A stretch of DNA of 64,000 nt from Lachnospiraceae bacterium NE2001 (GTDB taxonomy: Bacteria; Bacillota; Clostridia; Lachnospirales; Lachnospiraceae). Positions 1 to 64,000 of the stretch are shown piece by piece. The translations under genes and the position numbers were made by a program. The notes under the pieces were generated by a model. The model searched no databases. It was not told the DNA's origin and saw nothing but the letters and a program-made list of their open reading frames with translations. Positions within the stretch are counted from its first letter, which is position 1. The number at the start of each line of letters is the position of its first letter. The stretch is from the NCBI GenBank assembly GCA_900110635.1, contig FOEK01000006.1:62001-126000 (forward strand). Reading direction: 5' to 3'.

Positions 1-903
1 CCTGCCTGGCCAGTAAAATGAATCAAATGTATCAGCAAGATGTCTGTTGACATTATAATCTATCTCATCAGCTCTTTTGGAACCAAGTCCAAGCATTATA
101 GTCGCTTCAATAAATGTATAAGCGTTATCTCTCTGATAAAGCGCCGGAAAGGAATCTATTCTGTCTCGGACTGCTTTTGTGAGACTCCTTCTGATGTCAT
201 CCACACATTCTACAACATTTACCGGGCATGCGTAAAGTTCATTTGCTCTTTTTACAATAATCTCATCTGCGACTAAATTTCCTGTGTTATAGATAACCGG
301 CACAAAGGGTCTTATAATCCCTGCCTTTTCCCAGGCTATTTCCTCTATAGTATCCCCAAGATACTGCATATGATCCATACCAATAGAGGTAATAATGGTC
401 ATCGAAGGCTCCACCACACTGGTGGCATCAAGTCTGCCTCCCAGACCAGTCTCATATACAACATAGTCGCATTCCTGTTCCCTAAAATAGACTGCTGCCA
501 TCAGAAACAGAAACTCAAAATATGCTGGGTGCTGTATCCCTTCGCCTGTCCCATCTCCTGATTCCTGTTCAGACAACATTTCATCAACGGTGTTCTTGAT
601 GATACTAAATATATGCACCATTTCGTCATCACTGATATCTGTGCCATTTATGGAGATTCGCTCGTTCATTTTTACAAGATGCGGAGAGATAAAAAGTCCC
701 GTCTTATATCCCATATCCGCAAGATACAGTGACATCATCTTAGCCACAGAGCCTTTGCCGTTGGTTCCTGCTATATGTATAGCCTGAGGTATCTTTGTGG
801 GGTCCCCCAGCCGGGCCAGTATCTTCTCAGTGTTGGCCAGTTCAGTTTTCTTCGTAAAGCGGGGTATACTGGATATATACTCCACCACCTCTTCATAATT
901 CAT
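1..903 (-). CDS. folC: Folylpolyglutamate synthase / dihydrofolate synthase, 3' end cut by window
   Basis: This is a Mur-ligase-family enzyme that adds glutamate to folates, and in many bacteria also makes dihydrofolate, in the cytosol. 301 codons are visible from an ATG at 903 preceded by GAGG seven bases upstream. The frame stays open to base 1, so the C-terminal third is missing. The ATP-binding loop reads HIAGTNGKGSV near residue 45, and the last visible residues, FYWPGR, match the conserved WPGR motif of FolC. It lies 42 bases downstream of an ABC permease gene and may be read with it. The family assignment is clear; mono- versus bifunctionality cannot be told. Confidence 0.93.
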   Translation of the reverse strand, partial: MNYEEVVEYISSIPRFTKKTELANTEKILARLGDPTKIPQAIHIAGTNGKGSVAKMMSLYLADMGYKTGLFISPHLVKMNERISINGTDISDDEMVHIFSIIKNTVDEMLSEQESGDGTGEGIQHPAYFEFLFLMAAVYFREQECDYVVYETGLGGRLDATSVVEPSMTIITSIGMDHMQYLGDTIEEIAWEKAGIIRPFVPVIYNTGNLVADEIIVKRANELYACPVNVVECVDDIRRSLTKAVRDRIDSFPALYQRDNAYTFIEATIMLGLGSKRADEIDYNVNRHLADTFDSFYWPGR

Positions 904-945
904 AATCTTTCCTCAAAAGTGACAATATTAAGCAGAGTAAATATG

Positions 946-1755
946 TCACATTATTTCCTCGCGGTCAAGTCGGTTCACGGCAAAAACATAGGTTGCTGCA
1001 AAGATCAGCAGATTGAAAATAAGGGGCGCTACTGTCTCGCCATAATCTGACCTGTAATCATAAACAAATGTCAGCAAAAATGTCGGCATATATTTTCCTA
1101 TTGGCAGGAAGTTCATTATATCAGGAACAAAAAGCACTGTACCGATCATAGATATGGCCGCCACAACTCCGCTCTTAAACCAGGCTGCAAAAAGGAAGGT
1201 GTAGTCCAGAATGAAGAATATATTCAGGCCGTGAAGGATAGCCAGGAATAATGCATTGCCAAATGTCATATCACGTTCAAACATTGTGCAGGCAGTAAAA
1301 TAATACAGCATATAGCTGACAAAAACTGACAGTCCGGCCAGCCCTCCATATACGATACATTTACTGGTAAGGAAATCCCTTCCCCTGTAACCCATTTCAC
1401 GGGGAAGGATCCATTTTCCATTCTTCTGCTCCTTTGGAATGATATTGTTGCATACAAGTATGGTGATCAGACTATAGAAGAAGCCTATATAATATGAAAA
1501 TACTCCACAGCTTCCACCAACCCGTCTTGGATAAAGGGTGATCATCATATCCTCAAGGGACTGAATATCAAAGCCGGGAAGCTCTAGGGCAAGGGCGTCT
1601 GGAATATCGGTAAACAGGAGTGTAAATCCCATTATCATCACTCCGATACCCAGAGCAAGCGAAGCAAAGAGAATAAGCTTTCCTGTTCTCAGAACCTCCT
1701 TTATATCCTTCTTTATACAACATTTTATCCCTGTCATAATTCCCTGATTCATCAT
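946..1755 (-). CDS. ABC-2 type transporter membrane protein
   Basis: Membrane subunit of an ABC exporter, 269 residues with about six hydrophobic segments and a soluble N-terminus rich in Lys and Cys. A GTG at 1761 is possible but lies almost against the AGGAGG box; the ATG at 1755 has a seven-base spacer and forms an ATGA overlap with the stop of the ATPase gene, so it is the better start. The tight coupling shows that it pairs with that ATPase. Substrate unknown; such pairs export peptides, lipids or drugs. Confidence 0.85.
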   Translation of the reverse strand: MMNQGIMTGIKCCIKKDIKEVLRTGKLILFASLALGIGVMIMGFTLLFTDIPDALALELPGFDIQSLEDMMITLYPRRVGGSCGVFSYYIGFFYSLITILVCNNIIPKEQKNGKWILPREMGYRGRDFLTSKCIVYGGLAGLSVFVSYMLYYFTACTMFERDMTFGNALFLAILHGLNIFFILDYTFLFAAWFKSGVVAAISMIGTVLFVPDIMNFLPIGKYMPTFLLTFVYDYRSDYGETVAPLIFNLLIFAATYVFAVNRLDREEIM

Positions 1756-2615
1756 AAGCACACCTCCTGAAAGATATTATCAAGAGATAGTGCCGCACTG
1801 GAAATGGAGGTTATCTCCTGGGGCAGCTGCGACAGCCCCTGAAGCGCCTTCTGCTGACTGGTTATTATATCAGACTTATCCAGCACAATCTTTATGGTGC
1901 ATTTATCCATAATATAGATCTCTGGTGCATATTTATGAAGTGTTGGAAGGTCAGGCTCCGATGCAAAGCTTATAGTCATAATAGATGCACTCTCGCGACT
2001 TTCAGCAATATTAACCTCACGGGCAATAACGCCCTTCGCCAGGAAGCCTGCCTTATCGCATATACTATCCATATCGGCCAGTATATGAGTAGATAAGATA
2101 ATTGTCTTTCCCTCTGACTTCAGCTTCATAAGTATACTTCTCACATCAGCGCGGCCAGCAGGATCAAGTGCACTGGTAGGCTCATCGAGGAGTATTATCT
2201 TCGGATCATTTACAAGAACCGCTGCTATCCCGAGACGCTGCTTCATACCACGGGACATGGTCTTTATCCTCAGACCTTTTCCAAGCCCAACCGTCTCAAG
2301 CAGTGCATCACGTCTGACAGGGTTACTTTCCATCAAAAGAAAGTCCAGATACTCATCTGTTGTAAGATAATCATAAAAGTTTGGAAGATCTGGAAGATAA
2401 CCAACCTGAGTCTTTCCAGAGCCTTTACCAGTCCCCATGTCAAATGTACCGCTATCCGCCTTGAGAAGCCCCGACATAATATTCATAAGCGTGGTCTTAC
2501 CAGCTCCATTTCGCCCGATCAGACCATATATCGTCCCCTCCTCTATCTCGAAGGAGACACCCTTCAGGACCTCATTTGCCCCAAAGGTTTTTCTTATACC
2601 ATTAACCTTAACCAC
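1752..2615 (-). CDS. ABC transporter ATP-binding protein
   Basis: Cytosolic ATPase of the ABC-2 exporter, 287 residues. Walker A is GRNGAGKTT near residue 35, the signature is a variant (SRGMKQRLG) rather than LSGGQ, and Walker B is [15 protein letters not shown]-terminal tail of about 80 residues follows the ATPase fold, as in multidrug/peptide ABC-2 ATPases. The start is GTG at 2615 with GGAGG eight bases upstream. Its stop overlaps the permease start by four bases. A REP-like palindrome lies just upstream. Confidence 0.88.
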   Translation of the reverse strand: MVKVNGIRKTFGANEVLKGVSFEIEEGTIYGLIGRNGAGKTTLMNIMSGLLKADSGTFDMGTGKGSGKTQVGYLPDLPNFYDYLTTDEYLDFLLMESNPVRRDALLETVGLGKGLRIKTMSRGMKQRLGIAAVLVNDPKIILLDEPTSALDPAGRADVRSILMKLKSEGKTIILSTHILADMDSICDKAGFLAKGVIAREVNIAESRESASIMTISFASEPDLPTLHKYAPEIYIMDKCTIKIVLDKSDIITSQQKALQGLSQLPQEITSISSAALSLDNIFQEVCL

Positions 2616-2628
2616 TTACCTAACCTCC

Positions 2629-2656
2629 AAAAGACAGAGAACCGTCCCCTGTCTTT
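2629..2656. repeat. REP-like palindrome, AAAGACAG family
   Basis: Minus-strand sequence is AAAGACAG, then GGGACGGTTCT, then CTGTCTTTT: complementary arms around the shared core. It lies 7 bases after the stop of the FtsX-type permease gene and just before the ribosome binding site of the ABC ATPase. It may end the upstream transcript. Related copies are at 51999 and 60917. Confidence 0.8.
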
Positions 2657-2663
2657 ACTTTCT

Positions 2664-5510
2664 TTAATCAACTGATTTGAGGGATTCTATCATGTTTATT
2701 CTAAAGAGACGAATAAATGTTACCAGCATCATCACCAGAGTAAAAATAAATGATAGAGATGCTGCGATCACAAAACTTCTGATATTAATGTCCCTGAGGA
2801 AAACCAGATTATCAACGGCGATAACGTCCAGAACTCTGCCAAGAAGATACGGTGACACCAGAAGCCCCGCGGCAATTCCCAGCACTGAACTGATAATTGT
2901 TTCCCTATATATGTAATCATTTGTCTCAAATGGTGTAAAGCCCAGCACCTTAAGAGTTGCGATCTCCCTTGTTCTCTCACTGATACTGATAGCAGTCAGA
3001 TTGTACAAAACTGTAAATGCCAGCAGTGACGAGATTACAGTGAGTAGAACAACTACTGCATCGAGGCCTTTCACCGCTTCATTTGCCTTTGTTCTTACAG
3101 TCTCAGTTATCGTAACATTTGCCACATCATCTGAATCATACAGTCTGGAGGTAAGTGTATCCTTATCCTCCCAGCCAGCCTTCGCGAGTATCGTGTTGAA
3201 CATTACGCCGTGCTTAAATGTCTTAACATACGTCTCTCTGGACATATAGATATAATTCGATACGTAATTCTCTGTTACCCCACCAACCGTTATGGTATAT
3301 TCCTCATCATCCTCATCAACGATCGTAAGGCTGTCGCCCTGACCAACACCGATCAGATTTGCGATTCTTGGTGTGATAATGACCTCATTTTCCTGAACAC
3401 TAAGAGGCGTACCAGCTTCTATCACTCTGCCTGCATCCAGATCTGCCTTTACATCTCTGGCATCCGCATATTGAAGAGAAAAATATTCCTCAAACTGGTC
3501 ATAACTCTGGGAATCCGGAACTAATAGATATATATCTAGGCTGTGATCCTCACTATTTACAGCCTTAAAAGACTCCATTCTAACCATCAGCGGATCAACA
3601 AGAAGCCCCTCATCCACCAGCTTCTTTCCATTTCGAGTTCCCTGGATGTCTTCAATAGATTTCTGATCATCCATAAGATTTATCATTATATCATAATGAA
3701 CGATCTCACTAAACTGCTTATCGCCAACCTGACTGATGCAGTCCCTTAGAGCAAAGCCTACAAACATCAGGAATGTACAGCCCCCCACTCCGATGATTGT
3801 CATGATAACTCTTCTCTTATACCTCGCAAAGTTTCTGAGAGTAATCTTCCAGGAGAAGGAAAATGTATTCCATAGTGCCGTTATCCTCTCCAGAAGAAGC
3901 CTCTTTCCAGTCTTTGGAGGCACAGGTCTCATAAGATATGCCGGTCTATTCCGCAGCTCCTTCATACAGCTGAAAATAGTCACTCCCGACATGAGCACAA
4001 AGCTTGCAAGAACTGAACCCACAAACATATATGGATTAAATGTCACATACATATCCGGTACAGACAGCGGAAAACAGGTGAAAACAAAGCCCGGAAGTGT
4101 ATATATACCAATAAAATATCCTGCGACAACGCCAATCAGAGTTGCAACTATTACATATATCATATACGAACCGATGATAGCTGCATTTGAATATCCCAGG
4201 GAGGTAAGAGTTCCCATTTCACCTCTCTCCTCGGCTATCATACGGGACATGGTGTTGGAGGTCATAAGTACAACGATCACAATAAAGAAAAATGGAATAA
4301 TATCCGCTATGCTTTCAACCTCTTTGTACTGATCGGAAAGAATCTTATAGTTTGATATCACATCATTTCGATTCTGTATGATCCATTTACATTCTGGAAT
4401 ATCAATCTTTTCATAGGCTTCTTCCCTTGCCTCTTTCATGGCTGTGGACATGGCATCATCCATCTGTTCATCCACCAGCTCATCCACCTGGGCATCAGTA
4501 ATGGGGGAAAGGGCCTCGGTCACTGAGTCAGACAGAGTAGCTACAAACTGTTCAAATGTCATGCCAAACATAGATGCTTTCTCGCGAAGGCTTTCCTTGG
4601 TCTCCTCCTGCTTGGACTCTATTTCTTCTCTAACCTCTTTTTCTATCTCTTCTCTTACTTCTTCCTCAATCTCAGATCGTTTCTCTTCGATCTTAGCATT
4701 TGCCTTATCCTTTGCTTCCTGGTAGAGTTCAGCCACTCTTGCAGTCTCTCTCGTAGACTTTATCTTCTCCACATCATTTGTCAGGATATCAAGCTTTTCC
4801 TTATAACTGTCTGAATAGGGAATATCCTCATCAGTTTTTGCCGTTGTAACGTAGACATCTGTGTAAGCCTCCATATCAAATACATCCTTCTTCACCAGGA
4901 TGTAAGAATATAGCTCACCATTTCCAATATTGGCACTGCCAAAGTCGGTTCCCATATAGATCGGACTGGTAATTGTACCTACCACAGTAAAGACGTGTTC
5001 AGTCAGATCGTCTTTATCTTCATCTTCATCTTCGTCATCATCTTTATCGTCTTCGTCGTCTGAATCGTCTTCGTCATCTTCGTCAACTGGTTCTCTGATG
5101 GTGATCGTATCTCCAACATTAAAATGACGAGAATCTGCAAGGCACTGGTTATCCTTTACGGGATATTTTCCATCCCATTTATAAAACTTATTGATATCAT
5201 TATCAATTGATAGAACTCTTATAACATTATCACCTGAGTAGACATACTTAGAATATCCGGCAGTCACCATTTCAACAGAAGACAGCTTCTCCAGCCTCTC
5301 CACATCCGTATCCGTAAGGCCAAGGGTGCTGACTATATGAAGGTCCATCATATTCGTGCTGGCAGCAAAACGATTTTCTGCATCACGAATAGCAGGCGTC
5401 GACTGTCTGATGCCTGCATAAAAACCAACTCCGATAAGAATGATCGCTACAAGCGATGCAAACCTACCGAAGCTGTGACCTATTTTCTTGAACATATTTT
5501 TAACCAGCAT
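2664..5510 (-). CDS. FtsX/MacB-type ABC permease with acidic insert and coiled coil
   Basis: Large membrane subunit (948 residues) of an ABC system of the LolC/MacB/FtsX class. A single N-terminal membrane segment (about 17-35) is followed by an extracytoplasmic region, three segments around 420-540, a second soluble domain, and three C-terminal segments, i.e. duplicated FtsX halves. Residues 143-168 are almost all Asp/Glu, and residues about 270-320 form a charged Glu/Lys/Arg coiled coil. It starts six bases after the stop of the ATPase gene at 5517, so the two are a unit. Probable role: lipoprotein, peptide or cell-envelope substrate handling; substrate unknown. Confidence 0.85.
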
Positions 5511-5516
5511 TCTTTA

Positions 5517-6215
5517 TTACCACTCGATTTCATCCGGCGAAAGCGGGTTTTCGTTTATCTTTATCTTATCCACCGAGCCATTCTTAATTCTGATTATCTT
5601 ATCACAGACCTTTGCTATCTCAGAATTATGGGTAACTATAATAGTGGTCATACTGCGGGACTTACAGGTCTCAATAAGCAGCTCCACTATCTTCTTTCCT
5701 GTCTCTGAATCAAGAGCACCAGTAGGTTCGTCGCAGAGAAGAATCTTTGGATTCTTTGCAATGGCACGAGCTATAGCAACTCTCTGCTGCTCACCACCTG
5801 AAAGCTGACTTGGAAAGCTTGCCATTCTCTCACCCAGGCCCACATCCCGCATAACCTCAGCAGGATCCAGAGCATCCTTGCATAGCTGACAGGCCAGTTC
5901 CACATTTTCTAATGCAGTAAGATTAGCCACCAGATTATAGAACTGAAATACAAAGCCTATATCATTTCGCCTGTACCGTATAAGCTCTCGGGATTTATAC
6001 TCAGCTATGTTATTCCCATCCACAAAGATTGCTCCACCTGTGGGACTGTCCATTCCGCCAAGCATATTAAGAATAGTTGTTTTTCCTGCACCACTCTGGC
6101 CCAGGATCGCAACCATTTCACCCTTATCCACTGTGAAGGAGCAGTCACGTACTGCTAAAACCTTCACCTCACCACGGTATTCCTTATCTACATCTCTGAA
6201 TTCAATATAAGACAT
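5517..6215 (-). CDS. ABC transporter ATP-binding protein, LolD/MacB type
   Basis: 232-residue ATPase partner of the FtsX-type permease that follows directly. Walker [10 protein letters not shown] is near residue 39, the Q-loop reads FVFQFYNL, the signature is LSGGEQQR, and Walker B is [12 protein letters not shown]; the GALD ending is typical of MacB/LolD ATPases. The C-terminal tail ([12 protein letters not shown]) is short. ATG at 6215 is preceded by GAGG. The unit is separate from the ABC-2 pair downstream. Confidence 0.92.
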
Positions 6216-6238
6216 TTAATTCCTCGAACGCTTCTCAT

Positions 6239-6727
6239 TTAACGATTGTCAACTTTTTCGGGATACATATCGTGCTCTGCCAGTCTCTTCCAGGCCATTT
6301 CCTCAAACTTAGTTCCAGGACGACCGTAATTGGTATATGGATCTATGGATATGCCTCCACGCGGAGTAAACTTGCCCCAGACCTCAATATACTTAGGATC
6401 CATAAGGGCCACCAGATCCTTCATTATCTTGTTCACACAGTCCTCATGGAAATCACCATGATTCCTGAAGCTGAACAGATACAGTTTGAGAGACTTACTC
6501 TCCACCATCTTCACATCCGGAATATATGATATATAAATCGTAGCGAAATCCGGCTGCCCGGTTATGGGACAAAGACTGGTAAACTCAGGACAGTTGAACT
6601 TTACAAAATAATCAGTATCCTGATGCTTATTCTCAAAGGTCTCTAAAACTCCTGGATTATAATCAGTCGGATACTTTACCCCCTGATTTCCCAGCAGCGT
6701 AAGACCTTCCTTTTCTCTATCACTCAT
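6239..6727 (-). CDS. queF: NADPH-dependent 7-cyano-7-deazaguanine (preQ0) reductase
   Basis: Reduces preQ0 to preQ1 in queuosine tRNA modification. 162 residues, the size of the single-domain (YkvM-type) QueF. Seen: the nucleophile region [16 protein letters not shown], the motif [14 protein letters not shown], and a FHEDCVN motif. Of two in-frame ATGs, 6727 has AGGAG with seven bases of spacing, while 6733 would sit one base from it; a longer frame back to 6817 runs into the TSCPD gene. Other queuosine genes are not in the window, and no preQ1 riboswitch is visible upstream. Confidence 0.95.
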
Positions 6728-6753
6728 CTTCATTCTCCTTAAATACGGCTCTG

Positions 6754-7002
6754 TTAGATTGCTTCGTCGATAGCCTTGGCAAACTGGTCGGCACAGGATG
6801 TGCCTCTCATACCACACTGATTACCTCGAAGAATATCTGCTATCTCTGCAGCATCCTTTCCCTCAACCAGCTTTCCAATTGCCTTCAGGTTTCCATTACA
6901 GCCACCTACAAACTTCACATTGTGAAGCTTCTTCTCCTCATCGATATCAAAATCAATCTTCATAGAGCATACGCCCTGCGGACTAAATGTTATATGTGAC
7001 AT
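6754..7002 (-). CDS. Small TSCPD-domain protein
   Basis: 82-residue cytosolic protein. The C-terminal RGTSCADQ matches the TSCPD domain, which in other proteins forms the tail of B12-dependent ribonucleotide reductase. Stand-alone versions of this size (TIGR03905 type) are common in Clostridia and have no proven function. Three further cysteines (CSM, GGCNG, QCGM) suggest metal binding. ATG at 7002 follows a strong AGGAGG. It precedes queF by 26 bases. Confidence 0.85.
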
Positions 7003-7029
7003 ATTTTTCCTCCTAGTATTATCTAATAG

Positions 7030-7221
7030 TTAATTAGTTTCTTCCCACTCAAGTCCTTTTGCCTTGGTGAAAGCCTTTGTTTCTTCCATAGGCATTGGCT
7101 TGCCAAAGTAGTATCCTTGAGCCTTCTCACGCATCTTCTGACACTCCTCTTTGATACGTCCCGAGTTATTCTTCAGTATACTCTCTGTTATCTCAAGATC
7201 CAACAGGAATATGTCCATCAA
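7030..7221 (-). pseudogene. Remnant of an EAL-domain (c-di-GMP phosphodiesterase) gene
   Basis: 63 codons that join two separate conserved pieces of an EAL domain: LLDLEITESILK (mid-domain LEITES motif) and AQGYYFGKPMPMEE (the C-terminal motif that ends EAL domains). In intact proteins these lie roughly a hundred residues apart, so the catalytic DDFGTGYS and AEGVET stretch is deleted in frame. The 5' end overlaps the last 29 bases of the YunG-like gene in another frame. No convincing start or binding site; unlikely to be a working protein. Confidence 0.7.
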
Positions 7222-7645
7222 GATATTTCACCAAACTTTTCTTAAGATACTCATAGCGAAGTCTTTTTTCTTCTTTTTCAAAATGTATCTCTCTGGTCTG
7301 CTCCGGATTATCCTCGTAATCCAGTACCTCATCCCCAAACTGCTCACTGGTAAGATCAAACACGTGTCCACCTATATCGTTATAGCAGTGGTAGTTTCCG
7401 CCAGGTCTAAGAATTCCATACACCTTGCCTCCAAAAATATCCTGTACAAGAAATGCTGTAATAGAGCACTGTCCAAGAGTAATATTCTCTTTGCTCCACT
7501 CATTTCTCAGTCTTGGCGCACAGGTGTATTCACACCACACATTCTTAAGCGCATCATACAGATCCTTTGGAGTTGTAATCCCCTTATATTTATCTGTAAT
7601 TGCAGGGACCGTCGCCTTTTCCCAGCCATAAAAATTATACCCCAT
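7193..7645 (-). CDS. YunG-like protein
   Basis: 150-residue soluble protein resembling the YunG family, which has no established function. The matching core is GQCSITAFLVQDIFGGK followed by GGNYHCYNDIGGHVFDLTSEQF, with conserved Cys and His residues that hint at a cysteine-protease-like fold. ATG at 7645 has GGAGG seven bases upstream. The last residues (YLDGHIPVGS) are read from DNA shared with the EAL remnant, so the native C-terminus may have been replaced. It follows the acetyltransferase by 17 bases. Confidence 0.7.
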   Translation of the reverse strand: MGYNFYGWEKATVPAITDKYKGITTPKDLYDALKNVWCEYTCAPRLRNEWSKENITLGQCSITAFLVQDIFGGKVYGILRPGGNYHCYNDIGGHVFDLTSEQFGDEVLDYEDNPEQTREIHFEKEEKRLRYEYLKKSLVKYLDGHIPVGS

Positions 7646-7662
7646 CTAAAAACCTCCACACA

Positions 7663-8109
7663 CTAATCCAAACGCTTTATAAATCTATATTGTTCCTTAT
7701 CTTGTCCATATTCCAGGTGTCTATAGAACTTATGAGCATCTGACCTTTTTTTGCCTGAATTAAGTCTCATAAGTGATATATCTTTTTCCATTGCCCACTG
7801 CTCAGCCCTTTCAAGAAGCGCTCTTCCAATTCCTTTTTTGCGGTATTTACTACTTACAGCGAGTCCCAGGATATTAGCCATCATTTCGAAATAAAGAGTA
7901 TTATACTTCTCAACATGAACAAAACCTGCAACCGCTCCATCAATCTCAGCAACAAAAACAGCCTCTCTTTCCAACTCAAGCTGGTTAATCCTTTCAGTAA
8001 CAAGGATCTTATCACATTGATAACCAAGATCCTCACAGCATATCTGACAGATCTCGGCAGCATCATCAACAGTCACAGGTCTGACTTCAACCTGACTTTG
8101 TACTTTCAT
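7663..8109 (-). CDS. GNAT-family N-acetyltransferase
   Basis: 148-residue acetyl-CoA-dependent transferase. The GNAT motif A is visible as ILGLAVSSKYRKKGIGRALLERAEQWA (read in two parts: beta-4 ILGLAVSS and the pyrophosphate loop RKKGIGRALL), followed by motif B with LRLNSGKKRSDAHKFYRHLEY. Substrate cannot be predicted. ATG at 8109 follows GGGGGTG with eight bases of spacing. It may be co-transcribed with the YunG-like gene. Confidence 0.88.
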   Translation of the reverse strand: MKVQSQVEVRPVTVDDAAEICQICCEDLGYQCDKILVTERINQLELEREAVFVAEIDGAVAGFVHVEKYNTLYFEMMANILGLAVSSKYRKKGIGRALLERAEQWAMEKDISLMRLNSGKKRSDAHKFYRHLEYGQDKEQYRFIKRLD

Positions 8110-8194
8110 CTTTTAAACACCCCCTTCTCCCTTGTAGAATAATACAAAAAGCTTATCTTTTATTATATCAAAATAAACCTTCTTATGCTATTCT

Positions 8195-11100
8195 TCAGAT
8201 GTAATTTCTCCAATCAGGATAGTGTACCTCTCCAAGCCTTGTTGAATAGAGAATACAGTCTGCGACAGTCTTTCCAGTCAGCTTCTCAAGGGTCAGCGCG
8301 TAGAGATACATCTGTGCAGCATATCTATCCAAAAGCTCCTGTCCTGTCTTTATATTGTCAGTCTTATAATCCACAAGAATTATCTCATCCCCCTCATAGA
8401 AGAAGGCATCCATAATACCCTGGATAACTACAAAATCAGAAGCTTCAGATATCACATCTGCTCCAAGGCTGCGAATCTCCTCAGCTGTACCAGGAAGCTC
8501 TTCCATAGGGAGCCCCGCAATAAACTGCTGTTCCCTTCTTAGTACATCTTTCTTAAACGCCTCTCGCATTCTCTGGAAGAGCGAATCACCTTCATCACTA
8601 TAGAAACTTAGTAGCGATCTGATACTAACTAATTCTCTGTCTTCATCCGAGAAGAAGGAATCTCCCAGCACTCTTTCTATTTCAATCCCCAGGCTTTCTT
8701 TTGAAGCAACGCGACTATAATCTAGCCTTTCAAATATGGCGTGAATAACTGTTCCTCGTCTTGCCGCCCTGACGCGTGCTGTTTCTTTTTCTATATCATC
8801 AAGGCACTCCGTAACTATCAGATCCGAGTCATCCTGAATCTCAGTACTTTCCTTCATTTCAGCATGCTTTATCTCAGATACAGAAAGCTTAGATTTTTTC
8901 GATGTAAAATATCTATATGGATATATATAGTCATAGGGATTGTCTGCTTTCTCATCACCAGCTCTGATATCAGTCAGATTATCTCTAACACTATCCATCA
9001 GGATATTCAGGCTCTCAGTATAATCAAGTTCCTTCTTCTTATATATCTTTCTGAAGTCTGAAATGATATCAGAAGCCGTCTTATCCTCTGCAATAAGCGG
9101 CAGTTCTGAAAGCTTATTTTCTGAAAGGCCTGCCATTTCCTTGGAAAGAGCGTAGTTTACATAATCTATATAACTCTTACACTCTCCCAGCATAAGTGGA
9201 GCCTCACCATCTGACACTCCAACAAGATAAAGCTTCTCCTTAGCTCTTGTCATTGCTACGTAAAGAAGTCTTGCTTCCTCAGTCTTTATCTCTCTCTCAG
9301 TTAAAAGCTTTGTGACGGCCTCCTTCACACTCTTCCTCTTAACCTTGACCTTTCCACCTGCAAGCTTCATACGATTAACTACCAGATGATAATCAGGATA
9401 TACTGCCACATCCCCCTTCTTCTCCGAGAGGCGAAAGCCTTTACCCATAAGAGCAACAAAAACAATAGGGTACTCCAGTCCCTTGCTCTTATGTATAGAT
9501 GTGATACGAACTACGCCCTTATCACCACCGCCATCAGCTCCTCCTGTGGAGTCATCCAGATTCTTCTCCATGCTCATACATTTATCTATATATTTAAGGA
9601 AATCCAGAAGGCCTGCATTCCTCACGCTTTCAAAGCTTTCTGCGTGGAATAGAAGTTTCTTTATATTTTCTATTCTACGCCTTCCATCAGGCATAGCTGC
9701 CACAAAGGTTTCATAACCAGTATCAAGCAGCACCTGATTCAGCAGATCGTGTGTACTAAGAAATGGTCGAAGTCTCGCCCATCTGTCCCTAAGTCTCCTT
9801 ACCATATCAAGTTTTTCAGCCACAGCACTTAGTTTCGAATTGCTACTATCTTTAAATGTTTCAACAAAACTATTACATTTATCAGCAAGACTGGCCTGAG
9901 GCATAGAGCTCTTTCCTACCACCCACACCAGCTCCTCATCTGTAAGCCCTCCGATATGTGACAGAAGCACAGATGCATAAGGAATATCCTGCTGAACATT
10001 ATCTATTATTCTAAGCACTGAAATAAGGGTACTTATTTCAAGCTCCTCAAAATAAGCACCCGAATCCTCAATGGAAACAGGGATACCCATCTGTTCATAT
10101 ATACGAACCATATCCATATGACCACGAATGCTTCTCTGAAGTATAACTATATCTCCAAATCTGGCTTTTCTATATCTGGCATTATCCTCTGTTTCCGGCA
10201 TATCAGGAATGAAGCTTTCATTTAACACATAGAAACTATCCACAAGACTTAGAATAGTCCGACCTATTTCTATAGCCTCAACCTCCTCCTTGGAGTATTC
10301 GAGTCCATCACTCAGGTCATCATCTTCTTCGTCATCATCTGCCGCATCTCCAGCATTTCCCCATCCAGAGATTCTTTCCAGCTGAACTATGCCACCCACA
10401 TTCAGGTCAGTATCTGGATAATGCTGCTTATAATCATCTGGCTCAGGTGTATTAAGACGAGTAAGCTCATCATACAGTACTCCGCCAAAGTCAGGAGTCA
10501 TAACCGACTTAAACACAAGATTTGTGCCCTCCAGCACCTCACTTCTGGAACGGTAATTCATATTTAAGCTGATGAGACGGCCGCCGTCCTTTTCCTGGTA
10601 TCTCCCGGCCTTCTCTATAAAAAGCTCTGGTCTCGCCATACGGAATCGGTATATGCTCTGCTTCACATCACCAACCATAAAGATATTATTAGGTCGTCCC
10701 AAAGAGTCACGACGGGCAACAGCTGAAAGCAGTTCTTCCTGAAGATCACTGCTGTCCTGATATTCATCGATATAGATATATTTATATTCATTTGCCTTGG
10801 CAAGACCTATCTTTGTAGCAGCCTTACTCTTTACATCATAGAGAATATTAAAAGCTGCATGAGCTATATCACTAAACTCATACTTCTTCTGTCTCTTTTT
10901 CTCCTTCATAAGGGTCTCGTCAAAGTCCACTACTATATCTATCAGACAGTTGTTTATTACATTCTGAGAAAGGGCTTCACTAACTATATCATTCTCTGAC
11001 ACAATACCAGTAAAATTATCCTTAAGCGTCTTTCTAAGCTTTCTCACCTGGTCCAGCTCTTCATCAGAAAATGCATCAAATGCCTTGCTCCTTCTAAGCT

Positions 11101-11974
11101 GAGACCAGGAACTCTTAAAGGCTGCCGCCTTGCCCGACAGAGTTTCAGAGTTCCTGATAGCTGTTATTATCTCTCTGTCGTTCTCATATATTTCCCGAAG
11201 CTTATCATTTCCCTTGGCTCTATCAGGATCAGTGTCTCTTCCCAGTTCCTGTATCTGCCTGTCTAATATCTGAAGAGTCGCCTCTGCAGTCTGAGTAAGG
11301 TAATCCTTGTAATCCTTTACCCACTTCTCATTTATTACCTCACGGTTCTCCTCAGTAGTATTCTCACGGGCCGCCTCAAGCCACGCATCTTTATCTGCAA
11401 ATGTATCTGCCACCCTGTGAATAGCAAGAATTATATCCTTTACCGTTCCATCATCTATATTCTTCTTAAAGAGAAACGAAGTAAGACCGGCCATTACCTT
11501 GTCGTCCTGATAATGTCTGCCCAGTACCTCATCCAGCACCTCATCCTTAAGAAGCGCTATCTCATTTGTATCATATATTTCAAAGGCAGGATCTATTCCA
11601 GCTATGTTGAAGTTTTCTCTTACCACCTTGTTGCAGAAGCTGTCGATTGTCATAATATCTGCATTTTCTGCCAGTGACAATTGTCTGAGATATCTGGTAC
11701 TTCTGGCTGGATCATTTGTCTCATTTGCAGCAAGCTTCTCCAGTGCCGAAAGTATCTTAGACCTCATCTGAGCAGCAGCATCATTTGTAAATGTCACAAC
11801 AAGTATCTCGTCGATATCTGCCAGCCCCTCAGAAACCGTCTGGATGATCCTCTCAACCAGAACAGCAGTCTTTCCGGAACCAGCCGCCGCCGAGACCAGG
11901 ATATTCTGTGGATCTAAGATCCCGTCCTTCAGACTATCCAGCACCTCCTGCTGTCTATCGTTCCATCTAGTCAT
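8195..11974 (-). CDS. addA: ATP-dependent helicase/nuclease subunit A (AddA/RexA)
   Basis: UvrD-type helicase with a C-terminal RecB-family nuclease; with AddB it processes double-strand breaks for recombination. 1259 residues, normal for the family. Walker A SAAAGSGKTA is at 28-37, motif II YIDEYQDSS near 400, motif VI LLYVAMTRAKEKLYL near 940, and the nuclease motif LVDYKTDN near 1200 preceded by GIMDAF. An acidic DDDEEDDD stretch lies in the middle. The ATG at 11974 lies inside the 3' end of addB (eight-base overlap), and the GGAGG before it codes for the last Gly residues of AddB. Confidence 0.97.
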   Translation of the reverse strand: MTRWNDRQQEVLDSLKDGILDPQNILVSAAAGSGKTAVLVERIIQTVSEGLADIDEILVVTFTNDAAAQMRSKILSALEKLAANETNDPARSTRYLRQLSLAENADIMTIDSFCNKVVRENFNIAGIDPAFEIYDTNEIALLKDEVLDEVLGRHYQDDKVMAGLTSFLFKKNIDDGTVKDIILAIHRVADTFADKDAWLEAARENTTEENREVINEKWVKDYKDYLTQTAEATLQILDRQIQELGRDTDPDRAKGNDKLREIYENDREIITAIRNSETLSGKAAAFKSSWSQLRRSKAFDAFSDEELDQVRKLRKTLKDNFTGIVSENDIVSEALSQNVINNCLIDIVVDFDETLMKEKKRQKKYEFSDIAHAAFNILYDVKSKAATKIGLAKANEYKYIYIDEYQDSSDLQEELLSAVARRDSLGRPNNIFMVGDVKQSIYRFRMARPELFIEKAGRYQEKDGGRLISLNMNYRSRSEVLEGTNLVFKSVMTPDFGGVLYDELTRLNTPEPDDYKQHYPDTDLNVGGIVQLERISGWGNAGDAADDDEEDDDLSDGLEYSKEEVEAIEIGRTILSLVDSFYVLNESFIPDMPETEDNARYRKARFGDIVILQRSIRGHMDMVRIYEQMGIPVSIEDSGAYFEELEISTLISVLRIIDNVQQDIPYASVLLSHIGGLTDEELVWVVGKSSMPQASLADKCNSFVETFKDSSNSKLSAVAEKLDMVRRLRDRWARLRPFLSTHDLLNQVLLDTGYETFVAAMPDGRRRIENIKKLLFHAESFESVRNAGLLDFLKYIDKCMSMEKNLDDSTGGADGGGDKGVVRITSIHKSKGLEYPIVFVALMGKGFRLSEKKGDVAVYPDYHLVVNRMKLAGGKVKVKRKSVKEAVTKLLTEREIKTEEARLLYVAMTRAKEKLYLVGVSDGEAPLMLGECKSYIDYVNYALSKEMAGLSENKLSELPLIAEDKTASDIISDFRKIYKKKELDYTESLNILMDSVRDNLTDIRAGDEKADNPYDYIYPYRYFTSKKSKLSVSEIKHAEMKESTEIQDDSDLIVTECLDDIEKETARVRAARRGTVIHAIFERLDYSRVASKESLGIEIERVLGDSFFSDEDRELVSIRSLLSFYSDEGDSLFQRMREAFKKDVLRREQQFIAGLPMEELPGTAEEIRSLGADVISEASDFVVIQGIMDAFFYEGDEIILVDYKTDNIKTGQELLDRYAAQMYLYALTLEKLTGKTVADCILYSTRLGEVHYPDWRNYI

Positions 11975-14900
11975 TTTTTCCTCCTACAAACTTAGCGCCA
12001 CTTATCTGTGCAGACTTCTTCTGCTTCTTATTCTCCTCAGCCTTACTCACAAGCTCACACAGCTTATCGTTATTTGTTGCCGCATCATTCTTCACAACAC
12101 GTCTCTTTCCGCCGTACTCTGAGAACCTGCACGCCATTTTATACTCACAATAGGTACAGGAACTAGTTCTTCCCATCTTTATCGGAGACTTATCAAACTT
12201 TCCAGCCAGTATCTTTTCAGCCGACTCCTTCATCTTATCAAGAGAATAATCTGTAAGACTATCCAGCTGTTCACCTGACAGCATCATAGAATCCGCAGTA
12301 TACGGCGTGCCCCGTCCCTTTCTCATGGTAATGACATCACTATTCTTAAGGAGACTTCCAGCATCATCAACAAGAGTCTTATCATGAAGATTCAGCAGCT
12401 GAAGAGGTTCACCATTTGACACTCCCTTCATAACCATGGTCTTGCGGAGCTCCTGCTCCAGACCAGCCACATCATCCTGATCTGCCATATCCTTCTGTCC
12501 ATTTGTGGTGAGTGTAAGAACCGGATCTGATACAGTATAGTAATACATACCTGCAGGCACAATTGACTGTTCCCCATCCTTGGAAGCCTGACTCTTATCC
12601 TTAGCACACCTCAGTATCTCTGTAACTATCTTTGTATACACCAAAAGCTGGACATCTGTTCCCTCCTGAATTGCCAATGGATCAAATGTCTTTGAACCCG
12701 TCTTATAGTCCACGACTCTAAGATAGAGCTTCCCATCCTTCTCAGCCTTATCCAGACGGTCTATAATACCCCGAAGCTTTACAACATAAGGTGTTCCATC
12801 CGGTTTAATGGCTGTAAACTCAGCCTCAAAGTTCTGCTCAACCTTGTCCGGTAAAAACTCACCTTTAACAATCTGTGAGCGCAGGGTGGTAATGGTTCTT
12901 GAAGCAAGCTCGTGCAGGTTTTCCTTCACCCGGGCAGTCTTAGGATCCATATCAATATCTGCATCCTCCTGGTACTCCTCAGTCATTTCCTCAGCCCATG
13001 CAGTTTCCAGATATCCCTCGACAATATCAACCAGTTCACTGTCATTTACACCCTTCCAGTCATTATTCATGGAATCAACTATTTCAGTAAATGTGTTTTC
13101 CAGCGCCCTGTGCATTACATTTCCAATATCATAGTACTGGAGTTTCTTTTCAGGACGGTCCTTAAGACCCAGAACATACTTCATAAAATAGGAATAAGGA
13201 CAGCCGGCATACTTTTCCATCTTCGAAACAGAAAGCCTCAGACTTATGGTATCCATAGCTTCTGAACTGATTCTCTCAGGACTGTTAGTAAAGAGCAGCC
13301 CCGGAATCACCTGGTTCTTATCCGGAAGATCATCTCCCTGACCCACATACCATATGTAGCGTGAAATGTTATCTATGGTTTCCCTGTCAACAAAAACAGG
13401 CCCCTCGCCAGACTGAATGGACTCAAGTGCATCTCTAACCCAGCCGAGAAACTCCTTCCTGTCACTAAGTGCTGTACCACCAAAGCATTTTAATTCTCTA
13501 TAATCATCTGTCAGTGCCGGATAGAGCCTCATAACTCTTCCAACAAGAAAAGACGGACTGAGTTTCCCTCTGGCATTTCCACTTGTATGATAACTAATAG
13601 TCAGCTTATCCGTAGCCTTAGAAAGCAGCTGATAAATCATAAATAGCGAGTCCTGGCTCTGCTCCACTCCAAAGCTGGCCAGATACTTACCATTTCCCAT
13701 CTCAGTCAGTGCTGCAGACAACCTCTCCTTATCCTTATCCGAAAGAATTCTTCCTATACCTTTTTTGGCAGGAATCACGCCATCGTTTGCACCGATTATA
13801 TGCACTATCTTTGCATCAACTATTCTGGATCTTTCTACATCCAGGGCCGAAAGGGCATCGATGGTTGGTGGAATAACACCAACCTTTATTTCATTTATTC
13901 CAGCTGACAAAATCTCCGAAAAGCTGTGAATATCCATTTCCTCATTTCCCAGCAGACTGTCAGTCTGCTCCAGGATACCTGACAGAACTCCGTAGAGGCT
14001 CCTCATAACCTGGGCCTCCGTCATCATTCCCTCAGCTTCAAGGATGTCAGCATCCTTCTCCATCCTCTGTTCAAAGAGAAGTGACTCCATTATCTGTACC
14101 AGGGCTGCTATAAACTCGTGGACAGGATGTTTCTTTGAATCCAGAGCCAGAGCTGGCTCTATACTGACAAGAATCTCCTTTCTCACCTCATTCATCCTTC
14201 TATATGCTTCCTTTTTCTCTTCTGGTACATCCTTCCCATAGGTTCGGATAGGACGATTCCACATACTTCTTCCCCTCATACCTGTTCTGAGGCAGAAGTT
14301 CTCCAGCTCATCCAGACTATGGGTGTCCTCTATCATCGGAACACCCGTCTTAACATAGCCGAATATGCCATTGTATTCAAAATCACGGTCAATTATATCC
14401 AGAATTCTCAGAAGGGCTTCGGTATAAGGATTCTTTCTCAGCTTTCTGCTGAAGTCCGAGAAAACAGGAATATCATACTCTGCAAATATACGGTCAGCAC
14501 ATCTGTCAAACTCTTCTATATCTCCTGTAACTACTGCTATATCCCTATATCTTGCGCCAGCCTTTACCTCATCCCGGATCATTTCAGCCGTAAGCCTTAT
14601 TTCCTTCTCGAAGCTGTCAGTATGATATACATTTAACTTATCTAAGCTGCCTTTATATTCTTTTATCGGATACCTGAAGATATGCTGAGTAAGATGAATC
14701 AGCTCCGAGCTCGACTTAAAATGCTTTCTAAGGTACTGAACCTCAGGCTTAAAGCCTAAAGCCTCAGCCAGATGACGATAGGTCATATAGCTCTGATGAA
14801 AGATATCAGTTTCCTGTACCTCACCCTTTCCATCAAGGAAATCCTTCAGTGTATTTGCATCTATACAGAGCGAAAATCTGAGAACCTCTGCTCTATCCTT

Positions 14901-15638
14901 AAGAGCACCTATTACGCTAAGCTGATCAGGTGTGTATCCTCTATATTCATCAAATACAAATACTGCTCCATCAGTGATCGAGCAGCTCCTATCAGTTTTT
15001 AGAAGCCTGGTAAGGAGCTTCAGTCTCTCCTCGGATATGGTCATGGTCTGATTGAGAATATCAGCAGCATCCAGGTCAAGACCATTCACAGTAGTTCTGC
15101 GATTATCCAGAATGTCCATAAAACCGGAGTAAATCTTAGAAACATCACGAAGCTTAGCCGCGAGTCCTTCCCTGTCTCTCGATATATCCTCTGCAGCCTT
15201 TTCCAGTTCCTCAGGGGATACGTTATACTGGATCATTTCAGAGATAAGCGACTTTATCTCCTGCGTAAATCCTGTTCTATCTACACTTCCTCCATAAATC
15301 TCCAGCTCATTACGTAGTCTTCCCGAAGCAACCCTTACCAGCATATTCTTCTCATACTCCTCAAGGACACTGGTTTCCTTCACACCAAACTCCTCAAAGA
15401 TCCTATGAGACAGACGGTTAAAGCCCAGGATATCAATATTCATAAAGCCTGGAGCACCAAAAAGAGCCTGATTCATCTGAATAAGCTTCTTCTCGTAAGC
15501 ATTTCCAGACTGCTCAGGCACTATAATAAAATATTTCTTATCAGGATTCGCGTGAGCCTCCTCCAGAACCTGCTTTGAAAGACAGTAAGTCTTCCCAGTC
15601 ATAGAGGCTCCCGCCAGCATCTCAAATCTCGCACTCAT
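11967..15638 (-). CDS. addB: ATP-dependent helicase/nuclease subunit B (AddB/RexB)
   Basis: Second subunit of the AddAB recombination nuclease, 1223 residues. N-terminal Walker A GASMTGKT at 10-17, a RecB-type nuclease block (VVDYKTGSKTFDP) and the iron-sulfur cysteines of the AddB clasp: one in AGCPYSYF and three in CTYCEYKMAC (C-x2-C-x5-C). A helicase motif set is incomplete, as expected for AddB. ATG at 15638 has AGGAG seven bases upstream. First gene of the addB-addA pair, with an extended -10 promoter just upstream. Confidence 0.96.
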   Translation of the reverse strand: MSARFEMLAGASMTGKTYCLSKQVLEEAHANPDKKYFIIVPEQSGNAYEKKLIQMNQALFGAPGFMNIDILGFNRLSHRIFEEFGVKETSVLEEYEKNMLVRVASGRLRNELEIYGGSVDRTGFTQEIKSLISEMIQYNVSPEELEKAAEDISRDREGLAAKLRDVSKIYSGFMDILDNRRTTVNGLDLDAADILNQTMTISEERLKLLTRLLKTDRSCSITDGAVFVFDEYRGYTPDQLSVIGALKDRAEVLRFSLCIDANTLKDFLDGKGEVQETDIFHQSYMTYRHLAEALGFKPEVQYLRKHFKSSSELIHLTQHIFRYPIKEYKGSLDKLNVYHTDSFEKEIRLTAEMIRDEVKAGARYRDIAVVTGDIEEFDRCADRIFAEYDIPVFSDFSRKLRKNPYTEALLRILDIIDRDFEYNGIFGYVKTGVPMIEDTHSLDELENFCLRTGMRGRSMWNRPIRTYGKDVPEEKKEAYRRMNEVRKEILVSIEPALALDSKKHPVHEFIAALVQIMESLLFEQRMEKDADILEAEGMMTEAQVMRSLYGVLSGILEQTDSLLGNEEMDIHSFSEILSAGINEIKVGVIPPTIDALSALDVERSRIVDAKIVHIIGANDGVIPAKKGIGRILSDKDKERLSAALTEMGNGKYLASFGVEQSQDSLFMIYQLLSKATDKLTISYHTSGNARGKLSPSFLVGRVMRLYPALTDDYRELKCFGGTALSDRKEFLGWVRDALESIQSGEGPVFVDRETIDNISRYIWYVGQGDDLPDKNQVIPGLLFTNSPERISSEAMDTISLRLSVSKMEKYAGCPYSYFMKYVLGLKDRPEKKLQYYDIGNVMHRALENTFTEIVDSMNNDWKGVNDSELVDIVEGYLETAWAEEMTEEYQEDADIDMDPKTARVKENLHELASRTITTLRSQIVKGEFLPDKVEQNFEAEFTAIKPDGTPYVVKLRGIIDRLDKAEKDGKLYLRVVDYKTGSKTFDPLAIQEGTDVQLLVYTKIVTEILRCAKDKSQASKDGEQSIVPAGMYYYTVSDPVLTLTTNGQKDMADQDDVAGLEQELRKTMVMKGVSNGEPLQLLNLHDKTLVDDAGSLLKNSDVITMRKGRGTPYTADSMMLSGEQLDSLTDYSLDKMKESAEKILAGKFDKSPIKMGRTSSCTYCEYKMACRFSEYGGKRRVVKNDAATNNDKLCELVSKAEENKKQKKSAQISGAKFVGGKND

Positions 15639-15668
15639 ATCATCTCTCCTAAAATGTGCTACTATATG

Positions 15669-15677
15669 ATTATAACA
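15669..15677 (-). promoter_or_regulatory. Extended -10 promoter for addB
   Basis: Minus strand reads TGTTATAAT: a perfect -10 hexamer with a TG extension, about 30 bases before the addB start. No good -35 box at 16-18 bases; a TTGATA is 20 bases away. Confidence 0.55.
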
Positions 15678-15707
15678 TATTTGCGGTGAAATATTATCAA
15701 ACAGCAG

Positions 15708-15735
15708 TTGAAAAACCAGTAGTAATCATTATAAT
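15708..15735 (+). promoter_or_regulatory. Promoter of the phosphoribosyltransferase-like gene
   Basis: TTGAAA (15708-15713), 16-base spacer, TATAAT (15730-15735). The 9-base inverted repeat AGTAATCAT (15721-15729) / ATGATTACT (15753-15761) brackets the -10 and start region, and a tighter GTAATC-TTTTAT-GATTAC palindrome lies inside it, so an operator or a leader hairpin is likely. Confidence 0.65.
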
Positions 15736-15800
15736 AAGTATTGTAATCTTTTATGATTACTTAACTGATATATGATTCACTAATAAAGGGGGAACTTAAT

Positions 15801-16439
15801 ATGCAAACATTTAAAATTGATTCTCAATATAGCACTCTGATCAGTCTCAGAGTATCTCAGGGACATTTTGCAACCATTTCATCACATATCAATCATTATA
15901 TTGATCTTACCACTTTGAAAGCCAGAGCCAGCGAGGCTAAGGCTGTTGCAAAGGCTATGAGCCACGATTATATCGCCTCTACTATCGTTGATACGATCGT
16001 GTGTCTGGATGGAACCGAGGTAATCGGTGCATATCTTGCTGATGCCCTGACAGAATCAGGTATTATGTGTCTCAATCAGCATAAAACTATATATATTACC
16101 ACACCTGAAGTGAATTCTATGGGACAGCTAACCTTTAAGGATAATGTAATCCCAATGATCAACAATAAGCATGTGCTTCTGCTTCTTCCAACCGCTACAA
16201 CAGGTCTTACCACCGAGAAGGTACTGGACTGCATCAGATACTACGGTGGAAGCATAGCTGGTATATCTGCTATCTTCTCTGCTGCAGATCAGGTTGAAGG
16301 AATCGAGGTCAATTCAATATTCCACGTAAATGATATCGAAGGTTACGCTTCCTATTCATCTCACGAATGTCCATTCTGTAAGGCTGGCGTAAAGCTGGAC
16401 GGACTTGTATCCGCAGGCGGACTTTCAAAACTCAACTAA
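15801..16439 (+). CDS. Phosphoribosyltransferase-like protein with altered PRPP loop
   Basis: 212-residue soluble protein with the outline of an orotate-phosphoribosyltransferase-like fold. The stretch HVLLLLPTATTGLTT (124-138) corresponds to the PRPP-binding loop, but the two acidic residues usual before TTG are replaced by Pro and Thr, so ordinary PRPP chemistry is doubtful. The C-terminus has a CPFC pair (190-193) that could bind metal. ATG at 15801 has GGGGG upstream. A single-gene unit with its own promoter and a hairpin terminator. It could be a regulator or a binding protein rather than an enzyme. Confidence 0.6.
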   Translation: MQTFKIDSQYSTLISLRVSQGHFATISSHINHYIDLTTLKARASEAKAVAKAMSHDYIASTIVDTIVCLDGTEVIGAYLADALTESGIMCLNQHKTIYITTPEVNSMGQLTFKDNVIPMINNKHVLLLLPTATTGLTTEKVLDCIRYYGGSIAGISAIFSAADQVEGIEVNSIFHVNDIEGYASYSSHECPFCKAGVKLDGLVSAGGLSKLN

Positions 16440-16441
16440 AC

Positions 16442-16489
16442 AATAAGGGACGGTTCTCAGTTGGTGATTCGAGAACCGTCCTATTTTTT
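16442..16489. repeat. REP-like composite hairpin and terminator
   Basis: GGACGGTTCTC and its exact complement GAGAACCGTCC enclose a loop carrying AGTTGGTGATT, the arm of the AATCACCAA family. It therefore looks like one element joined to an inverted fragment of another. It begins two bases after the stop of the upstream gene and ends in TATTTTTT, so it should terminate plus-strand transcription. Confidence 0.8.
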
Positions 16490-16553
16490 ATTTCTGTAGT
16501 TTTATATCTGTGTTTTATTTCTGTGTTTTATTTCTGTGTTTTATTTCTGTAGT
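16486..16553. repeat. About five tandem copies of a 13-14 base unit
   Basis: Units of TTTATTTCTGTGT (variants TAGT and TATATCTG) run without gaps from the terminator into the last codons of ktrA. On the minus strand each unit reads as ACAGAAATAA, the exact end of ktrA, so the gene's final codons and TAA stop have been copied several times downstream. Confidence 0.85.
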
Positions 16554-17188
16554 TTTTTAAGAGCTGATTTTTCCAGGAGAACCAAGAGCTCATCGCTTTC
16601 TTCCAGCGGACGATTTGGATCTACGAAGGAATGCATTCCACTTTCATCTTTGATCGCAACAACATTAGCGTGGTACTTTTCACGAAGGTTCAGCTCAATC
16701 AGATTCTTTCCCAGCCAATCTGCCTTCGGATGCATTTCCAGCATACACAGATTCTTATCTATATCAAAGTAATCCATAAAGCTGTCTGACATCAGCGTTC
16801 TGGCTGTACGCACTCCTGTTTCTTCCTCAGGATAGATAACTCTGTCAGCTCCAACCTTCTCAAGGATTGCTCCCATTCTCTCATCTGCCGCCTTTGCCAT
16901 AACGAAAGGAACGCCCTGCTCCTTGGCAGCCATTACAGATGTGATGCTTGCTGTTAAGTCTGAACCCATGGCAACCACCACCACATCCATATTTTCGATT
17001 CCTGTACTGCCGATGGATTCGGCATTTTTAAGATCCGCCTCTATGGCAAATGTTACTTTATCTGAAATCTTTTCGAGAACTGCTGGATTGGCATCCACTG
17101 CCATTACATCAGCTCCCATATCTGAAAGGGAAAGGGCTATACTCTTTCCGAATCGTCCCATACCTAATACTGCAATCTGTTTACTCAT
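16541..17188 (-). CDS. ktrA: Potassium uptake regulatory subunit, single RCK protein
   Basis: 215-residue cytosolic gating ring subunit of a Ktr potassium channel. RCK-N domain: GMGRFG at 9-14, acidic residue after beta-2 (VDANP); RCK-C domain from about residue 135, the part that binds c-di-AMP in KtrA/KtrC proteins. ATG at 17188 follows GGAGG with six bases of spacing. It directly follows ktrB, which fixes its partner. The last codons are repeated in tandem beyond the stop. Confidence 0.92.
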   Translation of the reverse strand: MSKQIAVLGMGRFGKSIALSLSDMGADVMAVDANPAVLEKISDKVTFAIEADLKNAESIGSTGIENMDVVVVAMGSDLTASITSVMAAKEQGVPFVMAKAADERMGAILEKVGADRVIYPEEETGVRTARTLMSDSFMDYFDIDKNLCMLEMHPKADWLGKNLIELNLREKYHANVVAIKDESGMHSFVDPNRPLEESDELLVLLEKSALKKLQK

Positions 17189-17205
17189 TTGTATCCTCCA
17201 ATAAA

Positions 17206-18603
17206 TTAACCTGCGAAGAAATTACCCTTCGTATATTTTACTTTGTTTCGTTCTGCGCCACGGTAGTTAAAGAACAGCGCCATGGATATCGGACCAATAC
17301 GGCCGAGATACATACATATAATTACCAGGATCTTACCCACAGAATTAAGCGTTGGTGTAAGTCCACGAGATAGTCCAACTGTAGCTGTGGCACTAAATAT
17401 CTCATAGGCGGCATCTACTGAATTAACATCATTTGTCAGCATAAGCAGCAGAAGAAAGACAAATGTTACAGAAAAGCTGACACATATAATAGCTGATGCT
17501 TTCTTTACAAGCCCTTCATCGAGTCGCCTTCCGAATACAACGGTCTCATTTCTGGAACGGATAAATGCTACTGCATTTGCGATCACTGCAAAGACTGTTA
17601 CAGTCTTAACACCACCTGCTGTACCTACTGGCGAACCACCGATAAACATATAGAAGTTACCGAAGGTTGCTGTCACCTCGCGAAGATTTTGCTGTGGAAC
17701 TGCCGCAAAACCTGCTGTTCTAAATGTAATAGACTGGAAGTAAGCATTCATAAGCTTATCACCAAAGCTCATAGGTCCCAACGTATCAGGATTAGTATAC
17801 TCCATTAGTATTACAGCAATAGCACCTGTCACAATAAGGAATAGTGTGAGTGAAAGAACCAGCTTGGTATGCTCGCTCAGCTTCTTGATCACTGTCCACG
17901 CCGAGTACTTCTTTACTATTCCAGTTCTTATACCATTTAATATATCAAACCAAACCACATATCCAAGACCACCCAGAATGATAAGCATCATGGTGTTGAT
18001 CAGCATAAGTGGATTAGAGTTATATTTTACCAGACTATCAGGCCCCATTATATCGATACCAGCATTACAGAAGGCCGATATTGCTGTGAAAACTGAAACC
18101 CATATTCCCTTTCCGACGCCAAACTGTGGGATGAAAACTGGCAGATAGAATATAGCTCCCACTCCTTCAACTATAAAGGTTCCCGAAAAGACTCCAACAA
18201 GAAACTTACGAAGACCAGATGGCGAGTTTAGGTTAAATGCATCATGCAAAAGAACCGTCTGACTTAGAGACATCTTCTTACTTACCATCAACATAAGTAT
18301 TGATGTAACTGCAATAATACCAAGACCTCCAAGCTGTATCATCAGAAGAATTACTATATGCCCGAAGGTGCTCCAGTAGGAAAATGTATCTACTACCACA
18401 AGTCCTGTAACGCAGGTGGAGGTTGTGGCTGTAAAAAGAGCCGTTAAGGCATCGGCCCCCTCTCCACTTGCGGTAGATATAGGCAGCATCAGAAGCAACG
18501 TTCCCACCACTATCGCTCCCAAAAAGCTGATGGGGATAAGCTGTGCTGACTTCATCTTCCGGCGAACCATCTCTTTTGTCGGTTTTTCAACTACTGTTTT
18601 CAC
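17206..18603 (-). CDS. ktrB: Potassium transporter membrane subunit, KtrB type
   Basis: 465-residue membrane protein of the Trk/Ktr superfamily. Four pore-loop signatures are visible: STCVTGLV, SAFCNAGID, TFRTAGFAA and VGTAGGVKT, with one conserved Gly in each filter. A longer frame begins at a TTG at 18618, but the GTG at 18603 has GGAG nine bases upstream and overlaps the trkH stop as TAGTG, so I prefer GTG. It lies between trkH and ktrA, and works with the single-RCK protein downstream. Confidence 0.93.
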   Translation of the reverse strand: MKTVVEKPTKEMVRRKMKSAQLIPISFLGAIVVGTLLLMLPISTASGEGADALTALFTATTSTCVTGLVVVDTFSYWSTFGHIVILLMIQLGGLGIIAVTSILMLMVSKKMSLSQTVLLHDAFNLNSPSGLRKFLVGVFSGTFIVEGVGAIFYLPVFIPQFGVGKGIWVSVFTAISAFCNAGIDIMGPDSLVKYNSNPLMLINTMMLIILGGLGYVVWFDILNGIRTGIVKKYSAWTVIKKLSEHTKLVLSLTLFLIVTGAIAVILMEYTNPDTLGPMSFGDKLMNAYFQSITFRTAGFAAVPQQNLREVTATFGNFYMFIGGSPVGTAGGVKTVTVFAVIANAVAFIRSRNETVVFGRRLDEGLVKKASAIICVSFSVTFVFLLLLMLTNDVNSVDAAYEIFSATATVGLSRGLTPTLNSVGKILVIICMYLGRIGPISMALFFNYRGAERNKVKYTKGNFFAG

Positions 18604-20069
18604 TATTTTCTTCTCCAAGTCTTAATCGAAAGCATTATAAGTACAGGGAATATCTCAAGTCTTCCTGCGATCATATCAAATATAAATACCCATTTGGATA
18701 GTAAACTGAAATCGGCAAAGTTGCCCGTCGGTCCTACCATTCCAAGACCAGGACCTATGTTGTTGATGGTAGCTGTAACAGCGGTAAATGATGTTACCAG
18801 ATCAAAACCATCGAAGCATATTATAATAAGAGAACCAACAAAGATAAAGATATATGCCATAAGGAATACATTTGTAGTTCTTATAGTATCCTTGCTGACA
18901 GCCTTTCCATCCAGTCTGATGCTCTTAACAGATGAAGGATGGATGTAGCTCTGAAGTTCACGTACAACTTCCTTGAAATAGATGATTATACGAGACACCT
19001 TGATACCACCACCGGTACTTCCAGCGCAGGCACCAACGAACATAACAAGCACCATAACAGCTTTAGGCATGGTAGCCCAAAGATTAAAATTCTTGGTTGC
19101 AAATCCAGTAGTAGTCATTACTGACGCAACCTGGAAGAAGGAATGATGAATGGCTTTACCAACTGAATCAAAGCCGGCATAGTAGGTTCCGCTGTGAAGG
19201 AAGCCATTAACTGTTCCAATTGTAACCAGAATGCTTGCAATAAAATAGATAGCAAAATATGTGATAACCTCTTCTGAATGAAGTAAATCCTTAAACTTCT
19301 TCATGAATATCAGATAATAAACACTGAAGTTAACACCAAACATCATCATGCCTATAGTAATGATGGTCTGACAGGCAGTATTGTAGCTGGCAATACTGTC
19401 TCCTCTTACGCCAAAGCCACCAGTTCCAGCAGTTCCGAATGCGTGACAAACACTGTCGAAAACTGGCATCCCCGCTATGATCAGCGCAAGGATAAGGATC
19501 ACAGTCATTACTGTATAAATAGCATACAGCATTATGGCCGTCTCTTTAACCTTTGGAACCATCTTTTCTACCGAAGGTCCTGGGGACTCAGCCCTCATGA
19601 TATTCATTTCATCAGCGCTGGAAGAAGCAAATGCCAGCATAAACACCAGGATACCCATACCACCAATCCAGTGGGTAAAGCTCCTCCAGAATAAGAGACA
19701 TTTAGGGAGTGCCTCCACATCTGTCAGTATACTTGCTCCTGTTGTGGTAAAGCCCGATGCTGTCTCAAAGATAGCATCTGTCAGGCTCTTGATATTTCCA
19801 GAAGCATAAAATGGTATCGCACCGATTATACTAAAAATAAGCCAAACAAGGGCTGTGATAACAAAACCCTCTTTGGCTCTAATCTGTGTCTTCTTTGGTT
19901 TAATCTGTATTAAAAGAGTTCCAGCTATAACAGACGCTCCAGCGGTTATAGCAAGAACAAGGAATTCCTTCTCATGCAAGAAGACTCCTATAAGTGTTGG
20001 AAGGAGCAGAAATACACCCTCCAGCTGAATTAGTTTACCAATAGTACTAATAACGACCTTATGATTCAT
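18603..20069 (-). CDS. trkH: Potassium transporter membrane subunit, TrkH type
   Basis: 488-residue membrane protein, longer at the N-terminus than KtrB, as in TrkH. Pore loops: GFTTTGASI, GTAGTGGFG, MTTTGFATK and GSTGGGIKV. It follows the double-RCK trkA by nine bases, so it probably forms the TrkAH complex. ATG at 20069; the ribosome binding site is weak, which suggests coupling to trkA translation. Confidence 0.93.
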   Translation of the reverse strand: MNHKVVISTIGKLIQLEGVFLLLPTLIGVFLHEKEFLVLAITAGASVIAGTLLIQIKPKKTQIRAKEGFVITALVWLIFSIIGAIPFYASGNIKSLTDAIFETASGFTTTGASILTDVEALPKCLLFWRSFTHWIGGMGILVFMLAFASSSADEMNIMRAESPGPSVEKMVPKVKETAIMLYAIYTVMTVILILALIIAGMPVFDSVCHAFGTAGTGGFGVRGDSIASYNTACQTIITIGMMMFGVNFSVYYLIFMKKFKDLLHSEEVITYFAIYFIASILVTIGTVNGFLHSGTYYAGFDSVGKAIHHSFFQVASVMTTTGFATKNFNLWATMPKAVMVLVMFVGACAGSTGGGIKVSRIIIYFKEVVRELQSYIHPSSVKSIRLDGKAVSKDTIRTTNVFLMAYIFIFVGSLIIICFDGFDLVTSFTAVTATINNIGPGLGMVGPTGNFADFSLLSKWVFIFDMIAGRLEIFPVLIMLSIKTWRRK

Positions 20070-20078
20070 ATTAATCTA

Positions 20079-21440
20079 CTAGCCTTTAACAATATCTTTT
20101 ATACCATTTATGTCCTTATTGGTGGTAACAACTACAACACTGTCACCCTTCTCAAGGGTATCGCGTCCACCTGGACGAATGATCTTACCATGCCTGTTAA
20201 TTCGGCAGATAAGTGTATTATCTATAAGTTTAAGATCTTTAAGCTCTATTCCTGTCCAGCCAAAATCATCTCCAACAGAAAGCTCAAGAGCCTCAACTCT
20301 GCCATCCATTATTCTATAAAGAGACTCCACCTCACTACCAAAGGAGTTCTGCATAGAACGAACATATCTGGCTATATAATCAGCGGTTATTTCCTTGGTG
20401 CTTATCTTATTTCCAACAGGAAGCTCATTTACGATATCCTCGTAAGAGTTTCTATGCACCTTTGTAATAACCTTAATATCTGGATTTATCTTATTAAGAT
20501 ATAGGGACAGAAGGATATTTGCTTCATCACTATGAAGAAGACCGCATACAGCATCCATATCTTCAACAGACTCCTGAACCAGAAGTCTTTTTTCTGTGGC
20601 ATCTCCGCAAATGATCATGGCCTTAGGAAGAAGCTCTGACAGTTCCTCACAGCGCCTCTCATCTTTCTCGATGATCTTAACATTTATCCTCATATCAAGC
20701 AGCTTCTTGGCAAGATAAAAGCCTATGGTTCCGCCACCCGCTATCATTACATCCTTTATCTTCTTTGCCTTGATTCCTATCTTATTCAGGAACTGATTTA
20801 TCTCACCCATAGAGAGTGTGACAGATATCATATCACCACTGTGAAGCAGATGATCACCATTAGGTATAGTAACATCACCATCGTGCTCAGCAACACAGAT
20901 AAGAGCTCCCGCTCCAACCTTATTGTTCAGATCCTTAACCCTGAGGTTATCCAGCACAGAACCATCAGGAATCTTGATTCCAATAAGACTTATCTTTCCT
21001 TTGGCAAATGTATCTACCTCAAGAGCTGACGGAATCTGGATATGGCGTACCATTTCATCAGCGGCAACCATCTCAGGATTAATGGACATGGACAGGCCCA
21101 GTTCTTCCTTGAGATAACCGATCTCGTCAGTATACTGTGGACTTCTGATACGAGCAATAGTATGACAGCTACCTGTCTTCTTAGCTATAAGGCAGGCAAG
21201 CATGTTGATTTCATCATTATCCGTAACAGCGATCAGAAGATCAGCATCCTTGATCCCAGCTTCCTTCTGAGAATAGATACTGGTACAGTCACCCTGATAG
21301 CCCATAACATCTACACTATTTGTTACAGACGTAATGGCTTCATATCTCTTATCTATTACTGTTACCTCGTGTCCGGTATTAGTGAGTCTCTCTGCCAGAG
21401 ACTGACCAACCTTTCCACAGCCGGCAATAATTATATTCAT
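20079..21440 (-). CDS. trkA: Trk system regulatory subunit, double RCK protein
   Basis: 453-residue cytosolic protein with two RCK-N/RCK-C tandems: dinucleotide-binding motifs GCGKVG at 7-12 and GGGTIG at about 233-238, each followed by an acidic residue at the end of beta-2. This is the classical TrkA layout that gates TrkH in response to nucleotides. ATG at 21440 has AGGAG five bases upstream. It follows the CbiK-like gene by eight bases. Confidence 0.94.
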   Translation of the reverse strand: MNIIIAGCGKVGQSLAERLTNTGHEVTVIDKRYEAITSVTNSVDVMGYQGDCTSIYSQKEAGIKDADLLIAVTDNDEINMLACLIAKKTGSCHTIARIRSPQYTDEIGYLKEELGLSMSINPEMVAADEMVRHIQIPSALEVDTFAKGKISLIGIKIPDGSVLDNLRVKDLNNKVGAGALICVAEHDGDVTIPNGDHLLHSGDMISVTLSMGEINQFLNKIGIKAKKIKDVMIAGGGTIGFYLAKKLLDMRINVKIIEKDERRCEELSELLPKAMIICGDATEKRLLVQESVEDMDAVCGLLHSDEANILLSLYLNKINPDIKVITKVHRNSYEDIVNELPVGNKISTKEITADYIARYVRSMQNSFGSEVESLYRIMDGRVEALELSVGDDFGWTGIELKDLKLIDNTLICRINRHGKIIRPGGRDTLEKGDSVVVVTTNKDINGIKDIVKG

Positions 21441-21448
21441 AATTTCTC

Positions 21449-22225
21449 CTAGCGTAAAGCGTCATAGAGATGACGCATATATAGTCTTTGAAAATCATCG
21501 TACTCGGCAAGACCAGCAAAGAGGCTTTCTACCGTGTAGCCCTCTCCCTCCAGCCGAAGAACAAGGTCAGTATACTCCTGTGAGACCTCATTTTCAACAT
21601 TTTCTCCAGCAATGAACTCCATAGGAATCAAAACTATACGTCCTGTGTCTATTCCTGCCGCCTTCAGCTCCTTTATGACCTTATAAGGCTTCTTCTCTCC
21701 ACTGAGGGTAGCCACATAACTTCCAGGGAAATATTTCAGAAGCGCTGACTCAAAGCCTTTAAGCTCTTCTACACCGTCAGTTTTATGACCTTCAGAAAGA
21801 ACCAGCAGTATATCATTTCCCACTATTTCACCAAAAGCACCTAGAAAAGCGCGTGCAGTTATCTCATAGTCCATCTCAGAATAAAGCAGAGGAACCGAGA
21901 TATTTACCTTCTTAAAGAGTCCTGCGAGACCTACGGTCTCTTCCTTAAGCTGCTGATACTGCGGACCATTATGAATATCCGTAGATACCACCACCAGATC
22001 CGTCACACCATTTTCCTTCATTGAAAGGATAGATGCCTTAAGGTTCTGTACTTTCTCCCCTGTCTGTTCTCTAAGTCCACGTCTTATATTACTGTCGGTA
22101 AAGACCGATGTTATCTCAGCCTCCTCCAGACGGTCGCCAATAGACAGCACAAAATCATCAATTGCTCTTGCTCTGACTTCCTGGTCCAGAGTTCCCTTAT
22201 TTACAACTATTATTCCCTGCTTCAT
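21449..22225 (-). CDS. CbiK-like chelatase homologue lacking metal ligands
   Basis: 258-residue protein with the outline of anaerobic sirohydrochlorin cobaltochelatase CbiK (start IIVVNKGT, mid STDIHNGPQY, the block LLVLSEGHKTDG). In CbiK the metal is held by two His and one Glu. Here His147 is kept, but the Glu position in the TVEG motif is Ser175 (TLSG) and the second His in AGDH is Asn209 (AGEN). It is thus unlikely to insert cobalt. It is the first gene of the potassium-transport run, eight bases before trkA, and no other cobalamin genes are near. Possibly a tetrapyrrole-binding or structural homologue; function unknown. Confidence 0.65.
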   Translation of the reverse strand: MKQGIIVVNKGTLDQEVRARAIDDFVLSIGDRLEEAEITSVFTDSNIRRGLREQTGEKVQNLKASILSMKENGVTDLVVVSTDIHNGPQYQQLKEETVGLAGLFKKVNISVPLLYSEMDYEITARAFLGAFGEIVGNDILLVLSEGHKTDGVEELKGFESALLKYFPGSYVATLSGEKKPYKVIKELKAAGIDTGRIVLIPMEFIAGENVENEVSQEYTDLVLRLEGEGYTVESLFAGLAEYDDFQRLYMRHLYDALR

Positions 22226-22286
22226 AACCCCTGATATCCTTCTCTTTTAATTCTCCATATACATTTCACACTGTTATATCGATAAA

Positions 22287-23504
22287 CTATTCTACCCATT
22301 TACCTGACTTATCGACATAGTATTTCCCAATATATTCTCCCGCAGCCATAGCTCCACTGGACTTTAGATAGTACCAGTTTCCGCCGTCCTGTATCCAGCC
22401 TGTAGCCATGGCACCGCTGGACTTAAGATAATACCAGACACTGCCGGACTTAACCCATCCAGTCTGCATAGCTCCACTGGAATCCATATAGTACCAGTCA
22501 CCGTCCTTCACCCATCCAGTGGCCATATAACCGCTGGATTTAAAATAGTACCATATATTATCTATCTTCACCCATTTCGAAGCCGGATATGAGCCGTCGG
22601 AGTATTCATACCACCAGCCCTTTCCATCCTTCTTCCAGGTACCGTTCTTAGTATCTGTGTCATATCCTGGAGGAACTGTTCCAAAGAGATCCTTAAGAAC
22701 CTCAACTGCTGTCATATTCTGATAGCCCTCTGGATCAGAAAAGTTCGAGGATTCGCTGGTGAACCATCTGAACTGATTGTAACCAGAGAGATAGGATATA
22801 CCCTTGGAGCTGTCCGGATATCTCTCATACCAGGAACTGTAATAGGTTTTCTTATAATATGTAGCGATAGTCACTGCCTCAGAATTAGTCTTTCCTGAAG
22901 GTGTAGGTGTTCCGGAGAACTGAACTCCAGGAGGAGATGAATGCATCAAAACCACGCTTCCATCTGAGCAAGGTCCAACAACTATCCACATATGATCTGG
23001 GGTCTTCATGATATCGCCAGGCTTATAGTCCTTTACATTCTTTGCCATAGTGAGGGTACCATAGCCCTGCTTCTCCAGTTTTTCAAGGACCTTATTGTCG
23101 TAATCCACATAGCCCTCTTTGTTATTCTCAGTTTCAAGGGTATTGTAGAGTGCCCATCCAACATAGCCGGAACAGTCCAGGCCAAGATGAATAACGTCAC
23201 TATTTGTCTTATAATCATAATTCTTATAGTTGTAACTGCTGGTCTGCTGGGATGCAAACTCAGCCCATCTTGAGGAAAGACCTATGGTTCTTGTCTCAAT
23301 CCCAGCACCTGTATCCTCTTCATTCCAGCCACCGCCATAGGTGTACATTGTGGTACCCATTGGCTCCAGAGCTGTACTAAGAAAACCCTTGATAGTCTTT
23401 GTACCAGCTGCCTTAACATCATTTTTCCCAAACGGACTAACCACAGCTGTTAATGCAAGTGCCGTACACATTACAACAGCCACAATCTTCTTCATTTTTC
23501 TCAT
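22287..23504 (-). CDS. Secreted NlpC/P60-type cell-wall hydrolase with choline-binding-like repeats
   Basis: 405-residue exported protein. Signal peptide at 1 to about 33 ends near VKAAG. The catalytic Cys is in GLDCSGYVGW, with His in DHMWIVVG and a further HSS; the fold matches NlpC/P60 peptidoglycan endopeptidases. The C-terminus holds about five repeats of some 20 residues (GWVKDGDWYYMDSSGAM type), the cell-wall-binding family. A TTG at 23519 is an upstream option, but ATG at 23504 has GGAGAG five bases before it. It follows topB across a REP-like element. Confidence 0.85.
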   Translation of the reverse strand: MRKMKKIVAVVMCTALALTAVVSPFGKNDVKAAGTKTIKGFLSTALEPMGTTMYTYGGGWNEEDTGAGIETRTIGLSSRWAEFASQQTSSYNYKNYDYKTNSDVIHLGLDCSGYVGWALYNTLETENNKEGYVDYDNKVLEKLEKQGYGTLTMAKNVKDYKPGDIMKTPDHMWIVVGPCSDGSVVLMHSSPPGVQFSGTPTPSGKTNSEAVTIATYYKKTYYSSWYERYPDSSKGISYLSGYNQFRWFTSESSNFSDPEGYQNMTAVEVLKDLFGTVPPGYDTDTKNGTWKKDGKGWWYEYSDGSYPASKWVKIDNIWYYFKSSGYMATGWVKDGDWYYMDSSGAMQTGWVKSGSVWYYLKSSGAMATGWIQDGGNWYYLKSSGAMAAGEYIGKYYVDKSGKWVE

Positions 23505-23518
23505 ATTCTCTCCAATCA

Positions 23519-23550
23519 ATGTGCGAGTGGGGACAGTCCCTTCTGCACAT
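23519..23550. repeat. REP-like palindrome, ATGTGCA family
   Basis: ATGTGC arm, GGGGACAGTCCC core and GCACAT arm, with mismatches in the inner arms. It overlaps the first base of the topB stop codon and ends just before the ribosome binding site of the NlpC/P60 gene. Confidence 0.75.
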
Positions 23551-25631
23551 TACTTCTTTGTGTAGTAGGGTTTTGCTTTATCGAAAACAAAATGCATCTG
23601 GTTCTGGTTCCGGATGCCCTTTACGATATTTACGTATTTAACAACGTAGCCGTTCATCTTCTCGATGTAGTCATTTTCAGGAATTTCGCCATCGGCAACT
23701 CCCTGAAGGCCGTACTCCCAGCTGGCAGTCAGTTCTGCGCTGAGAAGGCCGTTTATAGAGTAAAGCACCACATCGTAGATGATCTCCCCAAGGAAGGTTG
23801 GTGTAAGTATCTGTGTCTTCTTGTTTAGTGATATATATTTGTTATTTACAAGCTTAGTGATGATCGCATCTCGGGTAGCAGAGGTTCCAATACCACTACC
23901 TTTTATCTGCTCACGCAGCTCTTCGTCCTCAATCAGCTTTCCTGCATTTTCCATAGCAAGGATCATAGAACCAGAATTATATCTCTGCGGTGGATTGGTC
24001 TTACCTTCTTTGATTTCAAAACCAGATACAGGAAGCACCGAACCCTTTTTAAGACTTGAGATATATTCCATCAGATCAGCTGTTATAGCCTGATCCTCAG
24101 ACTTATCCGAGTCCTTCTTGTCAGCCGTATCATCCTCAGAAGCCTTCTCCCCCTCTTTACCTGCACTTTTATTTTCACCAGATGGAGCAAGAACCGCAGG
24201 ATTTGCTATCTTAAGATATCCAGGTTTTACCAGCATCTTAAAGGATGCACTGAACTCCTCGCCGTTTCTCACCAGCGTTATGGCCAGCTTCTGATACTCT
24301 GCCGGCGCATAGAAGATAGACAGAAATCTTCTCGCTATAAGATCATAAACCTTCTGCTGTATATCTGGAAGCTTGGACAGCTGTCCCAAGCCCTGTCCGG
24401 TTGGTATTATGGCATAGTGATCTGTGATCAGCTTATCATTTACATACTTTGACTTTGCTATTCCGGCATAGCCCTGATTTGCTATTATATTCTGAGCAAA
24501 GCCTGCAAGGGGACCATAACTGATAAGCCCTTTGATATTCTTATCTATCTCTTTCGCAATAGCTGTAGAGAGAACTCTGGCATCCGTTCTTGGATAAGTC
24601 ACCAGTTTCTTCTCGTATAGCTCCTGAACTATATTCAGAGTGTCCGTAGGGCTGATCTTAAAACGCTTGGAACAATCATTCTGAAGCTCAGCCAGATTGT
24701 AAAGCATTGGCGGATTCTTCTTCTCCGTCTTCTTGGAGATACTCTTTATAGTCATCTCCACAGGCTCTGGAGTTTTGAGATACTCAATCAGTTCCTCAGC
24801 ATCTTTTCGCTCTTTGAAACCATTTTCTTTATAAAGCTTAGGACTCTCAAAATATTTACTTCCCTTGACAGCCTTCCATTCTGCCTCAAATAGCTTCCGT
24901 CTCTCTTCGCCCTCTTCAGCTGGTTTCTCAATTCCAGCAATAACACGGTAAAATGGAGTCGATACAAATTCCCTTATCTCACGTTCCCTTTTTACAACCA
25001 TTCCAAGAACGCAGGTCATAACACGGCCAACCGCAATGACACATTTATCTACTCCCAGATATTGCTTTATTGGATAGGAATATTTGAGAGTAAGTGCCCT
25101 GGAGAAATTAATACCCATGAGGTAATCCTCTTTGGCACGAAGGTAAGCCGCAGAACTGAGATTATCATATTCTGACAGAGGCTTTGCCTCATTGATTCCT
25201 CTTAATATCTCCTCCTCGGTCTGTGAATCAATCCACACACGGCGTCGGTCCTTCTTAGGATCCACCTCAGCCATTTGATCAACCAGACGATAGATATATT
25301 CTCCCTCTCGTCCCGAGTCGGTACAGACATATATTGTCTCCACGTCATCCCTTGTAAGCAGTCCCTTTACTATATTAAACTGCTTAGCTACAGCAGGAAT
25401 TATCTCATATTTATAATCCTCCGGGATAAATGGTATAGTATCAGGAGACCATTTCTTCAGTTCAGGATTATAGGCATCCGGATAACTCATGGTAACAAGA
25501 TGTCCCACACACCAGGTCACTATATAATTTTCATCTTCTATATATCCATCCTTGCGGGAGCCCTTCACCTTTAGTGCATCGGCGAACTGCTGGGCTACCG
25601 AAGGTTTTTCTGCAATAAATAGTTTTTTCAA
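23550..25631 (-). CDS. topB: DNA topoisomerase III
   Basis: Type IA topoisomerase that decatenates and relaxes DNA, 693 residues. N-terminal TOPRIM start LFIAEKPSVAQQ, the TOPRIM acidic motif CTDSGREGEYIYR and the active-site Tyr in LVTYPRTDARVLS. A charged low-complexity insert (KEGEKASEDDTADKK) lies at about 495-525. No zinc-finger tail. The start is TTG at 25631, with GAGGTG five bases upstream. It begins 18 bases after livM, so it may be read from the transport operon. Confidence 0.95.
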   Translation of the reverse strand: MKKLFIAEKPSVAQQFADALKVKGSRKDGYIEDENYIVTWCVGHLVTMSYPDAYNPELKKWSPDTIPFIPEDYKYEIIPAVAKQFNIVKGLLTRDDVETIYVCTDSGREGEYIYRLVDQMAEVDPKKDRRRVWIDSQTEEEILRGINEAKPLSEYDNLSSAAYLRAKEDYLMGINFSRALTLKYSYPIKQYLGVDKCVIAVGRVMTCVLGMVVKREREIREFVSTPFYRVIAGIEKPAEEGEERRKLFEAEWKAVKGSKYFESPKLYKENGFKERKDAEELIEYLKTPEPVEMTIKSISKKTEKKNPPMLYNLAELQNDCSKRFKISPTDTLNIVQELYEKKLVTYPRTDARVLSTAIAKEIDKNIKGLISYGPLAGFAQNIIANQGYAGIAKSKYVNDKLITDHYAIIPTGQGLGQLSKLPDIQQKVYDLIARRFLSIFYAPAEYQKLAITLVRNGEEFSASFKMLVKPGYLKIANPAVLAPSGENKSAGKEGEKASEDDTADKKDSDKSEDQAITADLMEYISSLKKGSVLPVSGFEIKEGKTNPPQRYNSGSMILAMENAGKLIEDEELREQIKGSGIGTSATRDAIITKLVNNKYISLNKKTQILTPTFLGEIIYDVVLYSINGLLSAELTASWEYGLQGVADGEIPENDYIEKMNGYVVKYVNIVKGIRNQNQMHFVFDKAKPYYTKK

Positions 25632-25649
25632 GTATTCACCTCAAGGCTT

Positions 25650-26609
25650 TTAGTTTAGTTCCAGGGCTTTACTCGCCCCTGCAGCTCGGCGTGCAAGAAG
25701 CTTCCTCACTGCACCAACAATTCCCTCTGGCATATAAAGAATTATCACTATAGCAATAACTCCCAGGATAATGTTGGACCATCCTGGATAATGCGCCAGG
25801 AACTCCTGGAGAAATACATAGATAACCGAACCAACAATCGGTCCCTCTATGGTTCCAGAACCACCTATTATTACAATGAACACCATAGATATGGTCCAAC
25901 TGATACTGAAACCACTCTCTGGATAGATAGTACCCTTATTAATAAACAGAATAGAGCCAGCCAGTCCTGTGAAAATGGCTGCAATAAGATAAACAACAAA
26001 CTTGGACCTGCCAATATTTACTCCCATACAGGACGCTGCAGAGATATTATCTCGCATAGCGGTGAGACCAAGTCCCAGCCTGCTGTTCAATAAGAGATAA
26101 ACCACCAGCAAAGTCACAAAGCATAGGATAAGCGACATAGCATAGATAGCATCAATCCTTGGATATGGGGATATGGATATGGTCATACCAGCGCCCTTTC
26201 CAACATAGCCCCAGCTAAGGAAAAAGGTTCCCAGCGCCTCTGCAATAACCCAGGTAGTTATAGAGAAATACATTCCCTCCATCTTAAGGAGAAGAAATGC
26301 AAGGAAACTGGAGGTAACTATACATATCGCTACTCCAATAAGGATTCCTGTACCATAGTTCATCTTATAGACGGTTGTCGCCATAGCAACTGTATATCCT
26401 GCGATTCCGATAAATGTCTGCTGTCCGAGGCTTGTCATACCAGCAAAACCACTCAGCAGATTCCACATTTCACCAAGAGTAATATAGATAAATATCTGCA
26501 GAAGATATCTCATAGCATTATTGGAAAAAACACCTGTTTCTCCTAGTGCAAATAGAAGAACTCCCAAGACAATAAATACTATCAGGAGGGTAAGATGCTT
26601 CTTATTCAT
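25650..26609 (-). CDS. livM: Branched-chain amino acid/amide ABC transporter permease LivM
   Basis: 319-residue membrane subunit of a HAAT-type uptake system, with about nine hydrophobic segments and the family motifs GFAGMTSLGQQTFIGIAGY and AMRDNISAASCMGVN. The start overlaps the livH stop by eight bases. Partners are LivH, LivG, LivF and the lipoprotein encoded upstream. Confidence 0.93.
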   Translation of the reverse strand: MNKKHLTLLIVFIVLGVLLFALGETGVFSNNAMRYLLQIFIYITLGEMWNLLSGFAGMTSLGQQTFIGIAGYTVAMATTVYKMNYGTGILIGVAICIVTSSFLAFLLLKMEGMYFSITTWVIAEALGTFFLSWGYVGKGAGMTISISPYPRIDAIYAMSLILCFVTLLVVYLLLNSRLGLGLTAMRDNISAASCMGVNIGRSKFVVYLIAAIFTGLAGSILFINKGTIYPESGFSISWTISMVFIVIIGGSGTIEGPIVGSVIYVFLQEFLAHYPGWSNIILGVIAIVIILYMPEGIVGAVRKLLARRAAGASKALELN

Positions 26610-27501
26610 CAGCCTTCACCTCCCTCTTTGAAAGGTTCGCAGTTCTTCTATCCCGAAGAAATCTTCCAACTAATTCCCTAGGATTAAATACAAGGATCAC
26701 TATAAGGAATATATAGCTGATAAGTCGTCCATAGCTGGCACCGCCGATTACCTGCATCAGACCAAACAGAACTCCAGCCAGCAGGGTTCCACGAATATCG
26801 CCAAGACCACTTATAACTACAACAACAAAAGCTATCAGCAGATATTCACCACCTGAGGTTGGGTAAAATGTCCACTTCATACTTACGCAAGTTCCAGCTA
26901 CCGCTGAAGCAGCTGTGGCAATACCCATAGCCACCGCAAAGGTATGGGCTACATTTATGCCCGAAAGCTGTGCTGCCTCAGTATCATCAGCAGTCGCTCT
27001 GATGGCACGTCCTATATCAGTTTTTTCAAGAAATGTTCTAAGAACAAAGATAAATACTGCGCAAACAACAAGCAGTATTATATTCAGAAGTGATATATCG
27101 ATTCCGGCTATGCTGACAACGCTGTTGCTATAAGATGTAGCAACATGTCGTGCATCCGGTGTAAAGAGCATAAGCATACCATCTTTAAGTATGATGGATA
27201 TACCAAATGTTACAAGCAGAGCTGGCTCTGCGCCACGCCTCATGCCGTGATTTATCAGAAGTCTCTGAAGTGCATAACCAAAGAAAAACATGGCTGGTGC
27301 TGATATTACAAGAGTTAGTAGTGGATCGATACCAAGTGCCATATTTAAAATAGAGGACAGAAAAGCACCTATGATGATGAACTCACCATGAGACAGATTT
27401 GTCAGCTTCACTATACCCAGTATCAAAGACATTCCAAGTCCGATACCAGCGTAGATACCGCCAAGGAGTATTCCATTGACTAAAACTTGTACTAAATACA
27501 T
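26602..27501 (-). CDS. livH: Branched-chain amino acid/amide ABC transporter permease LivH
   Basis: 299-residue membrane subunit; motifs LVNGILLGGIYAGIGLGMSL and KLTNLSHGEFIIIGA are typical of LivH. A GTG at 27507 is in frame but lies within the ribosome binding site; ATG at 27501 has GAGGTG five bases upstream. That GAGGTG is the end of a repeat element in the livF-livH gap. Confidence 0.93.
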   Translation of the reverse strand: MYLVQVLVNGILLGGIYAGIGLGMSLILGIVKLTNLSHGEFIIIGAFLSSILNMALGIDPLLTLVISAPAMFFFGYALQRLLINHGMRRGAEPALLVTFGISIILKDGMLMLFTPDARHVATSYSNSVVSIAGIDISLLNIILLVVCAVFIFVLRTFLEKTDIGRAIRATADDTEAAQLSGINVAHTFAVAMGIATAASAVAGTCVSMKWTFYPTSGGEYLLIAFVVVVISGLGDIRGTLLAGVLFGLMQVIGGASYGRLISYIFLIVILVFNPRELVGRFLRDRRTANLSKREVKADE

Positions 27502-27506
27502 AAACA

Positions 27507-27558
27507 CACCTCATTAGTCTGCTCCGCAGACGGCTTCCCATAAATAGGAAGCCTTTTT
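27507..27558. repeat. Two-hairpin repeat element between livF and livH
   Basis: Minus strand: hairpin GGCTTCC/GGAAGCC (27532-27553), hairpin GTCTGC-GGA-GCAGAC (27517-27531), then TAATGAGGTG. It touches the livF stop and its last bases are the livH ribosome binding site. The same layout with compensating stem changes occurs at 54851-54965. Read on the plus strand, the first hairpin ends in five T. Confidence 0.7.
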
Positions 27559-28291
27559 AGATCCCAAAATAGGCTTTTTTTACCTCTTCAGGATCCAGAC
27601 TATCCGAATCACCCTCGAGAGCAACCCTGCCCTTCAGCATTATATAAGCATAATCTGTCATGCTAAGGACTCTGTTCGTATCCTGTTCTATCAGAATAAT
27701 AGTTGTTCTCTCAGTTTCATTTATCTTTCTTATTGTTGCATAGATATCCTTTACCACAACAGGAGCAAGTCCAAGAGACAGTTCATCAAAAAGGATGATC
27801 TTAGGATTAGACATAAGCGCGCGGCCTATTGCCACCATCTGCCTCTGACCTCCTGAAAGGCTTCCTGCTGGAACATCTGCTTTTTCCTTTAATATCGGGA
27901 AGAGGTCATAGACTTTCTCAAGAGAATCTGCTCTTGCTGAGCGAGCCTCTTTGGGAGACTTTGCCTTAGTGCTGATACCACCTACCAGGAGGTTATCCTG
28001 CACGGACATTCTGTTAAAACAGTGACCACCCTGAGGAACCAGACACATACCATAATCCAGTTTCTTCTCAACTGGAACCTTAGTGACGTCCTCACCAGCT
28101 ATGCTTACCTTGCCACTACTAATAGGCGTAAGCCCCATAGCCGCATTCATTAGCGATGTTTTTCCTGCTCCATTAGTACCAATAAGCCCTATGATAGAAC
28201 CCTCAAAAAAGCTCATTGTGACATCCGATACAGCTGTAAAATCACCATATTTAACTGTTACATTATCAAACTCAAGTAATGTACTACTCAT
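27557..28291 (-). CDS. livF: Branched-chain amino acid/amide ABC transporter ATPase LivF
   Basis: 244-residue ATPase of the uptake system. Walker A GTNGAGKTS, LivF-type block GMCLVPQGGHCFNRMSV, signature SLSGGQRQM, Walker B IILFDELSLGLAP. ATG at 28291; the binding site is weak. The gap to livG is 72 bases without obvious signals. Confidence 0.93.
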   Translation of the reverse strand: MSSTLLEFDNVTVKYGDFTAVSDVTMSFFEGSIIGLIGTNGAGKTSLMNAAMGLTPISSGKVSIAGEDVTKVPVEKKLDYGMCLVPQGGHCFNRMSVQDNLLVGGISTKAKSPKEARSARADSLEKVYDLFPILKEKADVPAGSLSGGQRQMVAIGRALMSNPKIILFDELSLGLAPVVVKDIYATIRKINETERTTIILIEQDTNRVLSMTDYAYIMLKGRVALEGDSDSLDPEEVKKAYFGI

Positions 28292-28363
28292 ATTTTAAAC
28301 CAATCCCATATACTATCTAAAACCGTTTCAATCAAAATCTTTCGAAATTCGGAATGATTCTTT

Positions 28364-29104
28364 CTAGGTTTCTATCTCGTCATCCTCACGAACACCCAGG
28401 TAGAGTTCTTCAACTATCTTCGAGTCAATTACTGCCTTCGGTTCACCGATTATAGCCGACTTTCCTTCAGCCATACACATAAGCCTGTCAGCCGACTTAA
28501 GCATGGTTTCCAGTATATGTTCAATCCAGACTATAGTGAGCTTTTCCTTCTTCAACTCCTCCACCAGGTTCATAACCTCTTTCACCTCAAGCTCGGTAAG
28601 GCCTGCTGCCACCTCATCAAGAAGCAGGAGCTTTGGTGCAGATCCAAGCGCACGGGCAATCTCCAGTCTCTTCCTGTCAAGAAGAGTAAGCTCTCCAGCC
28701 CTTACTGCGTACTGTTCCTTCATTCCAACACGCTCAAGAACCTCCATGGCCTTCTTCTCGCCCTCACGTTTGCTAAGTCCTGCTCCGTGGACTGTAGCAA
28801 CGAGAACATTTTCCATAACAGACATCTTCTCAAATGGGCGAGGCACCTGGAAGGTTCTGCCTATTCCCAGAGCACATCTTACAAATGGCGGAAGCTTGGA
28901 TATATCCTTTCCGTCAAATATAACTCGTCCGTCACTACATTTGATAAGACCAGCCAGCGTATTCAGCATAGTTGTCTTACCACAGCCATTTGGACCTATA
29001 ACGCCAAAAACCTCTCCCTCGACTACGTCGAAGGAAAGGTTATCAAGTACACGAATATTGGTATAGCCTGAGCTAACATTTTCGAAACTTAGTATGTTAC
29101 TCAT
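28364..29104 (-). CDS. livG: Branched-chain amino acid/amide ABC transporter ATPase LivG
   Basis: 246-residue ATPase. Walker A GPNGCGKTT, the LivG block GIGRTFQVPRPFEKMSV, the divergent signature LTLLDRKRLEIARAL normal for this subunit, and Walker B LLLLDEVAAGL. It follows the substrate-binding lipoprotein gene across a hairpin region, so it is expected to be expressed below the level of the binding protein. Confidence 0.93.
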   Translation of the reverse strand: MSNILSFENVSSGYTNIRVLDNLSFDVVEGEVFGVIGPNGCGKTTMLNTLAGLIKCSDGRVIFDGKDISKLPPFVRCALGIGRTFQVPRPFEKMSVMENVLVATVHGAGLSKREGEKKAMEVLERVGMKEQYAVRAGELTLLDRKRLEIARALGSAPKLLLLDEVAAGLTELEVKEVMNLVEELKKEKLTIVWIEHILETMLKSADRLMCMAEGKSAIIGEPKAVIDSKIVEELYLGVREDDEIET

Positions 29105-29121
29105 AATTTTTCCTTATATAC

Positions 29122-29173
29122 TTCCTCGCTGCGCGGGGAAACAGCCAAATGCCAAACTAAAAGGCTTAGTTGG
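29122..29173 (-). terminator. Intercistronic hairpins between binding protein and livG
   Basis: Hairpin CCAAACTAA/TTAGTTGG (29152-29173) spans the stop of the lipoprotein gene and a second one, TTCCTCGC-TGC-GCGGGGAA (29122-29140), precedes livG. No long T-run, so partial termination or mRNA protection is more likely than a full stop. Confidence 0.5.
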
Positions 29174-30449
29174 TTGTTGCGTTTCCTGGCTGGTAGCTTC
29201 CTGTAAGAGGAATCTCTGGATGGATTGAGTTATCAATAATGATAAGCTTCAGATCACCATTCTCATCTCTCTGCCACTGACCGCCACACAGAACAGTTCT
29301 CGCAAATGGAAGTCCGTTCATCTCCTGATCATATTTGATGTGGCCAACAATTGTATCTACATCCAGACCAGCAAGAGAAGCCCTTATATCTTCCTTATCC
29401 ATTGACTTTGTATTATTAAATGTATGAACAGCAAGCTCCAGTGCTTCGTATGCATAAGCTGTAGGCTGTGGCATAACACGGCCGTCATTATCTGCAGCAT
29501 ACTGCTCTGCCAGCTTCTCGCTGGACATACCTGTAAGTTCTGAGGTAAATGGATTTGTTGGAGCCCACCATACCTGAGTCATGATTCCGTCTGACAGATC
29601 ACCAAGGGCATTTACATCACTCTCCAGGAGACAGCATTTACCCATAGTTACTGCATCAACCTCAACACCAGCACTTATACAAGCATTGTATGAATTCATG
29701 AAATCAGGAGGAATATTAGTTCCAGCGATCACATCAATATCTTCTGTCTTAAATGTGTTTGCAAGACTTGTAAAATCTGTAGTACCTGATGGATACTGAC
29801 CTGGATCAACTACTGTGTAGCCATCCTCTGCAAGTCTGTCAACAAATATATCATGCCATGCTGTACCATCCGCATCATTCGCAAAAAGAAGTCCAACCTT
29901 AGCACCCGAATCGATGCCGTGTCCAGCAACTGTCCACATAGCTCTCTGTGACTCATATACATCGTCAAGAGTATAGAATGACAGATAAGTCCAGTTAAAC
30001 TCATCTCTTGAATGAGCAACCGGGTCAATTGGTGCCTGAGAAGCGATACAAGGAACTCCATATCTCTCAGCAACCTCAACTACAGGAATAACTGTATTAG
30101 GTGTCTGAATGGCGATGATCATATCTACATCATCTTCTTCAATAAGCTTCTGAGTCATCTCAGAACACTTATTAGCATCCGACTCTGAGTCATACACGAT
30201 GACCTCAAAATCCATTTCCTTGCCATCTACTGTAATAGGATGCTGATCCACATAATCGGTAATTTGCTTTACAGCCCAGTCACAGCCCTCACCGTTACCA
30301 GCAAGAGGACCCGTCGTTGGATTAATATAACCAATCCTTATGGTATCCTTCTTGGCAGATCCGCCCTGACCACAAGCTGTAAGTCCGAATACCAAGCTAG
30401 CAGTGATCAAACCTACTACTACGCGCTTAAAACCTCTTTTGAAAAACAT
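29166..30449 (-). CDS. Branched-chain amino acid/amide-binding lipoprotein
   Basis: 427-residue receptor of the ABC uptake system, anchored outside the membrane. Signal peptide with lipobox GLTAC, Cys26. The mature part is a type I periplasmic-binding fold: TIRIGYINPTTGPLAGNGEG, then AIQTPNTVIPVVEVAERYGVP. The ligand may be a branched-chain amino acid, urea or another amide; the sequence does not decide. ATG at 30449 has AAGGAG eight bases upstream. First gene of the operon, behind a consensus promoter. Confidence 0.9.
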   Translation of the reverse strand: MFFKRGFKRVVVGLITASLVFGLTACGQGGSAKKDTIRIGYINPTTGPLAGNGEGCDWAVKQITDYVDQHPITVDGKEMDFEVIVYDSESDANKCSEMTQKLIEEDDVDMIIAIQTPNTVIPVVEVAERYGVPCIASQAPIDPVAHSRDEFNWTYLSFYTLDDVYESQRAMWTVAGHGIDSGAKVGLLFANDADGTAWHDIFVDRLAEDGYTVVDPGQYPSGTTDFTSLANTFKTEDIDVIAGTNIPPDFMNSYNACISAGVEVDAVTMGKCCLLESDVNALGDLSDGIMTQVWWAPTNPFTSELTGMSSEKLAEQYAADNDGRVMPQPTAYAYEALELAVHTFNNTKSMDKEDIRASLAGLDVDTIVGHIKYDQEMNGLPFARTVLCGGQWQRDENGDLKLIIIDNSIHPEIPLTGSYQPGNATTN

Positions 30450-30488
30450 AGCTTTACTCCTTATAAAACAACAAAAAACAACAAAAGG

Positions 30489-30517
30489 ATTATAAAAACT
30501 ATGTTATATTCAGTCAA
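30489..30517 (-). promoter_or_regulatory. Promoter of the amino acid/amide uptake operon
   Basis: Minus strand TTGACT (30517-30512), 17-base spacer, TATAAT (30494-30489), about 40 bases before the lipoprotein start. Close to a consensus sigma-A promoter. Confidence 0.8.
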
Positions 30518-30522
30518 GTCAA

Positions 30523-30573
30523 ATTGCCATTTTAGGCAACTAATTGTCAAGAATAGGAAAGAACATTTGCCTA
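30523..30573. promoter_or_regulatory. Inverted repeats upstream of the operon promoter
   Basis: TTGCC-ATTTTA-GGCAA is a palindrome immediately upstream of the -35 box, and a further TTTGCCTAA half-site lies about 25 bases beyond. A candidate operator for the adjacent double-HTH regulator; inference from position only. Confidence 0.45.
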
Positions 30574-30582
30574 AGTGTCAAC

Positions 30583-32310
30583 TTACCTGGCAATTGTTTC
30601 CAGCATATCCTCCAGATTCTGTCTCATCACTGGATGTCTTACTATAAAATGTATCGCTGGAGATTTGTTCTTTGAGATCATCACCCATTCATTTTCGTGA
30701 ATAAATATCTGTATATTTCTATAATCCAGATCATTTCTTATAAGAAGCGAATACCTCTCGTTCTTCTCCTGGAAATCTCTTGCCTGCTTCAGATGTTCTA
30801 TGTACTCCTCATAGGTATAAAATATATCCTTATCATAGAAAAGTCCCGACAGAGACAGGAACACAGGTTTCTTATCATATTCCTCCCTGGAAACCTCAGG
30901 AATATGATCCTCCACCTGAGAGTGTTCCAAAACCTCCATCACTCTCTTTCTTTCATTATGAATATACTTCAGGATCATCTTTGAATCTTCTGGAGCTATA
31001 TCATTTCTCTTAAGTATCTTTTTAAGCAGAGAATCAGATATGGTATATATCGGAGGCGTTGACAGGATGTTGGTCCTCTTTCCACCAGTCTCCTTATCCT
31101 TCATCAGAAACTCACGACGGTCTTCATTATTATCTCTTCCTATTACGTCGATCATTCTGTCAGACAGTTCGATGAGTCCCTCAAACTTACGTTTGAAATA
31201 ATCTATCTCACCCTGATCAGAAGTAATATAGGAACGGTATATATCCTTATTATCAGACAGGCCCTCAGAGGTAAGAGCTGCCACATCCGATACCATAAGT
31301 GAGCTGATAAATACATCGCTGTCCGCCCTGTCCAGATAATAGGATTCAATCTGGCCAGTCATATTGAGTGGAAGCCAGGCCTCCAGCCAGTCAATCATTT
31401 CATTCATTGGATTACTGTTAATATTGATAATCCTGATCCGTATTCCCTTCTCCAGCACCTCTGCCAGAGAACGAAGCAGTTTATCCGACGAGATATAAGT
31501 CTTATTCAGTTCACTGCTGGACATATTCCAGCATATATCCAGGGATGAGCCCTGCCCCTCTGTAATAGTCTTATCCAAAAGGGTTCTCTGAAGCATCAGC
31601 ACATCCTCCAGATTGTAGCTGAGACACTTCTTCTCTATATCCACCAGTTCATCCTTAATACTTGTCTCGCCTTTGTGAGAAGACAAATATTCATTTAGAT
31701 TGAACCTATCCAGCTTATGGACAAAGCCATCAACATATTTTTTGGAATTCTCTTCATCAGAAAACAGCCAATTATACAGAAGACGCTGTCGGGCATTATC
31801 ATCAGATACTTCAGCCAGTCGATGATCCAAAAGCTCTGCCACAACCTCAAGCTGATATCTCTTGGTATATTTTCTGGAAACATACTCAGCTATCAATGAC
31901 GCAAGCTTACCAGGATCAGCCGGATGTCTGGTTCCAGCCTTTATCCTTGAGATGTAGGATACATCCTTCCCAACTGCATCAGCAATATCCTTCAGAGTTA
32001 TGTGAAGACGGTCCATCATAAGGGACAGATTCGTTCTAAACCCATAAAAGTTAAATGTATCTGTATCAGTAGAATAAACCGAGGACAGATCATCTATTAT
32101 TTCCTGCTCAGTTACCTCACCCTTCTCTGCTGCCAGTTCAGTCAGACCTCTAATGAGTGCCTGATAGTGGACGCTGTCCTTAGCTGGTATTCTCTCCCCA
32201 GATTTATATCTGCTTATGGTCGCCGGAGTAAGGCCTGTAGCATCAGATATTTCCCTATAACTGACTCCAAGTCTTTTCTTATATTCTGTTATAAAACCAG
32301 AAAAAGTCAT
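30583..32310 (-). CDS. Regulator with two XRE-type HTH domains and a large sensor region
   Basis: 575 residues. Two Cro/C1-type helix-turn-helix domains: residues 5-58 (ISDATGLTPATISRYKSGER) and 91-147 (IADAVGKDVSYISRIKAGTR). About 430 residues with no domain I can name with confidence follow; no signal peptide or membrane segment. A block with a beta strand KGIRIRIININ and a later SDQGEIDYFKRKFEGL recalls phospholipase-D-like sensor domains in other Firmicute regulators, a weak resemblance. ATG at 32310 after AGAGG. It lies upstream of, and on the same strand as, the uptake operon, with palindromes between, so it probably controls that operon. Confidence 0.75.
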   Translation of the reverse strand: MTFSGFITEYKKRLGVSYREISDATGLTPATISRYKSGERIPAKDSVHYQALIRGLTELAAEKGEVTEQEIIDDLSSVYSTDTDTFNFYGFRTNLSLMMDRLHITLKDIADAVGKDVSYISRIKAGTRHPADPGKLASLIAEYVSRKYTKRYQLEVVAELLDHRLAEVSDDNARQRLLYNWLFSDEENSKKYVDGFVHKLDRFNLNEYLSSHKGETSIKDELVDIEKKCLSYNLEDVLMLQRTLLDKTITEGQGSSLDICWNMSSSELNKTYISSDKLLRSLAEVLEKGIRIRIININSNPMNEMIDWLEAWLPLNMTGQIESYYLDRADSDVFISSLMVSDVAALTSEGLSDNKDIYRSYITSDQGEIDYFKRKFEGLIELSDRMIDVIGRDNNEDRREFLMKDKETGGKRTNILSTPPIYTISDSLLKKILKRNDIAPEDSKMILKYIHNERKRVMEVLEHSQVEDHIPEVSREEYDKKPVFLSLSGLFYDKDIFYTYEEYIEHLKQARDFQEKNERYSLLIRNDLDYRNIQIFIHENEWVMISKNKSPAIHFIVRHPVMRQNLEDMLETIAR

Positions 32311-32331
32311 ATAAAACCTCTAAAAAGCGGC

Positions 32332-32355
32332 ATCTCTCTCGAAATACCGCTTTTT
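32332..32355 (-). terminator. Terminator after the CbxX-like gene
   Basis: AAAAAGCGG and CCGCTTTTT arms around a 15-base interior. On the minus strand it follows the stop at 32378 and ends in a T-run, separating the CbxX-like gene from the regulator gene. Confidence 0.75.
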
Positions 32356-32377
32356 ACTAATTCTTAAAGTATTGATT

Positions 32378-33490
32378 TTAGTTAGCATCTTCTGGAAGAA
32401 GAGTCTTCTTTGCCTCTCCGCCAGCTTCTCTCTTATCGCACTTCTCAATTACTTCATCGATACGGGCAACGAATCTATCGATATTACCTTCCTCCATTGC
32501 CTTAAGGGAAGCCTTAAGCTTATCATAAACAGCCTTATCAGCCTTGTATCCTCTCTCCTTAACATATCCACGAGCGAAATGCATCATACCACGCTCTTTA
32601 ATCTTATGAATATCGATCAGATAGATGAACTCATCTACGATATCATCATTCTCATCGAAGAAGTTAGCCAGGGAATCAATCTCACCTGTAAGGATAACTA
32701 CATAATCGTTGTTCTCTGGAGAGGAATCCTTGATAACCTCAACCAGCTTATTAAATGACACAAGACCTGCATTCTCTATAATAAGACATCCGCCCTTAAG
32801 AGCCTTCAGCTTCTCAAGTCCCATCTTATTCAGCTGCTTAGCCTTGGTCTTAGCTATCTTATCAGACTTTACTATTCCTAACTCATAGAAACTTCTTGCA
32901 AAGTCCTCGCCCACCTTAACGGTACCGAATCCATTTCTACCAAGTACTACTACGTTCTTAGGCATATCTGGATGCTTCAGAATAGAATTGATAGCTACAA
33001 GTACATCATCAGATGTTGTCTGTATACGCATATATTTCTTAAGGAATGTTGCTTCTGCTGGAAGCTGTCCAAGTGGTACCTCTTCACCTGTAACAGGATC
33101 AGTAACCATCTTGACTTTTTCATCCTTAGCACTAGCGGCCTCTTCGGCTTCTTTCTTTCGGTCCTCAGCCTCACGCTTTGCTTTACGCTGAGCTCTCTTT
33201 CGAACCTCTTCCTCATATTTCTTCTGCTCTTCTAGTTCGCCACGGCTGACCTTTTCTTCTTTTATGCCTTCTTCATCAGCAATGCTGGCAAGAACATCTT
33301 CAATCGCTTTATCAGACTCTTTAGCTTTTGGCTCCGGAGCCGGTTCTTGTGCCGCTTCTTCTGTGGCTGCTTCAGCTGTTTCAGCTGTTTCCTCAGCCGC
33401 GGTCTCTACCTGTTCATTTGGTTCCTTCTTTCCAAACATTTTCCTGAAAAGCTTTTTAATAGCATCATATGCATTTGAAAATGGCTTCAT
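32378..33490 (-). CDS. CbxX/CfxQ-like AAA protein without nucleotide-binding residues
   Basis: 370-residue soluble protein. N-terminal basic amphipathic stretch (1-22), an Ala/Glu-rich linker (25-60), a Lys/Glu/Arg coiled coil (80-125), then a domain (about 155-300) that follows the CbxX/SpoVK AAA pattern: VVVLGRNGFGTVKVGEDFAR where GNPGTGKTTVAR is usual, GGCLIIENAG for GGVLFIDEAY, and NDYVVILTGEIDSLANFF for the later strand. Walker A lacks both Lys and Thr and Walker B lacks the Asp-Glu pair, so ATP hydrolysis is unlikely. Start after AGGAGG. Monocistronic. Function unknown. Confidence 0.65.
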   Translation of the reverse strand: MKPFSNAYDAIKKLFRKMFGKKEPNEQVETAAEETAETAEAATEEAAQEPAPEPKAKESDKAIEDVLASIADEEGIKEEKVSRGELEEQKKYEEEVRKRAQRKAKREAEDRKKEAEEAASAKDEKVKMVTDPVTGEEVPLGQLPAEATFLKKYMRIQTTSDDVLVAINSILKHPDMPKNVVVLGRNGFGTVKVGEDFARSFYELGIVKSDKIAKTKAKQLNKMGLEKLKALKGGCLIIENAGLVSFNKLVEVIKDSSPENNDYVVILTGEIDSLANFFDENDDIVDEFIYLIDIHKIKERGMMHFARGYVKERGYKADKAVYDKLKASLKAMEEGNIDRFVARIDEVIEKCDKREAGGEAKKTLLPEDAN

Positions 33491-33552
33491 CTATTCTAGT
33501 CCTCCTACACATCCCAAGTTAGTCTGTAAAAGTTAAACCCCTACGTCATATT

Positions 33553-33581
33553 AGTTTACCACAATACGCGAGATTTTACAA
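33553..33581 (-). promoter_or_regulatory. Promoter of the CbxX-like gene
   Basis: Minus strand TTGTAA, 17-base spacer, TAAACT, with TGTGG just before the -10. About 60 bases before the gene start. Confidence 0.6.
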
Positions 33582-33727
33582 AGATAAAGTTTAACAAATT
33601 ACCAACATTTTCTTGATTTTTTTGCACAAAGAGACTATGCTATAAACCTATTTGATATATTACTATTATATATATGTAGCATTATGAAACCTAAAATGAT
33701 TTATTATATGTAAAATGGAGGACGAAA

Positions 33728-34600
33728 ATGAAGCCGATTAAAGAAGGAAAAGTAAGAGAAATCTACGATAATGGTGACAGTCTGATAATGGTTGCTACTG
33801 ACCGAATCAGCTGCTACGATGTGATCTTAAAGAACAAGATCAGCAAAAAGGGTGCTGTTCTTACTCAGATGTCAAAGTTCTGGTTTGACTATACCTCAGA
33901 TATACTTCCAAACCATATGATAAGTGTTGATGTAAAGGATATGCCTGAGTTCTTCCAGAATCCTGATTATGACGGCAACAGTATGATGTGCAAGAAGCTC
34001 ACTATGCTTCCAGTTGAATGTATCGTTCGTGGATATATTACAGGTAGCGGCTGGGCAAGCTACAAAGAAAATGGTACTGTTTGTGGTATCAAGCTTCCTG
34101 AGGGACTGGTTGAGAGCGATAAGCTTCCAGAAGCAATTTACACCCCTTCAACAAAGGCTGAGATCGGCGACCACGATGAGAATGTATCCTTCGAGAAGAC
34201 AGTAGAGATACTTGAGAAGGATTTCCCAGGAAAGGGACAGGAATACGCTGAAAAGCTTCGCGACTACACTCTCGCTCTTTACAACAAATGTGCTGACTAT
34301 GCACTTACAAAGGGAATCATCATTGCAGATACAAAGTTCGAGTTCGGACTTGATGAGGATGGAAATATAGTTGTTGGTGATGAAATGCTTACACCTGACT
34401 CTTCAAGATTCTGGCCAGCTGATGGCTATGAGCCAGGACACGGTCAGCCATCTTTTGACAAGCAGTTTGCTCGTGACTGGCTGAAGTCTGATGCTAATAC
34501 CGCTGAACCTGAGGACTGGGAGCTTCCACAAGAGATCGTTGATAAAACTATCGATAAGTATCTATCAGCTTACAAGATGCTGACAGGTAAAGATCTGTAA
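33728..34600 (+). CDS. purC: Phosphoribosylaminoimidazole-succinocarboxamide synthase
   Basis: SAICAR synthetase of purine biosynthesis, 290 residues, the long type (related to yeast ADE1). Start EGKVREIYD, the substrate motif VECIVRGYITGSGWASY, and DTKFEFGLDEDG near residue 200. ATG at 33728 with GGAGG six bases upstream. Convergent with purE, sharing a terminator. The 5' region holds no recognisable purine riboswitch; only weak promoter-like boxes are seen. Confidence 0.97.
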   Translation: MKPIKEGKVREIYDNGDSLIMVATDRISCYDVILKNKISKKGAVLTQMSKFWFDYTSDILPNHMISVDVKDMPEFFQNPDYDGNSMMCKKLTMLPVECIVRGYITGSGWASYKENGTVCGIKLPEGLVESDKLPEAIYTPSTKAEIGDHDENVSFEKTVEILEKDFPGKGQEYAEKLRDYTLALYNKCADYALTKGIIIADTKFEFGLDEDGNIVVGDEMLTPDSSRFWPADGYEPGHGQPSFDKQFARDWLKSDANTAEPEDWELPQEIVDKTIDKYLSAYKMLTGKDL

Positions 34601-34633
34601 TTCCAACTTACGATTGACTATATGTGATCAAAC

Positions 34634-34672
34634 AAAATGTGACAGTTGAGACTGATTCAACTGTCACATTTT
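34634..34672. terminator. Bidirectional terminator between purC and purE
   Basis: AAAATGTGACAGTTGA and its exact complement with a 7-base loop; T-run on both strands. Serves the convergent purC and purE genes. Confidence 0.9.
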
Positions 34673-34695
34673 TATTACTCTATTATATCATTTTA

Positions 34696-35184
34696 TTATT
34701 CATATTTTGAGATGATTTCAGAGTTTGCCTTAAGTGCAGCCTCTTCCATTGCTTTTCTTTCTGCAAGGAGCATCTCGCGAAGCTCTGGGTGCTTTACAGC
34801 CATTATCTCAAGCGCAAGCCAGGCAGCATTCTTTGCACCGTTGATAGCCACTGTTGCTACAGGGATTCCTGGTGGCATCTGAACTATAGAATACAGAGCA
34901 TCCTGTCCGTCAAGAACTGAACCTGAAAGAGGAACTCCGATTACAGGAAGAACAGTCTGAGCAGCAACCACGCCTGGAAGCGCTGCAGCCATACCTGCTG
35001 CTGTAATAACAACCTCGGTACCGTCAGCATTTATCTCTCCTATAAACTCAGAGAGCTGCTTCGAAGCTCTGTGAGCTGACAAGCATCTTACCTTTACATC
35101 TATTCCCTTTCCCTTTAATATCTCAATTGCTGGCTCAACTTTTGAAAGATCGCTGGTTGAACCCATAATAATTGCAGCCTTCAT
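34696..35184 (-). CDS. purE: N5-carboxyaminoimidazole ribonucleotide mutase
   Basis: Class I PurE, 162 residues. Motifs IIMGSTSDLSK, SAHRASKQL and the loop ITAAGMAAALPGVVA are visible. The frame extends to a GTG at 35196, but that codon is inside the AAAGGTGG box; the ATG at 35184 has eight-base spacing and is chosen. A TATAAT (minus strand, 35255-35250) lies about 65 bases upstream, with a poor -35. Confidence 0.96.
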   Translation of the reverse strand: MKAAIIMGSTSDLSKVEPAIEILKGKGIDVKVRCLSAHRASKQLSEFIGEINADGTEVVITAAGMAAALPGVVAAQTVLPVIGVPLSGSVLDGQDALYSIVQMPPGIPVATVAINGAKNAAWLALEIMAVKHPELREMLLAERKAMEEAALKANSEIISKYE

Positions 35185-35613
35185 ATCTATATCCACCTTT
35201 CTTTTTGTTGTTTCTTTACCAAATAATCATCTAACAAAGCAGCGAAGTTATTATAACACTTTCTTTTCCTTATAGATACCACTTTTTATGCTCTCATCAC
35301 ATCCCATTTTTGTCGTATTCTTGTTCTTTATTTGTACATTATTTGTTTCATCTGTGACCACACTGTGAAACCTTTATTCGTCTCATCTTTATAATCATAT
35401 TTGCAAAAAAAACGTTCGATTTTTGAAAAAAAACTTTTCTGTGATACATATAATCCGAATTAGCTGTAGTTAGTTAAATGGTAAAAAGGATACTACCCTT
35501 CAGGGCGTCAGCCTCAATCCACTAAAATGTTCAGATTATAAGTAAAATGTCATAGAAACTCTCTCTTCCCCAAAATGCGGCAGATGATGCAAGTAGCACC
35601 AACTGCCGCATTT
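35185..35613. other. 429-base gap without a protein gene
   Basis: Holds the likely purE -10 (35250-35255). On the plus strand a TATAAT at 35449-35454, about 20 bases after a TTGAAA, could start a transcript ending at the hairpin at 35572-35615, a span of about 150 bases with a short CCCTTCAGGG hairpin. No open frame of note and no RNA family I can name. Confidence 0.4.
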
Positions 35614-35615
35614 TT
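35572..35615. terminator. Hairpin terminator after the P-type ATPase gene
   Basis: AAAATGCGGCA and TGCCGCATTTTT with a 21-base interior. It lies against the stop of the P-type ATPase gene and carries T-runs on both strands; the longer is on the plus strand. Confidence 0.8.
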
Positions 35616-37593
35616 AATTCTTTATTCTGAGAGTTCTTGTTGCATTTAACACTGCTATAACCATAACTCCTACATCCGCAAAAATTGCGAGCCACATATT
35701 GGCAATACCCAGAGCTCCCAGAAGGAGACACAGCACCTTTACTGCAATAGCAAATGTTATATTCTGCTTTACTATCGAAAGGGTTTTTCTTGATATTCTC
35801 ATTGCAAGAGATATCTTGGCTGGATCATCATCCATAAGCACTATATCTGCTGCTTCGATGGCCGCATCACTGCCCATAGCACCCATAGCTATTCCTATAT
35901 CAGCTCTCGCAAGAACTGGGGCATCATTTATACCATCACCAACAAATGCAAGACGTCTTCTCTTTGCATCATCTTCATTTCCAAGACTAGATAGAAGCTT
36001 CTCTACTTCATCAACCTTATCCCCTGGAAGAAGCTCTGATTTATACTCAGATACTCCCACAGTCTCTGCAACTCTCTTAGCAGCCTTTTCCGAATCGCCT
36101 GTAAGCATTATAGTCTTAATGCCCTGCTTGGAGAGTCCTGACATAGCTTCACGAGTTGTTGGTTTTAATTCATCTGCAATTACTATACAGCCCAGATAGT
36201 TAGTAGCATTTTGCTCATAACTTTCAGCAACATATACTACCGTTCCTTCATCGTGAGTTTCAGATACATTTATACCAATCTTCTTCATCAGACGGAGATT
36301 ACCTGCGTAGAGCTTAACGTGTGTAGCCCTGCCATCAATCTCCTCAGCATCTATGGTTTCGATCACGCCATCAGGCAGTTCCTTATAACAAACCTTCACT
36401 CCGTGACCAGCAATCTCTTCAACTTCGTGAACCAGATTGTGATTAACCTCTTTATTTTGTTCTTTCTTATATGCTCTAAGTATGGACTCTGCTATAGGAT
36501 GGCTGGACGCACTTTCCGCATTTGCTGCCCTATCAAGAAGATAATCTCTGGACACACCCTCTTCGGTGAATATTTCCTGAACCTCAAACACTCCCTTTGT
36601 GAGTGTACCAGTCTTATCAAATACTATAGTATCTGTATCGGCCAAAGCCTCCAGATAGTTGGAACCCTTAACAAGTATTCCCTTTGATGACGCGCATCCA
36701 ATTCCGCCAAAGAAGCTAAGCGGAACCGATATCACAACAGCACACGGACACGATATTACGAGAAATGTCAGCGCACGCATCAGCCAGTCGATCCAGTCAG
36801 CCGGCATACCGATAATCAGTCTTATCACCGGAGGGATAACAAAAAGTGCAAGAGCCGAAAAACAAACAATAGGAGTATAGTACTTTGCAAACTTGGAGAT
36901 AAAGTTCTCCGCCTTGGCCTTCCTCATACTTGAGTTTTCAACCAGTTCAAGTATCTTGGAAACTGTTGAATCTTCAAATGCTTTGGTTGTCTTAACCCTT
37001 ATCATTCCCGACAGAGTTATACATCCACTTATTATTTCATCTCCAGGATGAGCCGCCCTTGGAACTGATTCACCCGTAAGGGCGCTTGTATCAAGACTTG
37101 TATCTCCATCCACTATGATTCCATCAATAGGCACCCTCTCCCCTGGGTTTACTACTATAATAGAACCAATCTCCACATCATCCGGGTCTTCCTCGGTAAC
37201 AGAACCGTCCTCGTGCATAACATTTGCAATCTCAGGGCATATATCCATAAGATCTGCAATATTCTTTCGACTCTTTCCGACAGCAATACTCTGAAACAGC
37301 TCTCCAATCTGATAAAACAGCATTACCGCAACGCCTTCACGATACTCGCCGGTTGCAATAGCTCCAACCGTGGCAATGGTCATCAGGAAACACTCATCAA
37401 ACACCTGCCCGTTTCGAATATTCTTCGCAGCCCTAAGCAGTACATCGTAGCCCACCACAAAGTATGGTACAAGGAAAGCCGGCAGCTCTATCCACCACGG
37501 CACGTCTATAAAGTGAAATGTTACCGATAACGCCACAACAAGCACCAGGCTCACTATGCATCTCACCAAATTGTTCTTCTGTTTCTTAGTCAT
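35614..37593 (-). CDS. P1B-type heavy-metal transporting ATPase (Zn/Cd/Pb type)
   Basis: 659-residue membrane pump. Phosphorylation motif DKTGTLT, TGES actuator loop, SCPCAVVISVP metal site in the membrane, SSHPIAES in the nucleotide domain, and a GDGINDAP hinge. CPC with a downstream Lys/Asp-type membrane end fits Zn/Cd/Pb pumps rather than copper pumps, which I infer with moderate certainty. It lacks the usual N-terminal HMA domain; that is supplied by the separate 73-residue protein just upstream. Third gene of an ArsR-regulated operon. Confidence 0.93.
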   Translation of the reverse strand: MTKKQKNNLVRCIVSLVLVVALSVTFHFIDVPWWIELPAFLVPYFVVGYDVLLRAAKNIRNGQVFDECFLMTIATVGAIATGEYREGVAVMLFYQIGELFQSIAVGKSRKNIADLMDICPEIANVMHEDGSVTEEDPDDVEIGSIIVVNPGERVPIDGIIVDGDTSLDTSALTGESVPRAAHPGDEIISGCITLSGMIRVKTTKAFEDSTVSKILELVENSSMRKAKAENFISKFAKYYTPIVCFSALALFVIPPVIRLIIGMPADWIDWLMRALTFLVISCPCAVVISVPLSFFGGIGCASSKGILVKGSNYLEALADTDTIVFDKTGTLTKGVFEVQEIFTEEGVSRDYLLDRAANAESASSHPIAESILRAYKKEQNKEVNHNLVHEVEEIAGHGVKVCYKELPDGVIETIDAEEIDGRATHVKLYAGNLRLMKKIGINVSETHDEGTVVYVAESYEQNATNYLGCIVIADELKPTTREAMSGLSKQGIKTIMLTGDSEKAAKRVAETVGVSEYKSELLPGDKVDEVEKLLSSLGNEDDAKRRRLAFVGDGINDAPVLARADIGIAMGAMGSDAAIEAADIVLMDDDPAKISLAMRISRKTLSIVKQNITFAIAVKVLCLLLGALGIANMWLAIFADVGVMVIAVLNATRTLRIKN

Positions 37594-37629
37594 TTCTCCA
37601 CTTCTTTTCTATTACATTTTACAAAGCTA

Positions 37630-37851
37630 TTAATCAATGAAGATTTCAAACTCATCCTCAATCTTCTTACAATTCTCACGTGCCTGTCTGATAACAGTGT
37701 CAGCATCAACACCATCCTCAAACTCCACCTTGCACTTAAGTGTCATAAAGCTAAGAGTTGCATCCTTAACGCCCTCAGTCTTCTTAATAGCCTCCTGCAT
37801 CTTCTCAGCACAAGCTGCACAATCCACATCTACCTTGTAAGTCTTCTTCAT
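37630..37851 (-). CDS. Stand-alone heavy-metal-associated (HMA) domain protein
   Basis: 73-residue ferredoxin-like metal-binding protein. The metal loop is DCAACAEKM (Cys pair at 11 and 14), where copper chaperones have MxCxxC, so it suits Zn/Cd more than Cu. Asp before the first Cys is also seen in the N-terminal domain of ZntA. It probably delivers metal to the adjacent pump. ATG at 37851 after AAAGGAT. Confidence 0.88.
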   Translation of the reverse strand: MKKTYKVDVDCAACAEKMQEAIKKTEGVKDATLSFMTLKCKVEFEDGVDADTVIRQARENCKKIEDEFEIFID

Positions 37852-37893
37852 TTTTCTTAATCCTTTCTATATTATGTGCAAAGCGCACATTGT

Positions 37894-38211
37894 TTACTCT
37901 TCCAGGTGTTCCATACCCAGGTTCAGGATGGAACGAACATGGTCATCATCCAGAGAATAGAAAATACTTTTTCCATCTCGTCTGAACTTAACCAGTTTTG
38001 AATCCTTGAGTATTCTAAGCTGATGGCTGACAGAGGACTGGGTCAGTCCAAGAACTGTAGATATATCATTTACACACAGCTCTCCATCAAACAGAGAATA
38101 TAGAATTCTGATTCTTGTAGTATCACCAAAGATTCTGAAGAGATCTGCCAGATCATACAGATATTCATCCTCTGGCATATTCTCCATAACACTGCTCTTC
38201 TTTTCTTCCAT
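37894..38211 (-). CDS. ArsR/SmtB-family metal-sensing repressor
   Basis: 105-residue winged-helix repressor. Recognition helix LTQSSVSHQLRILKD. Helix alpha-5 reads DDDHVRSILNLGMEHLEE, with Asp, His, His and Glu spaced as in the alpha-5 Zn/Co site of SmtB/CzrA. The alpha-3 region has only one Cys (ELCVND), so a Cys-based CadC/ArsR site is absent. First gene of the operon with HMA and P-type ATPase; its own promoter has a palindrome between the boxes. Confidence 0.9.
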   Translation of the reverse strand: MEEKKSSVMENMPEDEYLYDLADLFRIFGDTTRIRILYSLFDGELCVNDISTVLGLTQSSVSHQLRILKDSKLVKFRRDGKSIFYSLDDDHVRSILNLGMEHLEE

Positions 38212-38240
38212 AATAAACTCCTTTGAAAACCCCTTTATTA

Positions 38241-38269
38241 AACATATGCTCGTTTGTTCATATGTTCAA
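38241..38269 (-). promoter_or_regulatory. Promoter and operator of the metal-efflux operon
   Basis: Minus strand TTGAAC (38269-38264), 17-base spacer, TATGTT (38246-38241). The spacer is the imperfect palindrome ATATGAACA/CGAGCATAT, the shape of SmtB/CzrA-type operators, so bound repressor would block RNA polymerase. Confidence 0.7.
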
Positions 38270-38581
38270 TATACGCCCATCTTTCACATTTGTCAATCAC
38301 TTTTTCCATAAAATGTGCAATTAGGGACAGACCTATGTGCAATGGGGACTGTCCCCATTGCACATAATTGTTACGTTAGCCCGTAACACTTTCGAAATAA
38401 TTGTTTGTGTACTTTACATAATATTCCTGGGTGATTTACATAATATCCGTAGTTTATTTGTGCATTTTGTACAATACATCTAAAAATTTTCCGTTATTAT
38501 GAACATATTCACGAAATGTTACAAAAATGTTGCATTTGTATTAATATTGATGTAAAACTTATCTATGCAAAGGAGATTTAT
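38270..38581. other. 312-base gap before the 3D-domain gene
   Basis: Contains the REP-like pair at 38313-38366, a small hairpin GTTACG/CGTAAC (38370-38387), and a 12-base direct repeat TTTACATAATAT at 38413-38424 and 38435-38446 (22 bases apart). A TTGCAT with TAAAAC 17 bases on, near 38530, is a weak promoter guess for the next gene. Confidence 0.5.
38313..38366. repeat. Tandem pair of REP-like palindromes, ATGTGCAA family
   Basis: A half element (ATGTGCAATTAGGGACAG, 38313-38330) is followed by a perfect one at 38334-38366: TATGTGCAATGGGGAC, a central T, and the exact complement. The only locus not beside a stop codon. Confidence 0.85.
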
Positions 38582-39127
38582 ATGAAGAAACTTAAACCAA
38601 TTTTAGTGGCATCAGTATTCTCGCTACTCGCAATAACAGGTTTAAAGGTTCCTGCACAGGATCTTACTGCTGAGGAAACCTCTCCTATCAACATCACAGC
38701 CAAGGAGCTTCTTGAGGATCACAAAGCTGAGGTTGAGGCTGAAAAAGCTGCACAGGACGAGAAGTGCCGTGAGATGTATGAAAATAGAATTGAAGATTAC
38801 AAGATTCAGGCAGAAACAAGCCTGGACCGTGTTGCAAAAAACAGCCAGAACGCACCTAAGGGCAAGTTCATAGGCGGATACGAGCTTACAGCTTATATAG
38901 CAACAGGAAACAGATGTGCATCCGGCGTTTATCCTTCAGTCAATCACACAGTTGCCTGCAACTCTATCCCACTTGGTACTAAGATATATATCGAAGGCTA
39001 CGGCGAATACGTAGTTGAAGATACAGGCGGAATGGCAGGAAATGTTATAGATATATTCGTAGCTGACTACGGTTCAGCAATCCAGTTCGGACGTAGAACT
39101 GCTAACGTATACGTAATTGAAGACTAA
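38582..39127 (+). CDS. Secreted 3D-domain protein
   Basis: 181 residues. Signal peptide to about residue 25 (VPAQD), a charged Glu/Lys/Ala helix (33-75), then a C-terminal 3D domain: LTAYIATGNRCASG, IPLGTKIYIEGYG, VEDTGGM and VIDIFVADYG, which include the three Asp that name the family. Such domains resemble the MltA catalytic fold and occur in YabE/Rpf-type cell-wall proteins. The frame opens at 38516, but ATG at 38582 with AAGGAG is followed by the signal peptide, so it is the start. Confidence 0.88.
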   Translation: MKKLKPILVASVFSLLAITGLKVPAQDLTAEETSPINITAKELLEDHKAEVEAEKAAQDEKCREMYENRIEDYKIQAETSLDRVAKNSQNAPKGKFIGGYELTAYIATGNRCASGVYPSVNHTVACNSIPLGTKIYIEGYGEYVVEDTGGMAGNVIDIFVADYGSAIQFGRRTANVYVIED

Positions 39128-39168
39128 AAAAATCACCAATTGGGGACAGTCCCCAATTGGTGATTTTT
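39128..39168. repeat. REP-like palindrome, AATCACCAA family, acting as terminator
   Basis: Perfect 20-base arms around a single A: AAAAATCACCAATTGGGGAC and its complement ending in TTTTT. It begins one base after the stop of the 3D-domain gene. Confidence 0.92.
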
Positions 39169-39218
39169 ATATTTGGGCATCTTGGTGCCCTGCTTTGTAC
39201 CGCTTGGTAGTGAAAGTA

Positions 39219-39247
39219 TTGTGCTATTCCTGACACTTCTGTATGAT
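39219..39247 (+). promoter_or_regulatory. Promoter of the LytTR module
   Basis: TTGTGC, 17-base spacer, TATGAT, about 33 bases before the first gene. No matching pair of LytTR direct-repeat sites was recognised nearby. Confidence 0.55.
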
Positions 39248-39279
39248 GTGAAAAAATCAAGAAAACAGGAGGATCTGAT

Positions 39280-39864
39280 ATGGATACTATTAAACTTAAG
39301 GAATGTATAATGAGACTTGATGAACTGAAGAAGGATGCGCAGGAAGTACAGAAAAAGGGACTTCCATTTATGATGGCATCTGTGGTTATATGGACAATGA
39401 TATTAGCGGTGCAGTTTCTAAATATGAAAATGATCAGCATCAATTTTTATACATTTATGTGCTCAAGTTTTCTACTGCCGCTAGCATTTGGCTTTTCAAA
39501 AGTGATAAAGGCTGATATATTTAAAAAGACGGACAATCCTATCAACAAACTTGGCTTTATATGCACACTGAACCAGATGCTGTATCTGGTGATCGTTATG
39601 TGGGCTTTCAGCAAGAGTCCAGAAGCTATGCTCTTACTCTACGCTATGGTATTCGGAGCGCATCTACTTCCATATGGCTGGGTTTATGATAGCAAAGCAT
39701 ATACAGCTGCAGCTATAATCGAGACCATAGGAGCAATGCTCATCTTTACTTTCGTCGGAAGATACGCAACAGTTCTCTTTATGATCGTCGTTCAGATAGT
39801 TGTATGCATTTGTCTCGCAACTGAGATAAGAAAGGCCAAAACAAAAATTGAGAGTAGATATTAA
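39280..39864 (+). CDS. Small membrane protein, DUF7010-like
   Basis: 194 residues: a soluble N-terminal helix, then about six hydrophobic segments ending in a Lys-rich tail. It resembles the uncharacterised DUF7010 membrane family (from memory, not certain). AGGAGG lies seven bases before the ATG. It overlaps the LytTR gene by 17 bases, and is thus translationally linked to it, which suggests it is the target or partner of the regulator. Confidence 0.65.
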   Translation: MDTIKLKECIMRLDELKKDAQEVQKKGLPFMMASVVIWTMILAVQFLNMKMISINFYTFMCSSFLLPLAFGFSKVIKADIFKKTDNPINKLGFICTLNQMLYLVIVMWAFSKSPEAMLLLYAMVFGAHLLPYGWVYDSKAYTAAAIIETIGAMLIFTFVGRYATVLFMIVVQIVVCICLATEIRKAKTKIESRY

Positions 39865-40288
39865 AAATGATACTGAAGAAGCGTTATATGTAGAAATCCA
39901 CTGCAAGGATGTGACAGGCGAAGTTTCCAAGCTGGAACGACACATAAAAAGATTCAGGTCATTCATCCCTGCAACAGATAATGGCGAGCTTCTAAATGTC
40001 GCAATTGACGCGATACTTTATATAGAATCTGTGGACAAGAAAACATTTATCTATACAGAAAAAAGAGTACTTATGACGGATAAAAGGCTCTATGAGCTGG
40101 AAGAGCTTCTGAACAAGAAAGACTTTTTCAGATGCTCTAAATCGACTATTATTCACCTGAATAAGGTGACGAAGCTAAAGCCTGAGATAAACAGAAATAT
40201 AATCGCCACACTAACAAATGGTGAAAATGTAGTTATATCAAGACGATATGCGAGCGAACTTAAAGCGCTACTAAAAATAGAGGGATAA
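39848..40288 (+). CDS. LytTR-domain transcription regulator
   Basis: 146 residues with a C-terminal LytTR DNA-binding domain (about 45-146): AILYIESVDKKTFIYTEKR, LEELLNKKDFFRCSKSTIIHLNKV and VVISRRYASELK are its usual strands. There is no receiver domain, so it is not a classical response regulator. Start is TTG at 39848 inside the preceding gene; the binding site (AAAGG, 12 bases) is loose. Paired with the DUF3021 gene downstream. Confidence 0.87.
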   Translation: MRVDIKNDTEEALYVEIHCKDVTGEVSKLERHIKRFRSFIPATDNGELLNVAIDAILYIESVDKKTFIYTEKRVLMTDKRLYELEELLNKKDFFRCSKSTIIHLNKVTKLKPEINRNIIATLTNGENVVISRRYASELKALLKIEG

Positions 40289-40291
40289 ATA

Positions 40292-40732
40292 ATGGATAAG
40301 ATTAAAGGATTTTTAAAAGGATTAAGGGACGCAGTGGCATTCAGCTTCTCATGGCTTACGATATGCGTGATCATCGTATCACTTCTATCAGGAAATAAAA
40401 TAGTTACAGTCAGTTTTCTCACAAAGCTCTTTCTTCTATGCCTATGGGGATCGATATCATTTACCCTTTGTTTTAGAAATCAAAGGTTTGCAAAAAAAGG
40501 CTTCATGTTTTCACTGACTGCCTTCTACATACTTTTTATTCCTGTCGAAATTGTGATGTTCTATCTTATGGGCATCTTCAGTCAGGCCGGAAGTCCCGGC
40601 CTGTGGATGATGTTCGGCGGGATAGTTGTAATAATGTACCTTGTTTCGGCTATTATCGATAAAGTAATAATGCGTCGCAGATCAGAACTTTATACCGAAA
40701 AATTAACAGCCTACAATAAGCTTAAAGATTAG
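40292..40732 (+). CDS. DUF3021 membrane protein
   Basis: 146 residues, four hydrophobic segments and a basic C-terminal helix. LytTR regulator plus small membrane protein is a recurrent pair in Firmicutes; in streptococcal LytTR regulatory systems the membrane partner restrains the regulator, so the same role is inferred here. ATG at 40292 follows AGAGGG with seven bases of spacing. It converges with the MATE gene with seven bases between stops and no visible terminator. Confidence 0.8.
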   Translation: MDKIKGFLKGLRDAVAFSFSWLTICVIIVSLLSGNKIVTVSFLTKLFLLCLWGSISFTLCFRNQRFAKKGFMFSLTAFYILFIPVEIVMFYLMGIFSQAGSPGLWMMFGGIVVIMYLVSAIIDKVIMRRRSELYTEKLTAYNKLKD

Positions 40733-40739
40733 AACATTT

Positions 40740-42125
40740 CTATCTTACAGCTGGTCTTACGATTCCAACACTCTTTCTCTTTATAAGCTCCAGGCCCTTC
40801 AGTCTCTTCATGATCATCGCGTAAGCAAATATCAGGAAAATATCTGCAAGCACCCAGGCAAGAGGGCTGGCAAGACAGGCTGCTTTGTAACCGTAAGTCG
40901 GAACAAGGACAAAACCAGCAAATGTTCTGGCTATCATTTCAAACACACCAGCAAGTATAGCCAGCATAGAATATCCCATTCCCTGAATTGTAAAACGAAC
41001 TATGTTTACAAGCGCGAGAAATGCGTAGAACAAAGAATTATACTTAAGATACATAGATGTATTCTTAAGAAGAAGTGCACTTGGTTCCTTGATGAACAAC
41101 CTTGCCAGATCCTGACCAAAGAAGCTTAGGATAGAAAATGCAACTACTGAATATACACAGCCAATGATAATACACCATTTGAGTCCCTGATTGATTCTAC
41201 CAAGTTCCTTTGCGCCCATATTCTGTCCTGAATAGGTTGCAGCCGTAGATCCAAGAGCATCAAAAGGACAACAGAAAAACATACTTATCTTAAGAGCCGT
41301 TGCCGAAGATGCAACGTATGTACTTCCGAGTATATTTACAGCTGACTGAAGCACCACACTACCGATAGCAGTAATCGAATACTGAAGCCCCATTGGAACG
41401 CCAATATACAGAAGCTTTCCAACATAGTTCATATCCAGTGGAAGATCCGACTTAGTCAGTCTGAGTATTTCAAACTTACGTCCCATATAGAAGATACATA
41501 AGAATCCAGATACAAGCTGAGATATAACTGTAGCCCAGGCAGGTCCAGCTATTCCCATATACTGAACCATCACAATATCAAGCAGGATATTAAGAGCCGA
41601 TGAGATAAGCAGGAAATACACAGGGGTTCTGCTATCTCCCAGACTTCTCATAATACCCGACGCCATATTATACATTATCGTCACAGGAATGCCTAAGAAT
41701 AATATGGAAATGTATATATACGCATCGTTAATTATATTCGATGGTGTATGTAACAGCTTAAGAATATTCATACATAACAGATATACTACTACTGTTATTA
41801 TTGTTCCGAATGCAGCAGCTGTCCAGATGGCATTTGCCACAAACTTTCTCATAGACACGAAATCCTTTGCTCCGAACTTCTGGGCAATAGGAATAGCAAA
41901 TCCTGTACAAAGACCCATACAGAATCCAATGATCATAAAGTTTATAGCACCTGTAGAGCCAACAGCAGCAAGGCTGTCTTCTCCAAGATATCTTCCAATG
42001 ATCACAGTATCTACAAGACTGTAAAACTGCTGGAATAGATATCCAATAAGCGTTGGCAGCATAAAGCCCAATATATGTTTAAACGGTGAACCCGTAGTCA
42101 TATCAACTGTTTTCTTATTTGTCAC
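40740..42125 (-). CDS. MATE-family multidrug efflux protein
   Basis: 461-residue transporter with twelve predicted membrane helices; typical MATE blocks are IGYLFQQFYSLVDTVIIGRY at the start and GIAGPAWATVISQ in the middle. Cation-coupled export of drugs or metabolites is inferred from family. Start is GTG at 42125 with GGAGGG seven bases upstream. Monocistronic behind its own promoter. Confidence 0.92.
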   Translation of the reverse strand: MTNKKTVDMTTGSPFKHILGFMLPTLIGYLFQQFYSLVDTVIIGRYLGEDSLAAVGSTGAINFMIIGFCMGLCTGFAIPIAQKFGAKDFVSMRKFVANAIWTAAAFGTIITVVVYLLCMNILKLLHTPSNIINDAYIYISILFLGIPVTIMYNMASGIMRSLGDSRTPVYFLLISSALNILLDIVMVQYMGIAGPAWATVISQLVSGFLCIFYMGRKFEILRLTKSDLPLDMNYVGKLLYIGVPMGLQYSITAIGSVVLQSAVNILGSTYVASSATALKISMFFCCPFDALGSTAATYSGQNMGAKELGRINQGLKWCIIIGCVYSVVAFSILSFFGQDLARLFIKEPSALLLKNTSMYLKYNSLFYAFLALVNIVRFTIQGMGYSMLAILAGVFEMIARTFAGFVLVPTYGYKAACLASPLAWVLADIFLIFAYAMIMKRLKGLELIKRKSVGIVRPAVR

Positions 42126-42158
42126 TTTCGTCCCTCCTAATTAACCATTCGAAGGAAT

Positions 42159-42187
42159 GTTATACTACTTTCGACAGGGAACTGCAA
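42159..42187 (-). promoter_or_regulatory. Promoter of the MATE gene
   Basis: Minus strand TTGCAG, 17-base spacer, TATAAC, about 35 bases before the GTG start. Confidence 0.65.
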
Positions 42188-42212
42188 TAATGAATATCTG
42201 CAAAAAGTATAA

Positions 42213-42252
42213 AAAATCACCAATTGGGGACAGTCCCCAATTGGTGATCTTT
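42213..42252. repeat. REP-like palindrome, AATCACCAA family
   Basis: ATCACCAATTGGGGAC, central A, exact complement, flanked by A-run and CTTT. Nearly identical to the copy at 39128. It ends three bases from the stop of the DegV gene. Confidence 0.9.
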
Positions 42253-42254
42253 GT

Positions 42255-43139
42255 TTAGTCGATTCGTTTTTTACCCTTGAAGAAGAGGGCTACTGTACCA
42301 GGTCCTGTGTGGCTGACAATTGTACAGCCGATATCGAAACGGTGTACTCTTCCCTTAAGCTGTGGGAAGGTTTCTTCGATAAGCGCCTGAACCTGATCTC
42401 CGAGTTCTTGGTCGGAATCAGATATAAATACCTTGCCAGTATAGTTGATGCCGCTATCAGCATCCTCAACCATTTTCTCGACGATACGCTTTACAACCTT
42501 CTTCTTGGTTCTGATCTTCTCTCTTGGAATAAGTCTTCCCTCAAAGTCTACATTTAACAGAGGACATATGCTGAGGGCCTGGCCAATGGTACCAGCTGTC
42601 TTAGAGATACGGCCGCCCTTGATATAATATTTTAAATCAGTTGAGAAGAACCAATGATTGATGAGCAGCTTGTTTTTCTCTATCCAATCTGCCAGTTCAT
42701 CCATCGAAAGTCCTTCGTCTCGCTTGTCAGCAGCATAATCCATCAGAAGTCCATATCCAGAAGATGCAGCCATTGAATCAATAACGATGATCTTTCTGTC
42801 TGGATATTCCTCCATCATCATTTTGGCCGCAGTGCAGGCAGCATTATATGTTCCTGATATACCCGAAGAAAGAGTAACGTGCAGTACGTCTTTTCCTTCT
42901 TTTAGAAACTCCTCAAAATATGTCTGATACTCACCAAGGCTGACCTGTGATGTCTTAGTATCGGCACCTTCCTCCATTCTCTTAATAAGCTCTCTTGGAG
43001 AAAATGATAATCCCATATCATCCTTTACGCTGAGGCCATCCAGTGTAACATTGAAAAATGCATACGGCAGATCTCTGCGTTTCATCCACTCTGGATTAAG
43101 ATCACAGGATGCGCAACAGCTTAGTACATATTCGCTCAT
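42255..43139 (-). CDS. DegV-family fatty-acid-binding protein
   Basis: 294-residue soluble protein. DegV motifs: KTSQVSLGEY, SSGISGTYNAA, YYIKGGRIS and the C-terminal IGCTIVSHTGPGTVALFF. Family members (FakB) present fatty acids to FakA kinase, which is not in this window. ATG at 43139. A TATAAT with a TTGTAA 15 bases away lies about 50 bases upstream. Confidence 0.92.
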   Translation of the reverse strand: MSEYVLSCCASCDLNPEWMKRRDLPYAFFNVTLDGLSVKDDMGLSFSPRELIKRMEEGADTKTSQVSLGEYQTYFEEFLKEGKDVLHVTLSSGISGTYNAACTAAKMMMEEYPDRKIIVIDSMAASSGYGLLMDYAADKRDEGLSMDELADWIEKNKLLINHWFFSTDLKYYIKGGRISKTAGTIGQALSICPLLNVDFEGRLIPREKIRTKKKVVKRIVEKMVEDADSGINYTGKVFISDSDQELGDQVQALIEETFPQLKGRVHRFDIGCTIVSHTGPGTVALFFKGKKRID

Positions 43140-43181
43140 AATTAAAAACTCTCTTTCATTTCTTACTTTTTATAACGTAAT

Positions 43182-43208
43182 ATTATAGTGTATCTATATA
43201 GATTACAA
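43182..43208 (-). promoter_or_regulatory. Possible promoter of the DegV gene
   Basis: Minus strand TTGTAA, 15-base spacer (short), TATAAT. Confidence 0.45.
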
Positions 43209-43233
43209 GAACCTTTCTTTGGAAAGAAATCAG

Positions 43234-44103
43234 TTACTGTGTACGTTGATTCTTGTAATGAATGTTCTCAAGTATCTCGTTGGTAACTGTTCTATCGATT
43301 ATAGCCTTGAGAAGCGCATCCAGCTCGCTTCCTTCTCTGTAATCTGCAGGGGCGAAATATTTGATACGGTCATCCCTCATCATCTTCTTTACCTTAGTCA
43401 TATCCCTGGATTCACAGTCATATACGCCAATGGAATGACCACCGTAGGAGTTAACCAGCTTCATGCAAGGGATATCAGTATCGCTGTCGCCGATATAAAC
43501 CATATTTCTAAATGGCACTCTCATCTCATCAGGATCGAAGTGATCATTTACACCATTATCATTTACATCAAGCACACCCTTTGAGATTCTAAAGAGAAAC
43601 TGAGTCTTGTTGGTATAGTTGACAGCCTGAGCAGGCCATACAGCAACGCCTCTTTCATTATATAAAAATGAGCTGGCGAATATCTTGTCAAATGCACCAT
43701 TCTGTGCCAGGACTGTACCCTCGATCATCTCTTTAAGACCAGAGGAGATAATGTAATGTTCAACAATTACCCCCTTCTCTTTTCCGTATGCCCTCATACG
43801 GTCAAACCAGTCGATGGCACCAGGGAAAACCTTAACCTTGGAACCATACTCATTTAAGGTCTTACGATTAAATACAAGATTACCCTCCGCCTCACGGATC
43901 ATCATATACATATAGGCAAGATTTGGGTCCATATCATTTGCGAAGCCCATCTCATTTGTTTTCTTCCAGAATTCATCTACGTCATAGCCTACAGACTGTA
44001 TATAACCCTGAGCCTGCATATCGTCAGGTGTAAGTGTCTTATCAAAATCGTAGCAGATTGCGAGAACCGGTTGGTCCTCCTTTTTCTTTCTTTCAAACTC
44101 CAT
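43234..44103 (-). CDS. HAD-superfamily phosphatase
   Basis: 289 residues. Motif I YDFDKTLT (nucleophile and acid Asp), motif II ISSGLKEM, motif III/IV VYIGDSDTDIPCM. The large cap region between motifs I and II (about 100 residues) resembles phosphoserine-phosphatase-like HADs. Substrate unknown. The frame extends to 44166, overlapping rnhA, but the first Met with sensible context is the ATG at 44103, 16 bases after the rnhA stop. Confidence 0.88.
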   Translation of the reverse strand: MEFERKKKEDQPVLAICYDFDKTLTPDDMQAQGYIQSVGYDVDEFWKKTNEMGFANDMDPNLAYMYMMIREAEGNLVFNRKTLNEYGSKVKVFPGAIDWFDRMRAYGKEKGVIVEHYIISSGLKEMIEGTVLAQNGAFDKIFASSFLYNERGVAVWPAQAVNYTNKTQFLFRISKGVLDVNDNGVNDHFDPDEMRVPFRNMVYIGDSDTDIPCMKLVNSYGGHSIGVYDCESRDMTKVKKMMRDDRIKYFAPADYREGSELDALLKAIIDRTVTNEILENIHYKNQRTQ

Positions 44104-44119
44104 AGTAACCCCCGTCCTC

Positions 44120-44827
44120 TTATTCGACACCAGCAGCTGACTTAGCCAGCTGGTCGGCACGTTCATTTCCCATATCGCCTGAATGGCCCTTAACCTTATG
44201 GAAATTTACCTCGAGCCTGTCCTTTATCGAGTCATAAAAGGCTTTGTATGCTCTGGTTCCTTCCTTGTTTGTTTTCCAGAGCCCAAGAGCCCATTTTTCA
44301 ATTCCCTCATAGTCATAAAAAATATCTATACTTGCGATGCCGTGATCAAGACAATACTGCATTGCGTGTCTCGAACCCTCGACCTCTCCAGCCACATTTC
44401 TCATTGCAGCCATCTCTTCGTCTGAATATGCCTCGCACTGTTCCACCAGGTCGTCGCCTGCAAGGAGAACCATACCGTAAGCATAGACCTTCGTTGATAT
44501 ATTGTAGCTTCCGTCTACAAAAGCCACAGCTTCGCTCTCTCTGAGAGACTCCATATAATACTTTATATCATCAGAGTCAAATAGTACCGATGACTTAACC
44601 TGCGTCACCTGTTTTTGTGCACGTACTTTGACCTGCCTGGATGACGTACTATCTTTATTACTATCTATAACACCACCCATAAACTCCTCAGCCTCAGCCA
44701 GAGTCTTAAAACCTTTAAAGATTGCGCCTGAAAAACCGTGTACATTTGCCTGGCACTCGGCCCAGGTCTCATATATTCCAGGATTAACTCCCTTTTTTAC
44801 CGCGTAATAATTTTTCTTATCTGCCAT
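44120..44827 (-). CDS. rnhA: Ribonuclease HI with N-terminal RNA/DNA hybrid-binding domain
   Basis: 235 residues. N-terminal viroplasmin-type domain YYAVKKGVNPGIYETWAECQ (7-26) binds hybrids, as in eukaryotic RNase H1. The catalytic domain has Asp in FVDGSYN, Glu in AGEVEGSRHA, Asp in IDIFYDYEG, His in KVKGHSGD and Asp in ERADQLAK: a complete set. Degrades RNA in RNA-DNA hybrids. ATG at 44827 after AAGGAA. Confidence 0.93.
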   Translation of the reverse strand: MADKKNYYAVKKGVNPGIYETWAECQANVHGFSGAIFKGFKTLAEAEEFMGGVIDSNKDSTSSRQVKVRAQKQVTQVKSSVLFDSDDIKYYMESLRESEAVAFVDGSYNISTKVYAYGMVLLAGDDLVEQCEAYSDEEMAAMRNVAGEVEGSRHAMQYCLDHGIASIDIFYDYEGIEKWALGLWKTNKEGTRAYKAFYDSIKDRLEVNFHKVKGHSGDMGNERADQLAKSAAGVE

Positions 44828-44845
44828 AATTCCTTATTCTAAACT

Positions 44846-44878
44846 ATCAACAACTGAGAACCGTCCCCATTTGGTGAT
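44846..44878. repeat. REP-like element, AATCACCAA family, imperfect
   Basis: Minus strand AATCACCAAATGGGGACG, then GTTCTCAGTTGTTGAT. Its first AA forms part of the TAA stop of the ABC ATPase gene. Confidence 0.75.
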
Positions 44879-45654
44879 TACAGCATTCCAAGGAAATGCT
44901 TTGTTCTTACTTTTTTAGGATTTTCAAATACTTCTTTTGGAGTACCCTTCTCCAGCACTATGCCTTTATCCATAAAGATCACCTGATCCGATACATCCTT
45001 GGCGAAGGACATCTCGTGAGTCACGATGATCATAGTCATCTTCTTCTCAGCCAGTTCCTTTATAACCTTGAGAACTTCGCCTGTGAGCTCTGGATCCAGA
45101 GCCGAGGTTGGTTCATCGAAGCAAAGTATATCCGGTTTCATTGCAAGAGCCCGGGCTATAGCCACTCTCTGCTGCTGACCACCCGAGAGCTGATGTGGAT
45201 AATTGTCCATTCTCTCAGACAGCCCCATCTGGTTAAGAAGCTCTTCAGCCTCCTTACGGATCGACTCATTTATTTCTTTCTTGTTAGACTTGTAATCATC
45301 CTGTCTCTTTGCCTGAAGCTGTCTTGGAAGCATAACATTTCCAAGGGCAGTATACTGCGGAAAGAGATTAAATGACTGAAATACCAGACCAAAATGAAGT
45401 ATATTCTTTCTCTTCACAGACTCCTTCAGGTACTGTGGATCCTCTGCATCGAAGACAGTCTCTCCATTTACACGTATTACTCCCTTACCAGGCTGCTCCA
45501 GAAAATTAAGACAACGAAGAAGGGTTGTCTTGCCGCTTCCAGAGGAACCAATGATCGAGAGAACCTGGCTCTTCTCCAATGTAAAGCATATATCCTTCAG
45601 AACCTCAGTCTTGCCAAAGGATTTACTTATATGTTCAACCTCTAATATACTCAT
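44878..45654 (-). CDS. Polar amino acid ABC transporter ATPase (GlnQ type)
   Basis: 258 residues. Walker [22 protein letters not shown], signature LSGGQQQR, Walker [16 protein letters not shown]: all intact. ATG at 45654 with AGGAG six bases upstream. Third gene of binding protein-permease-ATPase. Its stop codon is completed by the REP-like element. Confidence 0.93.
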
Positions 45655-45693
45655 ACATCTCTCCTGTAAAGATTTCCCATTCTATTAATTAGG

Positions 45694-46380
45694 CTACCTA
45701 AAGAAATTCAGCTTCTTCTCCAATCCTCCAAGAAGCAGTGTAAGAAGACCGTTACATATCAGGTAATAAATCGCCGTAAAGAATAGTGGCCAGATTGCGC
45801 CAGAGATACCCTGGGAGCCCTTCATAAACGCCTGACCTGCCCAGATTACCTCCTGAAGTGCTATGATCCTTGCAAGGGATGTGTCCTTAACCAGGGTAAG
45901 TATCTCGTTGGACATAGGTGGAAGTATACGCTTCACCATCTGAAGAAGCTTTACTTTAAAGAACACCTCTGACTTAGTCATTCCCAGCACATAGCCAGCC
46001 TCGTCCTGTCCAACCGGGATGCTGATGATTCCACCTCTGAAAATCTCTGAGAAATAGCAGGCATAATTGATGATAAATGCCACTGACGACGCAACGAAAC
46101 GGCCTGTCTCATCTCCGCCCCAGATAGCGTTATGCATAACAAGTCCAGGGAAATAATAGATAATAAGAAGCTGGATCATAAGTGGAGTACCTCTTATGAT
46201 CCAGATAAGTATCTTAAAGAAGCCCTTTACTGGAAGTATCTTCGACATAGAGCCAAATGATATAAGCAGTCCCAAAGGTACTGCACCAAGCAATGTCACA
46301 AAGAACAGCTTTAATGTCTGAAGAAAACCTATATTAAGGGCGTGTATTACTATTGGTAATTGTTCTAAAAATAGTTCCAT
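45694..46380 (-). CDS. Polar amino acid ABC transporter permease
   Basis: 228 residues, about five membrane segments, with the HisM/GlnP motifs GFLQTLKLFFVTLLGAVPLG and YACYFSEIFRGGIISIPVGQ, where the latter is the EAA loop that contacts the ATPase. ATG at 46380 after AGAGG. It probably forms a homodimer in the membrane. Confidence 0.92.
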   Translation of the reverse strand: MELFLEQLPIVIHALNIGFLQTLKLFFVTLLGAVPLGLLISFGSMSKILPVKGFFKILIWIIRGTPLMIQLLIIYYFPGLVMHNAIWGGDETGRFVASSVAFIINYACYFSEIFRGGIISIPVGQDEAGYVLGMTKSEVFFKVKLLQMVKRILPPMSNEILTLVKDTSLARIIALQEVIWAGQAFMKGSQGISGAIWPLFFTAIYYLICNGLLTLLLGGLEKKLNFFR

Positions 46381-46427
46381 ACGAAACCTCTATTTCAAAA
46401 CTTCGTTTCGTTTATTTCTGATTCTGA

Positions 46428-47279
46428 TTACTGTGCAATGATTGCAGCCTGTACACCGTACTGCTCTGCAGTCTTTGTCATAGTACCATCATCATAGCTT
46501 GTCTTGAAGAAGTTGTTAAGCTCCTCAACAAGATCAGAACCCTGACGGAAACCAACACCATACTCTTCACTATTAAGACCAACAGTATATGTAAGCTTGT
46601 CGTAGCTTGTTCCTTCACCAACCATAGCTGCAGCCATAAGTGAATCGATGATAGCTGCATCTGAAGTGCCTGCAGCAACCTCCATAAGTGCACTAGCCTG
46701 GTTTGTTACAGATGTATACTTAAGACTGTGTTCCTTTGCCTGCTCCTCACCTGCTGAACCAACTTCAACTGCAAAGTTAAGGTCTGCAAGGCTTTCTACT
46801 GACTGATACTGATCAGCCTTATCTGATGGAACGATAACGATCTGAGCATTGTTGCAGTATGGGTTTGAGCAATCCATTGAGCTCTTAACTTCATCTGTAA
46901 GAGTCATGCCATTCCATACGCAGTCGATGCTTCCTGAGCTAAGCTCAAGTGCTTTGTTGTCCCACTCAATCTCTACAAACTTTGCCTTAACACCAAGGCT
47001 CTCAGCAAATGCATTTGCCATATCAGCATCAAAACCAATCCAGTTGCCATCTGCATCCTTATAATCCATTGGTTCAAAATCTGTGATACCTATTACAAGC
47101 TCGCCCTTATCCTTTACAGCTTTAAGGTCCTCAACTGTAGCAGCAGATGCAGAATCCTCTACATTGTCTGCGCTTGTACCATTGTTTGAGTTACTTGTGT
47201 CGGCACTGCCAGAACCACAACCTACCAGTGAAAGGCAGAGTGCTGCGGTACAAATTAATGTAAGTGCTTTCTTGAACAT
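46428..47279 (-). CDS. Polar amino acid-binding lipoprotein
   Basis: 283 residues. Lipobox LSLVGC with Cys21 of the chosen start; Ser/Asn/Gly-rich linker follows. SBP family 3 fold: GELVIGITDFEPMDYKD, then WIGFDADMANAFAESLG and FVEIEWDNK. Likely ligands are polar amino acids or cystine. The frame opens at 47300, but ATG at 47279 has AGGAGG seven bases upstream and starts the signal peptide. Confidence 0.92.
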   Translation of the reverse strand: MFKKALTLICTAALCLSLVGCGSGSADTSNSNNGTSADNVEDSASAATVEDLKAVKDKGELVIGITDFEPMDYKDADGNWIGFDADMANAFAESLGVKAKFVEIEWDNKALELSSGSIDCVWNGMTLTDEVKSSMDCSNPYCNNAQIVIVPSDKADQYQSVESLADLNFAVEVGSAGEEQAKEHSLKYTSVTNQASALMEVAAGTSDAAIIDSLMAAAMVGEGTSYDKLTYTVGLNSEEYGVGFRQGSDLVEELNNFFKTSYDDGTMTKTAEQYGVQAAIIAQ

Positions 47280-47328
47280 AATATTTCCTCCTATATGCAA
47301 ACAAGATATCTATTTAAACGACGCGTAG

Positions 47329-47357
47329 AGTATACCAATAAAATAGGAATAAATCAA
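47329..47357 (-). promoter_or_regulatory. Promoter of the polar amino acid uptake operon
   Basis: Minus strand TTGATT, 17-base spacer ending in TTGG, TATACT. About 50 bases before the lipoprotein start. Confidence 0.75.
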
Positions 47358-47454
47358 CTACACCAAGAGTTTATGGCAGTAATTTATCATAATAGCTTAC
47401 AATATGTTATTTGACGGATGCAAATATGCCATTGGAGGCATTAGATATAGTAGA

Positions 47455-48591
47455 TTAATTAAATGAAATATGGAGACTCACTATCTCGCTCTTTGCCGGG
47501 AACTTGTAATGAAAGCCCCAGGCCGATACGCCCGAGGTGGTAATGGCCGTCATATTGCCATATTTCTTTCGTCCATAGTACATATCATAGGCGATATTCC
47601 GGCCCATAAACTGGGGAATATTGAAACCGTGAGTATGCCCCGCCAGGGCTATGTCACAGCCAGTCTCTGATATCTCTTTAAACTCCACAGGTCTGTGAGT
47701 GAGCATGATAGTTGGCTGGCTGTCATCCTTATTCACCTTATTCATCAGCTCGTCTAGAGGCAGCTGATCGTCCACAGGATCCAGTCTTCCTATCAGCTGT
47801 ACCCCATCTATCGATACCATTTCATCCTCAAGCACATTTATCCCCATTTCCCTTAGGATTCGGGCAGAATAGTCATCCCGATTATCATCGTGATTTCCAT
47901 ATATATAGTAGATTCCCAGGGGAGCATCTAATGATTCAATTAACTCTCTGAAGCATTCAATATCATCGTCGGATGTGGTCTCGTCAAAGACATCACCGCC
48001 GATCAGGATAATATCAGGATTCTCATCACGTATCTCCTGCCCTATTCTGTCATAGGTTACAGACCAGGTTCCCGCTCCACAGTGAGTGTCCGCGAAAAAT
48101 ACCACGTTCAGTGAATCCCGTGAACAGGACTTATTTACCTCCACATCATAGTGAGTAACTACTACATTTCCTATATTAAAACTGCCATAGAAGGCTATGC
48201 CAAATGCTATCAAAAGGAAAACCACAGAATGGACTCTTTTATCAAGCAGGTGTCTGATCTGCCTAGCTGTAAACCGTTTATGCCGGGCACCCATCACTCC
48301 AATGTAGAAAAATCTCGCCACCAGTCTAAGACCGAATAGTATGGCGAGATAAAGTATTACAACATAATATATGGAGCCCCATCTGGAGATGATCCATTTC
48401 AACCAGTCATAAGGAATCCTTTTATATATAACAAATATTCCAGCCAGGCACAGGGTTCCTACCGCGTGAAAGATAGTTATTATCACGCGAAAGGATATCT
48501 TACTGCGCCACTGTTTAGGATAATTAATATAAATGAAGCCTGTCAGGAGAATAAGTCCCAGCAATGCAAAGACAAAGGCTACACTATTCAT
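47455..48591 (-). CDS. Membrane-anchored metallophosphoesterase
   Basis: 378 residues. Four N-terminal hydrophobic segments (1-130), then a calcineurin-like domain outside or at the membrane: FADTHCG, GGDVFDE, YGNHDD, LTHRP and AGHTHGFN give the full set of metal ligands. Similar to YkuE-type phosphodiesterases, substrate open. Its ATG overlaps the stop of the EAL gene (ATGA), so the two are coupled. A weak hairpin (47426-47441) follows the stop. Confidence 0.88.
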   Translation of the reverse strand: MNSVAFVFALLGLILLTGFIYINYPKQWRSKISFRVIITIFHAVGTLCLAGIFVIYKRIPYDWLKWIISRWGSIYYVVILYLAILFGLRLVARFFYIGVMGARHKRFTARQIRHLLDKRVHSVVFLLIAFGIAFYGSFNIGNVVVTHYDVEVNKSCSRDSLNVVFFADTHCGAGTWSVTYDRIGQEIRDENPDIILIGGDVFDETTSDDDIECFRELIESLDAPLGIYYIYGNHDDNRDDYSARILREMGINVLEDEMVSIDGVQLIGRLDPVDDQLPLDELMNKVNKDDSQPTIMLTHRPVEFKEISETGCDIALAGHTHGFNIPQFMGRNIAYDMYYGRKKYGNMTAITTSGVSAWGFHYKFPAKSEIVSLHISFN

Positions 48592-51500
48592 AACTGTTTA
48601 CCATTTATAATTATATTTTCCGTTTCTTTAACCTTTCTTATATTTTCTTCAGGTGCATTTGTCTGCTTACCTGAATCTGAATCCAGCGTAACGTGAATAT
48701 CGACATCGTTAATATCAACTGTAGTCTTATCACTTACTCCACCATATACAAAAGCCTGACGTCCGACGCCCTTGTACTTAAGGGCTGCCTGTTCAACCTT
48801 AATATTGCTGCTTCCTGAGAGACTGCCCATGGATGTAGCATACTCTGCACGAATATTGGTAATAAAAGACATATCGTGGATATAGATATCCGAACGCTCA
48901 CCATCAACCGTTCCAAGCATACTGAGTCTCTTACCACTTCCGGTCAGTCTGATAAGGCTTCTCCATATATTGACGCCAGAGTTATTCTCCAGATTACCAA
49001 TACATACTCCCTTGTAGAAGCCATTATCCATCATAAGATCACAGTCATGAACCTCCAGATACTGATTACCTCTGAGAGAACCTATTCCAACGCCCTCATC
49101 ACCGTTAAGGTGAAATGTATACTTACCCTTGCAAATTCTGGTAGTCCCACCCAGGCCCGAACCAATACCAATAGTGGTCTGTCCATTGGACTCGAGAGTT
49201 ATCTCTCCATCCTGGTAAAACTCCAGGGTACCGTGTCCCTTGTCTATTCCATTTCCAATTCCATATATCTCAGCACCGGAAAGAATAAGCTTGAGATTGC
49301 CGTCACCCTCCACCGTCAGTTTCGACGTTTCAGGAACCGCAATGCCGCCGCCTTCAAATCTATTCTCACCCTCCAGTCTGAGTGTGAGCTTTGAGTTTTC
49401 TGCTATGTTGATGCAAGGTCTGTTCTTAATATTCGAAAGAGATACATTTTCCAGAGTTACTCTTCCATCATAGTCTTCCAGAATCTCAATATGAATATCA
49501 GACTTTCTGTTTGGAGTTCCTACGATGGTAATATCACGGAACGTACTCTCTTTATCTCCAATGATTATAGTATTCTTGTTTTCTCTCTCAAGATTGCTGA
49601 TGGATACTCTGCTGGTTCTGCCAGCTTTATAGAGCATCTCACTGGCGCCATCCTCACGCTCCCTGTGGAAACGTGCGATTTCCATCTTAACATTTCCATC
49701 AACTGACGGAATCACCTCTGCAGCAGGACGAGCCACATAATACCCCTGTATCAGATCTGCGCCCAGCCTGATGACAGTTCTCAGTTCCTCTGAGGTTTCA
49801 ACACCTTCAGCCAGAGCAAGTATATTATTAGAATGACAGAAGTCAATTATCTCTCTAACAAAATGCTGTTTCTGAGTACTATTCTGAATCTCCGAAAGAA
49901 GCGACCTGTCTATCTTGACATAGTTTGGCATATACCTGAGCAGGTTGCTGACATTTGAATAACCAGTACCATAATCATCAACTGCCATCTCTATGCCCAG
50001 TCGATTATACTGCTCCTTCAGCTGGTCAAAATCCTCATCCAGAAGCTCAGCCTGTTCTGTAAGCTCCACAACCGTCTTCTCGTGATTCTTTTTGAGAAGT
50101 TTTTCTATCTGTACGAAATCATTGTATTCCAGCTTGCTTCCAGGGATACTATTGATAAAAACCTTCTTTCCTTCAAACTCTGAAGCCCTGTCCTCTACTA
50201 TATTAAGAACATTTATAAAAGTTGCTCTCTCTATATCACTAAGTCTGCCAAGAATATCTGCATCTTTAATTATCTGAAGCGGAGGTATCTTCCACTCAGA
50301 ATTCGATCTCATAAGCGCTTCGTAGGAATATATCTCCCCATCCACAGAGTTTACAATAGGCTGGAAATGATATGTCAGCAGATTTTCATCGAGAATCTTC
50401 TCAACCTCTTTTATCTCGCGAGCTTCTTCTTCTGTGATATCCTGATTCTTAATTGCTGCCTTCTTTGATTCATCAGTAGGGAACTTCACCTGCAGCTTAT
50501 TAGACGTACGTTTTTCCAGAAGTCTTATAGCATATGAACGTCTCAGGCTCTCAAGGCCCTTAGCCACCATATTTAACCAGAGACGCGTCACTTCTTCAAA
50601 GCTCTTAAGCTCCGAATCATATCTTATCATAGCGTAACCAAATGATTTATTCTCAACATAAAGAGGCGAGAATATAAGACATACAGGTTCATCGTCATCA
50701 TTTATATATGGCAGCAGCTTACTTGTTTCAAATAAATTCTGGGTATTGATTCCTGAATACTCAGGATGCTTATGGTTGTAGGACAGGATATTGATCATAG
50801 TATGAGAATAACCCTTCTCCGGAAAATCATTATCCACCAGCACATTCTCATTTATCCAACCTGAATTAAGACATATTTCCAGACGTTTTACACCTCTAAG
50901 ATAAAATATATTCTCATAAACAGTACGGAAATATTCCTCCAGATCAGAGACAGCCAGAAGATCCTCAAGCATATAGTTGTGTATAGAATAATAGCCTTCC
51001 TCAGAATCCGCAGTCATCCACTTCTGTCTCTTAGAAAAATATTTCTCTTCAGGCTTTCCATCACAGCCACAGCTTTCCCCAAGGAAAAGCTTTGCTTCAG
51101 GATTTAACTCAGGAACCTTTTCGCCCTTTTTGATATAATCCAGAGCATCAACAGCAAAGGTTCCATAATACTCTGTAGGTAAATAACTGGATGTGAGTGA
51201 TTTAGGAGAAAGCTGACCTTCCTCACAGGTTCCAAATCCTGCAAGAAGTACATCATCAGGAATCTTCACACCTCTACGTTCCAGTTCTTCAGCAACACCA
51301 ATAGCCATATTATCATTTGCACATACGATAGCCTCCGGCAGAGTTTCTCCACTATGGAAGAACTTCTCAGCAAAGCCGGTACCACTGGTGTACCAGAAGT
51401 CGCCATAATGCATACGTCCGGGCTGAATCTCAAGGCCGTGATCTCTCATGGCATCCTTGAAAGCCTCAAGTCTTCTTATACTATGAACGTGCTGTTTACG

Positions 51501-51920
51501 ACCTGTGAGATATGCTATATCCTTCGCACCGTGCTCCTCAATAATATGAGAAACAGTTGCATAAACCATAGGATATCCATCAGTCCAGAAGCTATAGAAA
51601 TACTTGCTTTCTGTATCAATACAGACAACAGGACCATTAAACTCTCTATATATACGTTCCTCCAGCCTCTTCTCAACCTCAGGTGTCTGGATAGTATCTG
51701 ATAGGATTATCACAGCATCAAATAACGAAAAGTTTATAAGGTTGAATATATTAGAATCGCCCACCTCTCGTTCTTTGGTATTCTGATATTTTATATACAT
51801 TGAAAAAACAAGGACATCATACCCCTGCTCAAATGCCCGTTTTTTCACTCCTCTAATAAACTCCTGCTGATAGGATTCATCAGCCTGTCCCAGCAGTAGT
51901 GCTAATCTCTTTTTTGCCAT
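48588..51920 (-). CDS. LacI-type sensor / EAL phosphodiesterase / beta-solenoid fusion
   Basis: 1110 residues with no signal peptide or membrane segment. Residues 1-290: LacI-type periplasmic-binding fold without a DNA-binding head (RLALLLGQADESYQQEFIRG, ANDNMAIGVAEELERRG). About 310-480: a GAF-like linker domain. About 515-735: a complete EAL domain with YEALMR (531-536), DDYGTGYSN (648-656) and AEGVET (704-709), so c-di-GMP hydrolysis is likely. About 785-1085: short beta-strand repeats with GIGNGI, GIGSGLGG and GIGSLRG turns, typical of a beta-helix. ATG at 51920; the frame opens earlier without support. Confidence 0.85.
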   Translation of the reverse strand: MAKKRLALLLGQADESYQQEFIRGVKKRAFEQGYDVLVFSMYIKYQNTKEREVGDSNIFNLINFSLFDAVIILSDTIQTPEVEKRLEERIYREFNGPVVCIDTESKYFYSFWTDGYPMVYATVSHIIEEHGAKDIAYLTGRKQHVHSIRRLEAFKDAMRDHGLEIQPGRMHYGDFWYTSGTGFAEKFFHSGETLPEAIVCANDNMAIGVAEELERRGVKIPDDVLLAGFGTCEEGQLSPKSLTSSYLPTEYYGTFAVDALDYIKKGEKVPELNPEAKLFLGESCGCDGKPEEKYFSKRQKWMTADSEEGYYSIHNYMLEDLLAVSDLEEYFRTVYENIFYLRGVKRLEICLNSGWINENVLVDNDFPEKGYSHTMINILSYNHKHPEYSGINTQNLFETSKLLPYINDDDEPVCLIFSPLYVENKSFGYAMIRYDSELKSFEEVTRLWLNMVAKGLESLRRSYAIRLLEKRTSNKLQVKFPTDESKKAAIKNQDITEEEAREIKEVEKILDENLLTYHFQPIVNSVDGEIYSYEALMRSNSEWKIPPLQIIKDADILGRLSDIERATFINVLNIVEDRASEFEGKKVFINSIPGSKLEYNDFVQIEKLLKKNHEKTVVELTEQAELLDEDFDQLKEQYNRLGIEMAVDDYGTGYSNVSNLLRYMPNYVKIDRSLLSEIQNSTQKQHFVREIIDFCHSNNILALAEGVETSEELRTVIRLGADLIQGYYVARPAAEVIPSVDGNVKMEIARFHREREDGASEMLYKAGRTSRVSISNLERENKNTIIIGDKESTFRDITIVGTPNRKSDIHIEILEDYDGRVTLENVSLSNIKNRPCINIAENSKLTLRLEGENRFEGGGIAVPETSKLTVEGDGNLKLILSGAEIYGIGNGIDKGHGTLEFYQDGEITLESNGQTTIGIGSGLGGTTRICKGKYTFHLNGDEGVGIGSLRGNQYLEVHDCDLMMDNGFYKGVCIGNLENNSGVNIWRSLIRLTGSGKRLSMLGTVDGERSDIYIHDMSFITNIRAEYATSMGSLSGSSNIKVEQAALKYKGVGRQAFVYGGVSDKTTVDINDVDIHVTLDSDSGKQTNAPEENIRKVKETENIIINGKQL

Positions 51921-51972
51921 CTCTAGCCCCCAGATTATCCCCCAAAAATAACTACAAAAAATACTACCCCTT

Positions 51973-51981
51973 ATTATAACA
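51973..51981 (-). promoter_or_regulatory. Extended -10 promoter of the EAL gene
   Basis: Minus strand TGTTATAAT about 55 bases before the start; no clear -35 box. Confidence 0.5.
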
Positions 51982-51998
51982 CAATTCATAACAAAAAT

Positions 51999-52058
51999 AA
52001 AAGACAGGGGACGGTTCTGTGTCTTAAAAATAAGACACAGAACCGTCCCCTGTCTTTT
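51999..52058. repeat. Head-to-head pair of REP-like elements, AAAGACAG family
   Basis: Perfect 28-base arms with an AAAA loop. Each arm is itself an element: AAAAGACAGGGGACGG then TTCTGTGTCTTA. It lies 8 bases after the stop of the ABC exporter gene and ends in T on both sides, so it should work as a strong terminator for either strand. Confidence 0.93.
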
Positions 52059-52066
52059 CTATCTTT

Positions 52067-54232
52067 TTATGATTTTGCTAACTGAGCTGTAAACAGATTG
52101 TAGTATATACCCTTTCGGTCCAGAAGCTCCTGGTGTGTACCAATTTCAGCTATATTATGTCCATCTATAACCATTATCCTGTCAGCATTTTTCAAAGTTG
52201 ATAGTCTGTGAGCTATGGCAAATGTAGTCTTTCCACTGGTGAGTCTCTCCAGTGCCTTCTGTATCATAAACTCACTCTCTGTATCCAGGCTGGCTGTCGC
52301 CTCATCCAGAATAAGAATACGTGGATCAGGAAGGATAGCTCTTGCAATAGCGATTCGCTGTCTCTCACCACCCGACAGAGTATGTCCCTTCTCACCAACA
52401 TAGGTATTATATCCATCAGGAAGCCTGCATATGAAATCATGGGCATTTGCCAGCTTCGCTGCCCTGATTATCTCCTCGATGGTGGCATCAGGCTTTGAGA
52501 ACCTAATATTATCAATAACTGTTCCCGCAAAGAGGAAGGTCTCCTGAAGCACTACTCCTATCTGGGAATGATAGGACCTGTTTTCCACCTCACAGAGATC
52601 AGTTCCATCTATCAGAAGTCGTCCATCATCTATCTTGTAAAGTCCCATCAGAAGATTGATCAGCGTTGATTTTCCAGTACCCGAAGCACCAACTATACCT
52701 ATCATTTCTCCTAGCTTAATAGTCGCATTTATATCCTCCAGCACGGGCTGGTATGACTTATAGCCAAAGGTGGCGTGTTCAAATGTAACCTCTCCATCTA
52801 TATCTATAGGATGAGCGGTCTCAGATTCCTCAGGTACCTCCTGTGCCAGAACATCGTAGATACGTTCAAGACAGCTGGTAAGTCTGGATATCTCTCTTGG
52901 AAGTCTTCCTAGCCATCCAACATACTGGAATAACAGCAGGGTGTAGCTGATGAACTGATACAGCTCACCTGCGGACATGGTTCCAGCAAATACATCTCTA
53001 CCGCCGAAATACACAACAATTACCACGCCCATTCCCATAAGAAAAGACATAACAAAGTCAAACATAGCCCAGAAGCGCTCATTTCTCATCTGGATCACAG
53101 CATAATCCGCTGAAACCTCTTTGAAACGCTGGGATTCCTCCTGCTCCTTGCCGTAACTCTTCACCTCGCGCATACCAGATACCACATCCTGTAGTTCACT
53201 GGATACGTCATCATTTTTCTTAAACTGCAAATGGAATATCCTGTTGATGGTCTTCCTGAGGGACAGCATGAAAAATGAAACTATAGGTACCAGTATGAAG
53301 ATCAACAGTGCCAGCTTTACATCCAGGATCAGCATAAAGATGATATCCCAGATAAAGATAAAAAATACCGCAAACAGATTGCAGAACACGTCTGCCATAA
53401 AGTCACTTATAAATCGTGTATCCTGGGTTATCCTGTTAAGGAGCTCGCCTGGTCTTCTGTCGTTAATAAACTCCAGTGGCAGCTTCTGAACCTTTCTGAA
53501 GAGTTCTTCTCTAAGATCAGCTGCTATTCGTGAACCAAGACTTGCAGAAGCATTACTCTTTAGAATATTGATAATAACGATAGCCACGCTCAGCGTAAAC
53601 ATGAGTGCAAGGTACATAAGTGCCTCTCTCATACCACCCTGTTTCTTAAGCACATCATTTATCAAATGCTTCTGAACCTCTGGGCTTCCCAGTGTTGTTA
53701 CCGCAACAAGAACCATCAGCATAAAGACACCAAAGAACCCCTTCTTATAAGGCTTTGCCATCCGAATAAATACGCTGAGGAAGCCTCCCTCCTTGGAGCA
53801 TTTCGGGCAGCGCTTTGTACCAGGGATCGCACGGCCGCATATCGGACAGACCTTTTCATATTCAGGGCTCTCCACCTCTTCCAGTCGGCCAGATATCAGA
53901 ATATTGATACCTCTTGCGATATAGGCATACCTGGCAAGATGCTTTGAGGAGTAATGAGCCAAAACTCTTTCAACGCCCTGATGCTTAACAGTCAGCAGAC
54001 CTCCACCAACTCCAGGCTCGGCCTTCGCTGATTTAAGTTCCTTAATCTCGTAAACCTTTACGTCCGAATCGCGCAGTATATATACCTTCTTCGTCGTAAC
54101 AACAAAGAAGGAGTTTTCAGTCCACCGTCCATTTTCATCTATATCTATAGGCACAGTGTAATATATTCGTTCATCCCCCGAAAGACTGATCTGACTTTCC
54201 AGACTCTTCGGGAGCATATACTTTAGTATCAT
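52067..54232 (-). CDS. ABC exporter (fused TMD-ATPase) with PH-like and zinc-ribbon N-terminus
   Basis: 721 residues. Residues 1-120: beta-rich domain without a signal, PH/GRAM-like in outline. Cys129, 132, 142 and 145 (CPIC...CPKC) form a zinc ribbon. Six membrane helices at about 165-460, then an ATPase: GASGTGKSTL, LSGGERQR, ILILDEATASLD. Typical half-exporter, probably a heterodimer with the product of 54978-57266, with which it shares an N-terminal domain and the DUF1854 gene between them. ATG at 54232 after AGAGG. Substrate unknown. Confidence 0.88.
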   Translation of the reverse strand: MILKYMLPKSLESQISLSGDERIYYTVPIDIDENGRWTENSFFVVTTKKVYILRDSDVKVYEIKELKSAKAEPGVGGGLLTVKHQGVERVLAHYSSKHLARYAYIARGINILISGRLEEVESPEYEKVCPICGRAIPGTKRCPKCSKEGGFLSVFIRMAKPYKKGFFGVFMLMVLVAVTTLGSPEVQKHLINDVLKKQGGMREALMYLALMFTLSVAIVIINILKSNASASLGSRIAADLREELFRKVQKLPLEFINDRRPGELLNRITQDTRFISDFMADVFCNLFAVFFIFIWDIIFMLILDVKLALLIFILVPIVSFFMLSLRKTINRIFHLQFKKNDDVSSELQDVVSGMREVKSYGKEQEESQRFKEVSADYAVIQMRNERFWAMFDFVMSFLMGMGVVIVVYFGGRDVFAGTMSAGELYQFISYTLLLFQYVGWLGRLPREISRLTSCLERIYDVLAQEVPEESETAHPIDIDGEVTFEHATFGYKSYQPVLEDINATIKLGEMIGIVGASGTGKSTLINLLMGLYKIDDGRLLIDGTDLCEVENRSYHSQIGVVLQETFLFAGTVIDNIRFSKPDATIEEIIRAAKLANAHDFICRLPDGYNTYVGEKGHTLSGGERQRIAIARAILPDPRILILDEATASLDTESEFMIQKALERLTSGKTTFAIAHRLSTLKNADRIMVIDGHNIAEIGTHQELLDRKGIYYNLFTAQLAKS

Positions 54233-54247
54233 ATTTTAAACCTCTAG

Positions 54248-54289
54248 AAATCACCATTTGAGAACCGTCCCCAGTTGGTGATTTTTTTT
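54248..54289. repeat. REP-like element, AATCACCAA family, imperfect
   Basis: AAATCACCA and TGGTGATTT arms around GAGAACCGTCCCC, then eight T. It directly follows the DUF1854 stop at 54290 on the minus strand. Confidence 0.75.
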
Positions 54290-54823
54290 CTATAAGAACA
54301 TGTCCAGCATACGGCGTTCCTTCTGGGAAAGCGCCTCCACGTCTCGAATCTCAAAACGATTTTCATCCACATCCATAATGATGAGTCTCGTATCAGAGAG
54401 CTTTGCGACTGCATTTGACCCCATATTTATAGTGAACTTACACTCACCTCTGTCAGTCATAACATGGAAATATGCATAGCCATATTCATCCTTAATGCTC
54501 ATTATCTTCTCGATCACAGGTGTAAAATAACAAAGATCCAGCTGACGCTTCAGTATAGTCTGGGTTTCCTCCGTCATCTCTGACAGATCCTCGATTATCC
54601 CAATCTCCCTGTCTCCATTTCCGTGTTCTCTTATAGATATGAACTTGTCCGGATCAGTGAAGGGGAAAAGTCTTACTACCTTGATACGATCGTAGTGAAC
54701 TCCATCATAATCAAAGCTCACGAAACCACCTTCAGTCTCAGCAAACTTATCCTTCTTTGATATTATATGTATCGCCGTCATTTCCTCGGCTTTTTTCTCA
54801 TATATATTAATTGTATCTTCCAT
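54290..54823 (-). CDS. DUF1854 protein
   Basis: 177-residue soluble protein, uncharacterised family. Blocks seen: VSFDYDGVHYDRIKVVRLFPFTD, REIGIIEDLSEMTEE, LDLCYFTPVIEKI and the C-terminal RFEIRDVEALSQKE. DUF1854 genes are known beside ABC exporters, including ones linked to cyanophycin metabolism, though no cyanophycin gene is present here. The frame reads back to 55081 through the upstream gene, but ATG at 54823 has AAGGAA seven bases before it. It lies between the two ABC exporter genes. Confidence 0.8.
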   Translation of the reverse strand: MEDTINIYEKKAEEMTAIHIISKKDKFAETEGGFVSFDYDGVHYDRIKVVRLFPFTDPDKFISIREHGNGDREIGIIEDLSEMTEETQTILKRQLDLCYFTPVIEKIMSIKDEYGYAYFHVMTDRGECKFTINMGSNAVAKLSDTRLIIMDVDENRFEIRDVEALSQKERRMLDMFL

Positions 54824-54850
54824 GGTATTATTCCTTTTTAGTTTATATAA

Positions 54851-54965
54851 CACCTCATCAGTCAGCTTCGCTGACAGCTTCCTCTCGTCTGCCGACTCGG
54901 TCAATCGGCCTAAACCGTGTGCCACTGGCACACAGGCCGTCCTCAAGGAGAAGCCTTTTTCGCCT
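54851..54965. repeat. Second copy of the two-hairpin repeat, with internal insert
   Basis: Minus strand: AAAAAGGCTTCTCC, an insert with hairpin GTGTGCC/GGCACAC nested in GGCC/GGCC (54907-54938), then GAGGAAGCTGTCAGC, GAA, GCTGAC and TGATGAGGTG. Compared with the copy at 27507, the stem GTCTGC/GCAGAC is GTCAGC/GCTGAC, a compensated change. It fills the gap between the ABC exporter and DUF1854 genes. Confidence 0.7.
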
Positions 54966-54977
54966 TCAGCTATATAT

Positions 54978-57266
54978 TTAAAATGAGGATTCCAAGGCCA
55001 GAGATTTGGTCTGGAGCTCCAGCAGGTTGTGGTAGATGCCGTTCTCCAGCTTTCCAAGCTCTTCCTCTGTTCCTTCTTCAACTATACGTCCGCCATCAAT
55101 AACTATCAGTCTGTCAGCATCTGAAAGTGTGGATAGTCTATGGGCGATGGAAAGGGTTGTTCTACCCTTTACCAGAAGCTTAAGTGAGTTCTGGATAGCC
55201 TTCTCTGTTTCTGTATCCACGCTGGCTGTTGCCTCATCCAGAATAAGAATCTTTGGATCTGCGAGAATTGCTCTGGCAATTGATAGTCTCTGCTTTTCTC
55301 CACCTGACAGGTTCTTTCCTGAAGCTCCGATTATTGTGTCATAGCCGTCAGGAAGTCTAGATATGAAATCGTGGGCGCTGGCCAGCTTTGCCGCTCTTAT
55401 AATATCCGCTCTGGAAGCATTTTCATTTCCATAGGCAATATTCTTGGCAACTGAACCCATAAAGATATAGGTATCCTGCGAAACCATGGACACGCTCTTT
55501 CTAAGGTCAGCCAGGGCCAGATCCTTAACGCTTATTCCATCAATCTTAATCGTACCTTCATTTACGTCATAAAGACGTGATATCAGGTTGACCAATGTGG
55601 ACTTTCCCGCTCCAGAACGACCAACTATGCCTAGCATTTCACCTTCCTTAACCTTAAGGTTAATGTCCTTAAGAACAGGGCGTCCAACCTGATAGCCAAA
55701 TGTAACCCCTGAAAGCTCTATCTCTCCACGGGGATCAGTTAGCCTTACCGGATTTTCGATTTCCTGAATATCAGGTATGGCATCAATAATCTCAAATAAT
55801 CTTTCAGCAGAATTGATACTGTCTGCCCACATACGGAAAACCCAGGCGAAGAAATTCATAGGGCCGTTAAGCTGCATTACATAGCCGACAAAAGTGATCA
55901 GAACACCCAGATCGATCTTGTCGGTTTTCAGAACAAAGAACACACCGATGAGCCATATCCAGATGCTGGAAATCTCCTGCACCATATTGTAGAGTATAGC
56001 TATACGATTTCTTAGTCTGACCATATTGATCTCAGCATCTCTCAGATGGTGATTTGGCGATTCAAATCTTTCTATCTCTGATGCTTCCTGGCCAAATGCC
56101 TTTACAACTCGTGAACCAGTTAAGTTATCATTTGCTCTTCCGGAAACAGACTTTTCTGCACGATGTCTCTTTCCAGAAAGTGTCCAGAGTCCCGGACGAA
56201 GCTTAACTGTAAGAAATACAAGTAAAGGTAGCAATATGCAGGCGATCAGCGCCATCTGCCAGTTAAGCCTGTACATTACTATAAATGTCACGATTATGGT
56301 TATGCCATGAACGAAGATCATGGGCAGACCATCGATAAAGAAATCTCTGACCTTTTCGGAATCACTAAGTACTCTTGTCATAAGTCCGCCAGTCTGTTTA
56401 TTCACAAAGAAATCCAGCGACAGACGACTCATGGCATCAAACACATCAGTCTTTATATCACGTACGGCCTCACTGGCTACCCGTGCCATAACAAATACCT
56501 GCAGGTAATTGGATATGGCAGCAATAAGTCTGCATCCTATCATCACCAAGGCTACCAAAAGCAGCGCCAGCATATACTCTCCTGCCAGGCCATATTGCGC
56601 CAGATAAGTATCATCCTTTTCCAACACATGGTCAAAGAGAACCTTACCTATAAGATAAGGCCAGGCTATACTAATGACCGCAGCTACTCCATAGGTAAGC
56701 ATCAACACTGTTACCTGGAACTTATATTTCAGGAAGTATTTCAGAGTTCTGCCAAAGATGGAACGTTTATTCTTCTTTGGTTCCTCTGCTACCTCTTCCT
56801 CCTCATCCTCTTCAGCAGCAGTAATCTCCTGCCCCTTCAGGTATCCTCTGAGCTGACGGACGAACACATTCATTTCACCCTGATATCTATTAGTGAAAGC
56901 AGCTATTCTCAGCTCCTTTCCATCATACTCAGCTGAAACTATATTTGTTCCTATATAGTGATCCAAATGTACATGCGCCAGTTTTTCCAGATCATAGAAG
57001 GTGATCTCGTATTCACCTGGCTCATCCATATTCAGGCCATCCTTTATTCCATTAAATGTGACCACGTAATCCGAGGGGAGTTCCATGGTACATACGCCCA
57101 GCTTCTTCTTTGTAAGAAAGATATATCCTTTGATATAACCACCACCAGAGGAGCCATCAAAAGAAAGATCTATCGGGCTAAATGCTAATATATCCTTTTT
57201 ACGAATATCGAAGGCCCAGATACTGCTAAGGGCCTTCGATGTCATTTTACTAACTTCTTTTTTCAC
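54978..57266 (-). CDS. ABC exporter (fused TMD-ATPase) with PH-like N-terminus
   Basis: 762 residues. Residues about 15-148 form a beta-rich PH-like domain, 150-163 a Glu-rich linker, 170-480 six membrane helices, and about 500-755 an ATPase: GRSGAGKSTL, LSGGEKQR, ILILDEATASVD, all intact. Start: GTG at 57266, three bases after the xylanase stop, with no clear binding site; ATG at 57245 is equally possible. Being directly downstream of the xylanase, it may belong to the carbohydrate operon, but a link to glycan export is not shown. Confidence 0.87.
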   Translation of the reverse strand: MKKEVSKMTSKALSSIWAFDIRKKDILAFSPIDLSFDGSSGGGYIKGYIFLTKKKLGVCTMELPSDYVVTFNGIKDGLNMDEPGEYEITFYDLEKLAHVHLDHYIGTNIVSAEYDGKELRIAAFTNRYQGEMNVFVRQLRGYLKGQEITAAEEDEEEEVAEEPKKNKRSIFGRTLKYFLKYKFQVTVLMLTYGVAAVISIAWPYLIGKVLFDHVLEKDDTYLAQYGLAGEYMLALLLVALVMIGCRLIAAISNYLQVFVMARVASEAVRDIKTDVFDAMSRLSLDFFVNKQTGGLMTRVLSDSEKVRDFFIDGLPMIFVHGITIIVTFIVMYRLNWQMALIACILLPLLVFLTVKLRPGLWTLSGKRHRAEKSVSGRANDNLTGSRVVKAFGQEASEIERFESPNHHLRDAEINMVRLRNRIAILYNMVQEISSIWIWLIGVFFVLKTDKIDLGVLITFVGYVMQLNGPMNFFAWVFRMWADSINSAERLFEIIDAIPDIQEIENPVRLTDPRGEIELSGVTFGYQVGRPVLKDINLKVKEGEMLGIVGRSGAGKSTLVNLISRLYDVNEGTIKIDGISVKDLALADLRKSVSMVSQDTYIFMGSVAKNIAYGNENASRADIIRAAKLASAHDFISRLPDGYDTIIGASGKNLSGGEKQRLSIARAILADPKILILDEATASVDTETEKAIQNSLKLLVKGRTTLSIAHRLSTLSDADRLIVIDGGRIVEEGTEEELGKLENGIYHNLLELQTKSLALESSF

Positions 57267-57269
57267 TTT

Positions 57270-59816
57270 TTATTCTACTAACTCCGCGTGTCCGAACATT
57301 GCCGGATTCATATAACATGTTCCAGTGTCATCTGCCCAGCTCATAGTACCGATTCTTTCGCCACTACCGCCGGCATCATTTATCTGAAGCTCAAGACCGA
57401 TTTCGGTTCCTGCTTCAGGAGTTATCTCACTCCACTTGATCGCACAGACGATGATGTATCCTCCGTCTGTTACTTCTGCGTAAGACTTGATATATTCATC
57501 AAGACATTTCTCACCATTGAAGCTCTTCTTGTTATTGAAGCTCACACGATACTGCTTGTCGCCATCATCATAGCCGCCTGCACGAGAATTGGTCTCATCA
57601 ATAAAGACTTCAATACTATCCTGCTGATAGTCATCCTCGCTGTCATCATTAAGAACCTCATCCTTTACATCAAAGTAAACATAGAGATTCTCCTCATCCC
57701 AGAGAAGCTTTGCATCTGCAGTAGCCTTAGCGTTCTGAACCTTGATCTCAAGTGGAACAGCCTCAACATCGTCCCAGGCAGGATCAATAGTTTCTCCAAC
57801 ACTAACTGTTCCCTTCTTGATTTCGATAGTAGGTCTCTCAACTACGAGAACTGACTCATCTACTGATGAAGGATCAGTAAAGGCATAAAATGCTGGCTTT
57901 GCCTTGTAGCTTCCATCGAAGAGAAGTGGGCACTGAAGGATAGTACCTGTTGCACCACCACCTACGTTACTCTGCTGCTGAAGCCAGGAATATGTATCGA
58001 TTACACCCCAGATAGTGATGCCTGATACAGTGATGCCATCTTCAGCATTTAACTTCTTCATTAACTCATATATCTGGCCGTAATATGCAGCCTGTCTTGC
58101 GTACTCATCTGCAAGGCCTGCCTCTGTTCCGTCGAACATTGCACTGACCTTTACATCAAGCTCTGTGAGCATTATCTTATCAACTATCTCTGCATAGCCT
58201 CTTGCAGCTGCTTCAATCTGATCAACTGATGGAGCACTTACTGTATAGTGTGCCTGCATACCGAAGCCATCAATACGGGTTCCCTCTGCTGACTTAACAT
58301 CTGTAAGAAGCTGCTTGATTCCCTCAGCCTTCTTAGAATCACATTCATTGTAATCATTGTAGTAAAGCTCGAGAGATTCAGGAGCATAGGTATTGGCAAA
58401 CTTAAATGCATTTATAATAAACTCGTTTGAGCCATAGACCTTCCACCAGCTGGATTTGCTGCCGTGAGTTGAATCAGAAAGCTGATCGCTGCCTGGCTCT
58501 TCATCTGTTCTATAGGTTGCTGTGCTGTCGCTGATTGCTTCATTAACAACATCCCAACCATAGAAGAGATCCTTATACTTGCTGTCATCAGCTGTGAAAT
58601 GCTCCAGCACTGACTTGATATACCATTCAAGTCTCTGGTTCATCACTTCTTTGGAAACGTAATCATTTTTCTTATCATAATCCTCGTGGAAGAACCACTC
58701 AGGTGTCTGTGAGTGCCATACAAGAACGTGTCCACGAACCTTGATAAGCTTATCAGGATTCGCGTCATTCCACTCAATTATCTTATCAAGAATAGCTTCT
58801 GCTCTGGAGAAGTCCAGGGTTGGAACCTCTATGGTCTCACCGTTCAGTTCCTCCTCGTGAATACTGCCAGATGCAGGTGCATCGTTGTTGTATCCAAACA
58901 TTGAATCTGGCTTTAGCTCATTTTCCAGAGTCACAGCATTAAAATGCTTTTCAACCAGCTTCATCAGATTAGAGTCATTTATTCCAACAGATCCGAGACA
59001 ACATCCGATGATCGCGTCATCGCCCAGACCATCAGAAGAAGCAACAACACTTCTAAGATCCACAATATCCTCTTCAACTCCTATAGCTGTTGCAGCGCCG
59101 CCATCCTGTGGAACAAGCTTTGCTCCTGCTATATAGAAATCACCCTTTACACAGGTGCCATTTCCATAGTCAGTACCCTGCTCGATAATACGGATAACTG
59201 CCTTTTCAGCCTTTCCGCTGAAGCTTGGAGTAAAAGTACCCGAGAACTTCTTCCACTCGCCCGGTGTAAGCGTCTCACTTGGGTTACCTGTAATCTCAGC
59301 TGAGTAAGAACCAAGATAAGTTGTATTTCCATCTACTGTAATATAAGGAGCAAAATCTACTATTCGCTGATCAGCAGGTGCGCCCTCATACTCATCTCCC
59401 AGCATTGCATAGAACTCATAATCATAGGTTACACCGCCCTCCAGACTGTCTGTAACATCCTGTGCAAAACAGTCATATGGAGATGATGATCCAGGATCTC
59501 TGTTTAGCTTTCCATAGGTCGGGAAGCCTTCAGGTCCATTTCCATCACTTACAACCTCGATGCCAAGAGAACCGCACTCTATGGACCAGGCTGATACATC
59601 ATCACTGCTGAAATATCCATTGGTAAGGATATTTCCCTCTACCTCTTCTACCGCAGCAACCTCCACTGCTTCTGTAGCCGCCTCAGAAGCTGCCTCGGTG
59701 CTCTCAGAACTGCCGCTATCCTGTGTATCATTATCACTTTGACCACAGGCACCTAGTCCAGCTATCATTGCCATAGCCAGGACTGTACTTGTAAATACTT
59801 TAAACCCTCTTTTCAT
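57270..59816 (-). CDS. Lipoprotein GH10 endo-xylanase with two carbohydrate-binding modules
   Basis: 848 residues. Lipobox GLGAC, Cys24, then a Ser/Glu/Ala linker. Residues about 60-235: beta-sandwich CBM of the CBM4/9/22 type. About 270-640: GH10 barrel with acid/base Glu426 in WDVVNEAI and nucleophile Glu552 in TELDVKV, plus RGHVLVWHSQTPEW. About 655-845: CBM9-like domain (LLWDEENLYVYFDVKD). Cell-surface attack on beta-1,4-xylan is inferred. ATG at 59816 has GGAGG five bases upstream; an earlier start at 59828 lacks one. Confidence 0.95.
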   Translation of the reverse strand: MKRGFKVFTSTVLAMAMIAGLGACGQSDNDTQDSGSSESTEAASEAATEAVEVAAVEEVEGNILTNGYFSSDDVSAWSIECGSLGIEVVSDGNGPEGFPTYGKLNRDPGSSSPYDCFAQDVTDSLEGGVTYDYEFYAMLGDEYEGAPADQRIVDFAPYITVDGNTTYLGSYSAEITGNPSETLTPGEWKKFSGTFTPSFSGKAEKAVIRIIEQGTDYGNGTCVKGDFYIAGAKLVPQDGGAATAIGVEEDIVDLRSVVASSDGLGDDAIIGCCLGSVGINDSNLMKLVEKHFNAVTLENELKPDSMFGYNNDAPASGSIHEEELNGETIEVPTLDFSRAEAILDKIIEWNDANPDKLIKVRGHVLVWHSQTPEWFFHEDYDKKNDYVSKEVMNQRLEWYIKSVLEHFTADDSKYKDLFYGWDVVNEAISDSTATYRTDEEPGSDQLSDSTHGSKSSWWKVYGSNEFIINAFKFANTYAPESLELYYNDYNECDSKKAEGIKQLLTDVKSAEGTRIDGFGMQAHYTVSAPSVDQIEAAARGYAEIVDKIMLTELDVKVSAMFDGTEAGLADEYARQAAYYGQIYELMKKLNAEDGITVSGITIWGVIDTYSWLQQQSNVGGGATGTILQCPLLFDGSYKAKPAFYAFTDPSSVDESVLVVERPTIEIKKGTVSVGETIDPAWDDVEAVPLEIKVQNAKATADAKLLWDEENLYVYFDVKDEVLNDDSEDDYQQDSIEVFIDETNSRAGGYDDGDKQYRVSFNNKKSFNGEKCLDEYIKSYAEVTDGGYIIVCAIKWSEITPEAGTEIGLELQINDAGGSGERIGTMSWADDTGTCYMNPAMFGHAELVE

Positions 59817-59839
59817 TTTATCCTCCACTTATTTCTTTC

Positions 59840-59858
59840 ACGTGACAAATAGTCACGT
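59840..59858. promoter_or_regulatory. Perfect inverted repeat upstream of the xylanase gene
   Basis: ACGTGAC-AAATA-GTCACGT, ending one base from the stop of the esterase gene and 24 bases before the xylanase start. It may be an operator, or a small mRNA hairpin between the two genes. Confidence 0.5.
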
Positions 59859-59859
59859 A

Positions 59860-60906
59860 TTAGATTCTATTCATCCAGACCCTTGCCAGCTCAGGCCAGA
59901 GGCCAATATCCTCACTCCAGGTCTTATCTATTTGCGGAACAAAGAATTGATCACTCTCCATTTCATCCACTAACTCAGCAATCTCTTCCCTGTCAATAGG
60001 TTCTCTATCAGGGAACTGCATTTCCAGTTCCTTCTTACGCTGATCCGATACATTTATTCCCTTCCCAGCCTTTACAGCCGCCACTGCCATTTCAACCTGT
60101 TTCATAACATATTCGCCGCCAGCATTAATGGAGAAGAACTTTTCTGATGGATAGCTCAGTCCATGGAAACCCGATGGGAATACATAGTGAGCATACATCA
60201 CGCCCTTCTTTCTAAGAGCCTCAGCCATCAGATAGCTGTTCTCAACCGGAACCAGATCATCCGTTACCGTCTGCCACACAAAGCAAGGCGGTGTATCCTC
60301 TGTCACCTGCTTCTCAAGTGAGAAGTATTCCAGTTCTTCAGCCGTAGGTTCCTTGCCTAGTAATGTCTGAATCGAATATTCGTGCGTATATTCGCCAGTT
60401 GTAATAACCGGATACGATAGGATGGCGCCATCTGGTCTATTACTTACGTCCTTATAACCATCCGACTTATCCTGTATATCAGCAAAATGCACCGCAAGAC
60501 TGCCAGCCACGTGAGCACCAGCTGAGAAGCCGCACACTATCAGATTCTTTCCTTCTATGTTGTAATCCGTCTCTCTTTTTCTAATATATCTTACCGCTCT
60601 GGATATATCTTCGAGAGGCTGCTTCTTTAGGGGAACCGACATAGTAATATCAGTTGTATAGGTGAGGACAAATACATTCATCCCCTGCTTGTAGAAGACC
60701 TCTCCCACAAGCTCACCCTCGTGCGGAGTGCACATACAGTAGCCGCCCCCCGGCACCACCAGCATACAGTCTCTCTGGATCTTCTCACCATCAGAGGTTA
60801 TTTCGTCCTCATCATGAATATAACCATGAATATTTGGAATAAATCCGTAGGCCGCCTCGTAGGTATACTCACCCTCCTGCCAGATAGTCTCTTCAAATAC
60901 TCTCAT
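59860..60906 (-). CDS. Alpha/beta-hydrolase, probable (acetyl)xylan esterase
   Basis: 348 residues, no signal peptide, so intracellular. Oxyanion GGGY, nucleophile Ser in GFSAGAH, Asp in TVTDDLVPV and His in SGFHGLSY form a complete triad of the BD-FAE/Axe-like esterase class. A Glu/Asp-rich C-terminal extension of about 70 residues is unusual. Action on acetylated xylo-oligosaccharides is inferred from its place beside the xylanase. ATG at 60906 follows GGGAG with five bases of spacing; an in-frame ATG 12 bases upstream has less support. Confidence 0.8.
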   Translation of the reverse strand: MRVFEETIWQEGEYTYEAAYGFIPNIHGYIHDEDEITSDGEKIQRDCMLVVPGGGYCMCTPHEGELVGEVFYKQGMNVFVLTYTTDITMSVPLKKQPLEDISRAVRYIRKRETDYNIEGKNLIVCGFSAGAHVAGSLAVHFADIQDKSDGYKDVSNRPDGAILSYPVITTGEYTHEYSIQTLLGKEPTAEELEYFSLEKQVTEDTPPCFVWQTVTDDLVPVENSYLMAEALRKKGVMYAHYVFPSGFHGLSYPSEKFFSINAGGEYVMKQVEMAVAAVKAGKGINVSDQRKKELEMQFPDREPIDREEIAELVDEMESDQFFVPQIDKTWSEDIGLWPELARVWMNRI

Positions 60907-60916
60907 ACAAACTCCC

Positions 60917-60948
60917 AAAAAGACAAAGAACCGTCCCCTGTCTTTTTT
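60917..60948. repeat. REP-like palindrome, AAAGACAG family
   Basis: AAAAAGACA, AAGAACCGTCCCC, TGTCTTTTTT. It lies 8 bases after the kdgK stop (minus strand) and just before the esterase gene. Confidence 0.8.
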
Positions 60949-60956
60949 CTTCTTTA

Positions 60957-62060
60957 TTAGCGTTTGACGCGGGCGCCTGCCGCATTCATTATTGCTTCAA
61001 CCTCACTGAGGCGTGCCATGGATGTATCTCCCGGTGTTGTCATAGCGAGAGCACCGTGTGCCGCTCCATAATTAACTGCCACCTCTGGATCCTCACTTGT
61101 CATAAGACCATATATAAATCCTGCCGCAAATGAATCTCCTATGCCTACTCTGTCCAGAACCTCAAGTCCATCATATTCTCTGGACATACATATCTCGTTA
61201 TCGGCGAGACACAGAACCTTCCAGTCATTGACACTGGCAGTCCTTACTGTGTGAAGCATGTTGGCCAGAATCTTGATGTTAGGGAAATCTGCTGCCACCT
61301 GAGAAAGCATCTTTTTAAATGCATCAACATTTAACTCTTTAAAGCCTTCATCTGCTCCCTCGACCTCATATCCGAGACAGGCCACATAATCCTCCTCGCT
61401 TCCAATAACCACATCTGCGTACTTTGCAATCTCGCGGTTAACCTTTACACATTCGTCTATACCACCAGCCAGGTCCCACAGGGATGCACGGTAATTAAGA
61501 TCATAGGAAACTATGGTTCCATACTTCTTTGCAGTCTTGCAGGCTTCAATCACAACCTTCTGGGATTCAGGAGAAAGTGCAGCGTAGATTCCACCAGTGT
61601 GGAGCCATCTTACCCCCAGGGTACCAAATATGTACTCAAAATCAAAATCATCCAGGGTAGCCTGAGATATGGCTGTATTGGCTCTGTCTGAGCAGCTTAG
61701 TGCTCCTCTTATACCAAAACCTCTCTCGGTGAAATTGATTCCATTTCGACATAGCTTACCGATTCCATCTGTGGCCTTCCAGGAGATCAGGGATGTATCA
61801 ACTCCGCCCTGTTCGATAAGATCCTTAATAAGAAGTCCCACCTCGTTGTCTGCAATGGCTGTCATAACTCCGGTCTTCATATCGAAGCACTTGTGAAGGG
61901 CACGGGCCACATTGTATTCACCGCCGCCTTCCCATACACGGAAGCTTCTGGCAGTCCGAATCCTGCCCTCACCCGGGTCCATGCGAAGCATTACCTCGCC
62001 CAGACTCAGCATATCAAACCTGCAATCTTCTTTAGATTTTAGCACTAACCTATTTACCAT
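60957..62060 (-). CDS. kdgK: PfkB-family sugar kinase, probable 2-keto-3-deoxygluconate kinase
   Basis: 367 residues. PfkB signatures: N-terminal GEVMLRM, WEGGGEYNVARAL, and the C-terminal RVGIGDSFAAGFIYGL with the catalytic Asp. KDG kinase activity is inferred from context: eda and uxaC follow directly upstream, making the glucuronate-to-KDPG route. ATG at 62060 with GAGG seven bases upstream. Confidence 0.85.
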   Translation of the reverse strand: MVNRLVLKSKEDCRFDMLSLGEVMLRMDPGEGRIRTARSFRVWEGGGEYNVARALHKCFDMKTGVMTAIADNEVGLLIKDLIEQGGVDTSLISWKATDGIGKLCRNGINFTERGFGIRGALSCSDRANTAISQATLDDFDFEYIFGTLGVRWLHTGGIYAALSPESQKVVIEACKTAKKYGTIVSYDLNYRASLWDLAGGIDECVKVNREIAKYADVVIGSEEDYVACLGYEVEGADEGFKELNVDAFKKMLSQVAADFPNIKILANMLHTVRTASVNDWKVLCLADNEICMSREYDGLEVLDRVGIGDSFAAGFIYGLMTSEDPEVAVNYGAAHGALAMTTPGDTSMARLSEVEAIMNAAGARVKR

Positions 62061-62083
62061 TTCTATATCCTCGTAGTTTAATT

Positions 62084-62116
62084 ATGTGCAAGCGGGGACT
62101 GTCCCCACTTGCACAT
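62084..62116. repeat. REP-like palindrome, ATGTGCAAG family
   Basis: ATGTGCAAGCGGGGAC, central T, GTCCCCACTTGCACAT: one mismatch in 16-base arms. It lies 12 bases after the eda stop (minus strand). Confidence 0.88.
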
Positions 62117-62128
62117 TTTATTACTCAT

Positions 62129-62767
62129 TTATCTCTGAACCAATGCTGCTGCTTCACAAACCAGTGTTTCGATTTCTTCAAAGCTTCCAGAGTTTATCAG
62201 GTCCTTCTTTACCATCCAGCTGCCGCCGCACGCAACTATACGGTCATATGCCAGGTAATCTGAAACATTCTTTGCATTAATTCCACCAGTTGGCATAAAG
62301 GACAGCTTAGTATAGGCTGCCGCAACCGCTTTGATCATAGCCAGACCTCCTGATGGTTCAGCCGGAAAGAACTTCACAAAGTCCAGTCCCAGAGCCATAG
62401 CCTGTTCCATTTCACTAGGAGTCTGTGTACCAGGTGTAAATGGTATGCCCCGTTCCATAGCATACTTCACTGTGTCTGGATTAAATCCCGGACTCACCAG
62501 AAATTCAGCCCCTGCATCCACAGCTCTGTCCACCTGTTCTCTGGTAAGGACCGTTCCCGCTCCCACAAGAAGCTCCGGGTATTTATCCTTCATTCTGCGA
62601 ATTGCACCAGCCGCTGCATCTGTTCTAAATGTAACTTCAGCTGCTGGAAGACCACCGCGAAGCAGTGCCTCGGCCAGTGGCTCAGCCTGCTCCTCATCAT
62701 CCAGCACTACTACTGGAATGATGCCTATCCTTCTAAACTCTTCTTTTATTTCATCTATTGTTTTCAT
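62129..62767 (-). CDS. eda: KDPG / KHG aldolase
   Basis: 212 residues. Class I aldolase: Glu in AAEVTFRT, the GAGTVLT loop, FVKFFPAE with the Schiff-base Lys, and PTGGINAKN phosphate loop. Splits 2-keto-3-deoxy-6-phosphogluconate into pyruvate and glyceraldehyde 3-phosphate. The frame opens at a TTG at 62794 overlapping uxaC; the ATG at 62767 is preferred, 13 bases after the uxaC stop. Confidence 0.94.
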   Translation of the reverse strand: MKTIDEIKEEFRRIGIIPVVVLDDEEQAEPLAEALLRGGLPAAEVTFRTDAAAGAIRRMKDKYPELLVGAGTVLTREQVDRAVDAGAEFLVSPGFNPDTVKYAMERGIPFTPGTQTPSEMEQAMALGLDFVKFFPAEPSGGLAMIKAVAAAYTKLSFMPTGGINAKNVSDYLAYDRIVACGGSWMVKKDLINSGSFEEIETLVCEAAALVQR

Positions 62768-62780
62768 AGCACCTAATCTC

Positions 62781-64000
62781 TTAATCAAAGTCAAAGTAAT
62801 CCTTGGCGTTGTTGTAGCAGATATTCTCCACCATTTCGCCCAGATATATCATATCGTATGGATACTCTCCATTCTCCACTAATGTTCCAAGACGGTCGCA
62901 AAGGATTCGTCTGAAATACTCATGTCTTGGGAAGGACAGGAAGCTTCTCGAATCGGTAAGCATTCCGATAAATGTTGAAAGCAGTCCTGTATCTGAAAGT
63001 ATCTGCAGCTGCTGCTCTATGCCAAACTTGTGATCATTGAACCACCAGGCACTTCCCAGCTGAACCTTTCCTCTGATTCCCTTGCTGTTACCCTGGAAGC
63101 ATCCTGCCAGAGTTGACAGAGCCATAGCATCCTTTGGATTCAGATAATACAGAATAGTGCGTGGCAGCTCATCTTCAGCATCCATAACACTAAGAAGCTT
63201 TGCCAGCTGAGGAATATAGTTAAAATCTCCTATACTGTCATATCCTGAATCTGCGCCAAGAATCTTGAACATTCTTTCGGAGTTGTTACGAAGAGCACCT
63301 ATATGAAGCTGCATAACCATTTCACGCTCTGCATACATTTTACCAAGACAGATAAGTACATATCCTCTAAATGCTGCTGCTTCATCTAAAGTAATCGAAC
63401 AAGACTCTTCTGATAGTCTCTTCTTAAATATCTTATCAACAGCACTAAGAGTTGTTTCTCTAAAGAAATCCTTCTCCAGACTGTGATCTGTCACACGACA
63501 GCCAACACTTACAAAATAGTCGAGCCTCTTACCAAGTGCTGCAAGAAGTGTCTCAATATCTGTAATCTCTATTCCAGCCGCTTCCCCCAGCTCGCTCATA
63601 TAGGAGACAAACCCATCATCTTCAATCTCCAGAACCCTGCCAGGTCTAAAGGAAGGTCTTACGCTTATCTCGAAATCATCAGCCGCTATCTTCTTATGCC
63701 ACTCCAGGGTATCCGCCGGATCATCAGTGGTACATATAGTCTCGGCCTTCTGTTTTCTAAGAAGATTCCGAACTGAGTAATCCCCCTTCTTAAGAAGTGC
63801 ATTACATTTTTCCCATATATAATCTGCAGTATCAGGAGTGAGAGCCTCATCGATATCGAAGTACCTCTTCAGTTCCAGATGAGTCCAATGATACAAAGGA
63901 CTTCCTACCAGGCTTTGAACCGTATCAGCATAGGCCAGGAACCTTCTATAATCCAGCTCCTCTTCCTCAATAAAGCTGTCAACAGAGGTGACATTTTTAC
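62781..64000 (-). CDS. uxaC: Uronate (glucuronate/galacturonate) isomerase, 5' end cut by window
   Basis: 406 codons visible; the frame continues without a stop past a TTG at 63896 to the window edge (VQSLVGSPLYHWTHLELKRYF spans it), so about 60 N-terminal residues are outside. Motifs: PLYHWTHLE, GCRVTDHS, and RGKVQLGSAWWFNDHKFG near the C-terminus, which are UxaC hallmarks. Converts D-glucuronate to D-fructuronate. First visible gene of the hexuronate run; uxuA and uxuB are probably upstream, outside the window. Confidence 0.95.
   Translation of the reverse strand, partial: KNVTSVDSFIEEEELDYRRFLAYADTVQSLVGSPLYHWTHLELKRYFDIDEALTPDTADYIWEKCNALLKKGDYSVRNLLRKQKAETICTTDDPADTLEWHKKIAADDFEISVRPSFRPGRVLEIEDDGFVSYMSELGEAAGIEITDIETLLAALGKRLDYFVSVGCRVTDHSLEKDFFRETTLSAVDKIFKKRLSEESCSITLDEAAAFRGYVLICLGKMYAEREMVMQLHIGALRNNSERMFKILGADSGYDSIGDFNYIPQLAKLLSVMDAEDELPRTILYYLNPKDAMALSTLAGCFQGNSKGIRGKVQLGSAWWFNDHKFGIEQQLQILSDTGLLSTFIGMLTDSRSFLSFPRHEYFRRILCDRLGTLVENGEYPYDMIYLGEMVENICYNNAKDYFDFD

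Follow-up and report, generated by a model that had tools for sequence, protein, structure and literature searches.

The 64,000-nt stretch of Lachnospiraceae bacterium NE2001 DNA analyzed here (the window) harbors small dispersed hairpins that combine one common tip with several different, matching stems, an architecture confirmed by the analyses below. These repeats are, with high probability, REP/TIR-like non-autonomous mobile hairpins in which the apex stays constant while the self-complementary stems can be exchanged, mobilized by transposases of RAYT group 1 (TnpA_REP subclass 2.1). As judged at the sequence level, this assignment draws on the hairpin-forming potential, the covariation of the arms, the repeats flanking RAYT genes, their dispersal and species-specificity, and their absence at aligned sites of the sister species.

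The window holds 15 matches to the exact core GGGGACNGTYCY (a symmetric core counting on each strand), whereas 100 dinucleotide shuffles averaged 0.14 and never exceeded 3. All 11 loci reported in a preliminary description of this DNA were recovered, at the reported position or a few bases from it. Ten carry the exact core and the eleventh (16438-16481) is decayed. Their features, including the state of the corresponding sites in the sister species AC2031, are as follows:

2630..2656, minus strand: set A monomer; core match; 28-nt gap at the aligned AC2031 place.
16438..16481, plus strand: degenerate set B copy with core AGGGACGGTTCT and left arm lost; not matched by GGGGACNGTYCY; AC2031 alignment diverged, without core.
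23518..23551, unstranded: set C palindrome, slightly decayed; core match; no through alignment to AC2031.
38313..38365, plus strand: set C composite in which a half unit is joined to a full palindrome; core match; similar copies elsewhere in AC2031.
39128..39168, unstranded: set B symmetric double-core form; core match; terminator-like.
42212..42252, unstranded: set B symmetric double-core form; core match; terminator-like.
44845..44880, minus strand: set B monomer with imperfect arms; core match; aligned AC2031 site without core.
52001..52056, unstranded: set A inverted dimer, REPIN-like; core match; terminator-like; aligned AC2031 site without core.
54248..54284, minus strand: set B monomer; core match; aligned AC2031 site without core.
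60917..60947, minus strand: set A monomer; core match; gap of 33 nt where AC2031 aligns.
62084..62116, unstranded: set C palindrome with symmetric core; core match; gap of 30 nt where AC2031 aligns.

The three arm sets (A, B and C) on a common core are real, within limits: 44845-44880 has imperfect arms, 38313-38365 is composite and 52001-52056 is an inverted dimer. The arms had been described as always self-complementary, which holds for most copies but not for all. An Rfam scan of the window at gathering scores gave no match.

The predicted single-strand fold places a constant apex (GGGG, pentaloop ACNGN, YYCY) on a self-pairing lower stem of variable sequence. The set A monomer is laid out as AAAGACA-GGGGACGGTTCTC-TGTCTTT (minus strand at 2630..2656), and set C palindromes have the arms ATGTGC..GCACAT. 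Since both strands fold nearly equally well in the monomers of set A (-6.0 and -5.6 kcal/mol) and set B (-11.0 and -10.6 kcal/mol), any strand preference of the apex is weak. Covariation was evaluated in an alignment (A2) that combines the first listed copy from each of 26 RAYT loci with single representatives of sets A, B and D, the last one base out of register and showing a gap. The left/right arm score was 0.607, compared to 0.200 for shuffled and 0.086-0.199 for slid partners, and 66.7% of the arm cells were paired versus 40.4%. Pairs changed on both sides (8 of 8) were not in excess over the shuffled value of 7.9. The 26 loci, which include the near relatives L110/L111, L112/L113, L152/L153 and L170/L171, are those among 42 RAYT loci having a [GA]GGGACGGTTC copy; core constancy in A2 is thus by construction and the arm pairing alone counts as a result.

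The preliminary description had proposed looking for a Y1 transposase gene flanked by the same arms, and such a gene was found outside the window. It is the one REP-type Y1 transposase (RAYT) gene among the six Y1 matches of the assembly (G000:C41:113508-114242), and set C arms flank it on both sides, as TIRs flank a TIRYT. Its product matches PF01797 (Y1_Tnp) with 45.3 bits (cut-off 23). Residues H60, H62 and Y119, the latter presumably the catalytic tyrosine, are invariant among 11 aligned proteins, and a profile of these proteins has a sole match in the PDB up to E 0.01, TnpA_REP 4er8 (E 5e-6). The protein scores below the NCBIfam REP_Tyr_transpos cut-off (52.4 versus 80 bits), which among four proteins scanned was passed by L158 of genome G201 alone (90.1 bits). 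For the C-terminal HTH that characterizes RAYT group 1 / subclass 2.1 (Bac_DnaA_C, HTH_23 or HTH_28), HTH_23 scores 17.0 bits and HTH_28 14.6 bits, both under the Pfam cut-offs. By resemblance, the gene would belong to RAYT group 1 / TnpA_REP subclass 2.1. Arms of set A or B do not flank a RAYT at any of these six matches; the five apart from the C41 gene, at contig ends, are IS200/IS605-like pieces, as judged by reading their sequence.

Relatives of this gene also carry core-bearing repeats at their borders. A GGGAC core is present on either side of the gene in 35 of the 69 RAYT loci retrieved (mean of 2.3 and maximum of 5 after shuffling), with different arms, and 20 have hairpins of at least 6 pairs on both sides (shuffled 0.35, maximum 2). 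The core is missing from one or both sides in 34 of the 69, some of which are cut by contig ends. Left arms are identical at 6.5 of 10 positions between the ends of one gene and at 3.96 of 10 between genes, a difference reached in 0 of 10000 permutations. This test used the 18 loci with copies on both sides, out of 26 with scores of 270 or more; L107 was omitted as nearly duplicating L003, and both members of L110/L111 and L112/L113 were kept. Arm identity correlates weakly with RAYT protein identity (r 0.22, 153 pairs). At these loci the two ends of a gene carry matching arms, and the arms vary from gene to gene. Set A-like arms border other RAYTs as well, at both ends in L051 (G079) and at a single end in L147 (G287). 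RAYT matches on plasmids comprised 24 records, all with less than 60% identity.

These patterns also bear on the notion that the IS200/IS605 transposases of the genome use the repeats as targets or own them as miniature elements. A set C element does lie about 150 nt from the Y1 match in two of the five IS200/IS605-like pieces (L002 and L006). However, the elements of L005 are about 1.2 kb away, neither L001 nor L004 shows a core carrying arms of this kind, the RAYT bears set C on both sides and the arms of its relatives are gene-specific, which makes this origin very improbable.

In AC2031, the element is unrecognizable at all seven window sites that align through, three of which show gaps (28, 33 and 30 nt) and four of which have noisy alignments (elements B1, B4, A2 and B5). 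This genome harbors a fourth arm set (D) on the same core. None of its three Y1 matches is a RAYT flanked by set D arms, and its second RAYT has flanking palindromes without GGGGAC. One AC2031 element (L139:11344) joins set C arms to the GGGGACGGTTCTC core, showing that apex and arms are exchangeable. The set A word has 0 copies in 60 other genomes of the genus and no match in viral contigs, and the arm sets appear to be species-specific. Across the genus, the median core count is 14 in the 21 genomes with a RAYT match and 2 in the 40 without (P=0.0014). Exceptions occur in both directions: 9 of the 40 have at least 20 cores despite no RAYT match (201 in G236), and 12 of the 21 have fewer than 20 despite one.

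The family extends well beyond the window, and arms outside it are complementary. In the 3.72 Mb genome, the core GGGGACDGTYCY occurs 305 times (155 forward, 150 reverse), against 4 (3 and 1) for its reversed control, and the set A 18-mer AAGACAGGGGACGGTTCT has 124 copies. Copies were sorted by their arms with loose rules, symmetric copies counting on both strands and a few being mislabelled (e.g. L072:4360, an A copy, as B). In a 464 kb sample, 98 of 131 copies lie outside ORF calls, where 9.7% of the bases are uncalled, a crude caller having supplied the ORFs for placement and orientation counts. Inverted pairs with a constant spacing, the hallmark of REPINs, are present: a +/- spacing of 32 nt occurs 7 times in this sample, and in G201 spacings of 21 and 38 nt recur. 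Two further patterns were set aside. A replication-strand bias of the cores in G201 (one direction over 1.7 Mb) was dropped, as the full list has inverted pairs, and placement just 5' of Shine-Dalgarno sequences (12/46 versus 13/46 on the opposite side in NE2001; 8/19 versus 1/19 in AC2031) is not claimed.

Some of these features could also be accounted for if the repeats were transcription terminators, or mRNA hairpins conserved for a function, that were copied without a transposase. Between 38000 and 55000 of the window there are 25 terminator-like rows versus 9.4 expected, 9 of the 25 being the elements at 39128, 42212 and 52001, and cores in co-directional gaps lie on the coding strand in excess (29/43 in NE2001, P 0.03; 10/12 in AC2031, P 0.04). 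Yet the other three elements of that interval (38313, 44845 and 54248) have no terminator-like row, and the core-free aligned sister sites, species-specific arm sets and gene-specific arms beside RAYTs all argue against this explanation, which is improbable. Host use of the hairpins after insertion is possible. Even less credible, to the point of being nearly dismissible, are operator sites of a DNA-binding regulator; the symmetric core GGGGACNGTCCCC would be a palindrome of operator size, but hundreds of core matches, an asymmetric core form, stems covarying outside the core and inverted dimers at fixed spacing do not fit.

Under the preferred reading, mobilization by RAYTs, the Y1 HUH transposase would bind the apex of the single-stranded hairpin and would cut and re-join single-stranded DNA, and copies would spread as monomers, inverted dimers and tandem units, predominantly into intergenic DNA. 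An arm set would be particular to each RAYT lineage, so that the arm sets of a genome may record which lineages were active. Set C matches the resident RAYT, and sets A and B probably derive from RAYTs now lost, service in trans being the alternative. It is conceivable, if rather doubtful, that the resident RAYT reads the constant apex only and mobilizes all arm sets in trans, the arms needing merely to pair. The core is common to all arm sets, no second RAYT-type gene was found among the six Y1 matches of the assembly, and the hybrid AC2031 element shows apex and arms to be interchangeable. Against this, the resident RAYT ends carry GGGGACNGACC-type cores and not GGGGACGGTTCT, arms are gene-specific beside the RAYTs of relatives, and A-like arms adjoin other RAYTs. 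Only tentatively can it be suggested that one apex-reading RAYT lineage drives several stem families in cis and in trans, with an apex fixed across much of the RAYT clade. If apex-only reading were true, sister species would come to differ in their stem sets and yet keep a constant apex.

RAYT-mobilized REPs had been named as the closest known type, and the flanked RAYT gene, the arm covariation, the absence at aligned sites of the sister species and the gene-specific arms of relatives support this kinship. The GTAG REPs and REPINs of E. coli and Pseudomonas, said to have been described by Bertels and Rainey in 2011, are reportedly short hairpins and inverted dimers, mostly intergenic, present in many copies and linked to RAYTs. 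The present repeats are likewise short, mainly intergenic, multicopy hairpins and inverted dimers with a RAYT link, but they have no foot tag and their constant part is the apex. Of 133 cases, 7 have a GTAG/GGAG tag 5' of the hairpin foot and 2 have one 3' of it, versus 9.3% of random 20-nt windows. The REP reading is refined accordingly: the RAYT link stands, while the repeats are TIR-like instead of GTAG/GGAG-tagged, with a matching RAYT in this assembly for only one of the three arm sets.

The closest known repeats are the TIRs of TIRYTs (GGGGWSAS) (Di Nocera et al. 2013, PMC3733652). According to excerpts of that paper, TIRs flank a RAYT-like gene as inverted repeats, some share GGGGWSAS and some are self-complementary; they occur as dimers or clusters, and some families are dispersed and moderately abundant. 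These excerpts do not describe TIRs or TIRtrons as having an invariant apex on stems that are exchangeable and gene-specific, and the words Firmicutes, Clostridi and Butyrivibrio are absent from the main text. Of 133 core matches in the 464 kb sample, 36 start with GGGGACAG and fit GGGGWSAS, whereas 78 starting with GGGGACGG, the start of sets A, B and D, and 19 starting with GGGGACTG do not. Subclass 2.1 TnpA_REP proteins have a Y1 HUH core and a C-terminal HTH-like region, and include 20 of 26 described TIRYTs, with repeats GGGG[AT][CG]A[CG], as given in excerpts of Quentin et al. (2018, PMC6006769). In the same excerpts, searches are reported to have turned up no REP-like sequences next to genes of subclass 2.1, and further analyses are called for; here, hairpin repeats flank many relatives of the C41 gene, itself assigned to the subclass by resemblance and not with the profiles of that paper. 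The papers listed in literature searches for the core words are on unrelated subjects, judging by their titles and the opening of their abstracts, and no Lachnospiraceae report of these repeats was found among the matches listed. Whether RAYTs and TIRYTs recognize each other's repeats was left open by Di Nocera et al. (2013, PMC3733652), as excerpted. The present loci offer many natural apex/stem combinations, a good share of them with an adjoining RAYT. With these, direct tests can be made of what the protein reads in the hairpin and of whether one RAYT can drive several repeat families.

All 11 palindromic loci reported for the window in the preliminary description exist, and the common core ascribed to them is exact at 10, the copy at 16438 being decayed. 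The pattern GGGGACNGTYCY has 15 matches in the 64 kb, found at 10 of the 11 loci, against 0.14 expected. The arms around the core form three sets:

Set A: AAGACA-GGGGACGGTTCTC-TGTCTT
Set B: AATCACCAATT-GGGGACGGTTCTC-AATTGGTGATT
Set C: TGTGCAAT-GGGGACNGNCCCC-ATTGCACA

Both core forms described earlier can be read as one apex, consisting of GGGG, a five-base loop (ACNGN) and YYCY. In single-strand folding, the GGGG strand forms one continuous hairpin with an apex closed by G.T pairs; the opposite strand has unpaired bases at the apex, yet folds almost as well. The symmetric core GGGGACNGTCCCC looks like a fusion product that joins the outer half of each member of an inverted pair. Also, beside the degenerate B copy, positions 16499-16550 carry three overlapping tandem copies of GTTTTATTTCTGT in 13-nt steps.

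The family is not confined to the window. Across the whole genome (3.72 Mb in 62 contigs, window included) the core has 305 matches, symmetric copies being counted twice, versus 4 for the reversed control. In a 464-kb sample comprising the window and 20 further stretches, a looser core has 192 matches, assigned by their arms to set C (79), A (54) or B (15), with 44 left unassigned that include many occurring by chance. Copies with recognisable arms lie mostly outside ORF calls (98 of 131) in a sample of which a crude caller scores 90.3% as coding, and seven inverted pairs at a 32-nt offset are found in it.

The genome has six Y1_Tnp matches. Five are IS200/IS605-like pieces located at the ends of contigs; the remaining one, on contig C41 (113508-114242), is a REP-type enzyme (RAYT) of 245 aa with a set C element on each side, that is, a Y1 transposase gene flanked by the same arms, as the preliminary description had proposed to look for. 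The protein scores 45.3 bits against PF01797 and 52.4 bits against NCBIfam REP_Tyr_transpos, the latter below the cut-off of 80, and its C-terminal HTH matches are weak. Residues H60, H62 and Y119 are invariant in an alignment of 11 proteins, and TnpA_REP (4er8) is the only PDB match to a profile of the protein and its relatives.

A set C element also lies about 150 nt from two of the five IS200/IS605-like pieces. These two pieces (L002:241-390 and L006:221-350) share a similar end stretch (..GCGGCGRCTAGTTATCAAAA..), and set C begins immediately after it, as though the insertion sequence were located next to set C copies. A recurring GCGCGTTGTCTGC.. stretch splits set C cores after TGCAATGGG or TGCAGTGGG (L006:247-348, also L072:1822 and L074:18505). 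In L006 this stretch includes its own small palindrome, and the remaining half of the core comes after it; the stretch is possibly a second small element inserted into set C copies.

Of 200 same-family genomes, 41 have a RAYT match, as do 21 of 61 in the genus (the own genome counted in both); matches also exist at 19 named loci, including Neobacillus and Shimazuella. The core GGGAC[GA][GAT] occurs on both sides of 35 of 69 RAYT loci (2.3 when shuffled, maximum 5), and 20 loci have hairpins with 6 or more pairs on both sides (0.35 when shuffled, maximum 2). Different genes have different arms, yet within a gene the arms at its two ends agree (6.5/10 versus 3.96/10; 18 loci), a value reached in none of 10000 permutations. 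Between opposite arms, 5.25 of 8 positions are paired versus 3.43 when shuffled, with a maximum of 3.93 in 2000 (105 copies, 26 of 42 loci). With one copy per locus or set (29 copies), the covariation score is 0.607, versus 0.200 for shuffles, which leave the relatedness of some loci in, and at most 0.199 for slid partners, which keep relatedness. In these copies, 79 cells are changed on both sides versus 37.7, and the pairs with a change on both sides (8) are not above the shuffled 7.9.

A-like arms stand beside other RAYTs, on both sides of locus L051 (same family) and on one side of L147 (same order). In L142/L147 (G287:C1, about 4750-5860) the RAYT gene, after its first part, runs in frame into a segment that resembles the C-terminal portion of Cas1; a small cas2-like ORF comes next, and the A-like element is upstream only. 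The joining may be genuine or due to misassembly. In L157 and L158 (genomes G210 and G201) inverted pairs use the core itself as their outer arm, GGGGACGGTTCTG..CAGAACCGTCCCC, frequently with a 21-nt offset.

The sister species AC2031 (Lachnospiraceae bacterium; G204, same genus, and G314) encodes a RAYT 96% identical to that of C41, in the same neighbourhood. There, a search with the window's set C composite hits about 44 further places. Exact words of sets A and B are lacking, and a set D places arms TCTGCCA/TGGCAGA around the common core. Eleven window sites were tried, and none of the seven with a through alignment has the core at the aligned AC2031 place: AC2031 has gaps of 28 nt at 2630-2656, 33 nt at 60917-60947 and 30 nt at 62084-62116, the other four alignments being noisy; the remaining four sites gave no through alignment. 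None of the 60 other genomes searched in the genus contains the set A word; in the order, G287 and G308 have one copy each. Genome G235 has arms GGAGACA/TGTCTCC around the same core, and G236 has CGTGACAA/TTGTCACG around the symmetric core. A single AC2031 element (L139:11344) carries set C arms on the GGGGACGGTTCTC core, which otherwise goes with arms of sets A, B and D; this suggests that apex and arms have been exchanged.

RAYT presence is a loose predictor of core number. Within the genus, the median is 14 cores in the 21 genomes with a RAYT match versus 2 in the 40 without (P=0.0014); nine of the latter have at least 20 cores (the maximum, 201, being in G236), and 12 of the former fewer than 20. 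Incomplete assemblies may account for some of these mismatches; repeats of this kind are commonly explained by loss of the gene following a burst. No RAYT with set A, B or D arms was found in the NE2001 and AC2031 assemblies. A second AC2031 RAYT (L148:1372-2223) has tandem palindromes on both sides, with TGAGTCAC/GTGACTCA-type arms and loop CGTCGGACGT, apparently a different apex type; thus, GGGGAC is not universal for such RAYT genes.

The best reading is that the elements form a REP/TIR-like family belonging to a RAYT that resembles subclass 2.1. No relevant paper on the core words was found within the one library searched. Classic REPs have a GTAG/GGAG foot, which the present repeats lack. 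Di Nocera et al. (2013, PMC3733652) describe RAYT-like genes with TIRs on their flanks, some of the TIRs reading GGGGWSAS, and also some families of TIRs. According to Quentin et al. (2018, PMC6006769), subclass 2.1 takes in 20 of these 26 TIRYTs, and no REP-like sequences were found beside its genes. The present elements link both accounts: they are multicopy hairpins that occur next to such a gene as well as elsewhere, their apex constant and their stems specific to the gene. What is new here is chiefly the rule of one constant apex with exchangeable stems, together with its fast turnover.
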